Translations under genes and position numbers: made by a program
Notes under the pieces: generated by a model
What the model was told of the DNA's origin: nothing
The model's database searches: none
Seen by the model: the letters and a program-made list of their open reading frames with translations, nothing else
Source: Coriolopsis trogii
Lineage: Eukaryota; Basidiomycota; Agaricomycetes; Polyporales; Polyporaceae
Reading direction: 5' to 3'
NCBI GenBank assembly: GCA_020543525.1
Contig: JAHYIO010000004.1
Span: 1,984,001 to 2,048,000 of the forward strand
Length of the DNA: 64,000 nucleotides
Part shown: positions 1-64,000 of the stretch, piece after piece
Position numbering within the stretch: the first letter of the stretch is position 1
Layout of the letters: each line of letters opens with the position of its first letter

Positions 1-659
1 ATCTTGCTTGTCACGGTCATTCTCTCTTCAAGCATAGCCGACCGCCATTTGCAGCAAGCGCAGGACCTGGCAGGACATGGGGCATGTGCGGAAGGCCACC
101 GGCGTCCCCCCTTTCACCCAAGCCTCGACGCGGACGAGTCATATCTGGGGAGAAATGTGGAGAGCAATGTGAAAATGATATCTCAACACCGTCGCGCGCT
201 CGATGCCCCGGACGCTGTGTTGGACGGTGACCCCGATGTGGAAATGGAGCCGCCTTGTCTCCCTCGCTACGCGATGTCCTTGTACGTTCATGTCTTCTCC
301 TCCCATGCCACTACCATCCCCACGCAACTGCGTGATTAGTCCATGAATCTACGCAACCGCACACAAGCATATGGCAATCCAGTATGTTGTTCCCACTATC
401 TGAGACTGTCGCACGACTTTCTCGCACTGCAAATAGCCATTGTACGTGTGTTCTTTGCGCTAAGTTGTATGGGCTTACTTTACTTACTCCTCGGCTCTCT
501 TTGTTCAGGCTGCAGGAGCGGAGATGTCACTGCGCACCAGCACTGGATGACAGTTAGCATATACGGCGGGGCGGTGACGGCAGTGGGAATGGTGGCAGGG
601 TGAAGGATTCCAACAGGTGCGTGACTTCCTGCTGGAGCGAAGAGTGCGAGAACATTGCA
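1..659. other. No gene recognised
   Basis: Short open frames occur on both strands, but none has recognisable domains or a convincing intron pattern. The right end of this stretch is the breakpoint beyond which the sequence becomes homologous to the EF-hand/ZZ gene. A splice-acceptor-like ttgcag lies directly at that junction (about 653-658), so an unrelated upstream exon could in principle splice into the duplicated coding sequence. Confidence 0.5.
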
Positions 660-2023
660 GAAACGCTCACAGGGTCATACGGCCTCGACCGGGACGACAT
701 GCCCTCTCAACTGCTGTTCAAGCGCACCCCGTGCGAGCTCATGTGCTTCCGCCCACTGCCAAAAGAGCTGGAAGAGAACAAAGCCCGAGCGCGATGGAAT
801 TTCGCATGCTCTGCCATCATAGATGAAGTGCGCCGCACGTCCTTCAGGTGGTCGTGGTTCTATGTTCGCTGGCAGGTTGCGCGCCGCTTCATCGCGATTC
901 TCTTGCGCAGCGACGGCGCGGTGCTGACCCCAGAAGAACTCCAGACCTTGTCCGAGTGCCAGCGCCGTATGACGCCGTGGGAGGCGCGCTTCTACATGGT
1001 GGAGTACGAGCTTAGATCGCGAATGGTCTTGAAATACATGTACGTACCGCCCCTCGCCCTTCTCTAATAGACATGAACTTAACATCGCGTAGCGACATAG
1101 GCTGTGATGTATGCGGGAACCAGGTAGAGGGTGCACGCATCATCTGCCTCGACTGCGGAATACGGTCCACTATCGACATATGCGATAAACCAGAATGCTA
1201 TGGGGGCGAGGTCACGCTCGAGACTCGCGACGATCTGACGACACCGCACCTTCCCTCGCACAACATGATCAAAGTCCGCACGCTCGTTCACCAAGAGCGC
1301 GAACTCGGGATGCTGTATCGCAATGGGGCTATGTCGCTCAAGCGGGCTCGCAGTCTGTTCACCTCCACCCCTGAAGGTGCTGCACAGAAGGCGGATACGG
1401 AGGAAACGACAGAGTATCCCCTCCTATGCGCGAGAAAGGGCTGCGGTAAGCGTGTTGAACAACCTTGTTGGTACTGTATCGAGTGCGATGGTGCGTTTCA
1501 CCATTTGGATGATCGCACAACTCTTGTTTACTGATTCTGAAACGTAGACGAGGTCTTCATCTGCGCTGAGTGCGATGCCAAGTTCGGAGGCATCTCGTCT
1601 GGCACACACCAACCGACCCACACACTCGTTCGGTGCCAATCGCTCGACTCGGGCACAAGTCCAGAACCCGAACGCGCAGCCGCTCTGGACAAAAGAATCA
1701 GTACCCTTGAGGGCAACCTCCAAGAGCTCCATCACCGGATCGAGCAGAACTTCCTGACATCTGACGCAAAGGTCGACGTCGTCAGAACTGGCCTCTTGGG
1801 GAAGATGGAGCTGATTGACAGCAGGCTGCAGCGGATGGAGGACATGCTGCTCCTCCTGGCACGAAGCGTACTTGAGCCGGACCCGGAAGGCGCGTCCAAC
1901 GTGAGACGAATGCCTCCTGCACGACAAGGTACCTGGCCGCAGGAGAAGCCGGGCATGGACAAAAGTCGTTCCGAGAGTGACTTTTCGGCATGGGTACGAG
2001 AAATGAGATCGTCGATGTACTAG
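660..2023 (+). pseudogene. 5'-truncated copy of the EF-hand/ZZ zinc-finger gene
   Basis: This is an inverted partial duplicate of the 3' end of the gene at 17,788-23,756. Homology starts at about 660 (ETLTGSYGLDRD) and runs to the stop at 2021-2023. It keeps the reading frame, both introns (about 1038-1090 and 1491-1547), the cysteines of the first finger (CDVCGNQ...ICLDCG) and the second ZZ-like finger (CWYCIECD then ICAECD). Differences from the other copy are scattered substitutions, for example the C-terminus SSMY instead of SST. The N-terminal half, with the EF-hand, is missing and no in-frame ATG lies near the junction, so I call it a truncated copy. It could still be expressed as a chimaera. 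Confidence 0.8.
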
Positions 2024-2464
2024 AGTCTCTACTACTAGTGCGTTTCGATGTTTACTTGCGCGCGTGATATTTTTATCGTAGAAAGTAGATTCGTGCCACT
2101 GCCAGTGAGTCATGTTGAACGCGATCAGACTTGATATTGTCTCCTCTAGGCAGACGATTTACGGACCTATTGTGTGAGGGGATGGACGGTCCTCAACGAC
2201 TTGATATACAACGATAGCCGCGGCCCGCGGGATTCGGACATGAGGACCTCGGTCCGAGTGCCGGGATATTCTGGTTAGGGCTTCTGTGCTTACGTCAGCC
2301 ACCAAATTCAGTAGGGAGCAGTACGAGTGGCTCACTGCGACCCTCAGCCTCCTCCCTCCTCGACCCTCCTCGGCTCTCCTGGTCGCCCTCGTCTACACTG
2401 CGGGAGCTTATATCCTCTGGCTTGCTCTCAACGCTCTTCTTCTGTGTCTTTTGCGATTGCTCTA
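2024..2464. promoter_or_regulatory. Intergenic stretch upstream of the importin gene
   Basis: No gene is seen. The stretch separates the truncated ZZ-finger copy from the importin start codon at 2465 and presumably holds the importin promoter and 5' UTR. The last 100 bases are pyrimidine-rich (repeated ctcc/ctct runs), as is common just upstream of basidiomycete start codons. No TATA-like element stands out. Confidence 0.35.
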
Positions 2465-5400
2465 ATGGCTACAAACCTCTTGCCTGTTCTTCCTGAAACA
2501 GATGTACTGCGTGCTGCAGAGGTAAGTGTTATGAGGAACTAAGGCCTAGGACGTTGCTGCTTCTTTTCGATGCCCCCTCCATTTGAAGGATGCAAGAAGG
2601 CAGACTTCTTTTGCAAACTGGACTGACTGCTACTTCCCCGTTCATTCAGCTCATCCAACAAGCGTACGCTCCGAACAATCACCTCTCTTCCGACGACCAA
2701 AGGCGGCTACAGCAGGAACTATTTGAGATACAACGTCGGGCGGAGGCCTGGGGTCTCATTCTACCTTTTCTGCATCATGCAGATCCTAATGTGCAGTTCT
2801 TCGGCGCGCATACGCTACAAGTAAAGATTGCAAGAGATTGGTGAGTGTCACTTATTGGGAGCACACATTGTTGTCCGTGAGGACATGTGAGGGCACTGGA
2901 TATACCTACGGATGGAACGGATGGACTGCACGGGAAGGAAGGCACTTTCCTGCCCTGTCATAATTCCCTATCCTTCCCCTCGCGCACGTAACCGTATACC
3001 CATGAGCGAAGTAGGGGTCTGACAAGAGGAGTCAAAGTGGCCCCATACGTGATGGAGTTGGCCGACGTCCGCTAGGAGGACACTTGCCCGACCCCGGTGC
3101 CGCGCCCGCCCAATTTCTGCCTGTGGTTTTGTTCCTGGAATTGAGTCTCATAGGTGGGCGAAGAAGTTCCATTTGGCAAGCGTCATTACTGTGTCCATCG
3201 GCAAGGATGACACGCACAAATGCGTCGCAGCCGCGTAGTTACGGCGGGGCAGGGCAGGACGGGCCCGGTTTGGCCCATAGAGCATCATTTGCTCTGCGCG
3301 CACGGTTGGAACAGAGGGGGAGTGGAAGTGGGACTCGCACTATGGAACTAACCTCCGCTTCCCGGGTCCCACTTCCACTATTCTCGTACATACCCAGTCA
3401 AAGTATGCAATACACTTGCGACCGGTTACCGTCACTTTGAGGTATACAGCTATGTGACGGGACGCAGGCTCACATACTCTCCAACGAAGGTTGTCTCGCT
3501 ATCGAACGTGAGGCAAGCCTGAGAGGTATGCTACCGCTGCACCAAATCTCGTGTTCACTTTTCGGAGTGTGGTCTGATCAGAGCGCCGACACTGGCCCTC
3601 GTGGCCTGATGCCAGCTGCGCCACAAGGGCGACTCGAACCCTAGATGCGGTCATGTCCATTTGTCCATACCTCGTCGTACCCTCACTCCGTCATTGCATG
3701 TATTGTGACTGACTCACTGTTCGACAGGGACTCTATGCCCGAGGAGTCAACGTCTCAATTACGCGACATGGTACTAGAACTCACAGGTCGTGCAGCTACA
3801 TCCGGGCAGAACAAAGTAATCCTCCGTAAACTCTTCGTCGCAGTGCGTCGTACTTCGTCAATGCGAACATGTACTGGCGCCAATACCGCTGTAATGCCAG
3901 ATAACTTCCCTTGCAATCAAACTACATCCTGGACAACATTCACGATGGCCCGATTGGTTGCGGTCCTGCCTTGGCGTGCTGTCTAGCATGGGTGTCTCTC
4001 GTGAACACTTATTAGACCTACTCTCGATCGTCGCGGAAGAGATGGAGACTGCAGATTTGCTACCTTTAAACAAGTCTGTCCAACGCATTCCCGCATACCA
4101 CATTCACTCAATATACTAATTGTAAATTCGCCCACCTACAGAGCCCAGATAAAGACCACACTCGCTGATGCTATCCCTATGGTTGTCAGCGCCATCAGGG
4201 ATTGTATCACGACGTCACCACTACAACGCTCCCCTCAGGAACTCAACTCCGCTTTGAAGTGTCTGCAAGCTTGGATGTCCATTCTCCCAGCGAAGTCCGT
4301 CTTTTGGGCTTTCGGGCTGCATATTTTTTTGACGTGAATTGAACAGTGATCTCACTCCTCTGGTCCCACTTCTGCTTTCTCTCATGATTCCGATGGCGGA
4401 ATCGCCTTCTCCTCAATATGACGAGCAAGCGTTCATCCCTGCTTCTGACACGCTCCAGGAGCTCCTCACGAGATCAGCCCTCTCGGACGGTGCCGGAACG
4501 AGGACCGTCACAGAGCCCCTGCTGCTCTGGCTTGACGGATATGGGGGCGCCATCGTGCAAGAGACCGTGAATGGTATGCTATTGCTGGCCCCAGACATAT
4601 CTATCCACATTTCGTTGACGCTGTGTCCAGAGAGCTTCGTCAACGACATATCCCATTCGCTATGCAAGCTCCTCGTCGCGCTCGGCGACCACTCTGCAAT
4701 GTACTTCGCGAAGAACATCGCTGCGCGCTCACAAGTACATCAACCGCCTCCATGTCCGTTCCCTCTTCCCTCCCCTCTGCCGCTCGTGTCGCATCTGGTG
4801 CAGAACTATCTGAGGCTGTTGCTGGCGTACACCGCTCTGCCTGGGTACTATGGGATCGACGAAGAGGAGAGCGAGATGACACTCAGCTTCTGGTACCTGT
4901 TCCAGGAGGCGCTGTGGAACTCGGACTACGGCTTCGATGTCGCGGAGGATGGGGATGCGGGCGAGTATGCGGACGAGCGTGAGAGGGACATGATGCCCGT
5001 GGCGAAGGCGGTATATACAGAGCTTGTCAGTGTCCTTCGACGAAAGGTGGTATGGCCACCCAGGACTGTCCTGAATGGTTGGGCGAGAGGTGAGTGCATG
5101 TATGCGCGTCACAGGAGCCTGATTTTTGAATATTGAGGCAGATCAGCGGGACAAATTCCAAGCGTATGTCGGCGTACCCGAGTTGTGACTTATATGTGCT
5201 CACTTTGGCGTGCAGGTACCGACGAGACGTTGGCGATACGCTGATCAATGCGTACGTCGAGTGCATATCGTAGCTTTGCGTGTGCCAACTGTTGACGGGT
5301 CTTGCAGTTACTACGTCTTGCGCGACGACATGCTCGCCTTCTACATTAATGACATCCTGCAGCGACTTTCGACGCGGAAAGAGAACGATGGCTGGGAAGT

Positions 5401-7664
5401 GAGTTATTCGTTCCTCTTGGCAATCGTCCTTTACCCATCATGAGCAGGAGATCGAGGCCACTCTTCACTGCGTCATGGCAATACAAGAAGCAGTCCCAGT
5501 AGAGGATTCCCCCCACCTACGCCAGATTTTCGGCCCGGAGATCCTCGGTCGGCTGCCCAAAACCGGCGACGACCGCGCCAGAAGGACCACTCTCCATCTC
5601 ATAGGTCCGTTTCTAGACGCAATAGCATCCCTGTGAAACACAATCCCACTGATTCGTGAATCCTGATTCAGGCAGCTACGCGTCGTGGTTCACGACGCAA
5701 CCTGCACAGACACCCGGCTCGCCGACGACGTCGCCCCTCATGAATGCCATTACGTACGTCGTGTCGGCACTCGCGGACCCTGTGCTTTGTCTGTTTGCGG
5801 CGAACGCGCTGCGTGATCTGTGCGACACCAATCGGACGACGCTTGCCCCTCATATCGGCGCGTTTGGGGAGCTACATGCCGGTTTAACGGGGGTCCCCGT
5901 GAGTGTTTCTATCGCGGTATGAGGATTTGTGGACTGAAGGTGCGGGATAGGACACCGAGAAAGCGAAGGTGCTCGAGTCAATCGCGAGCGTCATACAAGC
6001 GTTGCCTCCACTGGAAGGCATCCCACCCATCGAGGTCAGTAGCTTTTGTTTCGACAATGTATATATGTGCGCTCATGCGTCTTGAAAGGCTATTGTCAAT
6101 CCTGTGGTCTCGAAGCTCTTTGAGGCTATTGAGACGGCGAGTCGAGTACGTGCTTGCGAATCCGAAGGAACGGAGCGCTGTGATATTGACCTGCCGCGGC
6201 AGCTCCCCGAAGAGGCTCGCACGATGGCCGTCTCGCAATTGGAGACGCTGACAGGGGTCGCGAGGGGACTGACAAGGGCTACAGACTCGTTACTCGCGCT
6301 CGACGATTCGCCCGATATGCAAGCTCTCATGGAGGAGATGACTCGGGCCAGGGCCGATCCTCGTGTTGTGAAGCTTCGCGAAGCTATCCTCTCAGCAGTG
6401 CGCAGCACCGTCGAGCTCTGGTCTACGGATGCGAGCGTCAGCGACGTAAGTCCCTCTCATTAAGCGCAAATGACCAATGTTGTTTGGACTGACAGTGGTT
6501 GACGGTAGGCATTGAGTGGTCTCTTCAAGGGCATTACCGCGCTGCCTTCGGATGTGTCGGTTATATCGCTCCCCCCCGGGCCGCTCCTTGAGTTGGTCTG
6601 CATGGCTGCGCAACGACAGCTGACGGCGGTTTGGCTTTCGCTGGCCACGATGCTAATCATCCAGCTCAACCCTCCATCACTCATCCCTACCACTTTCAAG
6701 GCGGAACCGAGCGCGGAAGCGTCAGGGATCGCTTTGAACGTTCTCCAGCTCCTACTGCAGACATGTCTGAGCGCATTCTCTCAGCCAGGCGTCATGATCT
6801 CGGTGAGTTGGTGTCACGTCGCCTTACCCTTCTTATAATGCTGACAGGGAGTGTATGCTAGAATCCAGACGTCGTTCAAGCGTTCTTCGGATGCATGGAG
6901 TCGGTATGTCGTTGTCGCTTCTATGCCTGTTTGGTCCTAATCCATGTTGGTGCAGTTCGTGCACCACTTCCTCCCTACATTCTATCGTCTCCCTCCGGAT
7001 CTCTTCAATGCGTTGATGCAGTGCGCGGTCAGTGCACTGTCGTTACAAGAGCGCTATTCTCTTACCTCCGCCTGCACATTCCTGGTCAGTGTCCTGATCC
7101 GCACCCTCTTCCGCACCTCCGCTTACATTTCCTTCCCCGTTTTGCAGAGTCTCTTGATCAATCGCACATGCACGAACGATAACCTCGCCAGTGCGAAAGC
7201 GGCGTTCGCCCAAGCACATGGCTTGTCCATCATGCGCGCCGTCTTATTCGGCTTCGCGGGCGTGGCGCCGCGATCGGCCATGCCGAACCTCATCGAACTA
7301 CTGTCGACGATGATCACGAAGTATCCCACCGAGAGCAAGCAGTGGATGACGGAGACGCTTTTCGCGGTGAGTGCGCTTCTGATTCATGCGTATCGGTGTT
7401 ATACTCACTGACGTTTGCCGTGTGTTCGTAGGAGGATTTCTATCAGTGCCGGGCGAATGCCGAGGCGAAGAACAAGTTTATCAAGGCTGTGTTTGGGTAT
7501 GTTGCGTGTTCGATTCAGGTGTCATTTTGATACGGGCGGCTGACGGTGCTCGATCGGACAGGACGCGGTCGCTGAAGCGTACTCGGGATGCTGCACAACA
7601 GTTCACGCTCGTAGCGAGAGGGCTAGAGGGTTCGACGTTCGGGTATGCGACTGTGCCAGTGTGA
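2465..7664 (+). CDS. Importin-13-like karyopherin (importin-beta family)
   Basis: Nuclear transport receptor predicted to carry cargo through nuclear pores in a Ran-dependent manner. I can splice 21 exons in frame to about 1047 aa, normal for the importin-13/Kap122 group. Exon 1 (2465-2521) gives MATNLLPVLPETDVLRAAE. Exon 2 holds the importin N-terminal signature NVQFFGAHTLQVKIARDW. HEAT-repeat-like helices follow to the stop at 7662-7664 (STFGYATVPV). Two exons are very short (5142-5163 and 5216-5251). Most introns are 50-70 nt with GT-AG ends, but intron 2 (2841-3727) is 887 nt, suggesting an old insertion. Partial decayed copies lie at 7.9-8.4 kb and 59.6-60.2 kb. Family assignment rests on the N-terminal motif and overall architecture; which importin subfamily is less certain. 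Confidence 0.88.
2841..3727. other. Oversized importin intron with inserted sequence
   Basis: This intron is about 15 times longer than its neighbours, and the flanking exons join cleanly (GATTG then GGACTC, giving Trp-Asp). It contains a 14-bp perfect inverted repeat at 3321-3334/3366-3379. On the minus strand at about 3500-3645 there are two motifs resembling RNA polymerase III A boxes (TGGCGCAGCTGG and TGGTGCAGCGG) plus GGTTCGAGTC, which looks like a B box. This could be a degraded tRNA-derived SINE or scrambled tRNA pieces; no tRNA folds properly. Confidence 0.45.
3321..3379. repeat. 14-bp perfect inverted repeat (hairpin) in the large intron
   Basis: AGTGGAAGTGGGAC at 3321-3334 is exactly complementary to 3366-3379 across a 31-nt loop. 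It may be the end of an inserted element or an RNA hairpin. No target duplication was found. Confidence 0.7.
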
Positions 7665-7879
7665 GGTGGAGGCTCTCCAGGTGTCGTGGATCGCACATAC
7701 TAAAGTATAGCAAGGGAAGCACGAATGATTGTAATGTTGTAGGACCTCTCCGGCCTACGAGTGTGCAGTAATGTTGGCATAGTCTACTCACTGCCGCGGT
7801 AGTGTCATCTAGGTGCTCTCTGTCGGGGAGGCAGCTGTCTGGCTTCTCGAGGGCCGGCCCGAGTGCTGACTTACAACAC

Positions 7880-8440
7880 GCAATCGGCAGAGACGACCGG
7901 TTCGCCCACGACGTTGCCCCTCACGAAGACAGTCCAATACCTTGGAGCTTCTTCTCTCCTGGTTTGCATGGCTACGTAACAAAAGCACACAGTTGTTCCA
8001 CAATATTGAACATTCTTCTCGATCTTCGCCATTCATTGCATACTACGCTCACGGTAGAACCCAGCTCACAGGTGCTGTTGTCCGTTTTCGAACCCTCCTA
8101 CTTCTACTGCAGACGTTCCTGCACACCATCCGACAGCCAGGTGCCATGGTGGTGGTGAGTTGCCGTCGCATCGCCAGGAATTTTCTCCACTAGCTGAATC
8201 TCGTCTTTTCCGATGTCTTCAATGCATTGTTCGGATGCATGAAGTCGGTATGTCGGCATGTCTTCGATCCTGGTCTGACGCTGAATTCGTTCTTGGCAGA
8301 GAGCATGGAAGGAGTGGTGCACTAACGATAACGTCTCCCGCCAGACGTTCTAAACGTGTTGATGCAGTGCACGATTCGTATGCTGGAGACGTATTCTTGA
8401 CCGCCGCCTCTACATTCCTTATCGGTCGCTGCACTCCCCC
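7880..8440 (+). pseudogene. Decayed partial tandem copy of the importin gene
   Basis: Pieces match importin exons in the same order. About 7882-7935 resembles the exon at 5672-5898 (gcagagacgaccggttcgcc against the TQTPGSPTTSPL coding stretch). About 8070-8160 resembles the end of the exon at 6509-6802 plus its donor site. About 8200-8250 resembles the 42-nt exon at 6862-6903 (ttcggatgcatgaagtcgg). About 8300-8420 resembles the exon at 6956-7084. Stops and frameshifts interrupt all pieces and the intervening exons are missing. It is a dead, internally deleted tandem duplicate. Confidence 0.75.
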
Positions 8441-8816
8441 AAACCCTTAATGCTCTGCCGCGTTGAATCCCTATGCTGCGGATTCTGAGAGGTATCGCCA
8501 TACCGGAGGTATGCGCTGAACCAGGCTGGAGTCAGCACATCCAACATGGGTTGCGCTGGACCATAGGGCGGTCCGTCTTCTTTCCCTTCTCCGAAGCTTA
8601 TGTGGGACACTGATATGCTCTTCGATCACCCTAACCCTGACAAACCCCCGCAGCGATCGGCCTCCTGGCTGCATACCCCAAAACTCTAAACTTCACCGCA
8701 TCGTGTCCACTTGTCGCTGTTATATTGTGGTTCTGTGAAGCCCAAGGAATGCACTGTATTTGACCGGCGAGGTCGGCGTAACCTACATGCGGTACAGAGC
8801 ATCATAGGACGGTGCG

Positions 8817-8864
<48 letters not shown>

Positions 8865-9275
8865 CGGCGAATGTGGAAGCGATGCCTATCTTGCCATATC
8901 AGTACCGCAGTCGGTAGTGGACATATGTCTGCTTTCTGGCTCCTTCTAATTACGATGCAAGAACCGAGAATTGTGTTGATAGCAATCCTCATGGAACTGC
9001 TTCTGAGCCCGGCATGAAGCTTCTATCCTATCAACAACATTGTGTCTCGCTGAATGTGGCGTACTCCCGCCAGGAGGCGATGCCATTCTTGAAGATGGAG
9101 CTGCAGGTACGAGAGCCATGCACACTCGACCTTTACAATGGAATGTTCGTATATATAGCTTGTCCCTCCCCATAGTGCGTTACAAGCGAGAATCGGATTG
9201 ACTCACAGGTGGGTCGAATATGTATTGCTCCAGCCCCTTCCCCCCAGCCCTAATGCCCCCAGCAGTACTCACACC
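8441..9275. other. Intergenic stretch with a CT microsatellite
   Basis: No gene is recognised. A short motif is imperfectly repeated at about 8560-8585 (accatagggcggtccgtctt) and 8800-8820 (atcataggacggtgcgtctt), hinting at an old local duplication. The last part probably contains the promoter of the membrane-protein gene starting at 9276. Confidence 0.5.
8821..8860. repeat. (CT)20 microsatellite
   Basis: Forty uninterrupted bases of alternating C and T. The open frames reading LSLSLS or RERERE across it are artefacts of the repeat. Confidence 0.97.
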
Positions 9276-10737
9276 ATGCCGATTACCTTACTCGAAATTG
9301 GGATTGTCCCCTCGGTCGAACGATTCGTGCGAACGCGGGATCTCCTCCGTCACATCGTTGTCCTTGCACTCTTGGTCGTCCTAACGATATGCACCTCCAT
9401 CGTCGCCTACCTGGTCACCCTTCGTTATGGCCACCCTACTCAATTCTCCTCCTCAGACCCGCGCGTAGGCTTCCGCGCCGACGCGGGCGGGCGGGATACT
9501 ATGGACATTATCTCATCGTGCGCCTCGACGCTCATCACCTGCGTCTACAGCTCCGTCCACTTTGACGTCCCTCGCTCGCTCGCACACCGCTTGCCGCTAA
9601 TGAAGAAGCTCCGCTCGAAGGACTTCTGGCTCGAACTCTGGGCCAAGGTGACATTCTGGCTCTTAGGCATTTTCTCCCCCGAGATGCTCGTCCTTCACGC
9701 ATTCTACGAGCATATGATCGCCAGGCGCGACGTCGCATGGATGCGCGAACACAAGTACCCCGACTGGTCCATGACGCTCGCATTCGCGGCCGACATGGGC
9801 ATGCTCGTCACCGAGGACGGCAACCGCGTACGTTCGGGCTTCTGGCTACACGAGCGATTGCTGCGCAACCACGAGCCGGGCGCATTCGACTGCAAGGCGC
9901 TCGAATACGAGCTCGCGGACCACACGAAGGCGGACACCCTCTTCAAGATCCTGACGACGGTGCAGATCATTCGGTTCCTCGGTGGTACAGTGGCGCGGGC
10001 TGTGGTCAAGCTGCCGATCGCGCCCCTCGAGACGATCACCTGCGCGTACGTGCTGTGCACCATCGTGTACTACGTGCTCTGGTTCCCGAAGCCATACAAC
10101 GTCAACGAGAAAATCGTGGTGCAGGTGAAGCCGACGTTGCAGCGCATGTCGAGGATCTCGCAGATGGACGTGGAGGATCCCAAGCCAGAGGAGAAGCCCT
10201 CTCGGGTTCCACAATGGCTTAAACACTTCTGGGAGAAGACCGTTCTGAACTTCATCGAGCCTCCTATGAGCGAGATGGACCGCGAGCACGGCAGCGAGCA
10301 TATGTATCAAGAGAGTCCTTGTAAGCATTCATTTTTGCGTTCTCTGCTCCCTCTAGGTGACACGTTCTCGTATGGCAGACATGACACAAGGCTCGCTCAT
10401 TGCCGCCGCAGCGAGCCTGTTCGTCGGCTTCGCGCACATCTTCTGCTGGGACGTCGAGTTTCCGAACAGCAACGGCCAGATTCTCTGGCGGTGGTGCAGC
10501 CTGCTCATCATTGTCCTGCCCATCTTCGTATTCATCATCATCCTCGGCGCCGCGCTCATGGACTCTGCCTGGGTGACGTGGTGGATGAACAAGATGGCGC
10601 TAACGGCGATCACGGTGTACTGCATCGCACGGCTCGTTCTGCTCACCCTGCTTGGGCATTCTTTCCAGAGCTTGCCTGTGGGTGTGTATGACACGCGTGA
10701 TATTTCGTGGCTGTCGTTTGTACCGTTCATACACTAG
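9276..10737 (+). CDS. Multi-pass membrane protein of an uncharacterised fungal family
   Basis: Two exons (9276-10320, 10379-10737) join through a 58-nt GT-AG intron in frame to a 467-aa protein. About seven hydrophobic segments are visible: HIVVLALLVVLTICTSIVAY near the N-terminus, DIISSCASTLITCVYSSVH, a segment around FWLLGIFSPEMLVLH, one around CAYVLCTIVYYVLWF, and three in exon 2 (SLIAAAASLFVGFAHIF, LLIIVLPIFVFIIILGAAL, LTAITVYCIARLVLLTLL). The motif D-I-I-x-S-C-x-(S/A)-T-L with a nearby V-H recalls a large family of basidiomycete transmembrane proteins of unknown function. I chose the ATG at 9276; an in-frame ATG at 9198 would add 26 residues that do not look protein-like. Confidence 0.8.
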
Positions 10738-10984
10738 AACTATCATTACTGTTTAATCTGCACTATCTGAACAACATGTAAGGAGGTAAACGCACAGCCT
10801 GCGAGCATTGTCTTCCAGACCGGTCCTGCAGAAGCACCCCCACTCGCCCCGCCCGCACTCAGCCCCGGCGGGGACGAACCCCCCGGGCCCACACGCAACG
10901 GCGTCAGATGGATTTCCCAGTGCAACCTCCCGCGCCTCCCGCTCCCGGCGACGGGGGCCAGTGCTGGTTCGTTGAGCTGCTCGC

Positions 10985-11300
10985 GTACTAGTAGGAGTAC
11001 TGGGCGCGCATCGGGGGCACGTCGCCGCCGCCGTAGTTGCGCGAGTAGCGCTCACGGTCCCTCTGCAGACATTGATATTGGAGCTTGGACAGGCGGCGGG
11101 GGAGGGTAGACCGTAGTGGTTCTGCTGTTGAGGTTGACGCGTATATGGATCGTATTGCCCAGGAGGACGCGCCGGTTGCAGCCGTCGGAGCATTCGGAGG
11201 GCTGTACGACGGACGGCCTGATGTCGCGTAAAAGCGACGAGACGCAACAGTCACTGCGCATCTGCGCAGCAAGAACAACGTATCTCCGTACCCAATTCAC
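10985..11300 (-). pseudogene. Possible fragment of a Pro/Gln/Tyr-rich protein tail
   Basis: Three overlapping minus-strand frames share a protein-like theme: GQYDPYTRQPQQQ, then PPPVQAPISMSAEGP, then RERYSRNYGGGDVPPMRAQYSY before a stop at about 10,988. Switching frames twice suggests a frameshifted C-terminal exon or misplaced introns. I do not recognise the family. Confidence 0.3.
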
Positions 11301-11315
11301 ATGCAATCGTACATC

Positions 11316-12771
11316 TCACACTGCGAGAACATCAGGTGGTAGTGAACTACAGCATCTCTGGAGACTCGGGTTCCCCTCCTCGTCAGCGAGTTTGACCTCG
11401 CACCCGATCCCCGTGTAGTCCCCGAAATGCACCCAGTTCTTGAAATGCTCTTTCTCTTTCGACATCAGCGGCTGCATCTGCCGGACCGCGTCCTGCACCT
11501 CGCGGATCTTGTGCGAGTGAATCGCGTCGTGTTGGTCCCGCAGCGTCTTGAGGAGCTTCGCAAGTTGCTCTTCCTCGGCTATGTCCTGGACGACTCCAAA
11601 TGTTTTCTGTGAAGCACCGGCGAACCACAAGTCATACGTGGTGAATCGGGAAGCCCCCGTGTCCTCCGCGTCCTCCGTGTCCTCCGTGTCCTCCGTGTCC
11701 TCTGTGTCCTTTGTAGAGTTCTTTGTAGGATTGCCCGCAGCCTTTGCAGCCTCCGCAAGTCGCGGGGAGTAACACGTGGGGCGCTGTAGGATGGCAACAG
11801 TGGACGTACTCGACGCAAGCGCGAAGACCATGCGCACGACCGGAGGCGGGTTCTGCACGTACTGATCGAACACCCCGCACGCGTACGGGTCCATTTCCAC
11901 GAACAGCGGCTCCTTCACTCTCGTCGTATACTTCCTGCTATTCTTCACTTGGATCATGATCGCGGACTCTTTCTCTTTCACCCGCTCCTTGCCCCAGAGG
12001 ATCAGGATGATGATGTCGATTCCACTCTGGTTGTCTGTGCAAATCAGTGCCACACCGCGGGAGATAGCGAGGAGTAGGTACTCCTGGTTCACTATGCCGA
12101 AGCTGCCAGCGCCTTGACGAAGTGGTCGAAATAGACGTAGTAGTCCTTGAACGCGTCCCCCAGTCACAGCGACGTTTCCCGATGTCCTTCACAAAACAAC
12201 TGCGGAAAATTGTCAAGGCATGACCCGGTGAGAGAGGTGTCAATGAGCGCTTCGAGGAACTGCGGCACGGTGACGATACGCATAAGGGCGGCCTCTGTCA
12301 AGCCGGAGTCCTTGATGCCACCAGCATCATTGACAATGACGGGTTGCGGTCCACAAGTTCACGGAGTGCCGAGACATTGCGTCGATTCGTGGATTCGTTT
12401 TTCAACACTCCAGGTTTACTCTCCTTCATCACCATGACAATGTTGAAAAGAGCTATGTACTTGTCGTAGGAGTCGTTGGGTAACCCCTTCAGAAATAGTA
12501 TTGCAGGGTCGTTCTGCCATTCCTCAAGCTCTTTGGTCGTAAAGCGCGAGTGCGTTGCATGATGAGGCTCTGGAACCGGTAGCGTCGCTTCAAGTTGAGC
12601 TGAAGACGAGTCCTGATTCTCGGTCTGTGTGCGAGACTTCTTGACTGTTGCCGCAGCGACCGATGCGTCCGAGTTAGGCCGACGTTTCTTGCTATCCGTG
12701 TCGGTCGCAGAGCCTTGCGCAAGGACGATGATAGAATCTGGAGCGTGGTCGGCGGAGAGGTTGGCATCCAT
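11316..12771 (-). pseudogene. Decayed gene resembling a PD-(D/E)XK-type nuclease family
   Basis: An ATG at 12,771 opens 157 codons (MDANLSADHAP...FTTKELEEWQNDPAILFLKG...RRNVSALRELVDRNPS). The conserved continuation GGIKDSGLTEAALMRIVTVP and FLEALIDTSLTG appears in another frame with no intron to explain the shift. Further downstream GVALICTDNQSGIDIIILIL...AIMIQVKN is readable only after stops. D...(I/V)QVKN with hydrophobic strands is the pattern of restriction-endonuclease-like folds, and similar proteins are scattered through Agaricomycete genomes. Near the end an acidic EDT repeat is followed by FTTYDLWFAGASQKTFGV. The frameshift and stops argue for a pseudogene; the nuclease assignment is inference. 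Confidence 0.6.
11658..11713. repeat. 9-bp minisatellite coding for an EDT repeat
   Basis: About six copies of a 9-bp unit (gtgtcctcc and variants) encode Glu-Asp-Thr repeats on the minus strand in the decayed nuclease-like gene. Confidence 0.85.
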
Positions 12772-13186
12772 GGTGGTTGGACAGTAAACTCAGGTTAGGG
12801 GGCGCCGACTGGGGGATGTGTTTAAGTAAGATCGCTCAAGCGCTCATGGTCACTGTGAAGTCTACAGGTATGACTCGGAGCGGCCGTGACTCGTTTTCGT
12901 GGTCGTATGTACGGGCAGAACATTAATTCGCCCAGCACCTCAGCGGATGACGTGAGCATAGGCTTGTATGGTAAATGTTGGCGTACAACTTGGTCGCCGT
13001 TTCGCCGGTGAGCCTGCTCGCACCTCACGGAACATACAGTGATTTACAATCGTCAGCAGCCTGGCAGGAAGTGCATTCGTGTTCAAAGTCGTCGTTTTCA
13101 TTACAATACATAACGGAAGTCTCGGTTCTGGATATCCGTGAGGTCCATGAATTCCTACGCGCAAACGTTCCCATGAGTACATCACG
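12772..13186. other. Intergenic, nothing recognised
   Basis: This lies between the start of the decayed nuclease-like gene and the stop codon of the MFS transporter. No open frame or repeat of note was seen. Confidence 0.5.
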
Positions 13187-15606
13187 CTACACAGACGGCC
13201 CCAAGAAGAAGAAAGCTCGAACACGCACCTTGTCCACACGGCGCTCCGTGCGCGTCCCGTCCGGGAGGACGACCTCGATGTACACGTCCTCGTACTTCTC
13301 GTCCACAGGCTCGGCGTCGCGCCTGCTGTTCTCGCGTTTGAGCAGCTGCCGGATCGCGAGGAGGATGAGCGGGCAGATGACGTAGCAGATACCGATGATG
13401 ATCCACGGGATGTGGTTTCTGCGCGCGACGCACAACATGTCAGTATCAGCATACAACGTTGAGCATTAGCCTCGCATCAACGCGTTGAGGCAAAAATGGG
13501 CGAGGACGGGAGGGACGCACCGTGGTTGGTACTTTGCCTGCCACATGAAGGGCGCGGACGCGTTTCCGACACAGTACGCGATCAGCATGATCGCGTTCGT
13601 CGTGACCCGCTTCGTGTGGCCCGCGGTCACAGCTGAGACCCATGCTAGAGAAAGGACAAAGCCGGTAGTGCCAACGCCTGCAATCACAGCACGGCCCGTT
13701 CGTCAGTTCTCCGACCCATGCCCCGCGCAGATCACGACACGTACCGGTAAGCCACTGCGAGAACAGCAACCCGACCTTGTTCTCCCACGGCAGGAAGTTG
13801 AGGAGGAACACTCCCAAGATGTTCGGGATGAAGTAAATCGCGCCGACGTACGCGCGACTGTCCTTGTACCGCGCCGCCAGGCGCACCCCGGTGAAGATCG
13901 TCACGATCTCGATGAGACCGTCGACGCAGCCGAGGAGTGTCGTCTGCAGGTTCGAGAACCCGAAGGAGGATACGATGATCTGCCGCTGGTTCGTCAGGCT
14001 GTTGGGGACGTTGTCCAGCGCGGAGAAGAGCGCAAAGAGCCACGTCTTGGGGTCCGTCAGCGCCTCGTAGAACCTGTAAAATGCGACGAGCACAAGCGAG
14101 ACGCAGGCCGGGCGCGCGGGAGGGGGAATTCAATGTTGAGCAGGGGGCCCATGGACGACAGATGACGTACTGGTCAGGTTTGAAGTGCTTGTTCTCGACT
14201 CCGGTTTGGTTCTCCTACATGTGTGTCACGTGTGGATGAACAACCGTACCTTGCAACACCATGACGTGAGAGGCGAGAAGACGAACCTGGATGCGCTTGA
14301 CGGCCTGAGCCCGTTCGAGTGGCGTCAGGAACCAGGCGTTCGTGGGCGAGTCTGGGAAAAAGAACCTGGAACGGGCTCCGTTGAGCCACATTAACAACTT
14401 CGGAACGCTCAGAACACTTGCCAGTATAGGACCGCGCATATGAGTGTCAATGTGCCAGTAATAATCATCAACCTAAGACCGCCCACGATGTCAGCGCGGT
14501 CCGCAACGTAACATCTGGTCGATCTCACCATTGCCATGGCTCGAAGTTCTCTGTCTTGATGTGCAGCGTTCCGAAGCTGATGAATCCTGAGATAATTTGG
14601 GCTTCAACACGTCACTGTCAGTTGCTGCGTGTGCCTGTAGTAGAGTGACAGCCGACGTACCGGTGCCATTCATCAAGACTGAAGACGCGTCGAGGGATGA
14701 ATAGAATGAGCAAAAGATTTGACGCGATCGACGGATGGACTCACACCAGTACCCGACACGCAGCGTCTGTTCGGTGCGCGTGTAGAACATGGAGCTGACG
14801 ATCATGAAGCCGGCGGTGATCGAACCCTCGCACATGCCGAGGATGAAACGAACCGCAAAGAGACCACCGAAGTTCGTGCATGCGGCATGCGAGCAGAGCG
14901 CGACGCCCCATACGAAGATGTTGATGCTGCGATGCAAAGTATAAATACACGCGGTCCGACGTCGACGGATGAATGTCATACGCGAATACTTACCTCATCC
15001 ATTTGCCCACCGGGAATTTCTGGAGTGCTAGGTTCTGGGGGTACTCGAAGGCGAGATAGCTCAGGTAGAAGATGGTACCGAGCCTAGGAAGAGTAAGTCC
15101 ATGCACATCCGATACAGCGATCCGACACACCAGTTATATCTGATCAGGCAATGAAGTCAATCGGAGACATCGGACAGCCGGTAATGTATAGACGTACTGG
15201 TTAGTCGTTAGGTGCGTCGAAGTTCTATGCAGTCGCGATGGTGAGTTTTGTGACAGAACGGGTATCATATACGCCACAGAGACCAAACATACCGTATACC
15301 GAGAATCGCAGAGCTTCCCAGTGTCGTCTTGTCCATGAACTGGATCCAATACAGAACTGGATCAGGCCACCATGAGTATAACGACGATTTCTAGAAAGTC
15401 CTTCGAGCAAACTTACCGCACATGAGAGGTAGGATATGCCAGTCAATCTTCTTCCGAAGCCTGGCAGACTCCTCCGGAGTCAGTTCACGGTCAAGGCCGG
15501 CAGCGAGCTGGGCAGCGGTGTCGACATCCTTGTCGGCGGCCGCGACGTGCACGGTCACAGCGGGCTTCTTCTCGTCCGAGTCGGCCAAAGAGCCTTTGCT
15601 ACTCAT
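13187..15606 (-). CDS. MFS transporter, allantoate permease (Dal5-like) type
   Basis: Predicted plasma-membrane proton symporter for an organic anion (allantoate, ureidosuccinate, vitamin or similar). Fourteen exons splice in frame to 509 aa, the usual length of this anion:cation symporter family. Landmarks in order: cytosolic N-terminus with LTPEESARLRKKIDWHILPL; VLYWIQFMDKTTLGSSAILG; LGTIFYLSYLAFEYPQNLAL; GGLFAVRFILGMCEGSITAG; the central loop ending ENQTGVENKHFK; NSLTNQRQIIVSSFG; AGHTKRVTTNAIM; and the tail ENSRRDAEPVDEKYEDVYIE. Exon 4 is a 9-nt micro-exon (15,131-15,139), exon 7 is 18 nt, and intron 9 (14,421 to 14,366) has a GC-AG donor. The stop is at 13,187-13,189. The substrate cannot be inferred. 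Confidence 0.9.
15131..15139 (-). other. 9-nt micro-exon of the MFS transporter
   Basis: The sequence ATATAACTG lies between canonical boundaries: gtacgt...gatcag upstream (58-nt intron) and gtgtgt...cctag downstream (47-nt intron). With it the junction reads CA-A TAT AAC TG-G, giving Gln-Tyr-Asn-Trp before LGTIF, the residues expected in this family. Without it, conserved residues are lost. Confidence 0.85.
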
Positions 15607-16030
15607 GTTGTCGGATGAGATATGACCGGAGGAAGAGAGGACCAGAGTCGGGGGAGCTTGATGGAGCAGCCACGTCCTTCTTAAGGCGCCATCATATCGA
15701 AGGGCGATAAGTGGGTCGTACATGTGACGGAATTCTCATGCTTGTCGGACAGTCCGCCATTCCGTAGAATGGCGTTTTCGACGGCAATTCTCAATGCCTG
15801 GCGTTATCTACTCCAGGGAAGAACGCTAGACTCGTGCTATCGCCTCTGTCTGCTGATAGTGGGGTAGCGCTATCAGGGAGTACTATCCGTGCGTCGAGAG
15901 CAGGGGATATCGCGTCTGGCCGGAATGCGACGAGGATAGATTTCCGGGAGTGGCACTAGGGTCTTCGCTGTCTGTTGTGTGGGCAAGAGGAAGATGATGC
16001 AGATTCTGCCGTAGATGCGTACCTTGTTCT
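15607..16030. other. Upstream region of the MFS gene
   Basis: It contains the presumed promoter of the transporter. The left-hand remainder of the small minus-strand open frame interrupted by the MITE reaches an in-frame stop at about 15,970. No other gene is seen. Confidence 0.4.
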
Positions 16031-16985
16031 CACTATGCGCCCGAAACTTCGTGGTTGCCACGAAGATGACCACGAATACTACTTCGTAAATAGTATGCAA
16101 TATGTTCGTGTTAGTCACGAACATCTGAATCAAGCGCTGGAATGAAGAGTTCTTTAAAAATGTCGTGATGATCAGGGTTATTTTGTCCACACCACGAATA
16201 CATCCGTAGCCGCAAATGCATGGTATTCACGAAGTACTTCGTGTACTACACGAAGACTCTATACGGGAACGTTGCCTCGCTCAATCCCATTACACATCAC
16301 ACTGCTTATTGGCATGAACAGAGATGTATTCCAATGTTATGTATACAAATACATGATATACGTAGTCAGAATCGTACAATGGAAATGCAATACAAATAGT
16401 ATGATAACACTCGTGAACATAGGTCATCACACCATTCCTCTGCGCCTCTGCACCCTACACGCCACCATCCAATACTCACAGGGAGGGGCCAATCAGCTAC
16501 TTGGGACTCCTGTTTGATGCGAGAGCGCCGCGCAAAGGGTCTTGAGACACGGATCCGGACGGCAAGCCAGCCAGCAGAGCAGAACCAGTCACCTTAGTCT
16601 CCAGCCTAGCCCAGCAGTCAGAAGCCCCCAGTAGCCAGCAGAAGCCCCAGATCAGCTCGAGTTCACAGCCGTAGACACAGGTAGAAAGCCAGCCACGCAA
16701 GGACACAGAGGAGGCTTGGAGGACCAGGACCAGGAGACGGTTACCGACAGAGCTCGAGGGCGTATACGTAGTCAAGTGAAAACTGCGAAGTCTCGTCGCC
16801 AGACGCCGGGACAAGCGGGTTTAGGGCAAGCTCCAAGGCGCTGGGAGACAGATTCCGGGACTTCCGGATGAACTTCGTGGTATGTACGAACATGAGAGAT
16901 CACGAATTTGCCACGAATTCACTTCGTGATGTATAATTTCCACGAAGCATCTTCGTGGGCGGTAAGACTTCCGGGGCGCATAGTG
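16031..16985. mobile_element. 955-bp MITE-like element with TIRs and TCT target duplication
   Basis: The left end CACTATGCGCCC at 16,031 reappears inverted at the right end (16,974-16,985). Similarity continues inward: both ends reach a CCACGAAGATG block. Both flanks read TCT (16,028-16,030 and 16,986-16,988), consistent with a 3-bp target duplication as in PIF/Harbinger elements. Subterminal zones at about 16,050-16,260 and 16,870-16,965 carry many CACGAA/TTCGTG hexamers, often as palindromes such as cacgaagtacttcgtg. No transposase is encoded, so it is non-autonomous. The superfamily call is inference from duplication length. Confidence 0.75.
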
Positions 16986-17787
16986 TCTTCTGCCGATACG
17001 AGGACGCCGGACGTCTTCCGTGGAGAGTCGTACAGGGCTATCGTCTTCAGACAACACATAGCGTGTTAGGATGCGACATTCGGACTCTCCGTGGCGGGTG
17101 GCGATGAGGGCCTCAGGGTTATCGCGCAGCCAACTAACGATGAGGGATACGTCTTGAGCCATATCGCAGAGATAGAAATGCGTTATCGGGCCAGACTCCA
17201 GGCAGATGGGAGGATGAAGTGAGAGCAAAGCAGATACATACATCAGGCTCGGCGGGCGTGGTCATGATGGAAGAGCTCGAGGACGAGGAGGACGACGACG
17301 AGGACGAGGACGACAAGGACGAGGAAGAGGAGGGATGCCAAGTTGTGGGCGCTTGGCTACATCCGCCGCCCGCGACGGCCAATGGCCATCATCATGCTTG
17401 TCCAGGACCTTCAAATTGCTCTTCCTTCATCCTCACTTGTTCTCCCATTCTTCCACAATTGCTTGTACATCTACCCCTGGCCGCCAACTTCCGGGCTTCT
17501 CACTCAAACTCTGGTATTCGCTGTCTTCAACTATCATCCCCACAGTGCCCATACATACCTTAATGCGGAATAGAATGCCACTCGCACAATCGCGTGGTTG
17601 CTGGGCGTGGGCTAGGAGAATGCGAAGGACTGGTTGAGCGGCGTCTTCATACATTACTCCTCCGTCTGAGCCCTCTGCGGTCTATGCGCTCCCTCCGGTT
17701 CGTCTTTCCATTAATTCAGACGTGATATGTCATCAACCGCGATCTCTTTGCCATGCGTCTGTGTAGTATGACCTCCCATACATCACT
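16986..17787. other. Intergenic region with a purine-rich tract and an interrupted small ORF
   Basis: A minus-strand open frame begins at ATG 17,162 (MAQDVSLIVSWLRDNPEALI...) and runs into the MITE at 16,985. Across the MITE, after one TCT copy is discounted, the frame continues to a nearby stop, so the element may have hit a small gene of under 90 codons. A GA-rich tract at about 17,266-17,335 gives Glu/Asp or poly-Ser open frames that I regard as low-complexity artefacts. Confidence 0.35.
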
Positions 17788-20700
17788 CTACGTCGACGAT
17801 CTCATCTCTCGTACCCAGGCCGAGAAGTCACTCTCGGAACGACTTTTGTCCATGCCCGGATTTTCCAGCGGCCAGGTACCTTGTCGTGCAGGAGGGATTC
17901 GTCTCACGCTGGAGTCGCCTGCCGGGTCCGACTCGAGTACGCTTCGTGCCAGGAGGAGCAGCATGTCCTCCATCCGCTGCAACCTGTTGTCGATCAGCTC
18001 CATCTTCCCCGAGAGGCCAGTTCTGACGACGTCGACCTTTGCGTCAGACGTCAGGAAGTTCTGCTCGATCCGGTGCTGAAGCTCTTGGAGGTTGCCCTCG
18101 AGGGTACTGATTCTTTTGTCCAGGGCGGCCGCTCGTTCAGCTTCGGGGCTCGTACCCGAGTCGAGCGGTTGGCACCGGACGAGTGTGTGGGTCGGTTGGT
18201 GTTCACCAGACGAGATGCCTCCGAACTTGGCATCGCACTCAGCGCAGATGAAGACCTCGTCTACGTTTCAGAATCAGTAAACAAGAGTTGCGCGAGCATC
18301 CAAATGGCGAGACGCACCATCGCACTCGATACAGTACCAACAAGGTTGTTCAACACGCTTACCGCAGCCCTTTCTCGCGCATAGGAGGGGGTCCTTTGTC
18401 GTTTCCTCCGTATCCGCCGTCTGTGGAGCACTTTCAGGGGTGGAGGTGAACAGACTGCGAGCCCGCTTGAGCGACATAGCCCCATTACGATACAGCATCC
18501 CGAGTTCGCGCTGTTGGTGAACGAGCGTGCGGACTTTGATCATGTTGTGCGAGGGAAGGTGCGGTGTCGTCAGATCATCGCGAGTCTCGAGCGTGACCTC
18601 GCCCCCATAGCATTCTGGTTTATCGCATATGTCGATAGTGGATCGTATTCCGCAGTCGAGGCAGATGATGCGTGCACCCTCTACCTGGTTCCCGCATACA
18701 TCACAGCCTATGTTGCTACGCGATATTAAGTTCATGTCTATCAGAGAAGAGCGAGGGGCGGTACGTACATGTGTTTCAAGACCATTCGCGATCTAAGCTC
18801 GTACTCCACACTGTAGAAGCGTGCCTCCCACGGCGTCATACGGCGCTGGCACTCAGACAAGGTCTGGAGTTCTTCTGGGGTCAGCACCGCGCCGTCGCTG
18901 CGCAAGAGAATCGCGATGAAGCGGCGCGCAACCTGCCAGCGAGCATAGAACCACGACCACCGGAACCGCGTGCGCCGCACTTCATCTATGATGGCAGAGC
19001 ATGCGAAATTCCATCGCGCTCGGGCTTTGTTCTCTTCCAGCTCTTTTGGCAGTGGGCGGAAGCACATGAGCTCGCACGGGGTGCGCTTGAACAGCATTTG
19101 AGAGGGCATGTCGTCCCGGTCGAGGCCGTATGACCCTGTGAGCGTCTCCTCATCCACGAGCTCGCATCTGAAGTGCTGAGTGGAAAATCGGGACTCGTAG
19201 ACCCTTTGAAAGGTGTAGGTGACCTTCCCATCCTCTCCAACTTCGTACTCTCCTGTCATCGTCCAAGTCACTCCCGCGGGCGCGTAGCCCGAACACGTTA
19301 CCTGCTTCGGGTTCTCCGTAGAGACGTGAAAGTCCATTGAGATCATGGCTTGGAAAGGGAAGCGTTCTGCGTCACCAGCGTACCCGGACCAGTGACCTAG
19401 TCTGTCAGCGAGTAAATATCGTGAGCTACAGCATTTCTCCCATACTCGTCAGAGTGTCACTCACAGCGCACGTAGTGCAGGCTCGGCACAGAGGTCTTGC
19501 TCGGTTTCGATGAAATCGCCCGACGGCCGCAATTTCTCTATGTTCGCAATGGGATGAATGAGGATGCTAGAATCAACGTCTTGCTTCTCCACGCTGTCGT
19601 CGTATTCGTATGCAACGTATTCCGCCTTCTTCAGGCGCTCGATGGACCAGAACTCTTCGCTTTTGTGCCAATGCTGGAACTGGACAACATGCTAAGGTGA
19701 GCCGAAGAGGAAATGATAGGACTATTGGAGTCACTCTACCATCTCGAAGCCGAAGATCTTGAAATGATAATCCGGATTGAGCTTTTGTTGCTTGAAAAGA
19801 TCTGTAAGAACAGCTCTGAGTTGTCGGCCCAATGACAATGTGCATCTATGTTACACAATGACGACTTACTGCAGAGGTCAAAGTAACGATCATTGACCGT
19901 CGAATATACCCAAACTAGGGTATCTTCCGCGTCCGAAAGCTCGTCCGTGTCAAGGATATGCATCCTTCCGAGATGCATAACCTCGTAGTGGCGTTGCAAG
20001 ATCAAGTATAGGAGCGGGAATACATACTGCCGTCGTGTCAGACTTCAGGGATTTAAGTTGATAGGAACACGTCGATACGTACTTTCTCGATCCGTCCTGG
20101 GCCCGTTATCAGGTCCAGAGAGTCCTGTGCGTCGATGTCGTAGTTGAATCTCTCCAGATTCTCCCGTAGGCGCGCCTCCTCGCCCTCGATGTGCGTCTGG
20201 AACTTGGAAAAAAGGACGTCATCTACCGGAATCCGGCGAAACCCAGCGGTAAGCTCTGTAGCGGGCGACCAAATCGCATACAGATACTTCGCGAGCTCTG
20301 CTCGATTGACGGGCAAGACGTGGTCCTTGAGAGAGAACATCTTGGAGAGGATGTGATCGATCTTCTCGCAGTAGGTGCTCATGACCATCTGGAAGCCTGC
20401 CGCCCAATATGCTAGCCAATGTAACAAGCTAGGCGAAGCACTCGATGTTAGAGCAGTAGCAAGGTCTGGTACCAGAATCAAAGCCTACCTCCAATCGGCC
20501 GGCCGAGCCTTCGTAAACGCATTGACCTCGGCGATGGTGATGAACCCGGACGCGTCATCATCGAACGCCTCGATGATGGGTTGTAGCCTAGTCACGTTGA
20601 CGTATTCGAGGGCCCACTCATCCGATTCGCGCAGCAGGCTCCCCGTGGAGGCGACAGGGGTCGTGCCTGAAGTCCGCTTCAGGTGGTCAAGTTCATCGCG

Positions 20701-23700
20701 GAAGTGGTCTCGTAAAGCTAGTACAAAATGCCGTGCCTTGACATTGCCCCTCCATCGCTGTTCAGATTTGTCAGTCACAAGTGTCTCCCTGTTGCGAGGC
20801 ACTCACCATGTCTCCCCAAACCTTACGAATATCCTAGGGCGTGGAAAGCACTCAGTATGGAGCGATACCATGAATAGGTCATGGGACTACTTACGGGATC
20901 TTCGATACGTTCATGAGGCCCGGAGCTGAATGACTTGATCACCCGGTCGGTCTCACTCGTCATCGTGCGACGGAGTTCCTCAAGCTCGCGACGCTGCATC
21001 TCGAACTTTGCCTCGAACTGCTTCAAGTTGTCGCGCACAGCGACGTTGATGTCCGTCTTGAGCTCCTTCTGCAGGTCCTTGAACTCGGCTTCCGCTGAGG
21101 CATGTGCTCCGTAGCGACGGTCCGCAGGGCGAGTAGCCAGTCCCTCGGATGCGCTCTTGTATTCGAAGAGAGCCCTGAGCTTTTGATTGTCCCTGAGTAC
21201 TACCTCAGGGCCTCCAAGTTTGGCCAACTGTGTCTGGAGCGCGAGTTCCTCTGGAGACATGCACGCGTGGAAGTAGTCGAGGAGTCGCTTCATCCTACGA
21301 GGTACATCAGGAAAAATCCCCCCTCCTAATAAGATCTAATCAATATATGATGAGACATAATAAGGGGATTTGGATCGATTAGATCAATTATATCTCAAAA
21401 GTTAAATCCCTTCTAATTAACGAGCATAAGGACGCCATTAGATGGCATTTAGGTGTCTCCTCGTCATTCCACTCATCACGCATATGTCAGATATCCAGTG
21501 AATATGCATATATTCAGCTAACTACTACAAGAGAGGGCAGATATGTACAACATGTATATAGCGGTGGAAGCTCACCGGATGATCACTGACCCACTTTGGA
21601 GGAAGACGTTCACTACAGAGCTGTGGCAAGAGTGAACACAGTCAGCACCGGTCAACAATATGGTCATAAGCGTGGTGCCTACACACCTGGTCTCTGAACA
21701 CAGCGGGCAAGATAGTGGGTGTGATACGCTATGGAAGACATCCCTGAAGAGACAATGGCGGGGATCAGGCCCAGGACACGTTGAATTGCAGTTGCATGGA
21801 CGTACCAGGCGCAACCAGAAGATACAACCGTCATGAGGTCAAGTAGTGTGCACACATTGACGTCCTTCCTGAGATGCGGTGATCGGGAGGAAGTCATCAA
21901 AGATGCAATTGGGCGGGGTCAAGCGTCATAAAGAGCATAGATGTCCTGCCGACAGTGATGGTAAAACGTGTAAAACGAGAGCCTAGACACGGAAACGATC
22001 GGGACTGACCACATGGCACAACCTCCTATCAAGGAGACCGTATGTGAGTAACTATCTTGACCTTGATGCCGAGGGCCATAGCGTCGTCCATGGTCTGCCT
22101 GGTGTCGGGGTCAAAGGTGCCACGAAGGGGGTCAAAGATGGTGGGAACACCAATGAAGTTGATGCCATTGATCTCACCTTGGCGACAAGTCAGTCTCAAG
22201 GTCTGATTGCGCATGTGGGGCTTAGTGATGATACTGGCAACGCGCTTGGGCTTGCGTGAGGGCTCCTCGAGTAGCTGAGATCGGCACCCTGCTCATCTAC
22301 GAGATTGAAAGGCTTGAAGTCGAGGAGCTCGATGCGGGGACGCACTCACCAATGGCCCCCACATGCAGATACCAATATCGTCCTGGTTCTCAGCACGGGA
22401 AGAGGTGGCGCGGGCTACATCCTCAGCCCACAGGGAGCCGTAGGTGCGGAGTGTCACGAGCTCCTCAATGGCGATGATACGGTTAACGATGGTCGTGTAC
22501 TTGACGAGCTGCTGAGCCCAGTAGCGACCATACTTGACAAGTCGCCCGTTGGATGTCGTGCAAGTAAAGAGAAGCGAGGATGGCGGCGATGACGAGTGCG
22601 AGGTCATCGTAGTACGAGGCGAAGTGTCAATGTGAGACCAGAGGGGACACGTCAGCGGGGCGGCTTAGTCAGATATTCCCACACCATCTTGGATCGACGC
22701 TCGTCTTATTGCACGCCTTGTTGCTGCTATGCTCCTCCCTCAGACAGTCGCACTCGTAGCTACCAATTTATGGACACACGCCGCAGGGCAACGTGTCTCG
22801 CTTCCTCCGCTGGGAAGATCACGAACACCATCACTGCGTCCGGGCTTAGCCAGCTATGTAGCGCCGGGTTCGTGTGCACTGCCGCGCTCACGACTTGCTT
22901 CAGGCTCAGGTATGTATGCTTGGAGCCGTGGTTCTGAGGTTTGGGCACGAGTTTGATCCGCCTTCATGCGGGATCCTGGACAGGCCATGCATGTGTCTGA
23001 AGGACTGTTTGCAGTGTGGTAACCCGAGCAGGGACTTTACAAAGTGTTGTCCTCCCCCAGCAAATAGTGTACTATCCATTTCTTTTCCCTGCGCAGGCAT
23101 GAATGTGACTGCCGCAACGACACTGAAGTGGATATGGTTGAGTACATAAAATGTAAGGAGAGTCCGAATATCTCATTGAGACAGCTGAGTGGGGCCTGAG
23201 ACCAATTGGTTCGCATTGAATTGCCAGTTAGTGACGAGAGGACAATAAGTTCACGCTAAGATCTAAGTAAGCCCTAATTAGAGCGGGGGATTTTTGCTGA
23301 TGTAATGTTAACACGACCGAGTCAGGTAGATACGCCGGAACAACTCACTGGTCCTCGATGTCGTCCAACTTGTCGTTGACCATGTTGACACCTTGCCCGA
23401 TATACAGCGAGAGCGCCAGTTGGAACTCCTTGCATCGCGTCTTGAATGCCTTCGCATATCCCTGTAGCTGCGAGTCCCACGAAGAGCATTTGACCACCTT
23501 CGTCCATATCTTCTGCTTAGAGTATGTGTTGCAGGCGTTGGCGCAGTTTGTGATATCTTCAACCGTCTTGTCGATCAAACCTTGCATGCGCCCTTGCACC
23601 GTGCGTTTGTCCTCGCCGGCGCGCTTGTCTCTGTCAATACTCTGTAACCTGTTGTCGTCATTGCGATGTGAGTAAGCCAAGTGACACCGCAGACTGCGTA

Positions 23701-23756
23701 TAACACCGCGATGCGTGCACTCACTGTGCTAAGACCGACATCATGTCCCTCATCTC
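17788..23756 (-). CDS. EF-hand and ZZ zinc-finger protein, 3' portion (gene disrupted by transposon)
   Basis: Twelve exons continue the reading frame begun at 51,014-51,738. Exon 1 of this part (23,756-23,725) gives EMRDMMSVLAQ, and the next (23,648-23,349) gives a helical stretch ending VNDKLDDIED. A 2-kb element then fills what was a 54-nt intron. From 21,294 the frame continues to 17,788 for about 997 more codons. Features: a coiled region (FEAKFEMQRRELEELRRT); a canonical EF-hand loop DDDASGFITIAE at about 20,530-20,570; FPLLYLILQRHYEVMHLGR; then two zinc-binding clusters at the C-terminus, CDVCGNQVEGARIICLDCG and CWYCIECDDEVFICAECD with downstream His, typical of ZZ fingers. The role is unknown; the family is widespread in Agaricomycetes. 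The 27-kb insertion separates it from its own start, so any product would need a new start codon. Confidence 0.8.
21305..23302. mobile_element. TA-flanked TIR element (Tc1/mariner-like, non-autonomous) in an intron
   Basis: Imperfect inverted ends of about 27 bp begin CATCAGGAAAAATCCCCC on the left and CATCAGCAAAAATCCCCC on the right when read inverted, followed by C/T-rich sequence and CTAAT. Both ends abut the dinucleotide TA (21,303-21,304 and 23,303-23,304), as expected for Tc1/mariner insertion. Removing the element and one TA leaves a 54-nt intron with gtgagt and cgtag ends joining DQ to MKRLLDYF in frame. No transposase is visible. The interior carries degraded H+-ATPase sequence. Confidence 0.75.
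21580..22600 (-). pseudogene. Fragments of a plasma-membrane H+-ATPase (P-type) inside the TIR element
   Basis: Minus-strand fragments read AQQLVKYTTIVNRIIAIEEL then RTYGSLWAEDV...SRAENQDDI, then RIELLDFKPFNLVDE, then INFIGVPTIFDPLRGTFD...TRQTMDDAMALGIKVKIV. These follow the order of fungal Pma1-type proton pumps around and after the phosphorylation site. The segment carrying the catalytic DKTGT motif is deleted between IAIEEL and RTYG, and other parts are missing or out of frame, so the pump is dead. The piece from about 21,900 to 21,580 is only weakly recognisable. It looks like host sequence captured by the element. Confidence 0.7.
23749..23756. repeat. Left copy of 8-bp target-site duplication
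   Basis: CTCATCTC directly abuts the left end of the giant element and is repeated at 51,006-51,013. On the coding strand (GAGATGAG) it encodes part of Glu-Met-Arg of the interrupted host gene. Confidence 0.9.
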
Positions 23757-24697
23757 AGCCCATTCAGTAAGAATATACTGTATGCTGTGTCCCTCGGCGG
23801 TGCAAATGCACTGTGTGGGCGTGGCACGCGGCGCCGCGCGGTCGGGTCGTGGGAACCTGGGGGGTGTTCCGCGCGGGTGGTCGGCCGGGAGGCATAATGG
23901 TGAGCCGCGCGGACCGGGTATGGGTGAGTGATCGGGTGGTGGTCCGGGGTAGGGGGACCGTGTTATGAGCGATCTGGACGCGTTCTGTGGTCGTAGACTG
24001 TCTGTATTTGCCTGCATAGTCCCTGTAGGCACTGTGAGTGACAATGCAACGTTTACCGGGCGTATTAAAGCAACACGAGGGGTGAAACGGTGAGTTGGAG
24101 CGGTCCGGGCAGGGGGACCGGGTGGCGGCTTGTGGGCCGGGAGGCAGGTGGATGGGTCCGGACGCCTTGGGCGAGTTATGGAGGCTACTCCCATGCTGGG
24201 AGGTGTGGTTTAGAGGGCATATGGGGCCTGTGCAAGGCGGTGTGGGCGGTGGGGGATGGGGGTAAGGGGTCGGGTTGCGGTTCGCCAGCCGGCTACATTG
24301 GCGGCTCGGACGGACGGCCTGTGTTCGTCGGAGCATATGGGTCCTGGCATAGCGTTTGGGACCTGTGGAAGCGGGTGTTGAGTGGGAAATAACATACAGC
24401 TATGGTCAGGATGGTGAACCGAGCGGCATTGGAGATGGTGGTCCGGTGACCCGCGCGGAGTTGGCCATGTGGTGCGAGGAGTACCGCGCGGCCCGACGGC
24501 GAGCCCGATATGGTGTTCCGCGCGGGCTTCACCATGACTTTGGTTTTCCGAGCCGCGCGGTCGGTGTCATCTCTGGGATTGGTGCACCGCGCGGCTCGGT
24601 ATAAAGCAGTGCACTGCGTTCCGCGCGGCTGCCTGCCCACTGCACCAACCGAACCGCGGGTGCACCAGCCGACCCGGATGCGATCCCACACTCCCTC
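23757..24697. repeat. Left terminal inverted repeat of the KDZ element
   Basis: About 940 bp, inverted counterpart of 50,064-51,005. The outermost 15 or so bases are only partly matched (AGCCCATTCAGTA against CACTGGATTCAATA). From CTGTGTCCCTCGGCGG inward, identity is very high. Several CCGCGCGG palindromes lie inside. Long Pro/Arg-rich open frames across it are composition artefacts, since they appear in mirror orientation in both arms. Confidence 0.93.
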
Positions 24698-26045
24698 TAC
24701 GGGCTTCTTTGGCGGCTTAAACGGTCCACTGGTATTGTACCAAAACCGGGAGGGTTGGTGTAGTGTTATAGACCTCTAGAGAGGTATGTCAAAGCTGGGA
24801 AAAGATCCAGCCATAGTCAGGTCAGTGAACCGAGCGGCATTGGAAGATGGTTATTCAATGAGCCGCGCGGGGGTTGGCCGGATGGTAGTCACAGTACCGC
24901 GCGGTGGGCTGGTGAGACCGCACCGATGATCCGCGCGGGATGCACAAAAACCCTTTGTCGCTGTGCCGCGCGGATGTCGCACATCCTGGTTATTCTGTCC
25001 CGCGCGGTCCTACATAATACACTGCAATGCGGTCCGCGCGGCCGTCGGGCGTGTATCTACCTAGGCTAGGTTATAAAGTCTCAATCCCGTAAGCTGCCAT
25101 TGATTGACCTTTCCTCTGTATTTAAACCGGGTCAAGCGACCATCCATGTGGCGCGGCTCGCCCGGTTGGTACAAAAACCTAATCGGCTGGGATATGCCAC
25201 TTTCCGTCCCCTTAGACGCCCTCTCTCATGCGCGACTCTCCCGCTGGCCCGAGGCGATAGATTGGACCGAAGCCCAGCCCACTGAAGCATGGCTTATAAC
25301 TCAATTTACCTTGTCTCAGGGTAGAGGGCACCTCATTCCAAACCAAAGCCAGCGGCGGTCAGGCCAAGCTGGGCCGAGCACAATACTGTTGTCGGCAGTG
25401 CAACAAGTAAATGCGACCCGACCCGGGAATACATTTGTGTGCCGCGCGGTCGTTCAACATAAACCGGCTGCCTGTACCGCACGGAGGTTGGCTGCAAATC
25501 TTTACATTGAAACGCGCGGCCGGGTGTGGCTACTATGTGACCGATCCGCGCGGCCTCCCATGGGTCATGTCCATCCGTACCGCGCGGTCTGCTCACACTG
25601 TTCCAGCCCTGCTTTGTCAGACTGAGCTCGCCGGCCTCCATCTCAGTCATCAAGGAGCCCCTGGGAGTGTGAGTTCAGGTGGTACTCACTACCAAACTGC
25701 TGACGAGCATGACGACCTGTAGAACCGGCTGAACGGCATCCTGGCAGGAGGCTTCTCATCCGAGCCGAGCGGTGCTCCCCTGGGCCTCAAATTCCCCCTG
25801 AGCATACGCAGCCACCAGCCCGTGCGTTGGGTGCGAATTACAATGATTTGGAGGTGTGGGTATTCTGGCGTTCAAATATCATCAAGTTATTGCCGATCAA
25901 AAGCAAGATCTGTCATTGAGCCCGAAGTATGTACACAAGTGGGCCGCGCAGCCCTCTGAACATGTCTGCGCAAAGTCCCGCGCGGTGCCATAAGTGGTAC
26001 TCTAGATTGTGCACCGCGCGGTAATAGCGGGGTTCTGGTTTGCTG

Positions 26046-26200
26046 CACCGCGCGGTCGCCACACCCCTACAGTCATATGCACCGCGCGGTCTCCAGAATG
26101 CTACAATCACATGGACCGCGCGGTCTCCACAGTGACACAGTCACATGGACCGCGCGGTCTTCACGATGGTACAATCACATGGACCGCGCGGTGACCCATC
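26046..26200. repeat. Tandem 34-35-bp units each holding one CCGCGCGG
   Basis: Five consecutive units of the form (a/g)(c)accgcgcggt(c)...(a)cag/caatcaca(tg) recur with a 34-35 bp period, close to three helical turns. A second cluster with similar spacing lies at 26,757-26,900, where one unit has the variant CCGCACGG. Confidence 0.85.
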
Positions 26201-26756
26201 TGTTGCAGTCATAGTGCGGTGGAATGACTGTCAATGCTGCTTGCATGCAACATTCCTATATCAACTCTCACCTCGAACGTATGCTAGCCTTGGTAGATTA
26301 ATCACTGTGCTCTCCTCCATGTGTTCAATGGTAACTTGCACGGCTGGGCTATGAGCCCTGGTGAAGTGTGCACCGAGCCGAATGTGAGCCGAGCCGGAAT
26401 GCAGCACCTCACGGCCTGGCGATTTGAGTCCACAAGAGGATCTCTCTGTCAAAGACGAGCATTGCAGACAAAGACCCTCAGCAGCATGCTATTGCTCTGT
26501 TCTGGCAATTCTGTCTGCTTGCTGAGATCCCTGCTCATCAGCTCGAAAACCCTCGAGCTAGCCGAGGCTTGCCGCTGATGCCATGTGAAATTCAGAGGTC
26601 CCGCTAAGGAGGAGCCTACAGAATTGAGCAGCCCTATTGCTTCAGGCTTTGGAAGCTGCGCGGTCCACCTCCCTTGAGCCATGGAAAGGCCGCGCGGATT
26701 AGTCTGCAGCCCTCACGCAGCGGCCGCGCGGTATAGCAACTAAGTTATCCGACGAT

Positions 26757-26900
26757 GGACCGCGCGGTGCAGTATCTAGACTCCCACAACGCACCGCACG
26801 GTGCAGTATCTGGACTCCCACAACGCACCGCGCGGTACACCATCTAGACCCCCGCATCACACCGCGCGGGGCGCAATTTCCTTGCCACTGACTCCCGCGC
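26757..26900. repeat. Second tandem cluster of CCGCGCGG units
   Basis: Four units of about 35 bp share gaccgcgcggtgcagtatct and a following ctagactcccacaac-type spacer. One unit has a CpG-to-CpA change (CCGCACGG), as expected from deamination of methylated cytosine. Confidence 0.8.
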
Positions 26901-28452
26901 GGCGTACTAATCAGGAACTGCAGTTGGTAGCGGGTCAGCTGAGCCGGGCCGATTTGGCAGCCAGGCCGGACACTCATCTTGGCCGATTTTCGGTTCATAT
27001 GGGTGCCCAGTCCAGTGTGGACAAGCAGTATGGCGTCCACAATCCAGCCATGACTAACAATAAGCAATTCCAATTTGTGACGATTCTAGGTGTGCAGGTG
27101 TTGCCCATTGGGCAAGAAAACAAGATATTTACAACGTCCTATGTGATGTACACTTTTGCGCAATCGTCTAGTCTGATGAATTCTCCCATCCCAGCCGCCT
27201 ATGCACCTCCTCGAGGACGTGATCCCAATGATTACCGTAGCCCTCATTTGCGTCTTGCATCAGCGCGCGGGATTGAACCTGGCCGACAAGTTGTCGGATG
27301 TAGTGGCAATGCCTAACCTCGGCGTCGACGTACCTCATGACGAGCTTCGTGACGGACATTGTTGCCGAGGCGTTCACGTTGTTCTCAGACTCCTCCTGTG
27401 CAGGGATTGAGCGGAGATTTGGGGACGAACAAGGGCGCAGGATGGGGTCAGCGTCCAGGCGTACCTCAAGGGCTCCAGATGCTGCTGGGCCGGGTTGATC
27501 GCCGAAGAATGTATCGACAAGCATTTCGTCAGGCCCTTCAGGAGCCTCCTCACCAGCAAAGAACTGGGCGGAAAAAAACATGGGGCCCCCGGGAAAGGGC
27601 TGCTGGGCCGGCTGAGGAAATGAGTGGCCCAACTGGTGCTCGGCCACAAAGAGGGAGGCGTCGGCATCTTGGTGGACCTCGCTCGGTTCGGGAGATGCGT
27701 CGCCGAACCGGTGCTCAGCGACAAAGGAGCCGTCGACGTCCTGGTGAGCCTCGCCCGGTTCGGGAGATTCGTCGCCGAACCGGTGCTCGGCGACGAAGAG
27801 GGAGGCGTCGGCGTCCTGGTGAGCCTCACCCGGTTCAAGAGATTCGTCGCCGAACCGGTGCTCGGCGACGAGAAGAGAGGCGTTACCGGCTACATTGTCC
27901 TCTTCGGGTGGAGGAAACGAGATGTCTGTCTCCAGCCCAACCGCTGGGAGGTCAGGCGTTTCGTCGCCAAAAAAACCCTCGGCTCGGAGGAGCGAGGCAC
28001 TGGCCTCTTCCATTTGTGGAGCCGGCTCGGGGGATGCATCGGAAAAGAAGTCGTTGGCAATAAGTGGGCTTACTTGACTTGCGTCTGTGTGCGTCGCCCC
28101 TTGCTCGCTGGTATCCGTGCTGGTTGGGATAGGCGACCCGGAAACCTGAACCTCCTGCATACCCTGTCGAGCGTCAGGTAGTCAGTTAGTGGTTCGGCGT
28201 GATGCCAAGCTTATAGCTCACTGCAGCAACCATCTTTTCTCGCCAATTCATGATAGGGGACGTTGGAAAGGTACGGGCAATTGACGGGCGGTGTCCGGGC
28301 GGCGAGCGACCTGGTTGTGTAGCGCCAGTGAGCAGGTCGCTGAACCAGGGCTCCATCCGAGGAGTTGAGAGACGGCTGCCCGTCGTAAATTCACCGGGAA
28401 AATTGACGGCGTTATTTTCACTCTGGGGGTTGATTGTCGCTCCTTCACGAGA

Positions 28453-28457
28453 CGGTG
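28453..28457. repeat. Left target-site duplication of the copia element
   Basis: CGGTG here and at 34,961-34,965 flank the two LTRs exactly, the 5-bp duplication expected from a retroviral-type integrase. Confidence 0.9.
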
Positions 28458-29024
28458 TGATGAACTCTGAATCTGGAAGGCTTGGAGCGACCTGTAAGTC
28501 ACACAAAGAGAGATCTTCAGTCAGTGAGCGAACGACTATATTGCATAGTTTAGTACCTGTAAGTCACACAAAGAGAGACTACAAGTACTAGTAAGTAAAG
28601 TGTAGTAGAGCATAAGTAATGAGTGAGACTTACTCTTCAGTCAGTGAGCGAACGACTGAAGAGCAGAGGGGCAAACAGACTGCCTTATATACTGGAGAGA
28701 GGAGTGCATGAGTAAGCGAATGAAGCAGTCACATGTTAACCATAGAGCGATGAGTAAGAGTCCGTACTCGGCGTATGAGTAAGAGCCAAGAGTATTCTGA
28801 GTAAGACATAAGGTCTAGAATGTTCCGGTGCATTGTAGAACGCACAGGAAGACAAGGGAACCATATGGTCATGGGAATGTACAGTAGTTTCGTAGAGAAA
28901 ACCGTATATGGTAAGTAGAAACACAGCCTATAGTAAGCGCTATCTAAACATAGGTAAACATGATCATACAAAGGTTGTGTGCACAACTCCGGACCGGTAG
29001 AGCCGTAAATCCAGAATGTCAACA
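28458..29024 (-). repeat. 3' LTR of the copia element
   Basis: 567 bp, same length as its partner at 34,394-34,960. It contains an internal duplication of tgtaagtcacacaaagagag and several agtgagcgaacgact motifs. Confidence 0.93.
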
Positions 29025-29035
29025 CTCCCACTCGT

Positions 29036-32000
29036 TCAAGATGCAACGGACACAAGACCTATCTCCTCAACGAATTTGGCCTGATTGGAGTAAGGCACGT
29101 TCTTCGTGAGGGGGTCGGCCAATTGGTCCTCAGAAGCGACATAGTAGATCTCAACAGATCCCATCTCGACCTGTTCACGAATGAAGTGATAACGGATCTC
29201 TATGTGCTTGGTACGACGGTCAATGACTGGATTGACAGACAAGAAGATCGAGCCTTGGTTGTCGAGACACAAAGGCGTCGGATCAGTCACGTCATCTCCG
29301 AGTTCATCGCCGAAGGTCCTCAGCCATGCCAACTGACGACAAGTGTCGGAGGCCGCTTTATATTCCGCCTCGGTCGAGGAGAGCGAAATGGTAGGCTGAC
29401 GCCTTGATGCCCACGATACAGCACCACCTGCCATCAAGAAGACAAAGCCAGAGGTTGAGTGCCGATCATCACGGTCTTCCGCCCAGTCCGAATCTGAGTA
29501 CGAAATCAGACCGTCATTAGACGCTCCCTTGTAGCGCAGCCGGTACGCCTTTGTTCCCTGAAGATAACGCAGGACATACTTGGCATAGTTCATGTGCGCT
29601 TCAGAGGGATTGGCATTGTACTTGGATAACCGTGTGACAGCGAAAGCAATATCAGGGCGCGTCCCGAGCATGGCGTACAAAAGACTGCCAATAAGACTCT
29701 GGTAGCGTTGCCTGAATGAATCGGAAGCGGGCTGATCGGTTTTCACCAAAACAGCACCAGCAGGGAGAGGAGTACGCGACGGTTTACAGTCAGCCATCTG
29801 GAAACGCTCAAGGACAGACTGGATATACTCTTCCTGGTCGATGTCGAGTGTTCGAGTGGAACGATCTCGAGTGATGCGAAGACCAAGGAAGCGCTTGACT
29901 GGTCCCAAGTCCATCATCTTGTACTGCTTAGAGAGAGAGCGCTTGACGTGCTTGATGTGACTAGACTGATCGCCAATGAGAAGTAGATCGTCGACATAGA
30001 GTACGACAATTGTTACGTGTTCCCCCCCTTGTCGCCGATATACGTAGATCCCGGCATCAGAATAGGTCCGTTGGAATCCCAAGTCAAGAAGCGACTGATG
30101 AATCTTCGCATTCCATTGACGCGACGCCTGTTTAAGACCATAGATAGCCTTTTTGAGCAGACAGACGTGATCTTCCTTCCCAGGAACGACCCAGCCTTCG
30201 GGCTGTTCCATGTAGATCTCCTCTTCGAGATCGCCATTCAGAAACGCGGTCTTGACATCCATAGATTCGATGTCCCAGTCCTCAAGCGCAGCATGCGCAA
30301 GAAGATACCGGATAGACTTGAACCGCGCAACCGGAGAGAACGTCTCGTGATAGTCCTCACCCCATACTTGAGTAAAACCGCGAGCAACAAGACGAGCTTT
30401 ATACCGCCCATCATGTTTAATGTCATAAACCCAGCGGTTTGAGACAATGTGTCGACCTTTAGGACGAGGAACAAGTAACCAGGTTCTGTTCTCGATGAGC
30501 GAGTCATACTCCGACTTCTCAGCTTCGCGCCACTTAGGAGCATCAGGTGATCGCATGGCCTCCTTGTGGGATTGAGGAATACCAGCTTTCGACTGAGCAG
30601 CAGCGAGAAAAGCGAGGAAAGTCTCTGCCTCCCACTGATCTCCATCCGGATCTGTCCGAGCGTCAACATGAACCGGGTTCTCGTCACCATAGATGTTGTC
30701 CTGAGTCCTACTCGGGTGGGGAATGCCTGCTTTGTCACGATGAGGACGGTCACGAGCAATGCTAGGCTGATTATCTCCCACTGGTCTGTTACGACCACGA
30801 CGGTGAGGAGGATGAGGAGCAGGAACAGGCGGTGGTGTTGGAGGACGATCAGGGGCATTAGCCGGAGCAGGTGCTTCAGGCGCATCATCGTCTACAGAGT
30901 GATCAAGCGGTGGTGGGACATCAAGCGGAATGGGAAGGGGAATGTCCAGGATGTCGTTGGGATCGACCGAGTCAGAGTCGTCGTTCGAGGACTCATCCGA
31001 CTGGTCATTCACAAACGGATTATCACTGGGGGCGACAGGTTGATTGCCAGGAAGTTTTCGTGCAGGGAAAGACTCTTCATCGAATGTCACATCGCGGGAC
31101 ACGACGATAGAACGGGTGGCCGGATTCCAAAAACGATACCCCTTGGAACCCTGCTCATACCCCACGAAGATCATCTCGACTGCCTTCTTGTCGAGCTTCC
31201 CTTCGCGCTTCGCCTTCTGCACATGCACAAAGGCTTTGCACCCAAACACGCGGAAGTAGGAAACGTCCGGTATGGTACCGTCCCACAACGTGATAGGGCA
31301 TTGCCATTTGTGTCGTCGCATAGGTTGACGATTGTAGATATGAACGGCTGCATCGATGGCAAGTTGCCAGAAACCGTGACTAAGTCCAGCCTGATGTAAC
31401 ATACACAAAGCCTTCTCGGTGATGGTACGGTTCCAGCGTTCAGCACGTCCATTCTGTTGAGGTGAACCCGCAACTGTCTTCTGGTGCTCGATGCCATGCG
31501 AACGAAGAAGCTCGCTGAACTCGCTAGACGTGTATTCCCCCCCTCGATCAGAGCGGACTTTCTTGATCTTTTTACCGGTCTGAGTCTCAGCCCATGCCTT
31601 ATAGTCGAGGAATGCTTTGATAGCATCCGACTTGTGCTTAAGGTAATAGGCGCGAGCAAGACCAGAGTAATCGTCAATGAAACCGGCAAAATACTTCCAT
31701 CCTCCAATAGCCTGAGTACGCATCGGTCCATCGAGATCTGTATGGATGAGCTCGAGAACTTCAGTCGCACGCTTCTCAGAAGGTGGGAAGGGGGTGCGAG
31801 TGGATTTGCCAAAGGCGCATCCATCACATGGCTCTTCATCCGCAGGATCAACGGCATCAACTCCCTTGGTGTTCTTAGGAAGATGACGCAGCACGTCCTT
31901 GCCCGCATGACCAAAGCGACGATGCCAGGTCTTGAAGCGACGGACATTGAGGTGGACACGCTGACCATTACGGAGTTCGAGGAGCGTCCAGTACGTGTTG

Positions 32001-33691
32001 CTATTCGGGTTGTACCTCGCCTCAAGGATCTTTCGACCCATGATACGAATCATCGAACCATGTTTGACAGCACCATCAGGTAGCTTGTCAAAGATACACA
32101 TGCGACCTTCGCCTTGGAACAAGGAATAACCATTGCGCTCGATGGAGCCCGTCGAGAAAAGACGACCTTCCACATGCGGGATGTAGTAGACGTTGTTGAA
32201 GGTGACAGGGACGCTCTGATTATCAATGTACGCGATCCCTTCAACCGTTCCCGATCCAAGCGCATGGATAACACTACTTTCCCCTGACGCAGCCGTTCCA
32301 AAAGGAACAGTGGTCTCGAAAGGCTGGTAGGTGGAGAAGTTAGACATGTCGCCGGTGATATGTTGAGAGGCTCCTGAGTCCATAAGCCACATGGTCCACT
32401 TCGAGCTGTCCGAGGCCATAGCCTCATCATAGAAAGAAGCAGCGATGTTCGAGGGACCCGAAAGTACGTTTACAGCTGATACAGACTCAGAGACGACATG
32501 TGCATGGCTATGAGAAGTAGTGTCCTTGTTCTTCCCCTTGTCCTTGTCCTTATCCCTCTCCTTCTCCTTCTTCTTGCCCTTGGGACGCTTGTCTGGGTGC
32601 TTCTTGTAGCAGTTGGACTCGTGGTGAGAACTACCGCCACAGAAGGAGCAAGGACCCTTAGGCTTCGGCTTGGTCTGGGAGACCTTGTTGGCGGACTGTC
32701 CGTTCTTGCGCAATGACTCCTCGGCCAAGGTCTTCGACTGGATGTCGTCGAGGGTGACCTTGTCGATGTCCGTAATAGCCATTAGCGCAGAAACCATGGA
32801 CTGGTAGGACTCGGGGACCTTCGACAGCAACAGGAGAGCCTGCATGGTCTCGCTGAGCTTGACGCCGTTGCTATCGATGTCGCGAAGGCGGTTGATGATC
32901 TTCATCATCTGGTCCTGGAGAGGCTTCGAATCGTTGATGCGAGGCTCTGCAATGAGCGACTCGAACATGCCCCAGACGTGAGCACTGTTGGGCGTGCCAA
33001 ACTTCGTCTTGATGGCGGCCCAGGTCTCAGCGGCTGTCATGGTACGAGGAGCAGCACCACCTTGACCCAGAACCTTCGCATCGAGGACGTAGTGGAAGTT
33101 CGGTGAGACCCGCATATACATCATGCCGCGAGCCTGCCCATTGAGCTTCTGCCATGCCTCTATGGCGACTAACTCCGCCGCAGTGGCAGTAGTACCGGCA
33201 GGAGAGGGCTCAGTCTTGGTGCCTTCGACAATCTCCCAACAGCCCATGAAGATGAAGTACCCCTTGAGCTTTGCAGCCCAGTCATTGTACTGGTTCGCCG
33301 AAGAAAGGATAGGGATCGAGTCGATCTTGACGTCTCCCATGATTGAAAGCAGGTACTGAGAAGAGTGGAGATAATCCTCGTCGTCGAAGTCTAGAGTAAA
33401 GGATATAGGCGCAACAGATGGAAGCGCAGTGACGAGAGGAGGAGGAAGAGTTTCGATTGGAGAGAGATGCGGAGATGCGACGAGAGGGGTGTCGTATGGG
33501 GTGTTAGAGGCGAGAGGAAGCGCTACGACAAGTGGTGTGTCGTAGGGTGTATCGGATGCGACTGGAAGAGCTGTGTTGACTCCAGCAAGAAACTCCTCGT
33601 CTGCTTGGTAGGGAGAGATAGGTTGCCAAGCGAACGATGTGGGATCTTCCGGTAAAGCAACGTTGTTGTACCGATGAGGACAGGGGCTCAC
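29036..33691 (-). CDS. Copia Gag-Pol polyprotein
   Basis: 1551 codons without interruption. Order of domains: Gag (from about MGDVKIDSIPIL near residue 113), CCHC zinc knuckle CSFCGGSSHHESNC, aspartic protease WLMDSGASQH, pre-integrase HRRFGHAGKDVLRHL with CDGCAFGK, integrase core (DDYSGLARAYYL, SDRGGEYTS, GSPQQNGRAERWNR), reverse transcriptase (DVKTAFLNGDLEEEIYMEQP, VVLYVDDLLLIGD), RNase H (SYSDSDWAEDRDDRHSTSG, SLSSTEAEYKA). Integrase before reverse transcriptase marks it as Ty1/copia. All catalytic motifs appear intact. The first ATG (33,691) precedes about 110 residues of low similarity, so translation may start at a later ATG. Confidence 0.95.
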   Translation of the reverse strand: MSPCPHRYNNVALPEDPTSFAWQPISPYQADEEFLAGVNTALPVASDTPYDTPLVVALPLASNTPYDTPLVASPHLSPIETLPPPLVTALPSVAPISFTLDFDDEDYLHSSQYLLSIMGDVKIDSIPILSSANQYNDWAAKLKGYFIFMGCWEIVEGTKTEPSPAGTTATAAELVAIEAWQKLNGQARGMMYMRVSPNFHYVLDAKVLGQGGAAPRTMTAAETWAAIKTKFGTPNSAHVWGMFESLIAEPRINDSKPLQDQMMKIINRLRDIDSNGVKLSETMQALLLLSKVPESYQSMVSALMAITDIDKVTLDDIQSKTLAEESLRKNGQSANKVSQTKPKPKGPCSFCGGSSHHESNCYKKHPDKRPKGKKKEKERDKDKDKGKNKDTTSHSHAHVVSESVSAVNVLSGPSNIAASFYDEAMASDSSKWTMWLMDSGASQHITGDMSNFSTYQPFETTVPFGTAASGESSVIHALGSGTVEGIAYIDNQSVPVTFNNVYYIPHVEGRLFSTGSIERNGYSLFQGEGRMCIFDKLPDGAVKHGSMIRIMGRKILEARYNPNSNTYWTLLELRNGQRVHLNVRRFKTWHRRFGHAGKDVLRHLPKNTKGVDAVDPADEEPCDGCAFGKSTRTPFPPSEKRATEVLELIHTDLDGPMRTQAIGGWKYFAGFIDDYSGLARAYYLKHKSDAIKAFLDYKAWAETQTGKKIKKVRSDRGGEYTSSEFSELLRSHGIEHQKTVAGSPQQNGRAERWNRTITEKALCMLHQAGLSHGFWQLAIDAAVHIYNRQPMRRHKWQCPITLWDGTIPDVSYFRVFGCKAFVHVQKAKREGKLDKKAVEMIFVGYEQGSKGYRFWNPATRSIVVSRDVTFDEESFPARKLPGNQPVAPSDNPFVNDQSDESSNDDSDSVDPNDILDIPLPIPLDVPPPLDHSVDDDAPEAPAPANAPDRPPTPPPVPAPHPPHRRGRNRPVGDNQPSIARDRPHRDKAGIPHPSRTQDNIYGDENPVHVDARTDPDGDQWEAETFLAFLAAAQSKAGIPQSHKEAMRSPDAPKWREAEKSEYDSLIENRTWLLVPRPKGRHIVSNRWVYDIKHDGRYKARLVARGFTQVWGEDYHETFSPVARFKSIRYLLAHAALEDWDIESMDVKTAFLNGDLEEEIYMEQPEGWVVPGKEDHVCLLKKAIYGLKQASRQWNAKIHQSLLDLGFQRTYSDAGIYVYRRQGGEHVTIVVLYVDDLLLIGDQSSHIKHVKRSLSKQYKMMDLGPVKRFLGLRITRDRSTRTLDIDQEEYIQSVLERFQMADCKPSRTPLPAGAVLVKTDQPASDSFRQRYQSLIGSLLYAMLGTRPDIAFAVTRLSKYNANPSEAHMNYAKYVLRYLQGTKAYRLRYKGASNDGLISYSDSDWAEDRDDRHSTSGFVFLMAGGAVSWASRRQPTISLSSTEAEYKAASDTCRQLAWLRTFGDELGDDVTDPTPLCLDNQGSIFLSVNPVIDRRTKHIEIRYHFIREQVEMGSVEIYYVASEDQLADPLTKNVPYSNQAKFVEEIGLVSVAS

Positions 33692-34393
33692 GGCACAATT
33701 GTACCAACCGTCGCTTTGAAGGTGGGCGTCGACTTGTTCGTCAGAGTCCCAAACGTGTGGAAGATCCTCGCAGGATTCCTCGTTGCCTGAGCTGTCAGAG
33801 GATGCTTCTGTCGAAGTATCAACGATGTCCTCGACTTCAGACTCAGAGGAATGAGGAGATGCTGGAAGAGTCGGCTCCAGAACGGTGGTTCAAAGTATAC
33901 GCGATGATTGACGTGCCACGTGCGAGGAAGGTGGACAGGGGCACCTTTTGAGGTGAACCAGAGAGCCAGTAAGCCGAAATTACCGACAATCCGGGTAGAA
34001 GTCGCCAACTGTGCCCAAGAAACGCTATAGTAACTACCGAGGCAAAAAGGTATCGTAAGGAGGGTCCGAACGGTTGTCCTCCGGTCCAAAGGTGCTAACC
34101 ACCCCGGGTACAACAGCTGGCGGGCGCAAGTGCGTGGCCTGGCTGAGGGATGCCTGAATCACCCAGGTGCCTCGAGAGCACAACAGGTGTTACAACGATA
34201 GTAGACTAGAGACTGACTACGAAGCGCTCAGGGCTGCGTCACGAGCGCAGAAATGTCCCCCTGGCAGCAGTGTCGGCGGGCACAGTCAAGAGAGTAGGAA
34301 AGTGGGATGCACGGGCAGAGAGTCGACGTACAAAGAGTTGCGCGCAGAGGTGTCGACAGAGAAGCAACCGATTAGAGCGCAGGGCTCATAACC

Positions 34394-34960
34394 TGATGAA
34401 CTCTGAACCTGGAAGGCTTGGAGCGACCTGTAAGTCACACAAAGAGAGATCTTCAGTCAGTGAGCGAACGACTATATTGCATAGTTTAGTACCTGTAAGT
34501 CACACAAAGAGAGACTACAAGTACTAGTAAGTAAAGTGTAGTAGAGCATAAGTAATGAGTGAGACTTACTCTTCAGTCAGTGAGCGAACGACTGAAGAGC
34601 AGAGGGGCAAACAGACTGCCTTATATACTGGAGAGAGGAGTGCATGAGTAAGCGAATGAAGCAGTCACATGTTAACCATAGAGCGATGAGTAAGAGTCCG
34701 TACTCGGCGTATGAGTAAGAGCCAAGAGTATTCTGAGTAAGACATAAGGTCTAGAATGTTCCGGTGCATTGTAGAACGCACAGGAAGACAAGGGAACCAT
34801 ATGGTCATGGGAATGTACAGTAGTTTCGTAGAGAAAACCGTATATGGTAAGTAGAAACACAGCCTATAGTAAGCGCTATCTAAACATAGGTAAACATGAT
34901 CATACAAAGGTTGTGTGCACAACTCCGGACCGGTAGAGCCGTAAATCCAGAATGTCAACA
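34394..34960 (-). repeat. 5' LTR of the copia element
   Basis: 567 bp, begins TGTTGACATTCTGG when read on the coding strand. It drives the Gag-Pol frame that lies to its left. About 700 bp of leader (33,692-34,393) separates it from the first Gag ATG. Confidence 0.93.
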
Positions 34961-34987
34961 CGGTGGTGGCTGGAAATTGATGAACAT

Positions 34988-35314
34988 GAATATTTGCGGC
35001 TCGGCTGAGAGAATAGCGCTTGGGAAGACAAACCTGGGACATGTTTGGCGACGGGATGCTGCTGGTCGGTCAATGGGCTGAACGAGCCTGAGTTTTTGTC
35101 CTCTGAAGAACCATGAAATTTGAACAATGGACGTGGAAGCCTTGGTCCGTGCGTGAACTTTATTGTCCGGGCCGGGCCGAGGATACGAAATGGGCGTCTA
35201 TTGGCATTATAGAGGTCTTCGGACGGAGACAACTGTCGCAACACAACGACTCCCATTTTTTCCCTCTCTTCTGCAGTGCTCTGCTTTCAATCTGCTCTCT
35301 GTCTTGCTGCACTC
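34988..35314. promoter_or_regulatory. Divergent promoter between two KDZ cargo genes
   Basis: The 327 bp between the start codon of the repeat-bearing cargo gene (minus strand) and that of the zinc-cluster gene (plus strand) must hold both promoters. A pyrimidine-rich run (ccctctcttctgcagtgctctgc) precedes the plus-strand ATG. No CCGCGCGG motif is present here. Confidence 0.5.
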
Positions 35315-37770
35315 ATGGCCTCCCGCAACGCTGCTCTCAACGAACTCGCTTTCCAGTGCCTTTGCGCCTGGAGGGAGCGTCCGGCATCCACCGACCCGGA
35401 CCGGGCGCAATGGGCTGTGCAATTTTCCAAATTGCTCAAATCGCTCCTAACCGCCCTTAAGGGCATTACGGCCCCAACCCTCGTGCCTCCTTTTGTCAAC
35501 GCGGTCGTCCATCAGAACAACGCCGCCTTTCAACAGCCTGGACGCCAAATAGATATCGACGCGATCAATCTGGAGACGGCCCCGGTCCGCATCGGGAAAT
35601 GGTTCATTTTGGACCAGGAGTATCGCGAGCCGCCAACCGTCCAGGGCTGGTGGACACGGCCAGGCAAGTAGAACATTTATGTTATCTTTGAGGCATGGCC
35701 AAAAAGAATGGGCGAGCCTTTTGTGGGTTTTGCTGATTGCATGGCCGCTTTTCAGCCGTGGCGCAACCTGCTCTCGCCGCTGCCTCGTCCTCCACGGCTC
35801 GGCCACCGCATGTCGGTTCGGCCTCCGTCTCCACCATGACGGCCGGGCCGAGTTTTCCCCATCCGCAAGCCGGTTCAAAGCGGCTGGACATTCTGAATGT
35901 CACACCGCCCAGCAGACGGGTCTCATCCTCCATGGAGCTGTCCGACAAGTCGGTTCGGTTCGCGGCGACGCCCGATCCGAACGCACCACCCCCTCCTCCC
36001 CACCAACCCACTCCTACCGCATCTCAAGGCGGCCCGTCCACCACCGGCGTGACGAAATTGATCTTAAAACTCCCGGGTCCAGTGGAACCTCTCCCCACTG
36101 TGGACATGCCGTCAACACCGACTCCCAGCCGACGGCGACGTGCGAGCTCCCGGGCAGCCGCGGGCCGGGCCGATGAAAGTGATGCCCCGACGTCAGCATC
36201 ACAGGCCCCGGCTCCCGACCCGGCCAGCGCATCGGCATCCACTGGGATGAGGACGAGGTCACGAGCAGCGTCCTCCGCGGGCGCAGCACGCTCCTCGTCC
36301 TCGACAATGAGCAAGAAAGGCAGATCCCAGCGGTCCGCGACAGGAGCCGCCCACCGGTACCAGGAGGTCGACCTCCAGAAGCCGCTAGTAAACGAGTGGC
36401 GTCGTCCGGTGAGTGTTTTTTTCCTTTAGCTCTATCTTTTAACTGAGGTCTTTCCAGCCAATCAAATGTTCTCGTTGCGAACGCCGCAACCTCCTCTGCC
36501 TCGTCAACCTCGCCAACCGCTCAACATGCAACTGCTGCGCCCAGGGGAAGACGTCTTGTTCTTTCGCGCCGCAGCTACGCAAGGGGTCGAAAAAGTCAAC
36601 ATACCGACTGTATCGCTGGTTCAAGGACAAGTCCCTCCAACACCAGCATCCGAAGGAATACTCTGCGGATAGCGAGTTCTCAACGGCCCCTGTCCCTGAG
36701 TGGTGGGAGAAGAGGTTTTGGAAGCTGTACGAGACAAACGCCAACGTTCCCGGGAGAGAGGTGGGCGAGCCGAAACTGCCCTCCACGAACACCTCGAGCA
36801 AAAAGCGGAAGAAATCCGGCTCGGTCTCGAGCGCGGTGAGCCAGGAGAGCCCATCCGTATGTGTTTTTTTTGGGTTCCATTTCCCGTTGTTAACCAGTTC
36901 ATAGTCGTCCAAGATAGGCCCCGGCCCGGCCAAGCGTGCTCGTCCGACCCGGGAGATCACGGCGGTCGAGCCCGACGACCGTAAGTTTTCGTCTGGTCCG
37001 CTGTTTTTTTGTTTTGTTCACTCTTATTGCCCGCAGGTGAATGGGACGACATCCCGGCCGTCGAGGATATGCACCCCCCTCCCCAGTCGCGCACAAGACG
37101 CGCCAAGGCAGCCGCGACCTCCATCAACGTCGGGAAGGGCTCGTCGTCTGCCGTCGCTGGCCCGTCCACGGCCCACGAGGACGTTGAGGGTGAGGCTGCC
37201 GGGTCGGACGTCGATACCGAGCCGGACAATGTGTGGCGCCGCATCATGCAGCTGGAGGACGTGTCGACCTCGCTGCTCACCCAGGTCCTTCAACTCGAGG
37301 ACAGGGTTAAGGCACTGGAGGCCGAGAAAGTCGCCATGGAGACGCGGATTGTGGAGGAGCAGAAGCGTCAGTCGAGCGCCATGGACGTGCTCATGGCACG
37401 TATTCTGGACCTGGAGGAGGGCCTCCCCACAACCTCTGCCGCTGCCAGCAGGCGCGCCCCCAGATCCTCCTTGCTGCATCCGTCCACTCCCGTCACGGCT
37501 TATGTCCCCTCCGACCCCTCGTCATCCCCTAGCCCGCAATCCAGGAAGGCGCGCCGCCACGCGAAGAAGGACAAGGGGAAACAGCGGGCCCGTGCTTCCC
37601 AGAGCCTGTCCCCGGAGCCAGAGGAGGGGGTGGACGAGGAGTACGACATGACGGGGGTGCCTGAGCCCCAGCCGGACTCCGGCCCGGATGACGAGGAGCT
37701 GATGCAAGTCGATCGCGACGAGGACGGGCAAGGCGAAGAGGCGACAACTGCCCAATATGATCGTAAGTGA
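35315..37770 (+). CDS. KDZ cargo: zinc-cluster and coiled-coil protein, putative DNA-binding
   Basis: Five exons (35315-35663, 35756-36408, 36458-36856, 36905-36980, 37037-37770) join in frame to 736 aa; the first intron uses a GC donor. An N-terminal helical region (MASRNAALNELAFQCLCAWR) is followed by a long Ser/Pro/Ala-rich linker. A cysteine cluster lies at about residues 338-368, with spacing C-x2-C-x6-C-x9-C-x-C-C-x6-C (CSRCERRNLLC...CNCCAQGKTSC). It resembles, but is not identical to, fungal Zn2Cys6 clusters. Then come a basic patch (SSKKRKKSGS), a leucine-rich coiled coil (SLLTQVLQLEDRVKALEAEK) and an acidic tail. A transposon-encoded DNA-binding regulator or end-binding accessory protein is plausible. 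The stop could be bypassed if the final gtaagt is a donor. Confidence 0.75.
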
Positions 37771-38978
37771 ATGTTTTCTTGTTATACTCGCGAACTACCT
37801 GACCAAAGAGTCTTAGAATGATTGCCATCCTTGTGCGACGTAGGGGTTCGGATAAGTTCGGGTGAGCACTCGGACCGGTTATTTCTTGGATCTTCTTGTT
37901 GCATGCTTCCCGGCTCCGTAAGTTGTTTGTATCGTGTAATATATTGCAATTTTTCTTGTATGTTCATGCGAGTATAAGACCCACCTACACTCTGAGTGCA
38001 AATGAACACGCCTTCGGTTCACAAAAACCGAGCCGAAGGGCGAGCCGCAGATTGACCTCACCGCCTCTCAATACTCAAAACCATGGCAATTCATTCACTA
38101 TCCCATGGAACCGTATGCGGTCCAGCGTTTTCACAGGCACTCCTCGCATTCCGGCTTCTTCTCCGTGGCTATGCGGCTCTGTGGCCTCTCGTCGCGGCCC
38201 GGCTCGGCTATCGGGTCGGTATGTCCATAAACCATCTCCCAGGCTTCGAAAGTCTTGTGTAACGTCGCGAACACTTTGCAATGAGAAACGTTGACATCCA
38301 GTGGGACTGCATGTTTGATATTGGGCATGTACGAAGGTTACCATTGATATTCAGTGCTTGATGCCTGAAGTTTGTGGTAGGCATGTCAAGGTCACGGAGC
38401 CCTTGGCAAGATTCATAAACAACTTGAAGATGATGGTGCTGTAGACACAGTCAAATTTGCCAACAAGGTCGGCAGAGCTCTCTGGCATCTGAACTGACGA
38501 TGGGTAGTCCTGCGAACAGGCAGCGGAAGTCCCGCCTTCCGATGCTGAAATTCGAGTTGATTTTGGCACTCCGGATCCAAATGGTGACGTTTCCAGCCCC
38601 TGCGTCAATGACACTCAATGGCCGGCTCCCCTCTCCACCGCTATGCACTCCTGTCGTCTCGCCGGTCCGAGCCGGTACCGGAGAGCATCGGGATAACGAT
38701 TGTGCCACCACCGCAATCACTCGACGTTACAGTACAACAGCAATAGCTGAAGCAAATGTTTTGTTTGCAGATGCATCCGCCATGTATATCAGAATAGCAG
38801 CCGAAGATCGGGCCAAGCCAGTCGGGCCGGCCTTCGGGTCATGTACTCAAAGACATTCCGACAGGTGTCCGTGGAAGACACAATGAGAGTACCACATTTG
38901 TGAGGGATAATGCATGGAAATACACGGACAGATACCACATTGGACGAAGATGCAGCCACTATCCCTTCGGCACACGTT
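37771..38978. other. Intergenic region of the KDZ element, mostly empty
   Basis: It lies between the convergent 3' ends of the zinc-cluster gene and the 942-aa cargo gene. Apart from a faint Hsp70-like remnant at about 38,400-38,650 nothing is recognised. It lacks CCGCGCGG motifs. Confidence 0.45.
38400..38650 (-). pseudogene. Possible Hsp70-like ATPase remnant
   Basis: Minus-strand frames contain VIDAGAGNVTIWI, reminiscent of the phosphate-binding DAGGGT(V/I)D motif of the expanded Hsp70-like proteins of Agaricomycetes. In another frame SADLVGKFD...FKLFMNLAKGSVTL follows, at the spacing expected in that family. Stops and frame changes mean a remnant at best. Confidence 0.3.
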
Positions 38979-41900
38979 CTACACCCTCTTGGCCTTACGG
39001 GCCGACCGACGCACGGGCTGATGGCTCTCCCCCTCAGATGCTCCCCCACGCCTTGCCTTCTTCTTGCCTGTCTTACCCTTCGCTGCGCCACCAGCATCCT
39101 CAGTGATGTCATTGCCGGTAGGTGTCTCGTCGCTCGGGGCATCAATTGCAGGGTCGGGTACCTGCGCGCCTACATTTGATGATCCGGGGAAGGATGATGG
39201 TCCAGGTCCATCCATGGCAGGAGCCAATGAGGATGTCGCCGGGATCGTCGGATCCCCATCCGAGCCGCCGGCTGGTCGAGGATCCTCAGGCACGGCCGTG
39301 ATCCGCGCCGGCTGTTTACCTTTAGACTTCCCCGATGGTCCCCCTGATCAATGATGTCAGCGGGGAAAGTGCATCTGCCGTTATCATGGAAAACTCACTT
39401 TTAGGTCTGTTAGCCCGTTGTCCACCGGTGGACGACAGATCCGCGTCGTCGTCACCCATAACCGCATTCTCGACCTCACCAGCCGATATCCCTTCGGACT
39501 CCACGTCATCGACAGACATGGGGTTTGGCAAAGAGGCACCTGCATTATCACCTGTGGCGTTGGCCGTTGCACCCTGCCGCCTGGCCGACCTGGGCAGGAC
39601 ACCGGGACCAAAGTCTTCGCCATCCGGGCCGCGGTACACGGCCATCTTGCAAGCCGGAGCGAGGATGCTTTGGAGGTGAGTCCAGTCCGCTTGGCTGCGG
39701 CGTATATATTCGGGTCCGTCGTAGGCTACTGGTTCCGACTCGTCGTTCTCGGTGTCGTTGACCCGGAACAAGTCGCGGATGGATAGCGCCACAGCGAGGA
39801 GCCATCGCTGGAGCTCACCGGCCGACGATCGTGACGTTGGGACCCGGTCTCTCAGATGTTCCATCAGCTCGGTCCAGCTGCTCAGGCTCTGGTGAAACCG
39901 TGCCGGGACCGCATTGACGTCGTCCTGCCAGCTGACCCACCCGAGCATCCGGTCCTCTAGATTGGAAATGACAGTTGCACACCTGGTAAGCTGAGCATTA
40001 CAGGTCAGGTTCAACGTGTCGCGCTGGATGCCACTCCGATTTGCTCACCATATGCCGCCAAGACTCGAGCACTTGGTGGAACTCGGGGAGGTTGCCCAGG
40101 CTGTAGAGGTAAGCGCATGGGTCCTCCATGTCGACGGCCCACATGGTCCCCTCGCATCGGGCTTGCGCAACCAACTCCGGGTCGGGAGGGAAAGGAACAG
40201 TCGAAGCAAGGGACGGGTCTGCGTTCGCGGCACCATGTTTAGCGGTCCTAGCTCGAGCTGCGCGAGAAGGAAGGCGACGGGTTGGACCCGGGGCAGTCGT
40301 CGGTGCTGCAGCCGAACCACCCAGCATCTCGTCCGGGGTGTCGTCGCCGCTTGAGCCCCGGGTGGAGAAATGCCCCTCATCGGCCGAGCTATCGTCCACA
40401 ACGTCCTTGGCTGGTCGCTTGCCCGAGCGACTCCGCCCACCCACCGCACCCTTGCCTTTCTTTCTTTTGGACCCGGCATGAGGCGCCTGCGGCAGTTCAT
40501 CAGCAGCACCCGCAGCACCATCGGCAGGCACCCCCGATGGGTCGGCGCCATCTGCAGCACCCTTTGCGGTAACTGCAGCAGCGGCGGCAGCGGCTGCGGC
40601 CTTTGCAGCTTTTGGGGCTAAGCTCTTCATAGCACCTGCCTTCTTTGCGGCCCGGGATCCTTGAGGCCCTTGAGGTGGAGGTTGAGCGTCCTGGCCATAC
40701 GTCGCTTCGATGAGCTCCGCTGATGAACCGACGGCGTAGTGAGTGAACCGAAACTTTCGTGCCTCCTCCCCAGGGAGCTTCTGACGAGCCTGAATCTCCG
40801 TCCACAACCTCGCAGACGTACGCGGCATATGCGGGGGGTCAGTGAATGTTTCCCCCAGGTCTAAAGGCACGAGACCCGGTTCAAAGAACTTGTTCGGATC
40901 CTTGCCGATGAGTTTCCACGGGACCTGGGGGTCGCTGCCCCGAGGGTAACCTTTGGCCAAACCTAGCATGCAAATCCAATTCAATGCGTGGAGCGACTGG
41001 GGGAAGATATGGCAGGCTCACCATACAAGGCCTTAAAGTACGCGAGGAGGTATTTCTTCTTGATCTCCGACCCGACGATGGGCCGGCCCGTGACCGGGTC
41101 GGTCTCGGGCAGGATAGGCCAGCCGTCCTCGGTGTAGGGGATCTTTCCGATGGGCGGCGGGTCGGGTTGATCGTCCCCTTCGGCAGGGATGTCTTCGTAC
41201 AAAAGTCTCATGTATTGGACGCACTTATCAGCCGGACCCTCAAACCAGCCGGGATACTTTGCACCGAAGGGCGGCAGATCGTTCTCCTTCAGAATCTGGC
41301 TGGTGTCCGATCTATGGGTCGGCTCGGGTGAGCTGCAATCGTAGGGAACGTAAAGTTTGCACATACTGCATGGTATGCGGGATCCCCTTGTCGTCGTTGT
41401 ATGTCAGGACAACGGTGCCAAAACACTTCGTCTGGTCCCACAGCATTTTGAGGAAGCCGTGCACCCAATGTGGTAGTCGCTTCTTGATTAACCTGAGCAA
41501 CATAAAATATGAGCTTGCCACGATTCTGCCCACGCGTCGAGCACAACTTACAGGAGCCGAACATTGTCCGGCGGCCCTTGGAGAGTCCAAGTACGAGCAA
41601 TGTCCTCGTACCTGGTTTGCTCGGCCGGTGGTAACGCCCGCCACAGCGCGCTTCTTGCCTGGTTGAAGGCCGCCAATTCCTTCCCCCGTTTATGACCCGC
41701 ATCGAGGACGACGGCCGGGTCTCTCCCGGCTTCCTCTTTGGCGAGAATCGCGTCGCGTTCGGCAACGATAGCCTCGTACTCAAGCTCTTTGTGCACCTCC
41801 CACCCGCTCCAGGTAATCTTCAGCTCCTTCGGCACCCGGTTGGCCCCAGTGTTCAGGTTCAGTTGGAACCAGGAGTTGATTTTCTTAAGGATCGGCCCGG

Positions 41901-42125
41901 TCGACGGCCCGGCCCGACGCATGCAAGAGCACTCACCGACTGAATGAAGCTACGCGCATATGGATCGTTGGCATCGCGCTCCCGCCCCTCAAGAATTTTT
42001 GTGGTCAGGGCGTTTTTCACCAAGGTCTTCTCGTTCTTAGACATGGTGAGCCACGACTCAAGGTGCTCCTCGAGATACTTCTGTTCCTTCTCGGTGAGCC
42101 CTAGGTCTTCAGCCACGGCGGCCAT
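38979..42125 (-). CDS. KDZ cargo: 942-aa protein of unknown function
   Basis: Seven exons join in frame (42125-41937, 41883-41552, 41492-41367, 41332-41022, 40962-40049, 39990-39399, 39343-38979). The N-terminal third is well ordered: LGLTEKEQKYLEEHLESWLT, then KINSWFQLNL, a coiled segment, LPPAEQTRYEDIARTW (recalling HMG-box-like or nuclear-cargo proteins common beside KDZ transposases), IKKRLPHWVHGFLKMLWDQ, CFGTVVLTYNDDKG. The middle is an Ala/Lys-rich low-complexity region (KAAKAAAAAAAAAVTAKG). A helical region NLEDRMLGWVSWQDDV follows, and the C-terminus is highly basic (KGKTGKKKARRGG, RRSARKAKRV), suggesting nuclear or DNA-associated localisation. Related proteins sit in other fungal KDZ elements to my knowledge, but no function is assigned. 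The start at 42,125 fits the MAAVAEDLG context. Confidence 0.75.
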
Positions 42126-42429
42126 TGTGGTGGATTGTGCAGCAAAAAGGCGTATAAACAAAACAAAGCAATGATAATACCTGGCCCGGTCGTAGCCCTC
42201 GTCCTGATACTAAGTCATCCGGGCGGTGGGGCAGCTCGCGGGTCGTTGCCCGGATGAGGCTTTCGGGTCGGATGGGACCGGTCCGGCCATCGATACGGGC
42301 GGCAGAACAATGTGGCGATCCTCTCCTCCCGCCTCGCGCCAAGTAGGCACGCTGATTGCGCATCAAACCCTCCACACGACACCTTATCACGCCACAGACT
42401 TGACGCGTGACCCTTGACCCTGCTCCGCC
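42126..42429. promoter_or_regulatory. Divergent promoter between the 942-aa cargo gene and TET/JBP
   Basis: About 304 bp between two divergent start codons, so both promoters must share it. It contains short CG-rich stretches such as ggcccggtcgtagcc, but none of the CCGCGCGG palindromes of the arms. Confidence 0.5.
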
Positions 42430-43729
42430 ATGGATGCATATCCCGCTGACTCTGGCGCGTTTCACGACCGTGTCTCTGCTCATCTCAGAGACCTGGTACT
42501 TGCGCAAATCTGCGTAGTATCCAGTCCAACAGTTACCACAGGCATTGGCATATCAGACTGGACCGATGGACTGGAGGCCGATCTCCAACGGGCGGCAGAT
42601 GTGATTTCATCCGCGTGGAGCTACCCGGGTAGATATTTGATCGAGACTGCGGACGGCTCACAATCGCTGACCATCTCCCCAATAGTTCCAGTGCCCTGGA
42701 ATGCTCAAGATCTTGCAGACCAACTCTCCAAGCGCCCAAGCGGCTTGTGCATGGCCCTTGAGGACGCTTTGCTAGACACGTTCCCGCCCATGTGTGGTAT
42801 TGAAGCTGTGCTTCAGAATAACTTTCCGCTCTTACGGCGGCCGGCCGTACTTGTCGACCCGCAGAATCGCATCCTGCTTTGGTACCTGCCAGGGGTGTTA
42901 AGCTCTGAGCGTCAGGTGAAGCGAGCTGATTTGCAATAGCGCTGATGACAAATTAATCTTGAGTTCCAGGACGCCATGCTGCACGCTACAGATGCGATCA
43001 AGGCTCAGTTTACTATTGGCCCGCCCACACACGATCCCGCGGTTAAGTGGCGGTCGGCTCCTACCTTTTACGGCCCGGGTCACATATGGCAGTCCGGCCA
43101 GTGGCTCGGCAGTCCAGTCCAGTATCCGTGCGGGCACCAGGTGAGCCGCAATGAATAATTGACCGGACGACCATTCAAACGCGTGAATACTGCTGCAGGG
43201 CAAAGCCACCAAGCCAGGGCCATCTAAACAGCTTAATACGCCTGCCGGAGCTGTATGGTGCGACCGTATGAAGGAATCAGGCGCGCTGTGCAGCGCTCTG
43301 CTGTTTGTGACTCATCCGGCCCTGTACCGCGCGGCCCGGGTCACGATGGCCCGAGCCGCAGACGCAGCATCAACCGCGGTAGGAGAACATCACAGGCTGT
43401 GGCCTTCGGTATGGCACAGTACCCAAGTAATCATAAACCGCGAGACTCCCTTTCATCGAGACACCTCTGGCAAAGACACATGGTACGAGCTCCTCATGTC
43501 ACTCGGAACGTGTTCCAAGGCAGCACTGGTCCTCCGGAACATCGGAATACAAGTCGGATACCTTCCGGGAACGGCGGTGTTGATGTCCAGCCGGCTTATC
43601 CACCATGGGGTAGCCAAAGTTGAGCCGGACCGTATATGCTACACTTGGTACATGTCCGCTTCCTTACATAACAATTTCTCTGGCGAGGATGTGCCTTGGG
43701 TTACGCGGGACGAGCTATCCGGACCATAG
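42430..43729 (+). CDS. TET/JBP-family 5-methylcytosine dioxygenase
   Basis: Fe(II)/2-oxoglutarate dioxygenase predicted to oxidise 5-methylcytosine in nuclear DNA. Three exons (42430-42915, 42970-43140, 43199-43729) give 395 aa, a typical length for the compact TET/JBP proteins of basidiomycetes. The catalytic core is in exon 3: the family motif INRETPFHRD with iron ligands His about 305 and Asp about 307, then GIQVGYLPGTAVLMSSRLIHHGV with the distal His at about 354-355, and the 2-oxoglutarate-binding Arg in DRICYTWYM at about 364. The N-terminal half includes LLWYLPGVL, as in other fungal members. The transposase starts 61 bp downstream on the same strand, so the two may be co-expressed. 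All ligands are present, so the enzyme is probably active. Family membership is established knowledge; activity is inferred. Confidence 0.88.
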
Positions 43730-43790
43730 TATACTCAACGCCGCGCTTAAATCGTCCTCTGTACTTGTAACGCCTTTGCATAACTCTATC

Positions 43791-46700
43791 ATGACGTGTC
43801 GTCCTCGTGCTACACCACATCCCGCATATCAGACTCTGACTATCGCCACCAAGACAACGAAAAGAGGCACCCAGCATGTATGGACAGCCAGTGCAGCGGG
43901 AGCACCATCGGGGGCCCAGCGACGGGTGAGGAAGCCCAGGGAGCCCAAAGAGGTATTGCCTACTTCGAACAACCCCGACTTTCTGGAGATGTCGGTTGGG
44001 GAATTCACCTTTGTAGGCCCACAGGTACGTTGGTGTAATTGGGGATCCAAATGGGAGGTTGACGGGCCGGACCGCTGGAATAGAAGCCCAATGAGTACCA
44101 GCTTCTATGGCTGAGAGAATTCCGAGCCACGTACCTCCGCGAGCTGTACGAGAGGGAGGCCCAGCCTGAGGAAGACGACGTCATGTGCGGGTGTGGGGGA
44201 CCAGCACTTTGGCATTGCCTCGACTGCTCTAGCCAACGGCCGCAGTGTAGGAGGTGCTGCAAAGAGGCCCACTTTCGACATCCCTATCATCGCGTTGAGC
44301 AGTGGACTGGTACTCACTACCAAAAGTCAAGTCTTCGGTCCACGGGCGTCCGTATCTACCTCGGTCACGGAGGAGAAGTCTGTCCGAGTCTCAGATGGAC
44401 GGATGACACGAGCTGGAGACAACCGCACTCAACCGCACCCAGTGAACCTCCCGAGGTATGCATCCGTAATACTTGGGAGTGGCTCAAGCTCATCACTCTG
44501 TTAGCACGACGACAATCGCGCATCGTCGCCCATCTCTGAACCGGGGCATGAATATCACTCCGAACCAGGGACGCCACCACCACCCTCATCTCCATTGCCC
44601 GCCTCCTCTACGCCATCTAGTCCAGTGCTATCGTTAAGGTCTACTGCGAGAAACACACCTGTCAGAAGTTTGCCGAGACGTCTCCCCAGGCGCCCATCTG
44701 CCGGCCCACGGGTCGGGCCATCGGCCGGCCCGAGCATCACCCCCATGAAACGTTCCCAGCCAGAGGACTCCGACTCTGAGTCAGAAGACGACGCCAACGT
44801 TCGTATGACAAGACAACGTCTGGAAGGGCCAGATGTAGAGGTTCCGGAGGAAAATATCCAGGACATACTGGAGGCCGAAGAAGACAATCCGGACGATGCC
44901 TACGGTGTGAAGTCGGACGACGCGGCTCACATGCCCGGCTCGGGTGGGGCACCGCCCGATGGGTTGAACCAAGTTTTCTCGGACATGGAAGGCGACTACA
45001 CCAAGGTAATGGTAGTTGTGGATACCTCAGGGGTGCACGAACTTCCAGTGGTATCCTGTGCGTGCCACGACTCCCCTCCGCTCGACATTCAGCTGTTACG
45101 GCTCGGCCTGTATCCGGCCACCACCGCAAGGCCCAAGACACTTTTCACGTTTCGGGTCCTGGACGACGTGCTGCTAACAACAAAAGAGTGCAAGACCTCG
45201 ATACAAAACTACTACAACAAGCTGCGACGTGTCACCGACGATCTCTTCCCACATTCCGTCCCGGTACGGCTGCCTTCCGGCTGACACATGCACCGACCCC
45301 ACTTCTAACGTCTCAATTTCAGAATCGATACAGAGAGTTGCTACGTGTTTCACGACAGTGGAGAAACTTGAAGTCATGGAAAACGAGTGGGGTTGGATAT
45401 GAGGATCTGCTCCAGCCAGGGCGAGGGCAGTTCATCTTCCGGTGCCCGGCTTGTCCATGGCCGAACCGGAACATGAGGGACGGATGGAAGACCGACAAAC
45501 GTTGGTAAGTTCGTCAGTGCTTATTCCGATGTTCATACTGTACATTGGAACATACGGTGCAGGTGGAAGCATGCCGGGTCATGCATGCTCGATGGCAACT
45601 TCGCTGCACAACATCAGCTTCAGAAGTATCCACAACTAGACGTGCGGTTCGCCGACGGGCATGGCTGCGCGGTTGCAGTTTCTCCCTTCAAGGAGCACCT
45701 GAAAACTGCTTTCCGAGTTCGACAGGTCAGTTGAGCCGGCCCGAAATCAGTCGGACCAATAGATGCTGATCGAGCCTGGCAGAAACTGGAATGCCATGAG
45801 CATCGCGCAGTCCTCGGATCGTCCATGGAGCGTGCCAAGCTGGCTGCAACTGGAATAGGGGCGGCAGTTTGCAGTCGTCATGGATTCTTCTATCCCCACT
45901 CATGTGTGGATTTTGACGCAGGCGAAGGGTCAGTGTGTTGACGTCAAGCATGACAGCCCGCCACTGACAGAGCACACAGTCAACGACATATGGACTATGT
46001 CCTCAGCGAGGCCATGTCGTTCCTGGCCGGGCTGACGTTCCTCCTTGTGTTCTACGACATATGGTGCTTCTACTCCGTTCATCTGCTCACCCGAATGGAG
46101 AAGAGCCCTGGCATATCAATTCCGGAGGGCCTCGTCGTTTCGGGTGGTATTGATCAGTTTCACGTCCATGGTCATAAGCGGGAATGCTACCCGCGGTACT
46201 CACCTCACTTTGTACCCGGAGCCGGAGTCCAAACTGGGGACATTATCGAAACGCTCTGGGCTCCTCTGAACAAAATCAGCGATAGCACACGTGGCATGTC
46301 GGCTGCGCACCGTCAAGAGTTCAATGACGATTTCATGAACGATTCCAATTGGAACAAGCTCACCCGCCTAAGTAAGCATGCGCCCCCCACCCGAAAAATG
46401 TTCCGGCTAACGGTCTGCAAGCCGCATCTCTCGTGAAGAAGTGGCGAAATGCCGCAGAGGAGACACCGGGTGCCCAAGAGGGATTTCACTCCATCACAGC
46501 CACATCTGACCCAAATGACGTGCGTGTATGGTCGCGGATGGCGAAGGAAGCGGCCGAGCAACGAAGACAGAACATCAAAGTCATGGACATATACGACATG
46601 TCAGAAGACAGCCGTAAGTACTCTCCCCCTCTATTGCACGACGTGTCTTCACTGAGTCTTGGAGACAGTGCCCACAAGAAAAGAGATCGCTCTGGAGCTG

Positions 46701-48091
46701 ACGAAAGAGGAGACCAAACACCCCTCTAAGCTGCGTGGAGCGGTTGCCTGGTTACAGACAGGCCTCAAGATTGAGGAGAAACGGTACGAACGGTGATCTC
46801 ATGGAGGTTATATAGCTGTATCTAACAAGAACTTGCACTGCAGTCTCGAAATAGCAGCCACCGCCCGAAAACTTCGGTCTACCTCGCCCACCAAGGACCA
46901 TCTGGCTCTCGAGCAGATGCGCGTGAGGCTGCTAAGGGACATAGAGAAGTTCCATAAGGAGGCCAGCCGGTTTCTGCCAGCTGCAGCTCTCTCAACAGCA
47001 TTATTCCTTCCGCCATCCACGAAATCACCGGGCGCCGGCTGGGATACGCTCAAGCCATCCGAGCCGGGGTCCGGCTCGGCCGATGCTGAACCGGTCGACA
47101 ATCATAGCGATGACGAGGACGAAGATCCACTCCCACAATCCAACCTGGAGTCCCATGCTGCTTCCAGCGCTGAGAACCAGCCGAGAACAGTGGGCGAATC
47201 TTCGTCTGCCACCACTGCACCTAATGCCACATCCACCCCTCGAAAGTCGACCGGTCCGGTACAGCCGTCGGAACGGATCACTATTGGCCTGCCCTCGAAT
47301 CTCGGACCCACGTTGTGCGCTATGCATGGGCTAAAAGACCTCGTTGTCAAAGAGCGGCGCCTTCGCGTGGGGCAGATGAACGACGCCCTGCACGCAGTTC
47401 GCGTGGGCGTCGCCTACAAGTCTTTCCTCTACCGATCGTCTGTCCGACGGGCCACTTCGTACCGCGCACGCCTCCGAAGTTTTGACGAGGTGCATAACTC
47501 CAATCAAGACACGTTGGCACATGCCCGTCTGTATATGTGTGCTCGAACCTCCCTCATGAGTCTCTATGACGACAGCATTCCGGCGGATGCTAAGCTGAAG
47601 GAGGAGATGCTGGCTAAATATCGGGTCCTGGAGAAATCAGACCTCAAGGCCAACACAACCCTAATCGAACACGACGTCCGCGGTGTCTCGCACAAGCACC
47701 TCCCCTGGTTTTGGTCTCTTGACGTCAACATGGAAACAAAGGGCAGCGCCTGGATGGCAGAATGTGAGTAGCCATCGTCTCTCTAGCATCCCGCAGCTCT
47801 GACCCGGGCCGGCTGACCACAGTGTACCGAGTTCTCTGGCTGAGAGCCCATGCGAGAAAGACGCGATGGGAGGAGGAGGTAGACATTGTGAGCGAAGAGT
47901 TTTTCCGGACGGAGACCTCCTTCCAAAAAAATCGGGACGAGTGGCTGCAGCGCAAAGATTCATCGCTCGGCCGCGGTTATCGTGCCTGGGCATGCCAGCA
48001 GGCTGCTCTTTGGGATTCCCTGGCAATTCATGCCTCCAGAGAGTTTTCCGAGGCACAGCGTATTTGGAAAGCCCCCACTGTATCCTTATAG
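43791..48091 (+). CDS. KDZ transposase with CxC2 cysteine cluster
   Basis: Eleven exons join in frame to 1246 aa. Residues about 110-190 form the CxC2 cysteine cluster (MCGCGG...WHCLDCSSQRPQCRRCC...HFRHPYHRVEQW, then LGHGGEVC). Around residues 340-430 lies the conserved block VVDTSGVHELPV...DIQLLRLGLYPATTARPK. The KDZ core follows: CPACPWPNRNM, SCMLDGNFAAQH (first Asp, about 525), GIGAAVCSRHGFFYPHSCVDF, LVFYDIWCFYSVH (second Asp, about 644), FHVHGHKREC, and TGDIIETLWAPLNKIS (Glu, about 708). These are the likely DDE residues. The C-terminal helical region with a Ser-rich linker runs to LWLRAHARKTRWEEEV and a stop at 48,089-48,091. It should cut and join the element ends; the cysteine cluster may bind DNA. 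No frame disruption was seen. Confidence 0.92.
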
Positions 48092-48253
48092 TTCACTTTA
48101 GTATGTACGTTCTGAGTTACTCGGTTGAATTGCGGCTCGGATGGCGGCCCGGGCCACGGCCGGCGTTTACTTCGTTGGCCCGGCGCGCTGGTGACAAAGG
48201 CTACAGCTTCCGAAAGCTTATCCGCCCCATCTTGCCCTCCTACAATCATACCA

Positions 48254-49089
48254 ATGCCTCCACTCGCCGCCGATATTATGCTCTCGGAGTGCGGAAGGTT
48301 CGAACTCGAATGGATCGCCAACAAGATCGCTACCGCCTTCAAGGCCTATCCCGAACACCCGTCGCAGATAACCAAACAGCGATGGGGAACAGGCCTCGCA
48401 ATAGAATGCGTAGGTCCCAAGATTCACCACTACTCAAGCGCGCCATCACTAATTGTTTACTTTTACCAGTGGGACGCCATAGCGGCCTACGGAATTCACT
48501 GTACCGGCAAAGCACTATCGCCTGCAGTGCCCACCGGGGCGACCCAGTCGGCTGATCCGGTGTTGCCAGCAATCATCACAGAGCTCCTACGTCATGCCGC
48601 ATGGCGAGGACTCTTCATGTCAATCGCAATGGATGACCTGAACCTGGCGGCTTTCAAACAACTGGCTGAAGACGTCCCCGAGATGAATGTTGAAATTCCT
48701 ATGGTCCGAAGGTGGTGGGAGTGGCCCGAAGACGCCCAGAATGTTCAAATTGTGGAGGGTCATAGCTGGTGGCTGTCTCCTCCCGAATTTGTGGTGAGTT
48801 CTGATTTCTTGTTGGGGTACAGTTCGAGCTCATAGCCTTGTATACTCAGCCGCAGCCATTGCAAGGATATGCCTGGGATGTTGTTGATATAAACGTCCAC
48901 CTCGATGCCATCACCCAAGCAACCGAGTCCATGTTTGACAATTACGACACCCTTGTTCACGACCTCGCGATCATCACCAGCGAGGGCGCAGATGACAGCG
49001 AGGCCTCCCAGCTCGGAGACAGGATGGAGGCACAACAGGCGGAAGGGCACATGGAGGGCGCTGACGAGAACATCCAAACCCTAAACTAG
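48254..49089 (+). CDS. KDZ cargo: 259-aa protein of unknown function
   Basis: Exon 1 (48254-48793) and exon 2 (48850-49089) join through a 56-nt intron in frame. The protein is acidic with Trp-rich stretches (RRWWEWPEDAQNVQIVEGHSWWL) and a helical N-terminus (IMLSECGRFELEWIANKIATAF). The C-terminus contains YAWDVVDINVHLDAITQATESM. I do not recognise a domain. It follows the transposase by 162 bp on the same strand and is the last gene before the right arm. It could be an accessory factor for transposition. Confidence 0.65.
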
Positions 49090-50063
49090 CACAGTGCCCA
49101 TGTAACTGCATAGTACAACCATGGAAGTGACCACCGGAGTTGCCCAGCCGCACCAGGATGTGTCCGGCATACAGCCAATTCTGTCAAACCCACTCTGCGG
49201 CATATACCGCGCCCTCTAGGGGGGTCAGCCCACAGGGTCAGTCCGAGACAGGGCGCCAGCGGTCCGTCACATCCGGGTCGGCTGGTGTACCCGCGGTTCG
49301 GTTGGTGCGGTGGGCAGGCAGCCGCGCGGAACGCAGTGCACTGCTTTATGCCGAGCCGCGCGGAATGCAGTGCACTGCTTTATGCCGCGCCGCGCGGCGC
49401 ACTGACACTGGAAGCGGCACCGACCGCGCGGCTCGGAAACCAAAGTCTTTGTACAGCCCGCGCGGGACACCCTCCCAGCGTCATCCCACGCCCGCGCGGT
49501 ACTTTGCCCAGCACCTTGCCAGCTCCGCGCCGATCACTGGATCACCGCGGTCCAAAACGTATCTTCCACCAGGAGCATAGCATGCCTGACCTACAAGTCG
49601 CTCCAGCAGCGTCGTCCGTGAAAGACTGCCAAGTCGGCGTCCATGGCGGCGGGGTAGATCCTCGTTCAGGAAGCTAAATTTGGATCACATGTCAATTCCA
49701 TTGCTAGCGAGTATGGCCCAGACTTCCCTTTTAACCTCGCTCTTGCCATTGTGAGCGCATGACAATGTGAATCATGATGTGCACTTGGCACGGTAAACGG
49801 CGAGGATAATTTGAACACCATATGGACCGGAAACATAGAACAGATGGCCGCCCGGCTCAAGCCATCCGAGCGGTTGTGCTCTCCGCGCGGCTCGGTGAAC
49901 GACTTGGCGCCAGCGGTCCGCGCGGTTCGGGCGCACGGGAGGTCCAGAGTTTCCGCGCGGTACGAAGTCATACCATTGAAGCACAGTTTGTTAGAGGCGC
50001 AATAAATGATGATTGCACAAGGGCAGCCCTGGGATACAAGGCGGACCATACCAGAACCTCATA
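49090..50063. repeat. Right subterminal arm with CCGCGCGG palindromes
   Basis: By eye this arm and the right TIR hold about 17 copies of CCGCGCGG, beginning near 49,320. The arm is shorter than its left counterpart (about 1 kb against 2.2 kb) and no gene is seen. A central stretch (about 49,520-49,880) is free of the motif. Confidence 0.85.
49268..49467. repeat. Internal direct copy of the inner TIR segment
   Basis: The sequence from catccgggtcggctggtg through accgaccgcgcggctcgg is a diverged direct repeat of about 50,079-50,248, the inner end of the right TIR. Within it the block gccgcgcggaa(t/c)gcagtgcactgcttt is itself duplicated (49,320 and 49,354). It shows growth of the arm by local duplication. 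Confidence 0.8.
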
Positions 50064-51005
50064 GGAGGAGTGTGGGGTCGCATCCGGGTCGGCTGGTGCA
50101 CCCGCGGTTCGGTTGGTGCAGTGGGCAGGCGGCCGCGCGGAATGCCTTGCACTGCTTTATACCGAGCCGCGCGGTGCACCAATACCAGAGATGACACCGA
50201 CCGCGCGGCTCGGAAAACCAAAATCATGGTGAAGCCCGCGCAGAACACCATATCGAGCTTGCCGTCGGGCCGCGCGGTACTCATCGCACCACATGGCCAA
50301 CTCCGCGCGGGTCACCGGACCACCATCTCCAATGCCGCTCGGTTCACCATCCTGACCATAGCTGTATATTATTTCCCACTCAACACCCGCTTCCACAGGT
50401 CCCAAACGCTATGCCCGGACCCATATGCTCCGACGAACACAGGCCGTCCGTCCGAGCCGCCAATGTAGCCGGCTGGCGAACCGCAACCCGACCCCTTACC
50501 CCCATCCCCCACCACCCGCACTGCCTTGCACAGGCCTCATATGCCCTCTAAACCACACCTCCCAGCATGGGAGTAGCCTCCATAACTCGCCCAAGGCGTC
50601 CGGACCCATCCACCTGCCTCCCGGCCCACAAGCCGCCACCCGGTCCCCCTGCCCGGACCGCTCCAACTCACCGTTTCACCCCTCGTGTTGCTTTAATACG
50701 CCCGGTAAACGTTGCATTGTCACTCACAGTGCCTACAGGGACTATGCAGGCAAATACAGACAGTCTACGACCACAGAACGCGTCCAGATCGCTCATAACA
50801 CGGTCCCCCTACCCCGGACCACCACCCGATCACTCACCCATACCCGGTCCGCGCGGCTCACCATTATGCCTCCCGGCCGACCACCCGCGCGGAACACCCC
50901 CCAGGTTCCCACAACCCGACCGCGCGGCGCCGCGTGCCACGCCCACACAGTGCATTTGCACCGCCGAGGGACACAGTATACAGAGTATTTCTATTGAATC
51001 CAGTG
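50064..51005. repeat. Right terminal inverted repeat of the KDZ element
   Basis: Inverted counterpart of 23,757-24,697 with only scattered differences. The outer end (read inwards from 51,005) is CACTGGATTCAATAG. It contains CCGCGCGG sites at matching positions to the left TIR. Confidence 0.93.
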
Positions 51006-51013
51006 CTCATCTC
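51006..51013. repeat. Right copy of 8-bp target-site duplication
   Basis: CTCATCTC, identical to 23,749-23,756. Flanking bases differ on both sides, so the duplication is exactly 8 bp. Confidence 0.9.
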
Positions 51014-51738
51014 GACAAAGAGCAAGGAGATCTTCTTGTCATTATCCCTGCGCTTGAGGTCCAGCTGGATGGCGATCCTAAAGGCACTGACAGCGACTGC
51101 CAATGTACGTGTCAGACGCGTCTTCGGATTTCAAACAATGGGCTGGCCTACCGCTGATGAAGGGATGGATCTTCGAGACCTCATCCAGCACCTTGACAAG
51201 GGCGGGAAGGCCGTCGACGAGCACAGAGATACTGTGCTTGATTGCCTGCGCTGGCTCTGAATCCATGACAGCTTGCAGCGGAGAGGCATAGCTCTGCACT
51301 TTTGCGACATCCGTCTGGAGACTGTTCAAGAGATCGCCTGGCGCGTTGAACCACGTGTTGTCAGGCTTCGGAGACAATCTACAAATATCGGTTGGCGCGC
51401 GTACCACTCTTGTTGATGATTCGAACGCTACGTTGTTTCTCCAATCTGTACGACTGGGCTTCGGCGTTATCTATTAGTTCTGATGTGCGGGAGAACTTGT
51501 AGTAGCTGTTTGTGTCCTCAGATGGTGTGGGCAGCCCGGTCACGATGTCCGTTGTCGTTCCATCGGGTGACGAGCGCCGGAAAACAGGGGCTGGAACACC
51601 CTTTGGATCTCTAGAGAGTAAGTCCGAGTCGCTCGCATTGTAGTAGTCTTGGGGGAATCCGTCCTGAAGACGCAACGGTGAGCATCGGCACGGCGAAGCC
51701 GTCCAGATGAGGCAGCTCACTTTTGGTGTGGAGGTCAT
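51014..51738 (-). pseudogene. 5' portion of the EF-hand/ZZ gene, cut off by the KDZ element
   Basis: A probable start at 51,738-51,736 gives MTSTPK (18-nt first exon), then a 57-nt intron and DGFPQDYYNASDSDLLSRDP. A weak-donor intron near 51,470-51,400 is needed to reach LSPKPDNTWFNAPGDLLNSL. A later intron (about 51,166-51,111) joins SKIHPFIS to VAVSAFRIAIQLDLKRRDND. The frame ends at KKISLLFVEM where the transposon begins. The continuation RDMMSVLAQ lies at 23,749-23,725. This matches the helical adaptor-like N-terminus of the Agaricomycete EF-hand/ZZ family. The exact exon structure at the extreme N-terminus is uncertain. Confidence 0.7.
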
Positions 51739-52599
51739 AGTCTTTGCTCGGGAGGAATAGACGCGTAAGGGGAGGATTGTTTAAATGATCGATGGGTCTG
51801 TGTGCCTGGTAGTCTGAGGACCACGATCGCCTATAAATGGGTCCTGTAGCTGATTTGAGAGAACTAGATCGTCCGCTCGGGCAGCTGTTCGGTATTCTGT
51901 AGGCCGATGATGAAATAACGGCTGCGCCAAACCACCACGTTGTGGTTTGGCACAGGAGCTGTGCGGGCGCATCTGTCCAAATCATAAGCAACGCCGACCT
52001 AATGGACACATCGTCTCACACAATTTCATAATGGAACAACAGTGATGCAGCCTAGTGCCTCACATTGGCAATGCTCTCCACTTTGAAATCTTACGAGCAT
52101 ATGTCACGCCTCAGGAAAGCAAGTGAGGGCGAAATTGTCGCCCAATGCCAGCCGATAGATGATGACACACTAGTCGGACAGAACGTACCTTCCGATGTTC
52201 GCGAGACTACTAGTTCCAAGCCGAGGAGACGAGAATTAAGGTGTAAGTTTCTATAACGCAACTAGACGCAGAACTCTTGAACATAGCTTGAGGAAGGTCT
52301 TCATGACGGCGAGGTTGGAGTTGAGACCGTGTTACATGGGGTGCCCGACTACCGAAAGGCAGTCTAGAGGCTGTACCTACCCCATGTCGCTGCCTTGGCA
52401 CGACAATCTTGCAACGACTGTACTGTATTGCTTATACGAGCGTGTGGTGGTGGTGGATGCAGGAAGACATGTACTAGTAGCGCGCGCGCAGACAAGACGA
52501 CTCGAACGGTCACGCAAGCGGTTGCGCCCGGCCCGACCGGCAATATCCGCAAAGGGGCTTCAGCCTTTGCCCACCCACGCCCGTCTCATCATCCTGTCT
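51739..52599. other. Upstream region of the split host gene
   Basis: The promoter and 5' UTR of the minus-strand EF-hand/ZZ gene are expected here. A palindromic AT/CG-poor stretch ccaccacgttgtggtttgg occurs at about 51,930-51,950. No gene is recognised. Confidence 0.4.
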
Positions 52600-55336
52600 C
52601 TCCATCTCGCTCGTGCTTGACCGTCCAACAACGCGAATTGACTGCTCTTGTCTCTTTGCCTTCTCTGCGCGTACTGCAACTTGCTCTCTCAGCCTTCCTA
52701 CAGGGACAGAACACGCCGTGGAAGCTATGGTCTCTTCGAGGTTCGGCTGTCCTCCAGGATCCGACGCCCTCGTCGCTAGGACTCCAAGCTGCGCCGCGCA
52801 CCCGCGCATTCCGGGAACGCAGAGCCATAGCGCAGTTTACTCGAGTGGGAGAAAGGGAGGGCCATCTGATGGTCTACGGCGAGTCTTCACCCTGCCGTGT
52901 CTCGGTACTCCGCACTCCGGCATCCGTCTCGACTTATCTGGCTGCACATTGCGTGTCTGGTTCAGACGCACACTCAAGATAACGTCGGATGCCGTTCTTG
53001 CGTATTTGGTGATGCAGGTAGCTGCCTCCAATGTATTCCTCTTGGAACATGCTTTGCCAACGCACCGTCAGCCTCTAGGCTTTGACGAAACTGCTCAGGA
53101 CTATCGATGGTGACCTCGCTGCTGAGCTTCCGACCGTAGACGGGACGTCCAGTCTCAGCACGTCCTGGCTATAGGCACTCCCGAATATCGAATATCGTCC
53201 ATCAGCTCGTACGTATATCATTTACGCATACATCTCGTCTTGCTGCACCACTCGCGCTCTTTCTCATGTGGAGCACTATGTCAGACCAAGTCCTTCCAAG
53301 CGCTTGGACCGAAGAGTACGATTGTACCGTCATCCGTGGGCTCTGCAGGTGAGTACCAGTGCTGGTTCTGCATGTGGGGCTCACTAGCATCGTCGAACCG
53401 CTCGCGCAAGGCTTGCTTGTGATACGCCTAGCTCACTAGGACCTCGACGAGATACACGCCTAGTTCTAACGTAAGTTCCATTCTTTGCTCTCTCTATGCG
53501 CAACATCACTGTACTTAGGAAAGGTCATGTACATGCCAAACTTCATGCTGGTGCGAGTCCGCCCGCCGACACGCACATGAGTCATGATCCACAGCCGCAG
53601 CCCTCCATCCGTTACAGCGATCATTCCATGCCACCTCCTTGCTCTATCACTATTTCTCGTCTTTGTGGACCACGGCGACCTTGCGCTACTCTCTGATCAC
53701 TCTCCGGCCGGCTTTCCAAAGTATAGAGCCTGTACGCATGCACAGCAACCCCAGAGTCCTGGCCGCGCTATCCCGCCAATGCGGACGAGCGTGGATCAGC
53801 TCGCTGCGGCCCCTTGCCTTCCCGGTTCGGCCGAAGTGGTCGCCACCAGAGAACGCATGTTATCGTGTCGTACAACGGCACGACATCGCGCTCTCGCCCG
53901 TACCACGTCTACATGCGGACCTTCATTGCTATTGCGTCCATGATGTGGGGACAACCTGCCCGAGCCCTGGACGTGTACGGGGACCGGCGCATATTGAACG
54001 TGTTTACTTTTTTTTCCCTTCTCTCATTTCTAGTGTTCGAGCAGGATGGGTCTCCTGCTCGCTCTTAGACATATCAGCAGCTTCTAGACGGCAGCTCCAA
54101 CGGCCTCTCGTCCCAACCCGCTTACAGCCGAGATTCCTCGCTATGGCGACTCGGACGTGGCTTGCGATACGAGGCGGTCACGCACACGACGTAGCAAAGG
54201 CACCTGGCAGGCGGGTGAAGGACGTGCAGATGGTATGCGCCACACGGCGCGCAGAGCTGTATTTACCTGCGAGCGCGTCGCGCATGAGTTTGGAGCACTC
54301 CGTCTTCCGAGTGCCCGTCATGAGTGTGTAATGCAAGTCTGTACCGGTTCCCCCTACTGGTGTCGCAGGTGAGCTATCGTGTATTCCATACGGAGCCTCC
54401 GACGGGCCCGGGTACATATGGTAGAGCGCGGGAGAGTGGCAAATGGTGAGAGTGCATGCGCATTTCGGTTCAGAAGCAAGGGTCCGGGACAGGGTAAGCA
54501 TACATGTCGAACAACCATGCTCCAGGCATGTTGGGCGACGAAGCGTGGATGACAGAGATGACAGAGCGAGACGAGACGAGATGAGACGCGACTGAGACGG
54601 ATACAGTTACACGTACGAGAGAAAGCTCATAAGGGTACGTAAGTACATGGAAACCAATACCGTAACTACTGCACACACAAAGGGGATAAAGTGAACTCGG
54701 GAGTAGGGCCCGTAGCAAAGAGAGATGTTCAAGCCGAGCCTTGGATTGCATACGCGGGATACAATGAGGAATCACGATCTGGAAGTATGACGTTAATCCG
54801 AAGTCTCCGCATGGCCGCGAGGATCTCCAGCCATGGACGACGGCCCAACCACGCAAGCGTCGACATAGGCACCGGGAGGTGCGCTAGGTGCGACACCATC
54901 ACGAGCTGCACTCCGAGTCGTGGGATCGCCACCGAGTAGTACCGCGGCAAGTGATCCGCCGTCCGACTCGGACGCATACGCGGACTCGGACTCGCGTTCG
55001 GTACAGTCTCTGGCACTGCTGCAGGGTCGCGAGCCTCAGAGGACACAGTGACGTGTGATCCTGCCGCGTCCGTGCCTCGCGGGGGTGTTAGGCTGCTCCC
55101 GGCATCCACAGTAACTTCAGCGACAGCTGGATCTCCTGCGTCGGGCGCGACGCCCTCGAGGGTCCGATGCAAGCCTCTGCCGGACCGCCCATACGCATCC
55201 CGCTCATTTGAGCCATCGGCTCCAACGCAAGGTTCACCAGACAACATCGTCTCGGGTGAAATGGATTCGGCTGCGCTCAGAGCAAGCCCGGGATGTTGGC
55301 GAGCGTTGTAAGGGGAGTGCAGTGTCTGCGAAGTAG
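52600..55336. repeat. Segmental duplication copy 1 (3' flank of DUF6535 gene)
   Basis: Diverged but collinear with 61,100-64,000 in the same orientation. Matched anchors: 53,600 with 62,080 (cagcgatcattcc...gccacctccttgctc), 54,130 with 62,610 (agattcct(c/t)gctatggcga), 54,820 with 63,300, and 55,385 with 63,975 (tgatgaagtgactcgt). No stable gene is recognised. At about 54,730-55,250 the minus strand retains the tail LHRTLEGV...GDPAVAEVTVDAGSSLTP of a DUF6535-type protein, now cut off from the gene by an earlier stop. Confidence 0.75.
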
Positions 55337-58158
55337 CTATGGAGATGTCGGCGGAGCTTCCTCAACAGGGATACGAGGTGCAACATGATGAAGTGACTCG
55401 TCGACGATCTTGTGCTTCCGAGGGGGTGTCGAAGACAGTCGATTAGATCCGGATGCGAGCTGAACAGTCTCGGCTAGGACCGGTGGCCTATCAGCGGCCC
55501 CTGATATACATCTATCCAAAGGGTGAGGTTCGGAGGACGACACGCCGTATATACCAGGCTGTTCAGCCACGGACAAAGCATCTGCATCGTTGTTCAGCGA
55601 GGGCTCCGTCGCATGCGTAGGGTCGGCAGCAGCTGAGTCACTTGACTCTACCTCGACGGTCACAGTTGTCAGGCGCAAGACTGGGACCAAAGTCTCACAG
55701 ACTTCCGGCGGCGCATCCCTGGCCTTGCTCCCAGCCTGAATATTGAGTGACGTTGCATCACAGCCGTGTTGACCAGACCCCTCGAACGGCATGGCTGCAT
55801 CCGACGGAGTTCGCGCTTTTTGTACCCGTTCTACATCCTGTGTTCCATTCCCGATTGTAAGCCCAGATCAAAATACAGCCAGAGTAACAAATTCGCACCT
55901 GCTGAGGCGATGTGAGACCGAGTTCACCATTCCGCATCCCTCGTATCCATTCGCTGTTGGCGTACAACATCGAAAATGGACGGTGCGACCCATCCCCTTC
56001 ATACGCATCGAGCAGTCGACCCAAGCCCTTGACAAGTTCCCGGGAGAGTACTCCACATCCACTCCCATGAATGCGCAGCGTGTCCAGGAGGTCATCCACG
56101 TATTCTTCATATGCTGTCCACTGCCGCAAGAACAGAGCATTCCCAAAGTCCATGAAGGCATGGCGTGTGTAGGCGCGAATGATGTCGACCGTCTTCGTTT
56201 CCTCGGGATCGGCTTCAATCTTGGCCTGCGTCGGGATGCACGTCATCAGCAGAATGTGTAAAGCACGAACGTAGACTTTCGTGATCGAGGAATTGGGCGT
56301 CGAATGGTGATGGGAAATGAGACGGCTTGTGGCCAGAGCAACTGCGAAATGTGTGTGAGTGCTGAGAATCACGATAAATTGTATGTGCAGCTTACGATAT
56401 CGGCGCGTCACGATGTTCAGCGGGAGCGTGCGGCCCTGCATGGTCGCTAGCTGAAAGCGCGCTTCAAACAGAATATCTGACTGATATTCTTCCTCTGACG
56501 GCCAAGCGGGATGCTTGGTTTCACCCAACGCGACCGCCAAAGTCGTCAGTGCAAGATTGGCACTTGACGAATCAGGCGGTAATCTTGATCCATTGAGATA
56601 TGGCTTAACACAACCAATCAAGCTGGAGTCGTGATGAAAATGTGATATAAGTAACATGGCGGTACCGAAGGCGGCAGATGTCTGATACGTCCAATGGTTA
56701 TCGTCGTTCCCAGCCCCACCTCGATGGTGCACATTCTCCGCCTCAATCTGAAGGAAGCACTGGGTTGCGTCGTAACGGTTTAGTTCCAAGATGCACGGAG
56801 TGGCAGTATTGAGGTAGGAAACGTCCATCGTGGTCGTGTAGGTGGTGACAATAGTGGCCACATCCAGCCTGCCCTTCGTATCTTCGAGCAGCTTCCGCTC
56901 ACGTGAACTCCATGCTAAAACCTCCACGAAGTTGGGGACAAAACGAGCTGACCGTGCGCAGAACGAGCTAAGTGTTGGGCGAGAATGCTCCCACTGCTCA
57001 GAGAGGCTTTTGAGGTATGCGAGGAGCAGACGTGATGCAGCAGCGACCAGCTGAGTACCAATGCGTATGATCTCGAAAACAGCCCGTGATGCCGGTGACA
57101 CATACGAGCAGCCAAAGACAATGGACGGAAGAACGGTCGTTGTGACAGTGAAGAGAAGTAGGATGCCAACAAAGATTGACGCTATGGAGGCGACCGTACG
57201 GTTCAAGTGCCAGAGAAGAACGAGGAGGCCGGCGAAGAATAGGACCGATGCGACCTGCAGCAAGACTGGGAGGAAGGCAACAATCGCCTCGACGCGCCAT
57301 TTGATCAAGTTGTTGAGGCGGTGTTGTCGGAGGCGCGCAGTTTGGCGTGAATTGCCGGACAAGCCGGAGCTGTACTCGTTCAACCATTGCTTGACAAGGA
57401 TGCCGACGGAGGCGGCAGAAAGGCTGAAGATGAGGCTGGAGAACCAGAGTGCGTTCAACCAGACGGCCCACTTGGGGACTGAGGGGGAAGGAGAGGGCAC
57501 GGCAGCCCGAGTCGTGGCAGGAAGGGTAGAGTTGACGAAGCGATCATTCACCGTGAAGCTGCCCAACTGAGCGGATATCCGCTCGAGTGCGTCGAGGACG
57601 GGGTCGGGGGATTGAGGTGTGAGCATAGAATATGATTGGACGTTGAATGCGGTTAAGATTGCGGAGAATAGACCGGCCTGTTGCATTCCCTTAAGATGGA
57701 GAGCGCGTGCAAAGTGTAGGGGACCTACGTAGACGAGTAGCGTATCGATCTCGCTATTCCATCTCTTGACATTTTCATCACTGTAGCTCTTGACCGCATC
57801 TGCTAGTTTTGTCCATGCTTTCGCTCTATCATCCTCGTTACACCCGGACCTCGCATTACTATCGTGCCAATAGTTCTAAAACAGAGTCCGAGCTGTTGAT
57901 CATCAAACCATGTTGCACATCAGAGAATACTCACATAAGCGGAGGGCAAAGACCACGGTAGGTCAGGTATGTCCTAAAGCGCGGTTGAAGCTATCAATGA
58001 AGTCGTATGAATCCTTAACTCACATCCGGTATTAAGGAACCCGCATTCTCATGCCCACCCTCAACGTCTGGGACTGCATCTCCAGGCGAGTCAGCCCCGG
58101 CATTGTTCTCGGGCAAAAGTGAGTCGGGATTGGCAGTAGGGTGCGAAGTAGTCGACAT
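55337..58158 (-). CDS. DUF6535 membrane protein
   Basis: Six exons give about 848 aa: 58158-58024, 57973-57935, 57875-57729, 57677-56396, 56341-55899, 55837-55337. The start MSTTSHPTANPD precedes a short linker, then CNEDDRAKAWTKLADAV, RWNSEIDTLLVY and AGLFSAILTAFNVQSY, the hallmark of DUF6535. Transmembrane segments follow: ALWFSSLIFSLSAASVGILV with KQWLNEY, AIVAFLPVLLQVASVLFFAG, and a third around IASIFVGILLLFTVTTTVLP. The large C-terminal part is helical and ends in a Ser/Pro-rich tail. Function is unknown; the family is greatly expanded in Agaricomycetes. Compared with the paralogue at the right edge, the C-terminus stops early because of a local deletion. Confidence 0.85.
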
Positions 58159-59639
58159 GGACGGTGAGGACAGGAGGGCAGCGATGGGACGACCCGTGGG
58201 CTGCGGACGAGTGCAGCGTGGTCAAAGTGCGGCCTCTCCATGAGGATACTTATTCGGATCCAAAGATGAGTGCCACGTGACCGGGATCCGGGCCTTGTCA
58301 GCCGTGTCGTCCACGGGCTCTTCGTCTCTCCCCGCCGGGGACCTCGTACACTGAAGCCTTCCATTCACGCACGAGTGTCAGCGCTTCAGCTTCAGCTTTG
58401 ATCATCGCGCACGGTCATGCCATTCTGCATACGCATCCTGAGCGTATATATCACCTATGTTCTCTCAGCATCTGTACAGGACGGTGAGCACACAGGACGT
58501 GCTAGCGTGCGCTTCCAACTTGTTTCGTCTATATCAACATCCGAGCGTCCTCTCCTCGGATGCTATTTCATGCTCAAACACGACAGCCCCAGAAAGCCAG
58601 ACTTCCATGCGCTGACCACCTTAATTCACTCGCCTGCCCATTGGCTGCGGGCATTCTGCCACGCTCGCGCGCGCGTCCACACTCTCTCCAGGCTTCCAAT
58701 CCGCCGCGGTCCGAGGTAGACAGCGCATCCCGGCGCAGTACCAGAAGCTGCACCAAAGGAGTGCGGTCGCTCTTGTCATGAAACAGTCGGTGAGGGCCTT
58801 GACGACTATACGGTAGCCCTAACGCATGCGGGAACTACGGTGTACAGACACGATTGATCAGGGACGGCATCTGGAGCAGAGCAACTAGTTCATTGTCGGA
58901 CGAACCACAGAAGAACTCACCTGGAGGGTGCGGGATCATACACGTCCTGTTCTGACTCACTTTGCCCTTGGGCACCAGCGCGCTACCGCCTCCAGGTCCG
59001 CACGAGTCCTAAAAGGTAGGCATTGGCTTGCTCGTCCCGCGCGCAAGGCGCGGTATCGCGAAGTCTGCGCGCACGGACATCGGCTTTGTTCCCGTCTTCG
59101 GCACGAGATGCGCAACTCCATAGCCGAGTTGGGCGTTGAGATCGAGGATAAGGCCATGCCGAGGTACACCAATCTCGCCGCGAGCAAATTGATATCTGGG
59201 ACGTGTGTGGATCGTTAGCCTTCTGTTGCCGTGAAAAGGGAGAGATGGGACCGCATAGGTACCTGCTGAGGCGATGATACCCATGACGGGAGTGTCCCAG
59301 TCATCGGACGTGCGCCTGTAGTGGGCAGAGGAGATAATGGCGGCCTTACGGATACGGCAATACGCCTCTGAGAAACGAATGACTTGCTCATGCAGGCGCT
59401 TGGACACGGCGGCAGAGAGTAATAAGCAGAGCACAGTTGATAGCGCTGCAGCATATGCGGACCGCGAGCGTAGAGTCCGAGGTCTGTTTCGACGGCTTCG
59501 AAACCAATGTGGGGACGTAGAGGTGAAGACTGCTGTCTTCATCATCTGAAATAGAGCAACAGAAGGAGGACAGACGTCACGACGCAGAGAGGCCGCCACA
59601 GCGAAGGGCCAAGCGCAGCACAAAAGGGTCACACAAACA
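58159..59639. other. Intergenic, no gene supported
   Basis: The presumed promoter of the DUF6535 gene occupies the first few hundred bases. A minus-strand open frame of 207 codons (59,009-59,632) has no recognisable domain and an Arg/Ser/Ala-rich composition typical of chance frames; I do not call it. Confidence 0.4.
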
Positions 59640-60220
59640 GGCGAGGTGGTCTACATGCTCTCCGGCGTCCCTATCCTCCGCTACATCGAAGCCGTAGTCC
59701 GAGTTCCGCGCCGCCTCTTGGAACAGGTACCAGAAGCTGAGCGTCATCTCGCTCTCCTCGTAGTCGATCCCATAGTACCCAGGAAGAGCGGTGTATGCCG
59801 GGAGCAGCGTCTGCACCGAATGCGCCACGAGCGGCAGAGGAGAGGAGAGAGAAAACAGGGATTAGGGCTGCTGGTGTACTTGTGAGCGCGCGGCGATGTT
59901 CGTCGCGAGGTACATCGCGCAGGGGTCGCCGGGCGCAACAAGCGGCGTACAATGCGGTTGAGATATCAATCTGACGAAGTTGTCTGATCTTAGTAGTGGG
60001 TCGAAGCGCATGGGACCGGGATCGGCATACCGTGGATAGTCTCTTGCGTGACGGAGCCAGAGCAGTGGAGGCTCTGCGACGACCCACGTTCCAGTAGCGT
60101 CCGAGACAACGGAGTTGGTGAGGAGTGCATACAGCGTGTCAGAAGCCGGGATGAACGCTTGCTCGTTGGCATGGGGTGAAGGCGATTCCATGGACGAGAG
60201 GTGTGAGATCGCTGTTGTCG
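59640..60220 (-). pseudogene. Decayed inverted copy of importin exons 6-7
   Basis: Minus-strand fragments match the importin gene: ANEQAFIPASDTL (compare YDEQAFIPASDTL at 4.4 kb), a degenerate LWL stretch, CAMYLATNIAARSQVHQQP, then YTALPGYYGID with EESEMTLSFWYLFQEA and NSDYGFDVAED. Frameshifts separate the pieces and the ends do not continue into other importin exons. It is a dead partial copy about 55 kb from, and inverted relative to, the source gene. Confidence 0.8.
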
Positions 60221-61099
60221 TGAAACAGTTACTAAAGGAGCACAGGAAGGTCGGCGACCAATATGGAGCGTAATTAGGAGGCAGCCCATGGGTGGCCTCA
60301 GCGCCACGATACGCGGTCACGATGCTCGCGAGCGCAATAGTCTGCCTCGGACTGTATGCCCACAACAGCTCTGGTCGCGCTGACGCCCTTCGCAGACGGA
60401 GGGAAGGTGCGTGTGACACCGACTGCGGGGTTGGGGCTGCCTGATACAGAGACTTTCGGTGCACCTGTCAGTGGGTGTCATACCGTCGTACATGAGACCA
60501 TGTGTCGCTTGAGGAAGGGGGTCGTCGCCGGTGGGGATGACTCGAATAGAGAGAATCGCACCCTTGGAGAGCTCGTCGAGAGCACTGTTGATATGTGGAG
60601 ATAAGCATCAGGAGCGGAAGGCAGGTCAGGGACCAGGACTGAGTGAGAGAAGGGAGAGCGTACCGTTTCTTCCAAGGAAGATGAGTATGCTCATATGTCC
60701 GAGCTCAATGATGTCAACGCCCGTTACTCCGTCCAACGTTCTTTGACCACTGGACTCCCAATGCAGGTTTGGAGATCACGAAGTAGGCTGTGGAGTCAGA
60801 TTGTGGTGAGAATCTTGTCTATCGCGACTCGGAGTTCCGAGCTGCAAACATCTTGTACTCACAGTCTGCATGAGCTAAGAGGAGCATGTACCAGGCGAAG
60901 AATAGCAGGATCGGGCTGAGGCTACCGGGAATGTAGGAGAACATGCTGGTAGAAGTGGATGGTTTCGACTGCGGGTTGAATCGTTGCTGAAATGAGCGAC
61001 CAGCAAGAGGTTGTCTGTGATGAGGAAAAGGCGGATATGGCGGCGCACAGGATGTCGGAAGGATGAGCGAGAGCACGAGAGTGAGCGTGCACAACCTTG
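60221..61099. other. Intergenic, no gene supported
   Basis: Several short frames on both strands. One minus-strand stretch near 60,880-60,950 contains a hydrophobic run (SLSPILLFFAWYMLLLAH) that may be a remnant of a membrane protein. Nothing is firm enough to name. Confidence 0.4.
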
Positions 61100-64000
61100 A
61101 GCCTCAGCCAGACCTCCGACCGGTCCGAGTCGTGCCGGGAATACCCGGGAGCGCGCTGACTTGGCCTCTTCCTCCTCCTGGCTCTCCGAGTCGCTCATGC
61201 TCGAACAAGCTTGACTGGCGCCCCTTGTCTCCTCCCCTTCTCTGCTCATCTCACCTCAAGTACTCGGTGTCCCTCGAACTGGCTTTCTCTAGGACAGAGC
61301 TCGCAGTGCCAGTTCGAAGTTCGGCTCCCCTCCAAGATCCGGCCCCAAGCCAATGCGCACCTGCACGTCCCGGGAACGCATGGCCCTCACGCAGCTTGCT
61401 CGGGGTGGGAGGACAACTCTCTGCGTTGGTGCCGCGATTCTTGGCAAGTCGACGGCCGTCTTCGCTCTGCCGGCGCCGGTGTCCGTCTCAACTCAGTTGT
61501 GCAGGTATCCGCCGATGATGTAGTACTCCTCCGACATGCATTCCCTGCCTGTCCTTGGACACCGCCGGCCTGACCATCATCCATCGCCCGAATTCTGATG
61601 AGTTTCTAACCACGGGCCAAGCATTGCTCCTTTCATGTCCTGAACATAGGCATAGAGCTGGCAGTCCTTCAACGTCGCCTATCGCCTTGTGCGTTTGCGC
61701 TCTGACATTCGTCATCAACTCTCTCATGAGAATGACTATTGATGTTGCAGACCGATTTGTCCAGGGGGTTGGACTGACGAGGGCAATCGTACCGTCGCCC
61801 ATGGGTTCGGCAGTGAACACCAACGCTACTTCTGTATGTGGAGCTCACTAGCATCTTTGAATTGCTGGCGCGAGGTGAGTCTCCGGAGCGTGTGCTCAAC
61901 ATAAGGATACGGATGGCTCCCCAGCACCGGCTGATTCCAGGTAAGTATCCTCGGTTGTCCCTTCTATGCATTTGGCTGCTGGTCTCAGGCGAAGCCTCGT
62001 ACATGTCATTTTAATGCTGACGCGTGTCCACCAACTGACACGAGCTGGAATCACCGCAACGATTCCCAGAAGCAGCGCAATCCGCCGTCCTTCACAGCGA
62101 TCATTCCTTGCCACCTCCTTGCTCCTGGCGTCTTATCTCTGCTTTTTGTAGACCACTGCGACCTTGCGCTACACTTTGATCGTCCTCCGGCCGGCTTTCT
62201 GATGTCTAGAGCCTTGCGCGCATGCACAAATAAACTCAGAGTTCCTGCGACTGCGGACGAGCATGGAGAAGCTCGCTGCGGCTCCTTGCTCTCCCGGTCC
62301 GGCGGAAGAGGCCGCCAACAGAGATCCATGGTATTGTGTCGCATGGCAGCGCAACGTCACGCTCTCGCCGGTATGTACCACGTATAAATGCGGACCTTTC
62401 CTCGCTATTGCGGCCATGAAGCGAGGATAACAGCTCATCATCTGTCCGAGCCCAGGCCAAGTAACGGGGTTCGGTGCGCATACAATCTGTTCGCTGTCCC
62501 TGCTCGCTCATGACTGGTGCTCGAGCAGGATGGTGCGCCCTGCTCACCCTTCAACATGTCAGTGGTTTCTGGATGGCAGCTCCGACGGCCTGTCACACCA
62601 TCCCGCTTACGGCCAAGATTCCTTGCTATGGCGATCCGGATGTGTCTCGCGATATGACGCGGTCGCGCACACGACGTAGCAAATGCACTTGGCCAGCGGG
62701 TGGGGGACACGCAGATAGTCTGGATGTACGATGGGCCATGCGGTGCGCAGAGCTGTATCTACCTTCAAGTGCGTCCTGCATGAGTTTGAAGGACTTCGCC
62801 TGTCGAATGCACGTCATAAACGTGTACGAGTAATGTGACTCTGTGCCAGCTCGCGTTGCTGGTGTCGCGGGTGAATTATCGTGTATTTCATACGGAGACG
62901 GTTACATAGGGTAGAGCGCGGGAGAGTGGCTAACGGCGAGAGGCAAGAGTACATAGGCACTGCGGTTCAGAAGCATGGGTCCGGGACAGGGTGAGCATAC
63001 ATATCGAACAACCATGCTCCAGGCATGTTTTGGGGACGAGGCATGGACGACAGAGTGAGATGGGACAGTTATGAGACGAAACGAGACAGAGACGCAATAC
63101 AGTTACACAGACGAGAGAAAGCACATACGGGTACGTAAGTACATGGAAACAGTAATACTGCACACACGGCGGAGGAGAGAATGAACTTGAGAGTAGGGCT
63201 CGTAGCAAAGAAATGTTCAAGCCAGCGTTGAATCACGAACGCCGGATACGACGAGGAATCAGGAATCAGCATCCGGAAGCATGACGTTAATCCGAAGTCT
63301 CCGCATGGTCGCAAGGGTCTCCAACCACGAACGACGAGCCACCCGCGTCAGCAGGGACGTGGGCACCGGGAGGTGCGCTAGGTGCAACGCCATCACGAGC
63401 TGCACTCTGAGTTGCAGGATCACCAGCAAGTCCAGCGGCAAGTGGTCCGCCATCCGACTCGGACGCAGACACGGACTCAGACTCGCGCTCGCTACCGCAT
63501 GCAGTCTCTGGCATTGCTGCAGGGTTGCGAGGCTCGGAGGACGCAACGACGTGCCATCCGGCCGCGTCCGTGCCTTGAGACGGCGTTAGGCTGCTCCCCG
63601 CATCCGCAGCAACTTCAGCGACAGCTGGATCTCCTCCGTCAGACGCAATGCCCTCAAGGGTTCGATGCAAGCCTCCGCTGGAGGGCCCATGAGCATCCGG
63701 CTCGTTCAATCCATCAGCACCAACGCGAGGTTCACCAGAGGACATCGTCTCGGGTGGAATGGATTTGACTGTGCTCAGAGCCAGCCCGGGATCTTCGCGA
63801 GCGTTGGACGGGACATGCGGTGTCTGCGATATGGCCTGAGGGATACGGGTGCTGGCAGACTGGGATGAGGCTCGAACAGGAGTACCTCCGAGCGGGAGAG
63901 AGACGTATGGAGTGGCAGTGTCAGAGGATGTTGGTGGAGATTCCTCGACAATTTCCGGGACGTGAGGTGGAACATGATGAAGTGACTCGTTGACGATCGT
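61100..64000. repeat. Segmental duplication copy 2
   Basis: Direct, diverged counterpart of 52,600-55,336 and continuing beyond the window. Small insertions and deletions are frequent, and plus-strand frames are broken in both copies, so most of the unit appears non-coding apart from the minus-strand DUF6535 tail at its right end. Confidence 0.75.
63287..64000 (-). CDS. C-terminal tail of a second DUF6535 protein (partial, runs off right edge)
   Basis: An open minus-strand frame enters at the window edge (TIVNESLHHVPPHVPEIVEE, matching KIVDESLHHVAPRIPVEE of the complete paralogue) and continues through PETMSSGEPRVGADGLNEPD and GDPAVAEVAADAGSSLTP to a stop at 63,287. It is Ser/Pro/Ala-rich and probably disordered. 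It shows the longer C-terminus that the 55.3-kb copy has lost. The membrane domain must lie to the right of the window. Confidence 0.6.
   Translation of the reverse strand, partial: TIVNESLHHVPPHVPEIVEESPPTSSDTATPYVSLPLGGTPVRASSQSASTRIPQAISQTPHVPSNAREDPGLALSTVKSIPPETMSSGEPRVGADGLNEPDAHGPSSGGLHRTLEGIASDGGDPAVAEVAADAGSSLTPSQGTDAAGWHVVASSEPRNPAAMPETACGSERESESVSASESDGGPLAAGLAGDPATQSAARDGVAPSAPPGAHVPADAGGSSFVVGDPCDHAETSD

Follow-up and report, generated by a model that had tools for sequence, protein, structure and literature searches.

Arrays of a CpG palindrome at both ends of a TET-bearing Kyakuja-like transposon of Coriolopsis trogii are candidate binding sites for an element-encoded protein

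What is the role of dense arrays of a CpG-rich palindrome at both ends of a fungal DNA transposon that appears to encode its own 5-methylcytosine oxidase? The question arises from a 64-kb stretch of the Coriolopsis trogii genome (contig JAHYIO010000004.1, here called the window), for which an earlier note had proposed that the palindromes are bound by a protein, silenced by CpG methylation and reopened by the element's TET enzyme. According to the parts of a 2025 survey cited here, the function of TET genes in fungal DNA transposons is not experimentally validated (PMC12730594).

The arrays lie in a KDZ element flanked by a 7-bp target-site duplication. Its end had been placed correctly at 51005, but its start is 23756 and not 23757. 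The element is laid out as follows:

23749 to 23755, no strand: left target-site duplication, 7 bp, CTCATCT, matching 51006-51012
23756 to 51005, no strand: whole Kyakuja-like KDZ element with CA..TG ends, inserted Copia included
23762 to 24694, plus: left long inverted repeat, 933 bp, 97.4% identical to 50999-50067
27168 to 28181, minus: outermost left gene frame, probably coding as judged from its open frame, running toward the left arm
28458 to 34961, minus: Copia retrotransposon of about 6.5 kb inserted in the window copy, outside the mechanism considered here
35737 to 37770, plus: predicted zinc-cluster gene of several exons
38979 to 42000, minus: group of open frames, probably a gene
42418 to 43729, plus: TET/JBP oxygenase gene, predicted extent, resembling CcTET
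44084 to 49089, plus: KDZ transposase gene, predicted extent, reading toward the right arm
50067 to 50999, minus: right long inverted repeat, partner of 23762-24694
51006 to 51012, no strand: right target-site duplication, 7 bp, CTCATCT, matching 23749-23755

The Copia has 568-bp LTRs that are 99.8% identical and an open frame of 1617 aa on the minus strand. No Pfam family above the cut-off was found for the outermost left frame, and none matched three of the frames in the 38979-42000 group.

The TET-bearing Kyakuja transposons of Agaricomycotina, as described in parts of PMC12730594, have a KDZ transposase, a TET/JBP gene, CA..TG ends and 7-bp target duplications, as does the element studied here, whose transposase matches PF18758 at 88.3 bits (KDZ domain in frame 45954-46436). 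In contrast to the 933-bp inverted repeats of the present element, inverted repeats are reported to be absent from two Laccaria Kyakuja families, and the main text of that survey contains neither the word subterminal nor the word zinc, whereas CpG-palindrome arrays and a zinc-cluster gene are present here (PMC12730594). Because the missing inverted repeats are reported for two families and not as a rule, we file the element as Kyakuja-like.

Besides six long TET-bearing copies, the genome contains short derivatives as well as a diverged relative (V) that is probably one single element. Ten paired ends were compared by hand for target duplications, which were exact and 7 bp long in seven (W, D, C, A, n1, n2, n4) and had one mismatch in copy B; none was seen for n3 and n5. 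An 8-bp duplication of the Zisupton type was considered and rejected: eight letters match in the window, copy A and n2 (shifted one base), whereas D, C, n1 and n4 have duplications of seven.

The palindrome CCGCGCGG, which has three CpGs as the earlier note had said, occurs exactly 49 times in the window. The estimate of about 50 crowding the element ends, some 30 on the left and 17 on the right with almost none in the interior or flanks, was thus accurate: the left arm holds 31, the right arm 17 and the TET frame a single one, at 43327, with no exact copy in the flanks (1-23755 and 51006-64000). Dinucleotide shuffles (1000 per arm) yielded a mean of 0.18 for the left arm (3412 bp) and 0.15 for the right arm (1918 bp), with a maximum of 2 in each; expectations from the genome-wide rate are 0.13 and 0.07, respectively. 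Across the whole genome the 8-mer shows no more than a mild excess (1465 occurrences against 1008 for the reversed word), whereas pairs separated by a gap of 20-30 bp number 199, against 1 for the backward control. Neighbouring arm sites with spacings below 120 bp are mostly 34 bp apart (22 cases), followed by 35 (6), 36 (4) and 33 bp (3); spacings of 68, 69 and 104 bp occur once each. The sites form groups:

23834 to 26902, no strand: left subterminal array in a register of about 34 bp; six groups (3, 6, 6, 3, 7 and 6 exact CCGCGCGG, 31 in all), with group starts at 23834, 24451, 24863, 25442, 25978 and 26690
49322 to 50927, no strand: right subterminal array; four groups (6, 3, 5 and 3 exact CCGCGCGG, 17 in all), with group starts at 49322, 49883, 50133 and 50849
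24419 to 24426, plus: variant CCGAGCGG, two of three CpGs kept, at a group edge

Further CCGAGCGG variants are found in the arms at 24830, at 50335 (as reverse complement) and, off register, at 25765 and 49866; the variant is also present in relative V, at 1391802. The earlier note had mentioned neither this variant nor the inverted repeats nor the Copia.

Comparison of copies suggests that the palindromes are maintained. When a short-derivative arm (L021) is aligned with the right arm of copy D (L010), columns 680-960 show identity at 46 of 48 core positions but at only 102 of 232 spacer positions (Fisher p 1.4e-12). Eight further arm pairs gave 37-46 of 48 for cores and 98-110 of 232 for spacers, so that cores were better kept in 9/9 pairs scored against short-derivative arms, pairs that share ancestry and are not independent. 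Because cores are kept and spacers scrambled in all nine, the cores have the look of protein-binding sites under selection, and the earlier proposal of binding sites gains support in this form, from sequence comparison. The short derivatives retain 3-8 exact sites in the terminal 1.5-1.8 kb at each of ten ends, and the best-scoring candidates of the genome searches included no TET, KDZ or zinc-cluster match in them. In recent copies, CpGs within cores are lost at the same pace as those elsewhere in the arms (right arms 16/114 versus 38/242, p 0.75; left arms 10/102 versus 15/222), and we therefore see no core-specific protection in present copies.

The explanation that accounts best for these findings, to which we give a probability of roughly 0.55 as a whole, including the candidate binder and the role of TET, is that the arms are densely packed with sites at which a protein encoded by the element binds. 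The likeliest candidate is the product of the zinc-cluster gene. It contains, at 36467-36559, the complete Zn2Cys6 pattern C-x2-C-x6-C-x9-C-x2-C-x6-C, which fits the consensus CX2CX6CX5-9CX2CX6-8C given in part of PMC5082525, as do two diverged copies in which all six cysteines are kept. A GT..AG joint lies near 36409-36458, and a heptad-rich stretch follows in frame 36985-37770. All six long copies have the frame, interrupted by a stop in one, and its dN of 0.35 against a dS of about 2 gives a dN/dS of about 0.18, with dS near saturation. These data strengthen a candidate already named in the earlier note. The frame had no significant sequence match in Pfam or PDB, its predicted structure is poor (mean pLDDT 43), and no homologue from outside the genome was found in a protein collection that gave only two TET matches and perhaps holds few such fungi.

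The site itself points to the same class of protein. Everted CCG-Nx-CGG is reported as a target of Zn2Cys6 proteins (in part of PMC12719309), whose cysteine spacing and coiled-coil dimers have been described (in part of PMC5082525); CCGCGCGG is an everted CGG repeat, CCG-N2-CGG, of this target class. The element's protein thus resembles the Gal4-type regulators, as characterized in parts of these papers (PMC5082525, PMC12719309), in its cysteine spacing, the heptad-rich stretch after it and the CGG-triplet target class, but differs from them in being transposon-encoded and in matching no Pfam model or solved structure. A literature search combining Zn2Cys6, CCGCGG and everted found no paper. 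As a coiled-coil dimer, the protein could read the two CGG triplets of CCG-N2-CGG and would occupy many sites in the 34-bp register; loaded arrays would then mark and pair both ends for transposition, like the TnpA sites of maize Spm/En.

A second candidate binder lies in the KDZ transposase, which has a CxC2 cysteine cluster (frame 44505-45284), and it is possible, if rather improbable, that the transposase binds the palindromes through CxC2 as end-recognition sites, with other functions for the zinc-cluster protein and TET. The transposase gene adjoins the right arm, its CxC2 matches PF18803 at 81.1 bits, and CACTA elements are known to require subterminal sites in cis (in part of PMC2613891). 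An everted CGG site nevertheless suits a zinc cluster by known chemistry, and a second family in the genome encodes KDZ, whether or not with CxC2, yet lacks a CCGCGCGG array. This family 2, the only representative of KDZ families without a TET match in our comparison, has inverted repeats of about 445 bp holding 61-bp repeats and a single CCGCGCGG inside the KDZ gene region. We know of no DNA target of CxC2.

Across the four groups examined, array and zinc cluster occur together: the W family and V have both, and family 2 and the TET+KDZ locus C8 have neither in the stretches examined. The earlier note had named a TET-bearing KDZ relative without an array as evidence against its model, and C8 is partly such a case: its 22.3 kb examined, which may not span the whole element, contain no CCGCGCGG, and its TET match of 33 bits falls just below the family cut-off. 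CGGGTACGGGT-like repeats at C8 near 1036.2-1036.6 kb were considered as an array and judged unrelated, by inspection only.

We regard it as unlikely that the arrays control expression of the element's genes, as a promoter or a silencer, instead of serving in transposition. Such a role would have a parallel in Spm, where the encoded TnpA occupies subterminal repeats and demethylation accompanies its activation of the element (in parts of PMC2613891 and PMC10398659). The arms are unlike promoters of the outermost genes, however, because the outermost frames run toward both arms; the arrangement of frames places probable divergent promoters near 35.2 and 42.2 kb, inside the element, where there is no array, and the sites are kept in short derivatives, in which none of the three genes was detected. 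The idea that the arrays are tandem-duplicated, satellite-like DNA without a binding role, with cores kept by chance or conversion, is very unlikely, for although some neighbouring units share spacers (83-86%, 26044-26192 and 26759-26869) and left-array spacers are slightly more alike (0.30) than all 200 shuffles (mean 0.25, maximum 0.27), so that tandem duplication contributed, cores persist amid scrambled spacers despite CpGs mutating several times faster than other bases, and distances of sites from the arm end agree between families within about a base (right-type ends: 73, 108, 144, 690/691, 757/758, 860).

The binding-site reading gives methylation a possible role. Differences among copies are mainly CpG transitions, alike in arms, TET and KDZ. 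Relative to transitions at other G/C columns, the CpG excess is 4.5-fold in arm cores, 4.8-fold in arm spacers, 10.9-fold in TET and 10.2-fold in KDZ; pairwise, it is 4.2-fold for the Copia and 1.2-fold for the single control, a duplicated flank stretch (9.3 and 2.5, respectively, against all non-CpG columns). This pattern is best read as the footprint of past CpG methylation across the whole element, and PF00145 DNA-methylase matches occur at two places in the genome. The proposal of silencing by CpG methylation thus has a mutational correlate, but not one special to the arms, since the footprint spans TET and KDZ as well: the right arms, with 54 CpG transitions in 356 columns, do not differ from the TET region, with 66 in 508 (Fisher p 0.37), although pooling both arm types gives a somewhat higher figure for the arms (39/182, p 0.008). 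Hypermutation of the TCG type, reported for Pucciniomycotina in part of PMC12730594, was also considered; no clear NCG preference was seen by eye.

That the element encodes a TET/JBP oxygenase, as had been claimed, is well supported at the level of sequence: the catalytic part (43187-43729) matches PF12851 at 49.4 bits, aligns to CcTET with the residues HxD...H...R read as HRD...H...R, and is stop-free in six copies. Because each site has three CpGs and the element appears to have been CpG-methylated throughout, methylation could keep the binder off the arrays. The co-encoded TET would oxidise 5mC over the element, arrays included, and copies would stay usable. The identity of the binder, the methylation-sensitivity of binding and this role of TET are proposed parts of the model rather than observations.

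Two plant systems offer partial precedents. Maize Spm/En and soybean CACTA elements, as presented in parts of PMC2613891 and PMC10398659, likewise have repeated subterminal motifs at both ends and methylation tied to activity, but belong to another superfamily and use another binder; the Spm/En repeats are bound by the element's own TnpA, where here the corresponding binder is a candidate, and here the motif is a CpG palindrome in a 34-bp register, accompanied by the element's own TET. A literature search for subterminal and TnpA together found no paper. In Arabidopsis VANDAL elements, VANC is an element-encoded, sequence-specific protein, its short non-coding motif is dense in tandem repeats, and methylation is lost through the element (in parts of PMC5735166 and PMC10398659). 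VANC21 sites are described in introns and upstream regions, in contrast to arrays at both ends and a putative fungal binder here, and these descriptions, in the parts cited, mention no demethylating enzyme, whereas the fungal element encodes TET. We read the element as a TnpA/VANC-like combination of putative binder and array within a TET-bearing transposon.

A more speculative extension, which we hold to be doubtful, is a three-part anti-silencing system in which the array would be bound only when unmethylated, the Zn2Cys6 protein would be the reader, and TET would be an eraser recruited by that reader, so that the transposon would sense and reset its own methylation. It would then be, to our knowledge, the first element in which a 5mC oxidase is encoded alongside a subterminal binder that is sequence-specific. 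Here a single element brings together a TET gene, a specific candidate for the reader and a defined cis-target in which every site has three CpGs, and its short derivatives keep the sites; with this combination, the anti-silencing idea for TET-carrying fungal DNA transposons becomes testable.

The palindrome CCGCGCGG occurs 49 times in exact form in the window, with 31 copies in the left arm and 17 in the right arm of the Kyakuja-like KDZ element, and one in its TET frame (at 43327). A scan of the rest of the window found no exact copy beyond the element limits. An earlier estimate of about 50 palindromes, about 30 on the left and about 17 on the right, was thus borne out. In 1000 dinucleotide-preserving shuffles of the arms, the maximum was 2 per arm. 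One-mismatch sites were also more frequent in the window than expected (88 vs 41). In the whole 38.8-Mb genome, the excess over the backward word was mild (1465 vs 1008), but pairs with a gap of 20-30 bp numbered 199 against 1 for the backward control. The arrays are made up of groups of 3 to 7 exact sites, with neighbours spaced 33-36 bp apart in 35 cases and 68, 69 and 104 bp once each. A variant, CCGAGCGG, retains two of the three CpGs, the middle one being absent. It was found at the following places in the arms, and was seen again in V, a diverged relative, and in the arm of a short derivative.

24419, 24830 and 50335 (the last on the other strand): CCGAGCGG bordering three groups, in register
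25765 and 49866: CCGAGCGG off register

The arms are inverted repeats (23762-24694 vs 50999-50067, 97.4% identity). The element ends in CA..TG and is flanked by the target duplication CTCATCT (23749-23755 and 51006-51012). A left-end probe of 304 bases matched 24 places in the genome. Among 10 paired ends, an exact 7-bp duplication was present in 7, one with a mismatch in copy B, and none in the short derivatives n3 and n5; n3 appears to be one piece of an inverted duplication, because its two right-type ends are identical, as are their flanks. Five pairs (the window copy, D, B, C and A) are 19.9-34.5 kb from end to end, and a sixth TET-carrying copy, with a single end located, lies on contig C2. 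The remaining five pairs mark shorter derivatives (3.9-6.2 kb). Genome searches, in which only the best candidates are scored, gave no TET, KDZ or zinc-cluster match between the ends of these. A 6.5-kb Copia element (28458-34961) sits in the window copy and is missing from D. It is young, with LTRs 99.8% identical and a long open frame; a second copy (98.9%) adjoins another TET- and KDZ-containing locus, on contig C8.

The frames of the element relevant here are as follows.

27168-28181, minus strand: outermost left frame
36467-36559: Zn2Cys6-pattern protein, C-x2-C-x6-C-x9-C-x2-C-x6-C
43187-43729: TET (PF12851, 49.4 bits), with HRD motif
~44084-49089, plus strand: KDZ with the CxC2 cysteine cluster

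The matched part of TET is stop-free in all six long copies and has a solved relative, CcTET (E = 1.4e-13). In copy B (C30, L031) the HRD motif reads HQD, with histidine and aspartate retained. The zinc-cluster frame is likewise present in six of six long copies, the one on C2 carrying a stop, and a heptad-rich stretch lies downstream of the pattern in a following frame. Two diverged zinc-cluster copies (56% identity) have all six cysteines, in a check covering these copies and the window. Over 100 codons of the window and a diverged copy, dN was 0.35 and dS about 2; the resulting dN/dS of about 0.18 is rough, because dS is near saturation. The outermost left frame and the KDZ gene both point armward, which, going by the reading frames alone, places the arrays on their 3' side.

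The cores are better conserved than the spacers between them. Between the right arms of copy D (L010) and a short derivative (L021), 46 of 48 core positions were identical vs 102 of 232 spacer positions (Fisher p = 1.4e-12; columns 680-960, six cores, defined on one member of the pair and scored on its partner). Eight more pairs, non-independent owing to shared ancestry, gave 37 to 46 of 48 and 98 to 110 of 232. Spacers within the left array were slightly more alike than in shuffles (0.30 vs a maximum of 0.27), so tandem duplication contributed part of the array.

Arm methylation had been proposed previously, and we looked at mutations over 946 columns from 11 ends, all belonging to the six long copies. 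Of the CpG columns, 31/128 varied in spacers and 11/54 in cores, compared with 25/402 for other spacer G/C, 1/18 for other core G/C and 25/344 for A/T. Transitions outnumbered other CpG changes 28 to 3 in spacers and 11 to 0 in cores. CpG transitions affected 66/508 columns in the TET region (other G/C 17/1424) and 60/512 in the KDZ region (other G/C 16/1387). In pairwise comparisons, the CpG excess over other G/C columns was 4.2-fold in Copia and 1.2-fold in the sole control, a duplicated flank of unconfirmed identity (663-2019 vs 17789-19145). Pooled arms of both types were somewhat higher than TET (39/182 vs 66/508, p = 0.008); the six right arms alone were not (54/356, p = 0.37). Protection of core CpGs relative to spacers was not seen in these recent copies (right arms 16/114 vs 38/242, left arms 10/102 vs 15/222). 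Among copies complete for right arm, TET and KDZ, CpG transitions were most numerous in those on C30 and C2 and fewest, or nearly so, in the window and D. PF00145 (DNA methylase) matches lie at two places in the genome. As read from mutations, the arms thus bear the footprint that methylation would leave, but share it with TET and KDZ; a footprint spanning the element is consistent with 5mC deamination.

The control stretches are inverted and 95% identical; a further pair of flank stretches (53592-55331 and 62073-63829) is 77% identical. Both may be host gene duplications.

V (C4, ~1390.6-1434.9 kb) is interpreted here as a single diverged element, whose arms enclose frames for TET (one stop), KDZ and the zinc cluster. 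The arm stretches analysed hold 12 exact CCGCGCGG, and 15 of 18 one-mismatch sites are CpG transitions. Within this region, C4:1411.3-1418.6 kb (L020, L021, L027) has apparently been duplicated in inverted orientation: it contains two diverged zinc-cluster frames, and its two right-type ends are identical.

Family 2, a KDZ element of ~13.7 kb found inside copy D and on C6, has 7-bp target duplications (GTTGGGA, AGGCCAA) and inverted repeats of ~445 bp. It gave no TET match, and lacks both the array and the zinc-cluster pattern, its single CCGCGCGG lying in the KDZ gene region. Its inverted repeats contain 61-bp tandem repeats, another subterminal repeat type (L070, L074). The two copies are ~99.9% identical (L072, L073, L074), and GTTGGGA at window 28123-28129 is the empty site of the place occupied in D. 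At C8, TET scored 33 bits, just below the cut-off of 34.9, and KDZ is also present; the 22.3 kb covered, which do not set the ends of the locus, contain neither CCGCGCGG nor the zinc-cluster pattern. In this small sample of four groups (the family of the window element, V, family 2 and C8), a minority of the genome's KDZ loci, the array tracks the zinc-cluster gene better than TET: both occur in two groups and neither in two, with C8 as the TET exception. The pattern scan would miss an intron-split cluster.

CCGCGCGG can be written as CCG-N2-CGG. Everted CCGNxCGG is described as one class of Zn2Cys6 target in a review (PMC12719309), and PMC5082525 reports the Zn2Cys6 cysteine spacing and coiled-coil dimers. 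Within the literature searched, whose coverage leaves out most subscription papers, we found no earlier description of KDZ elements with subterminal arrays, and among the matches listed for CCGCGCGG no title on transposons. TnpA of Spm resembles the proposed arrangement in pairing a binder with a subterminal array, and VANC of VANDAL in pairing a binder with an array. The best-supported model is that of a subterminal array and a candidate element-encoded binder, within a transposon that has a 5mC oxidase of its own; the TET enzyme may act on the arrays.
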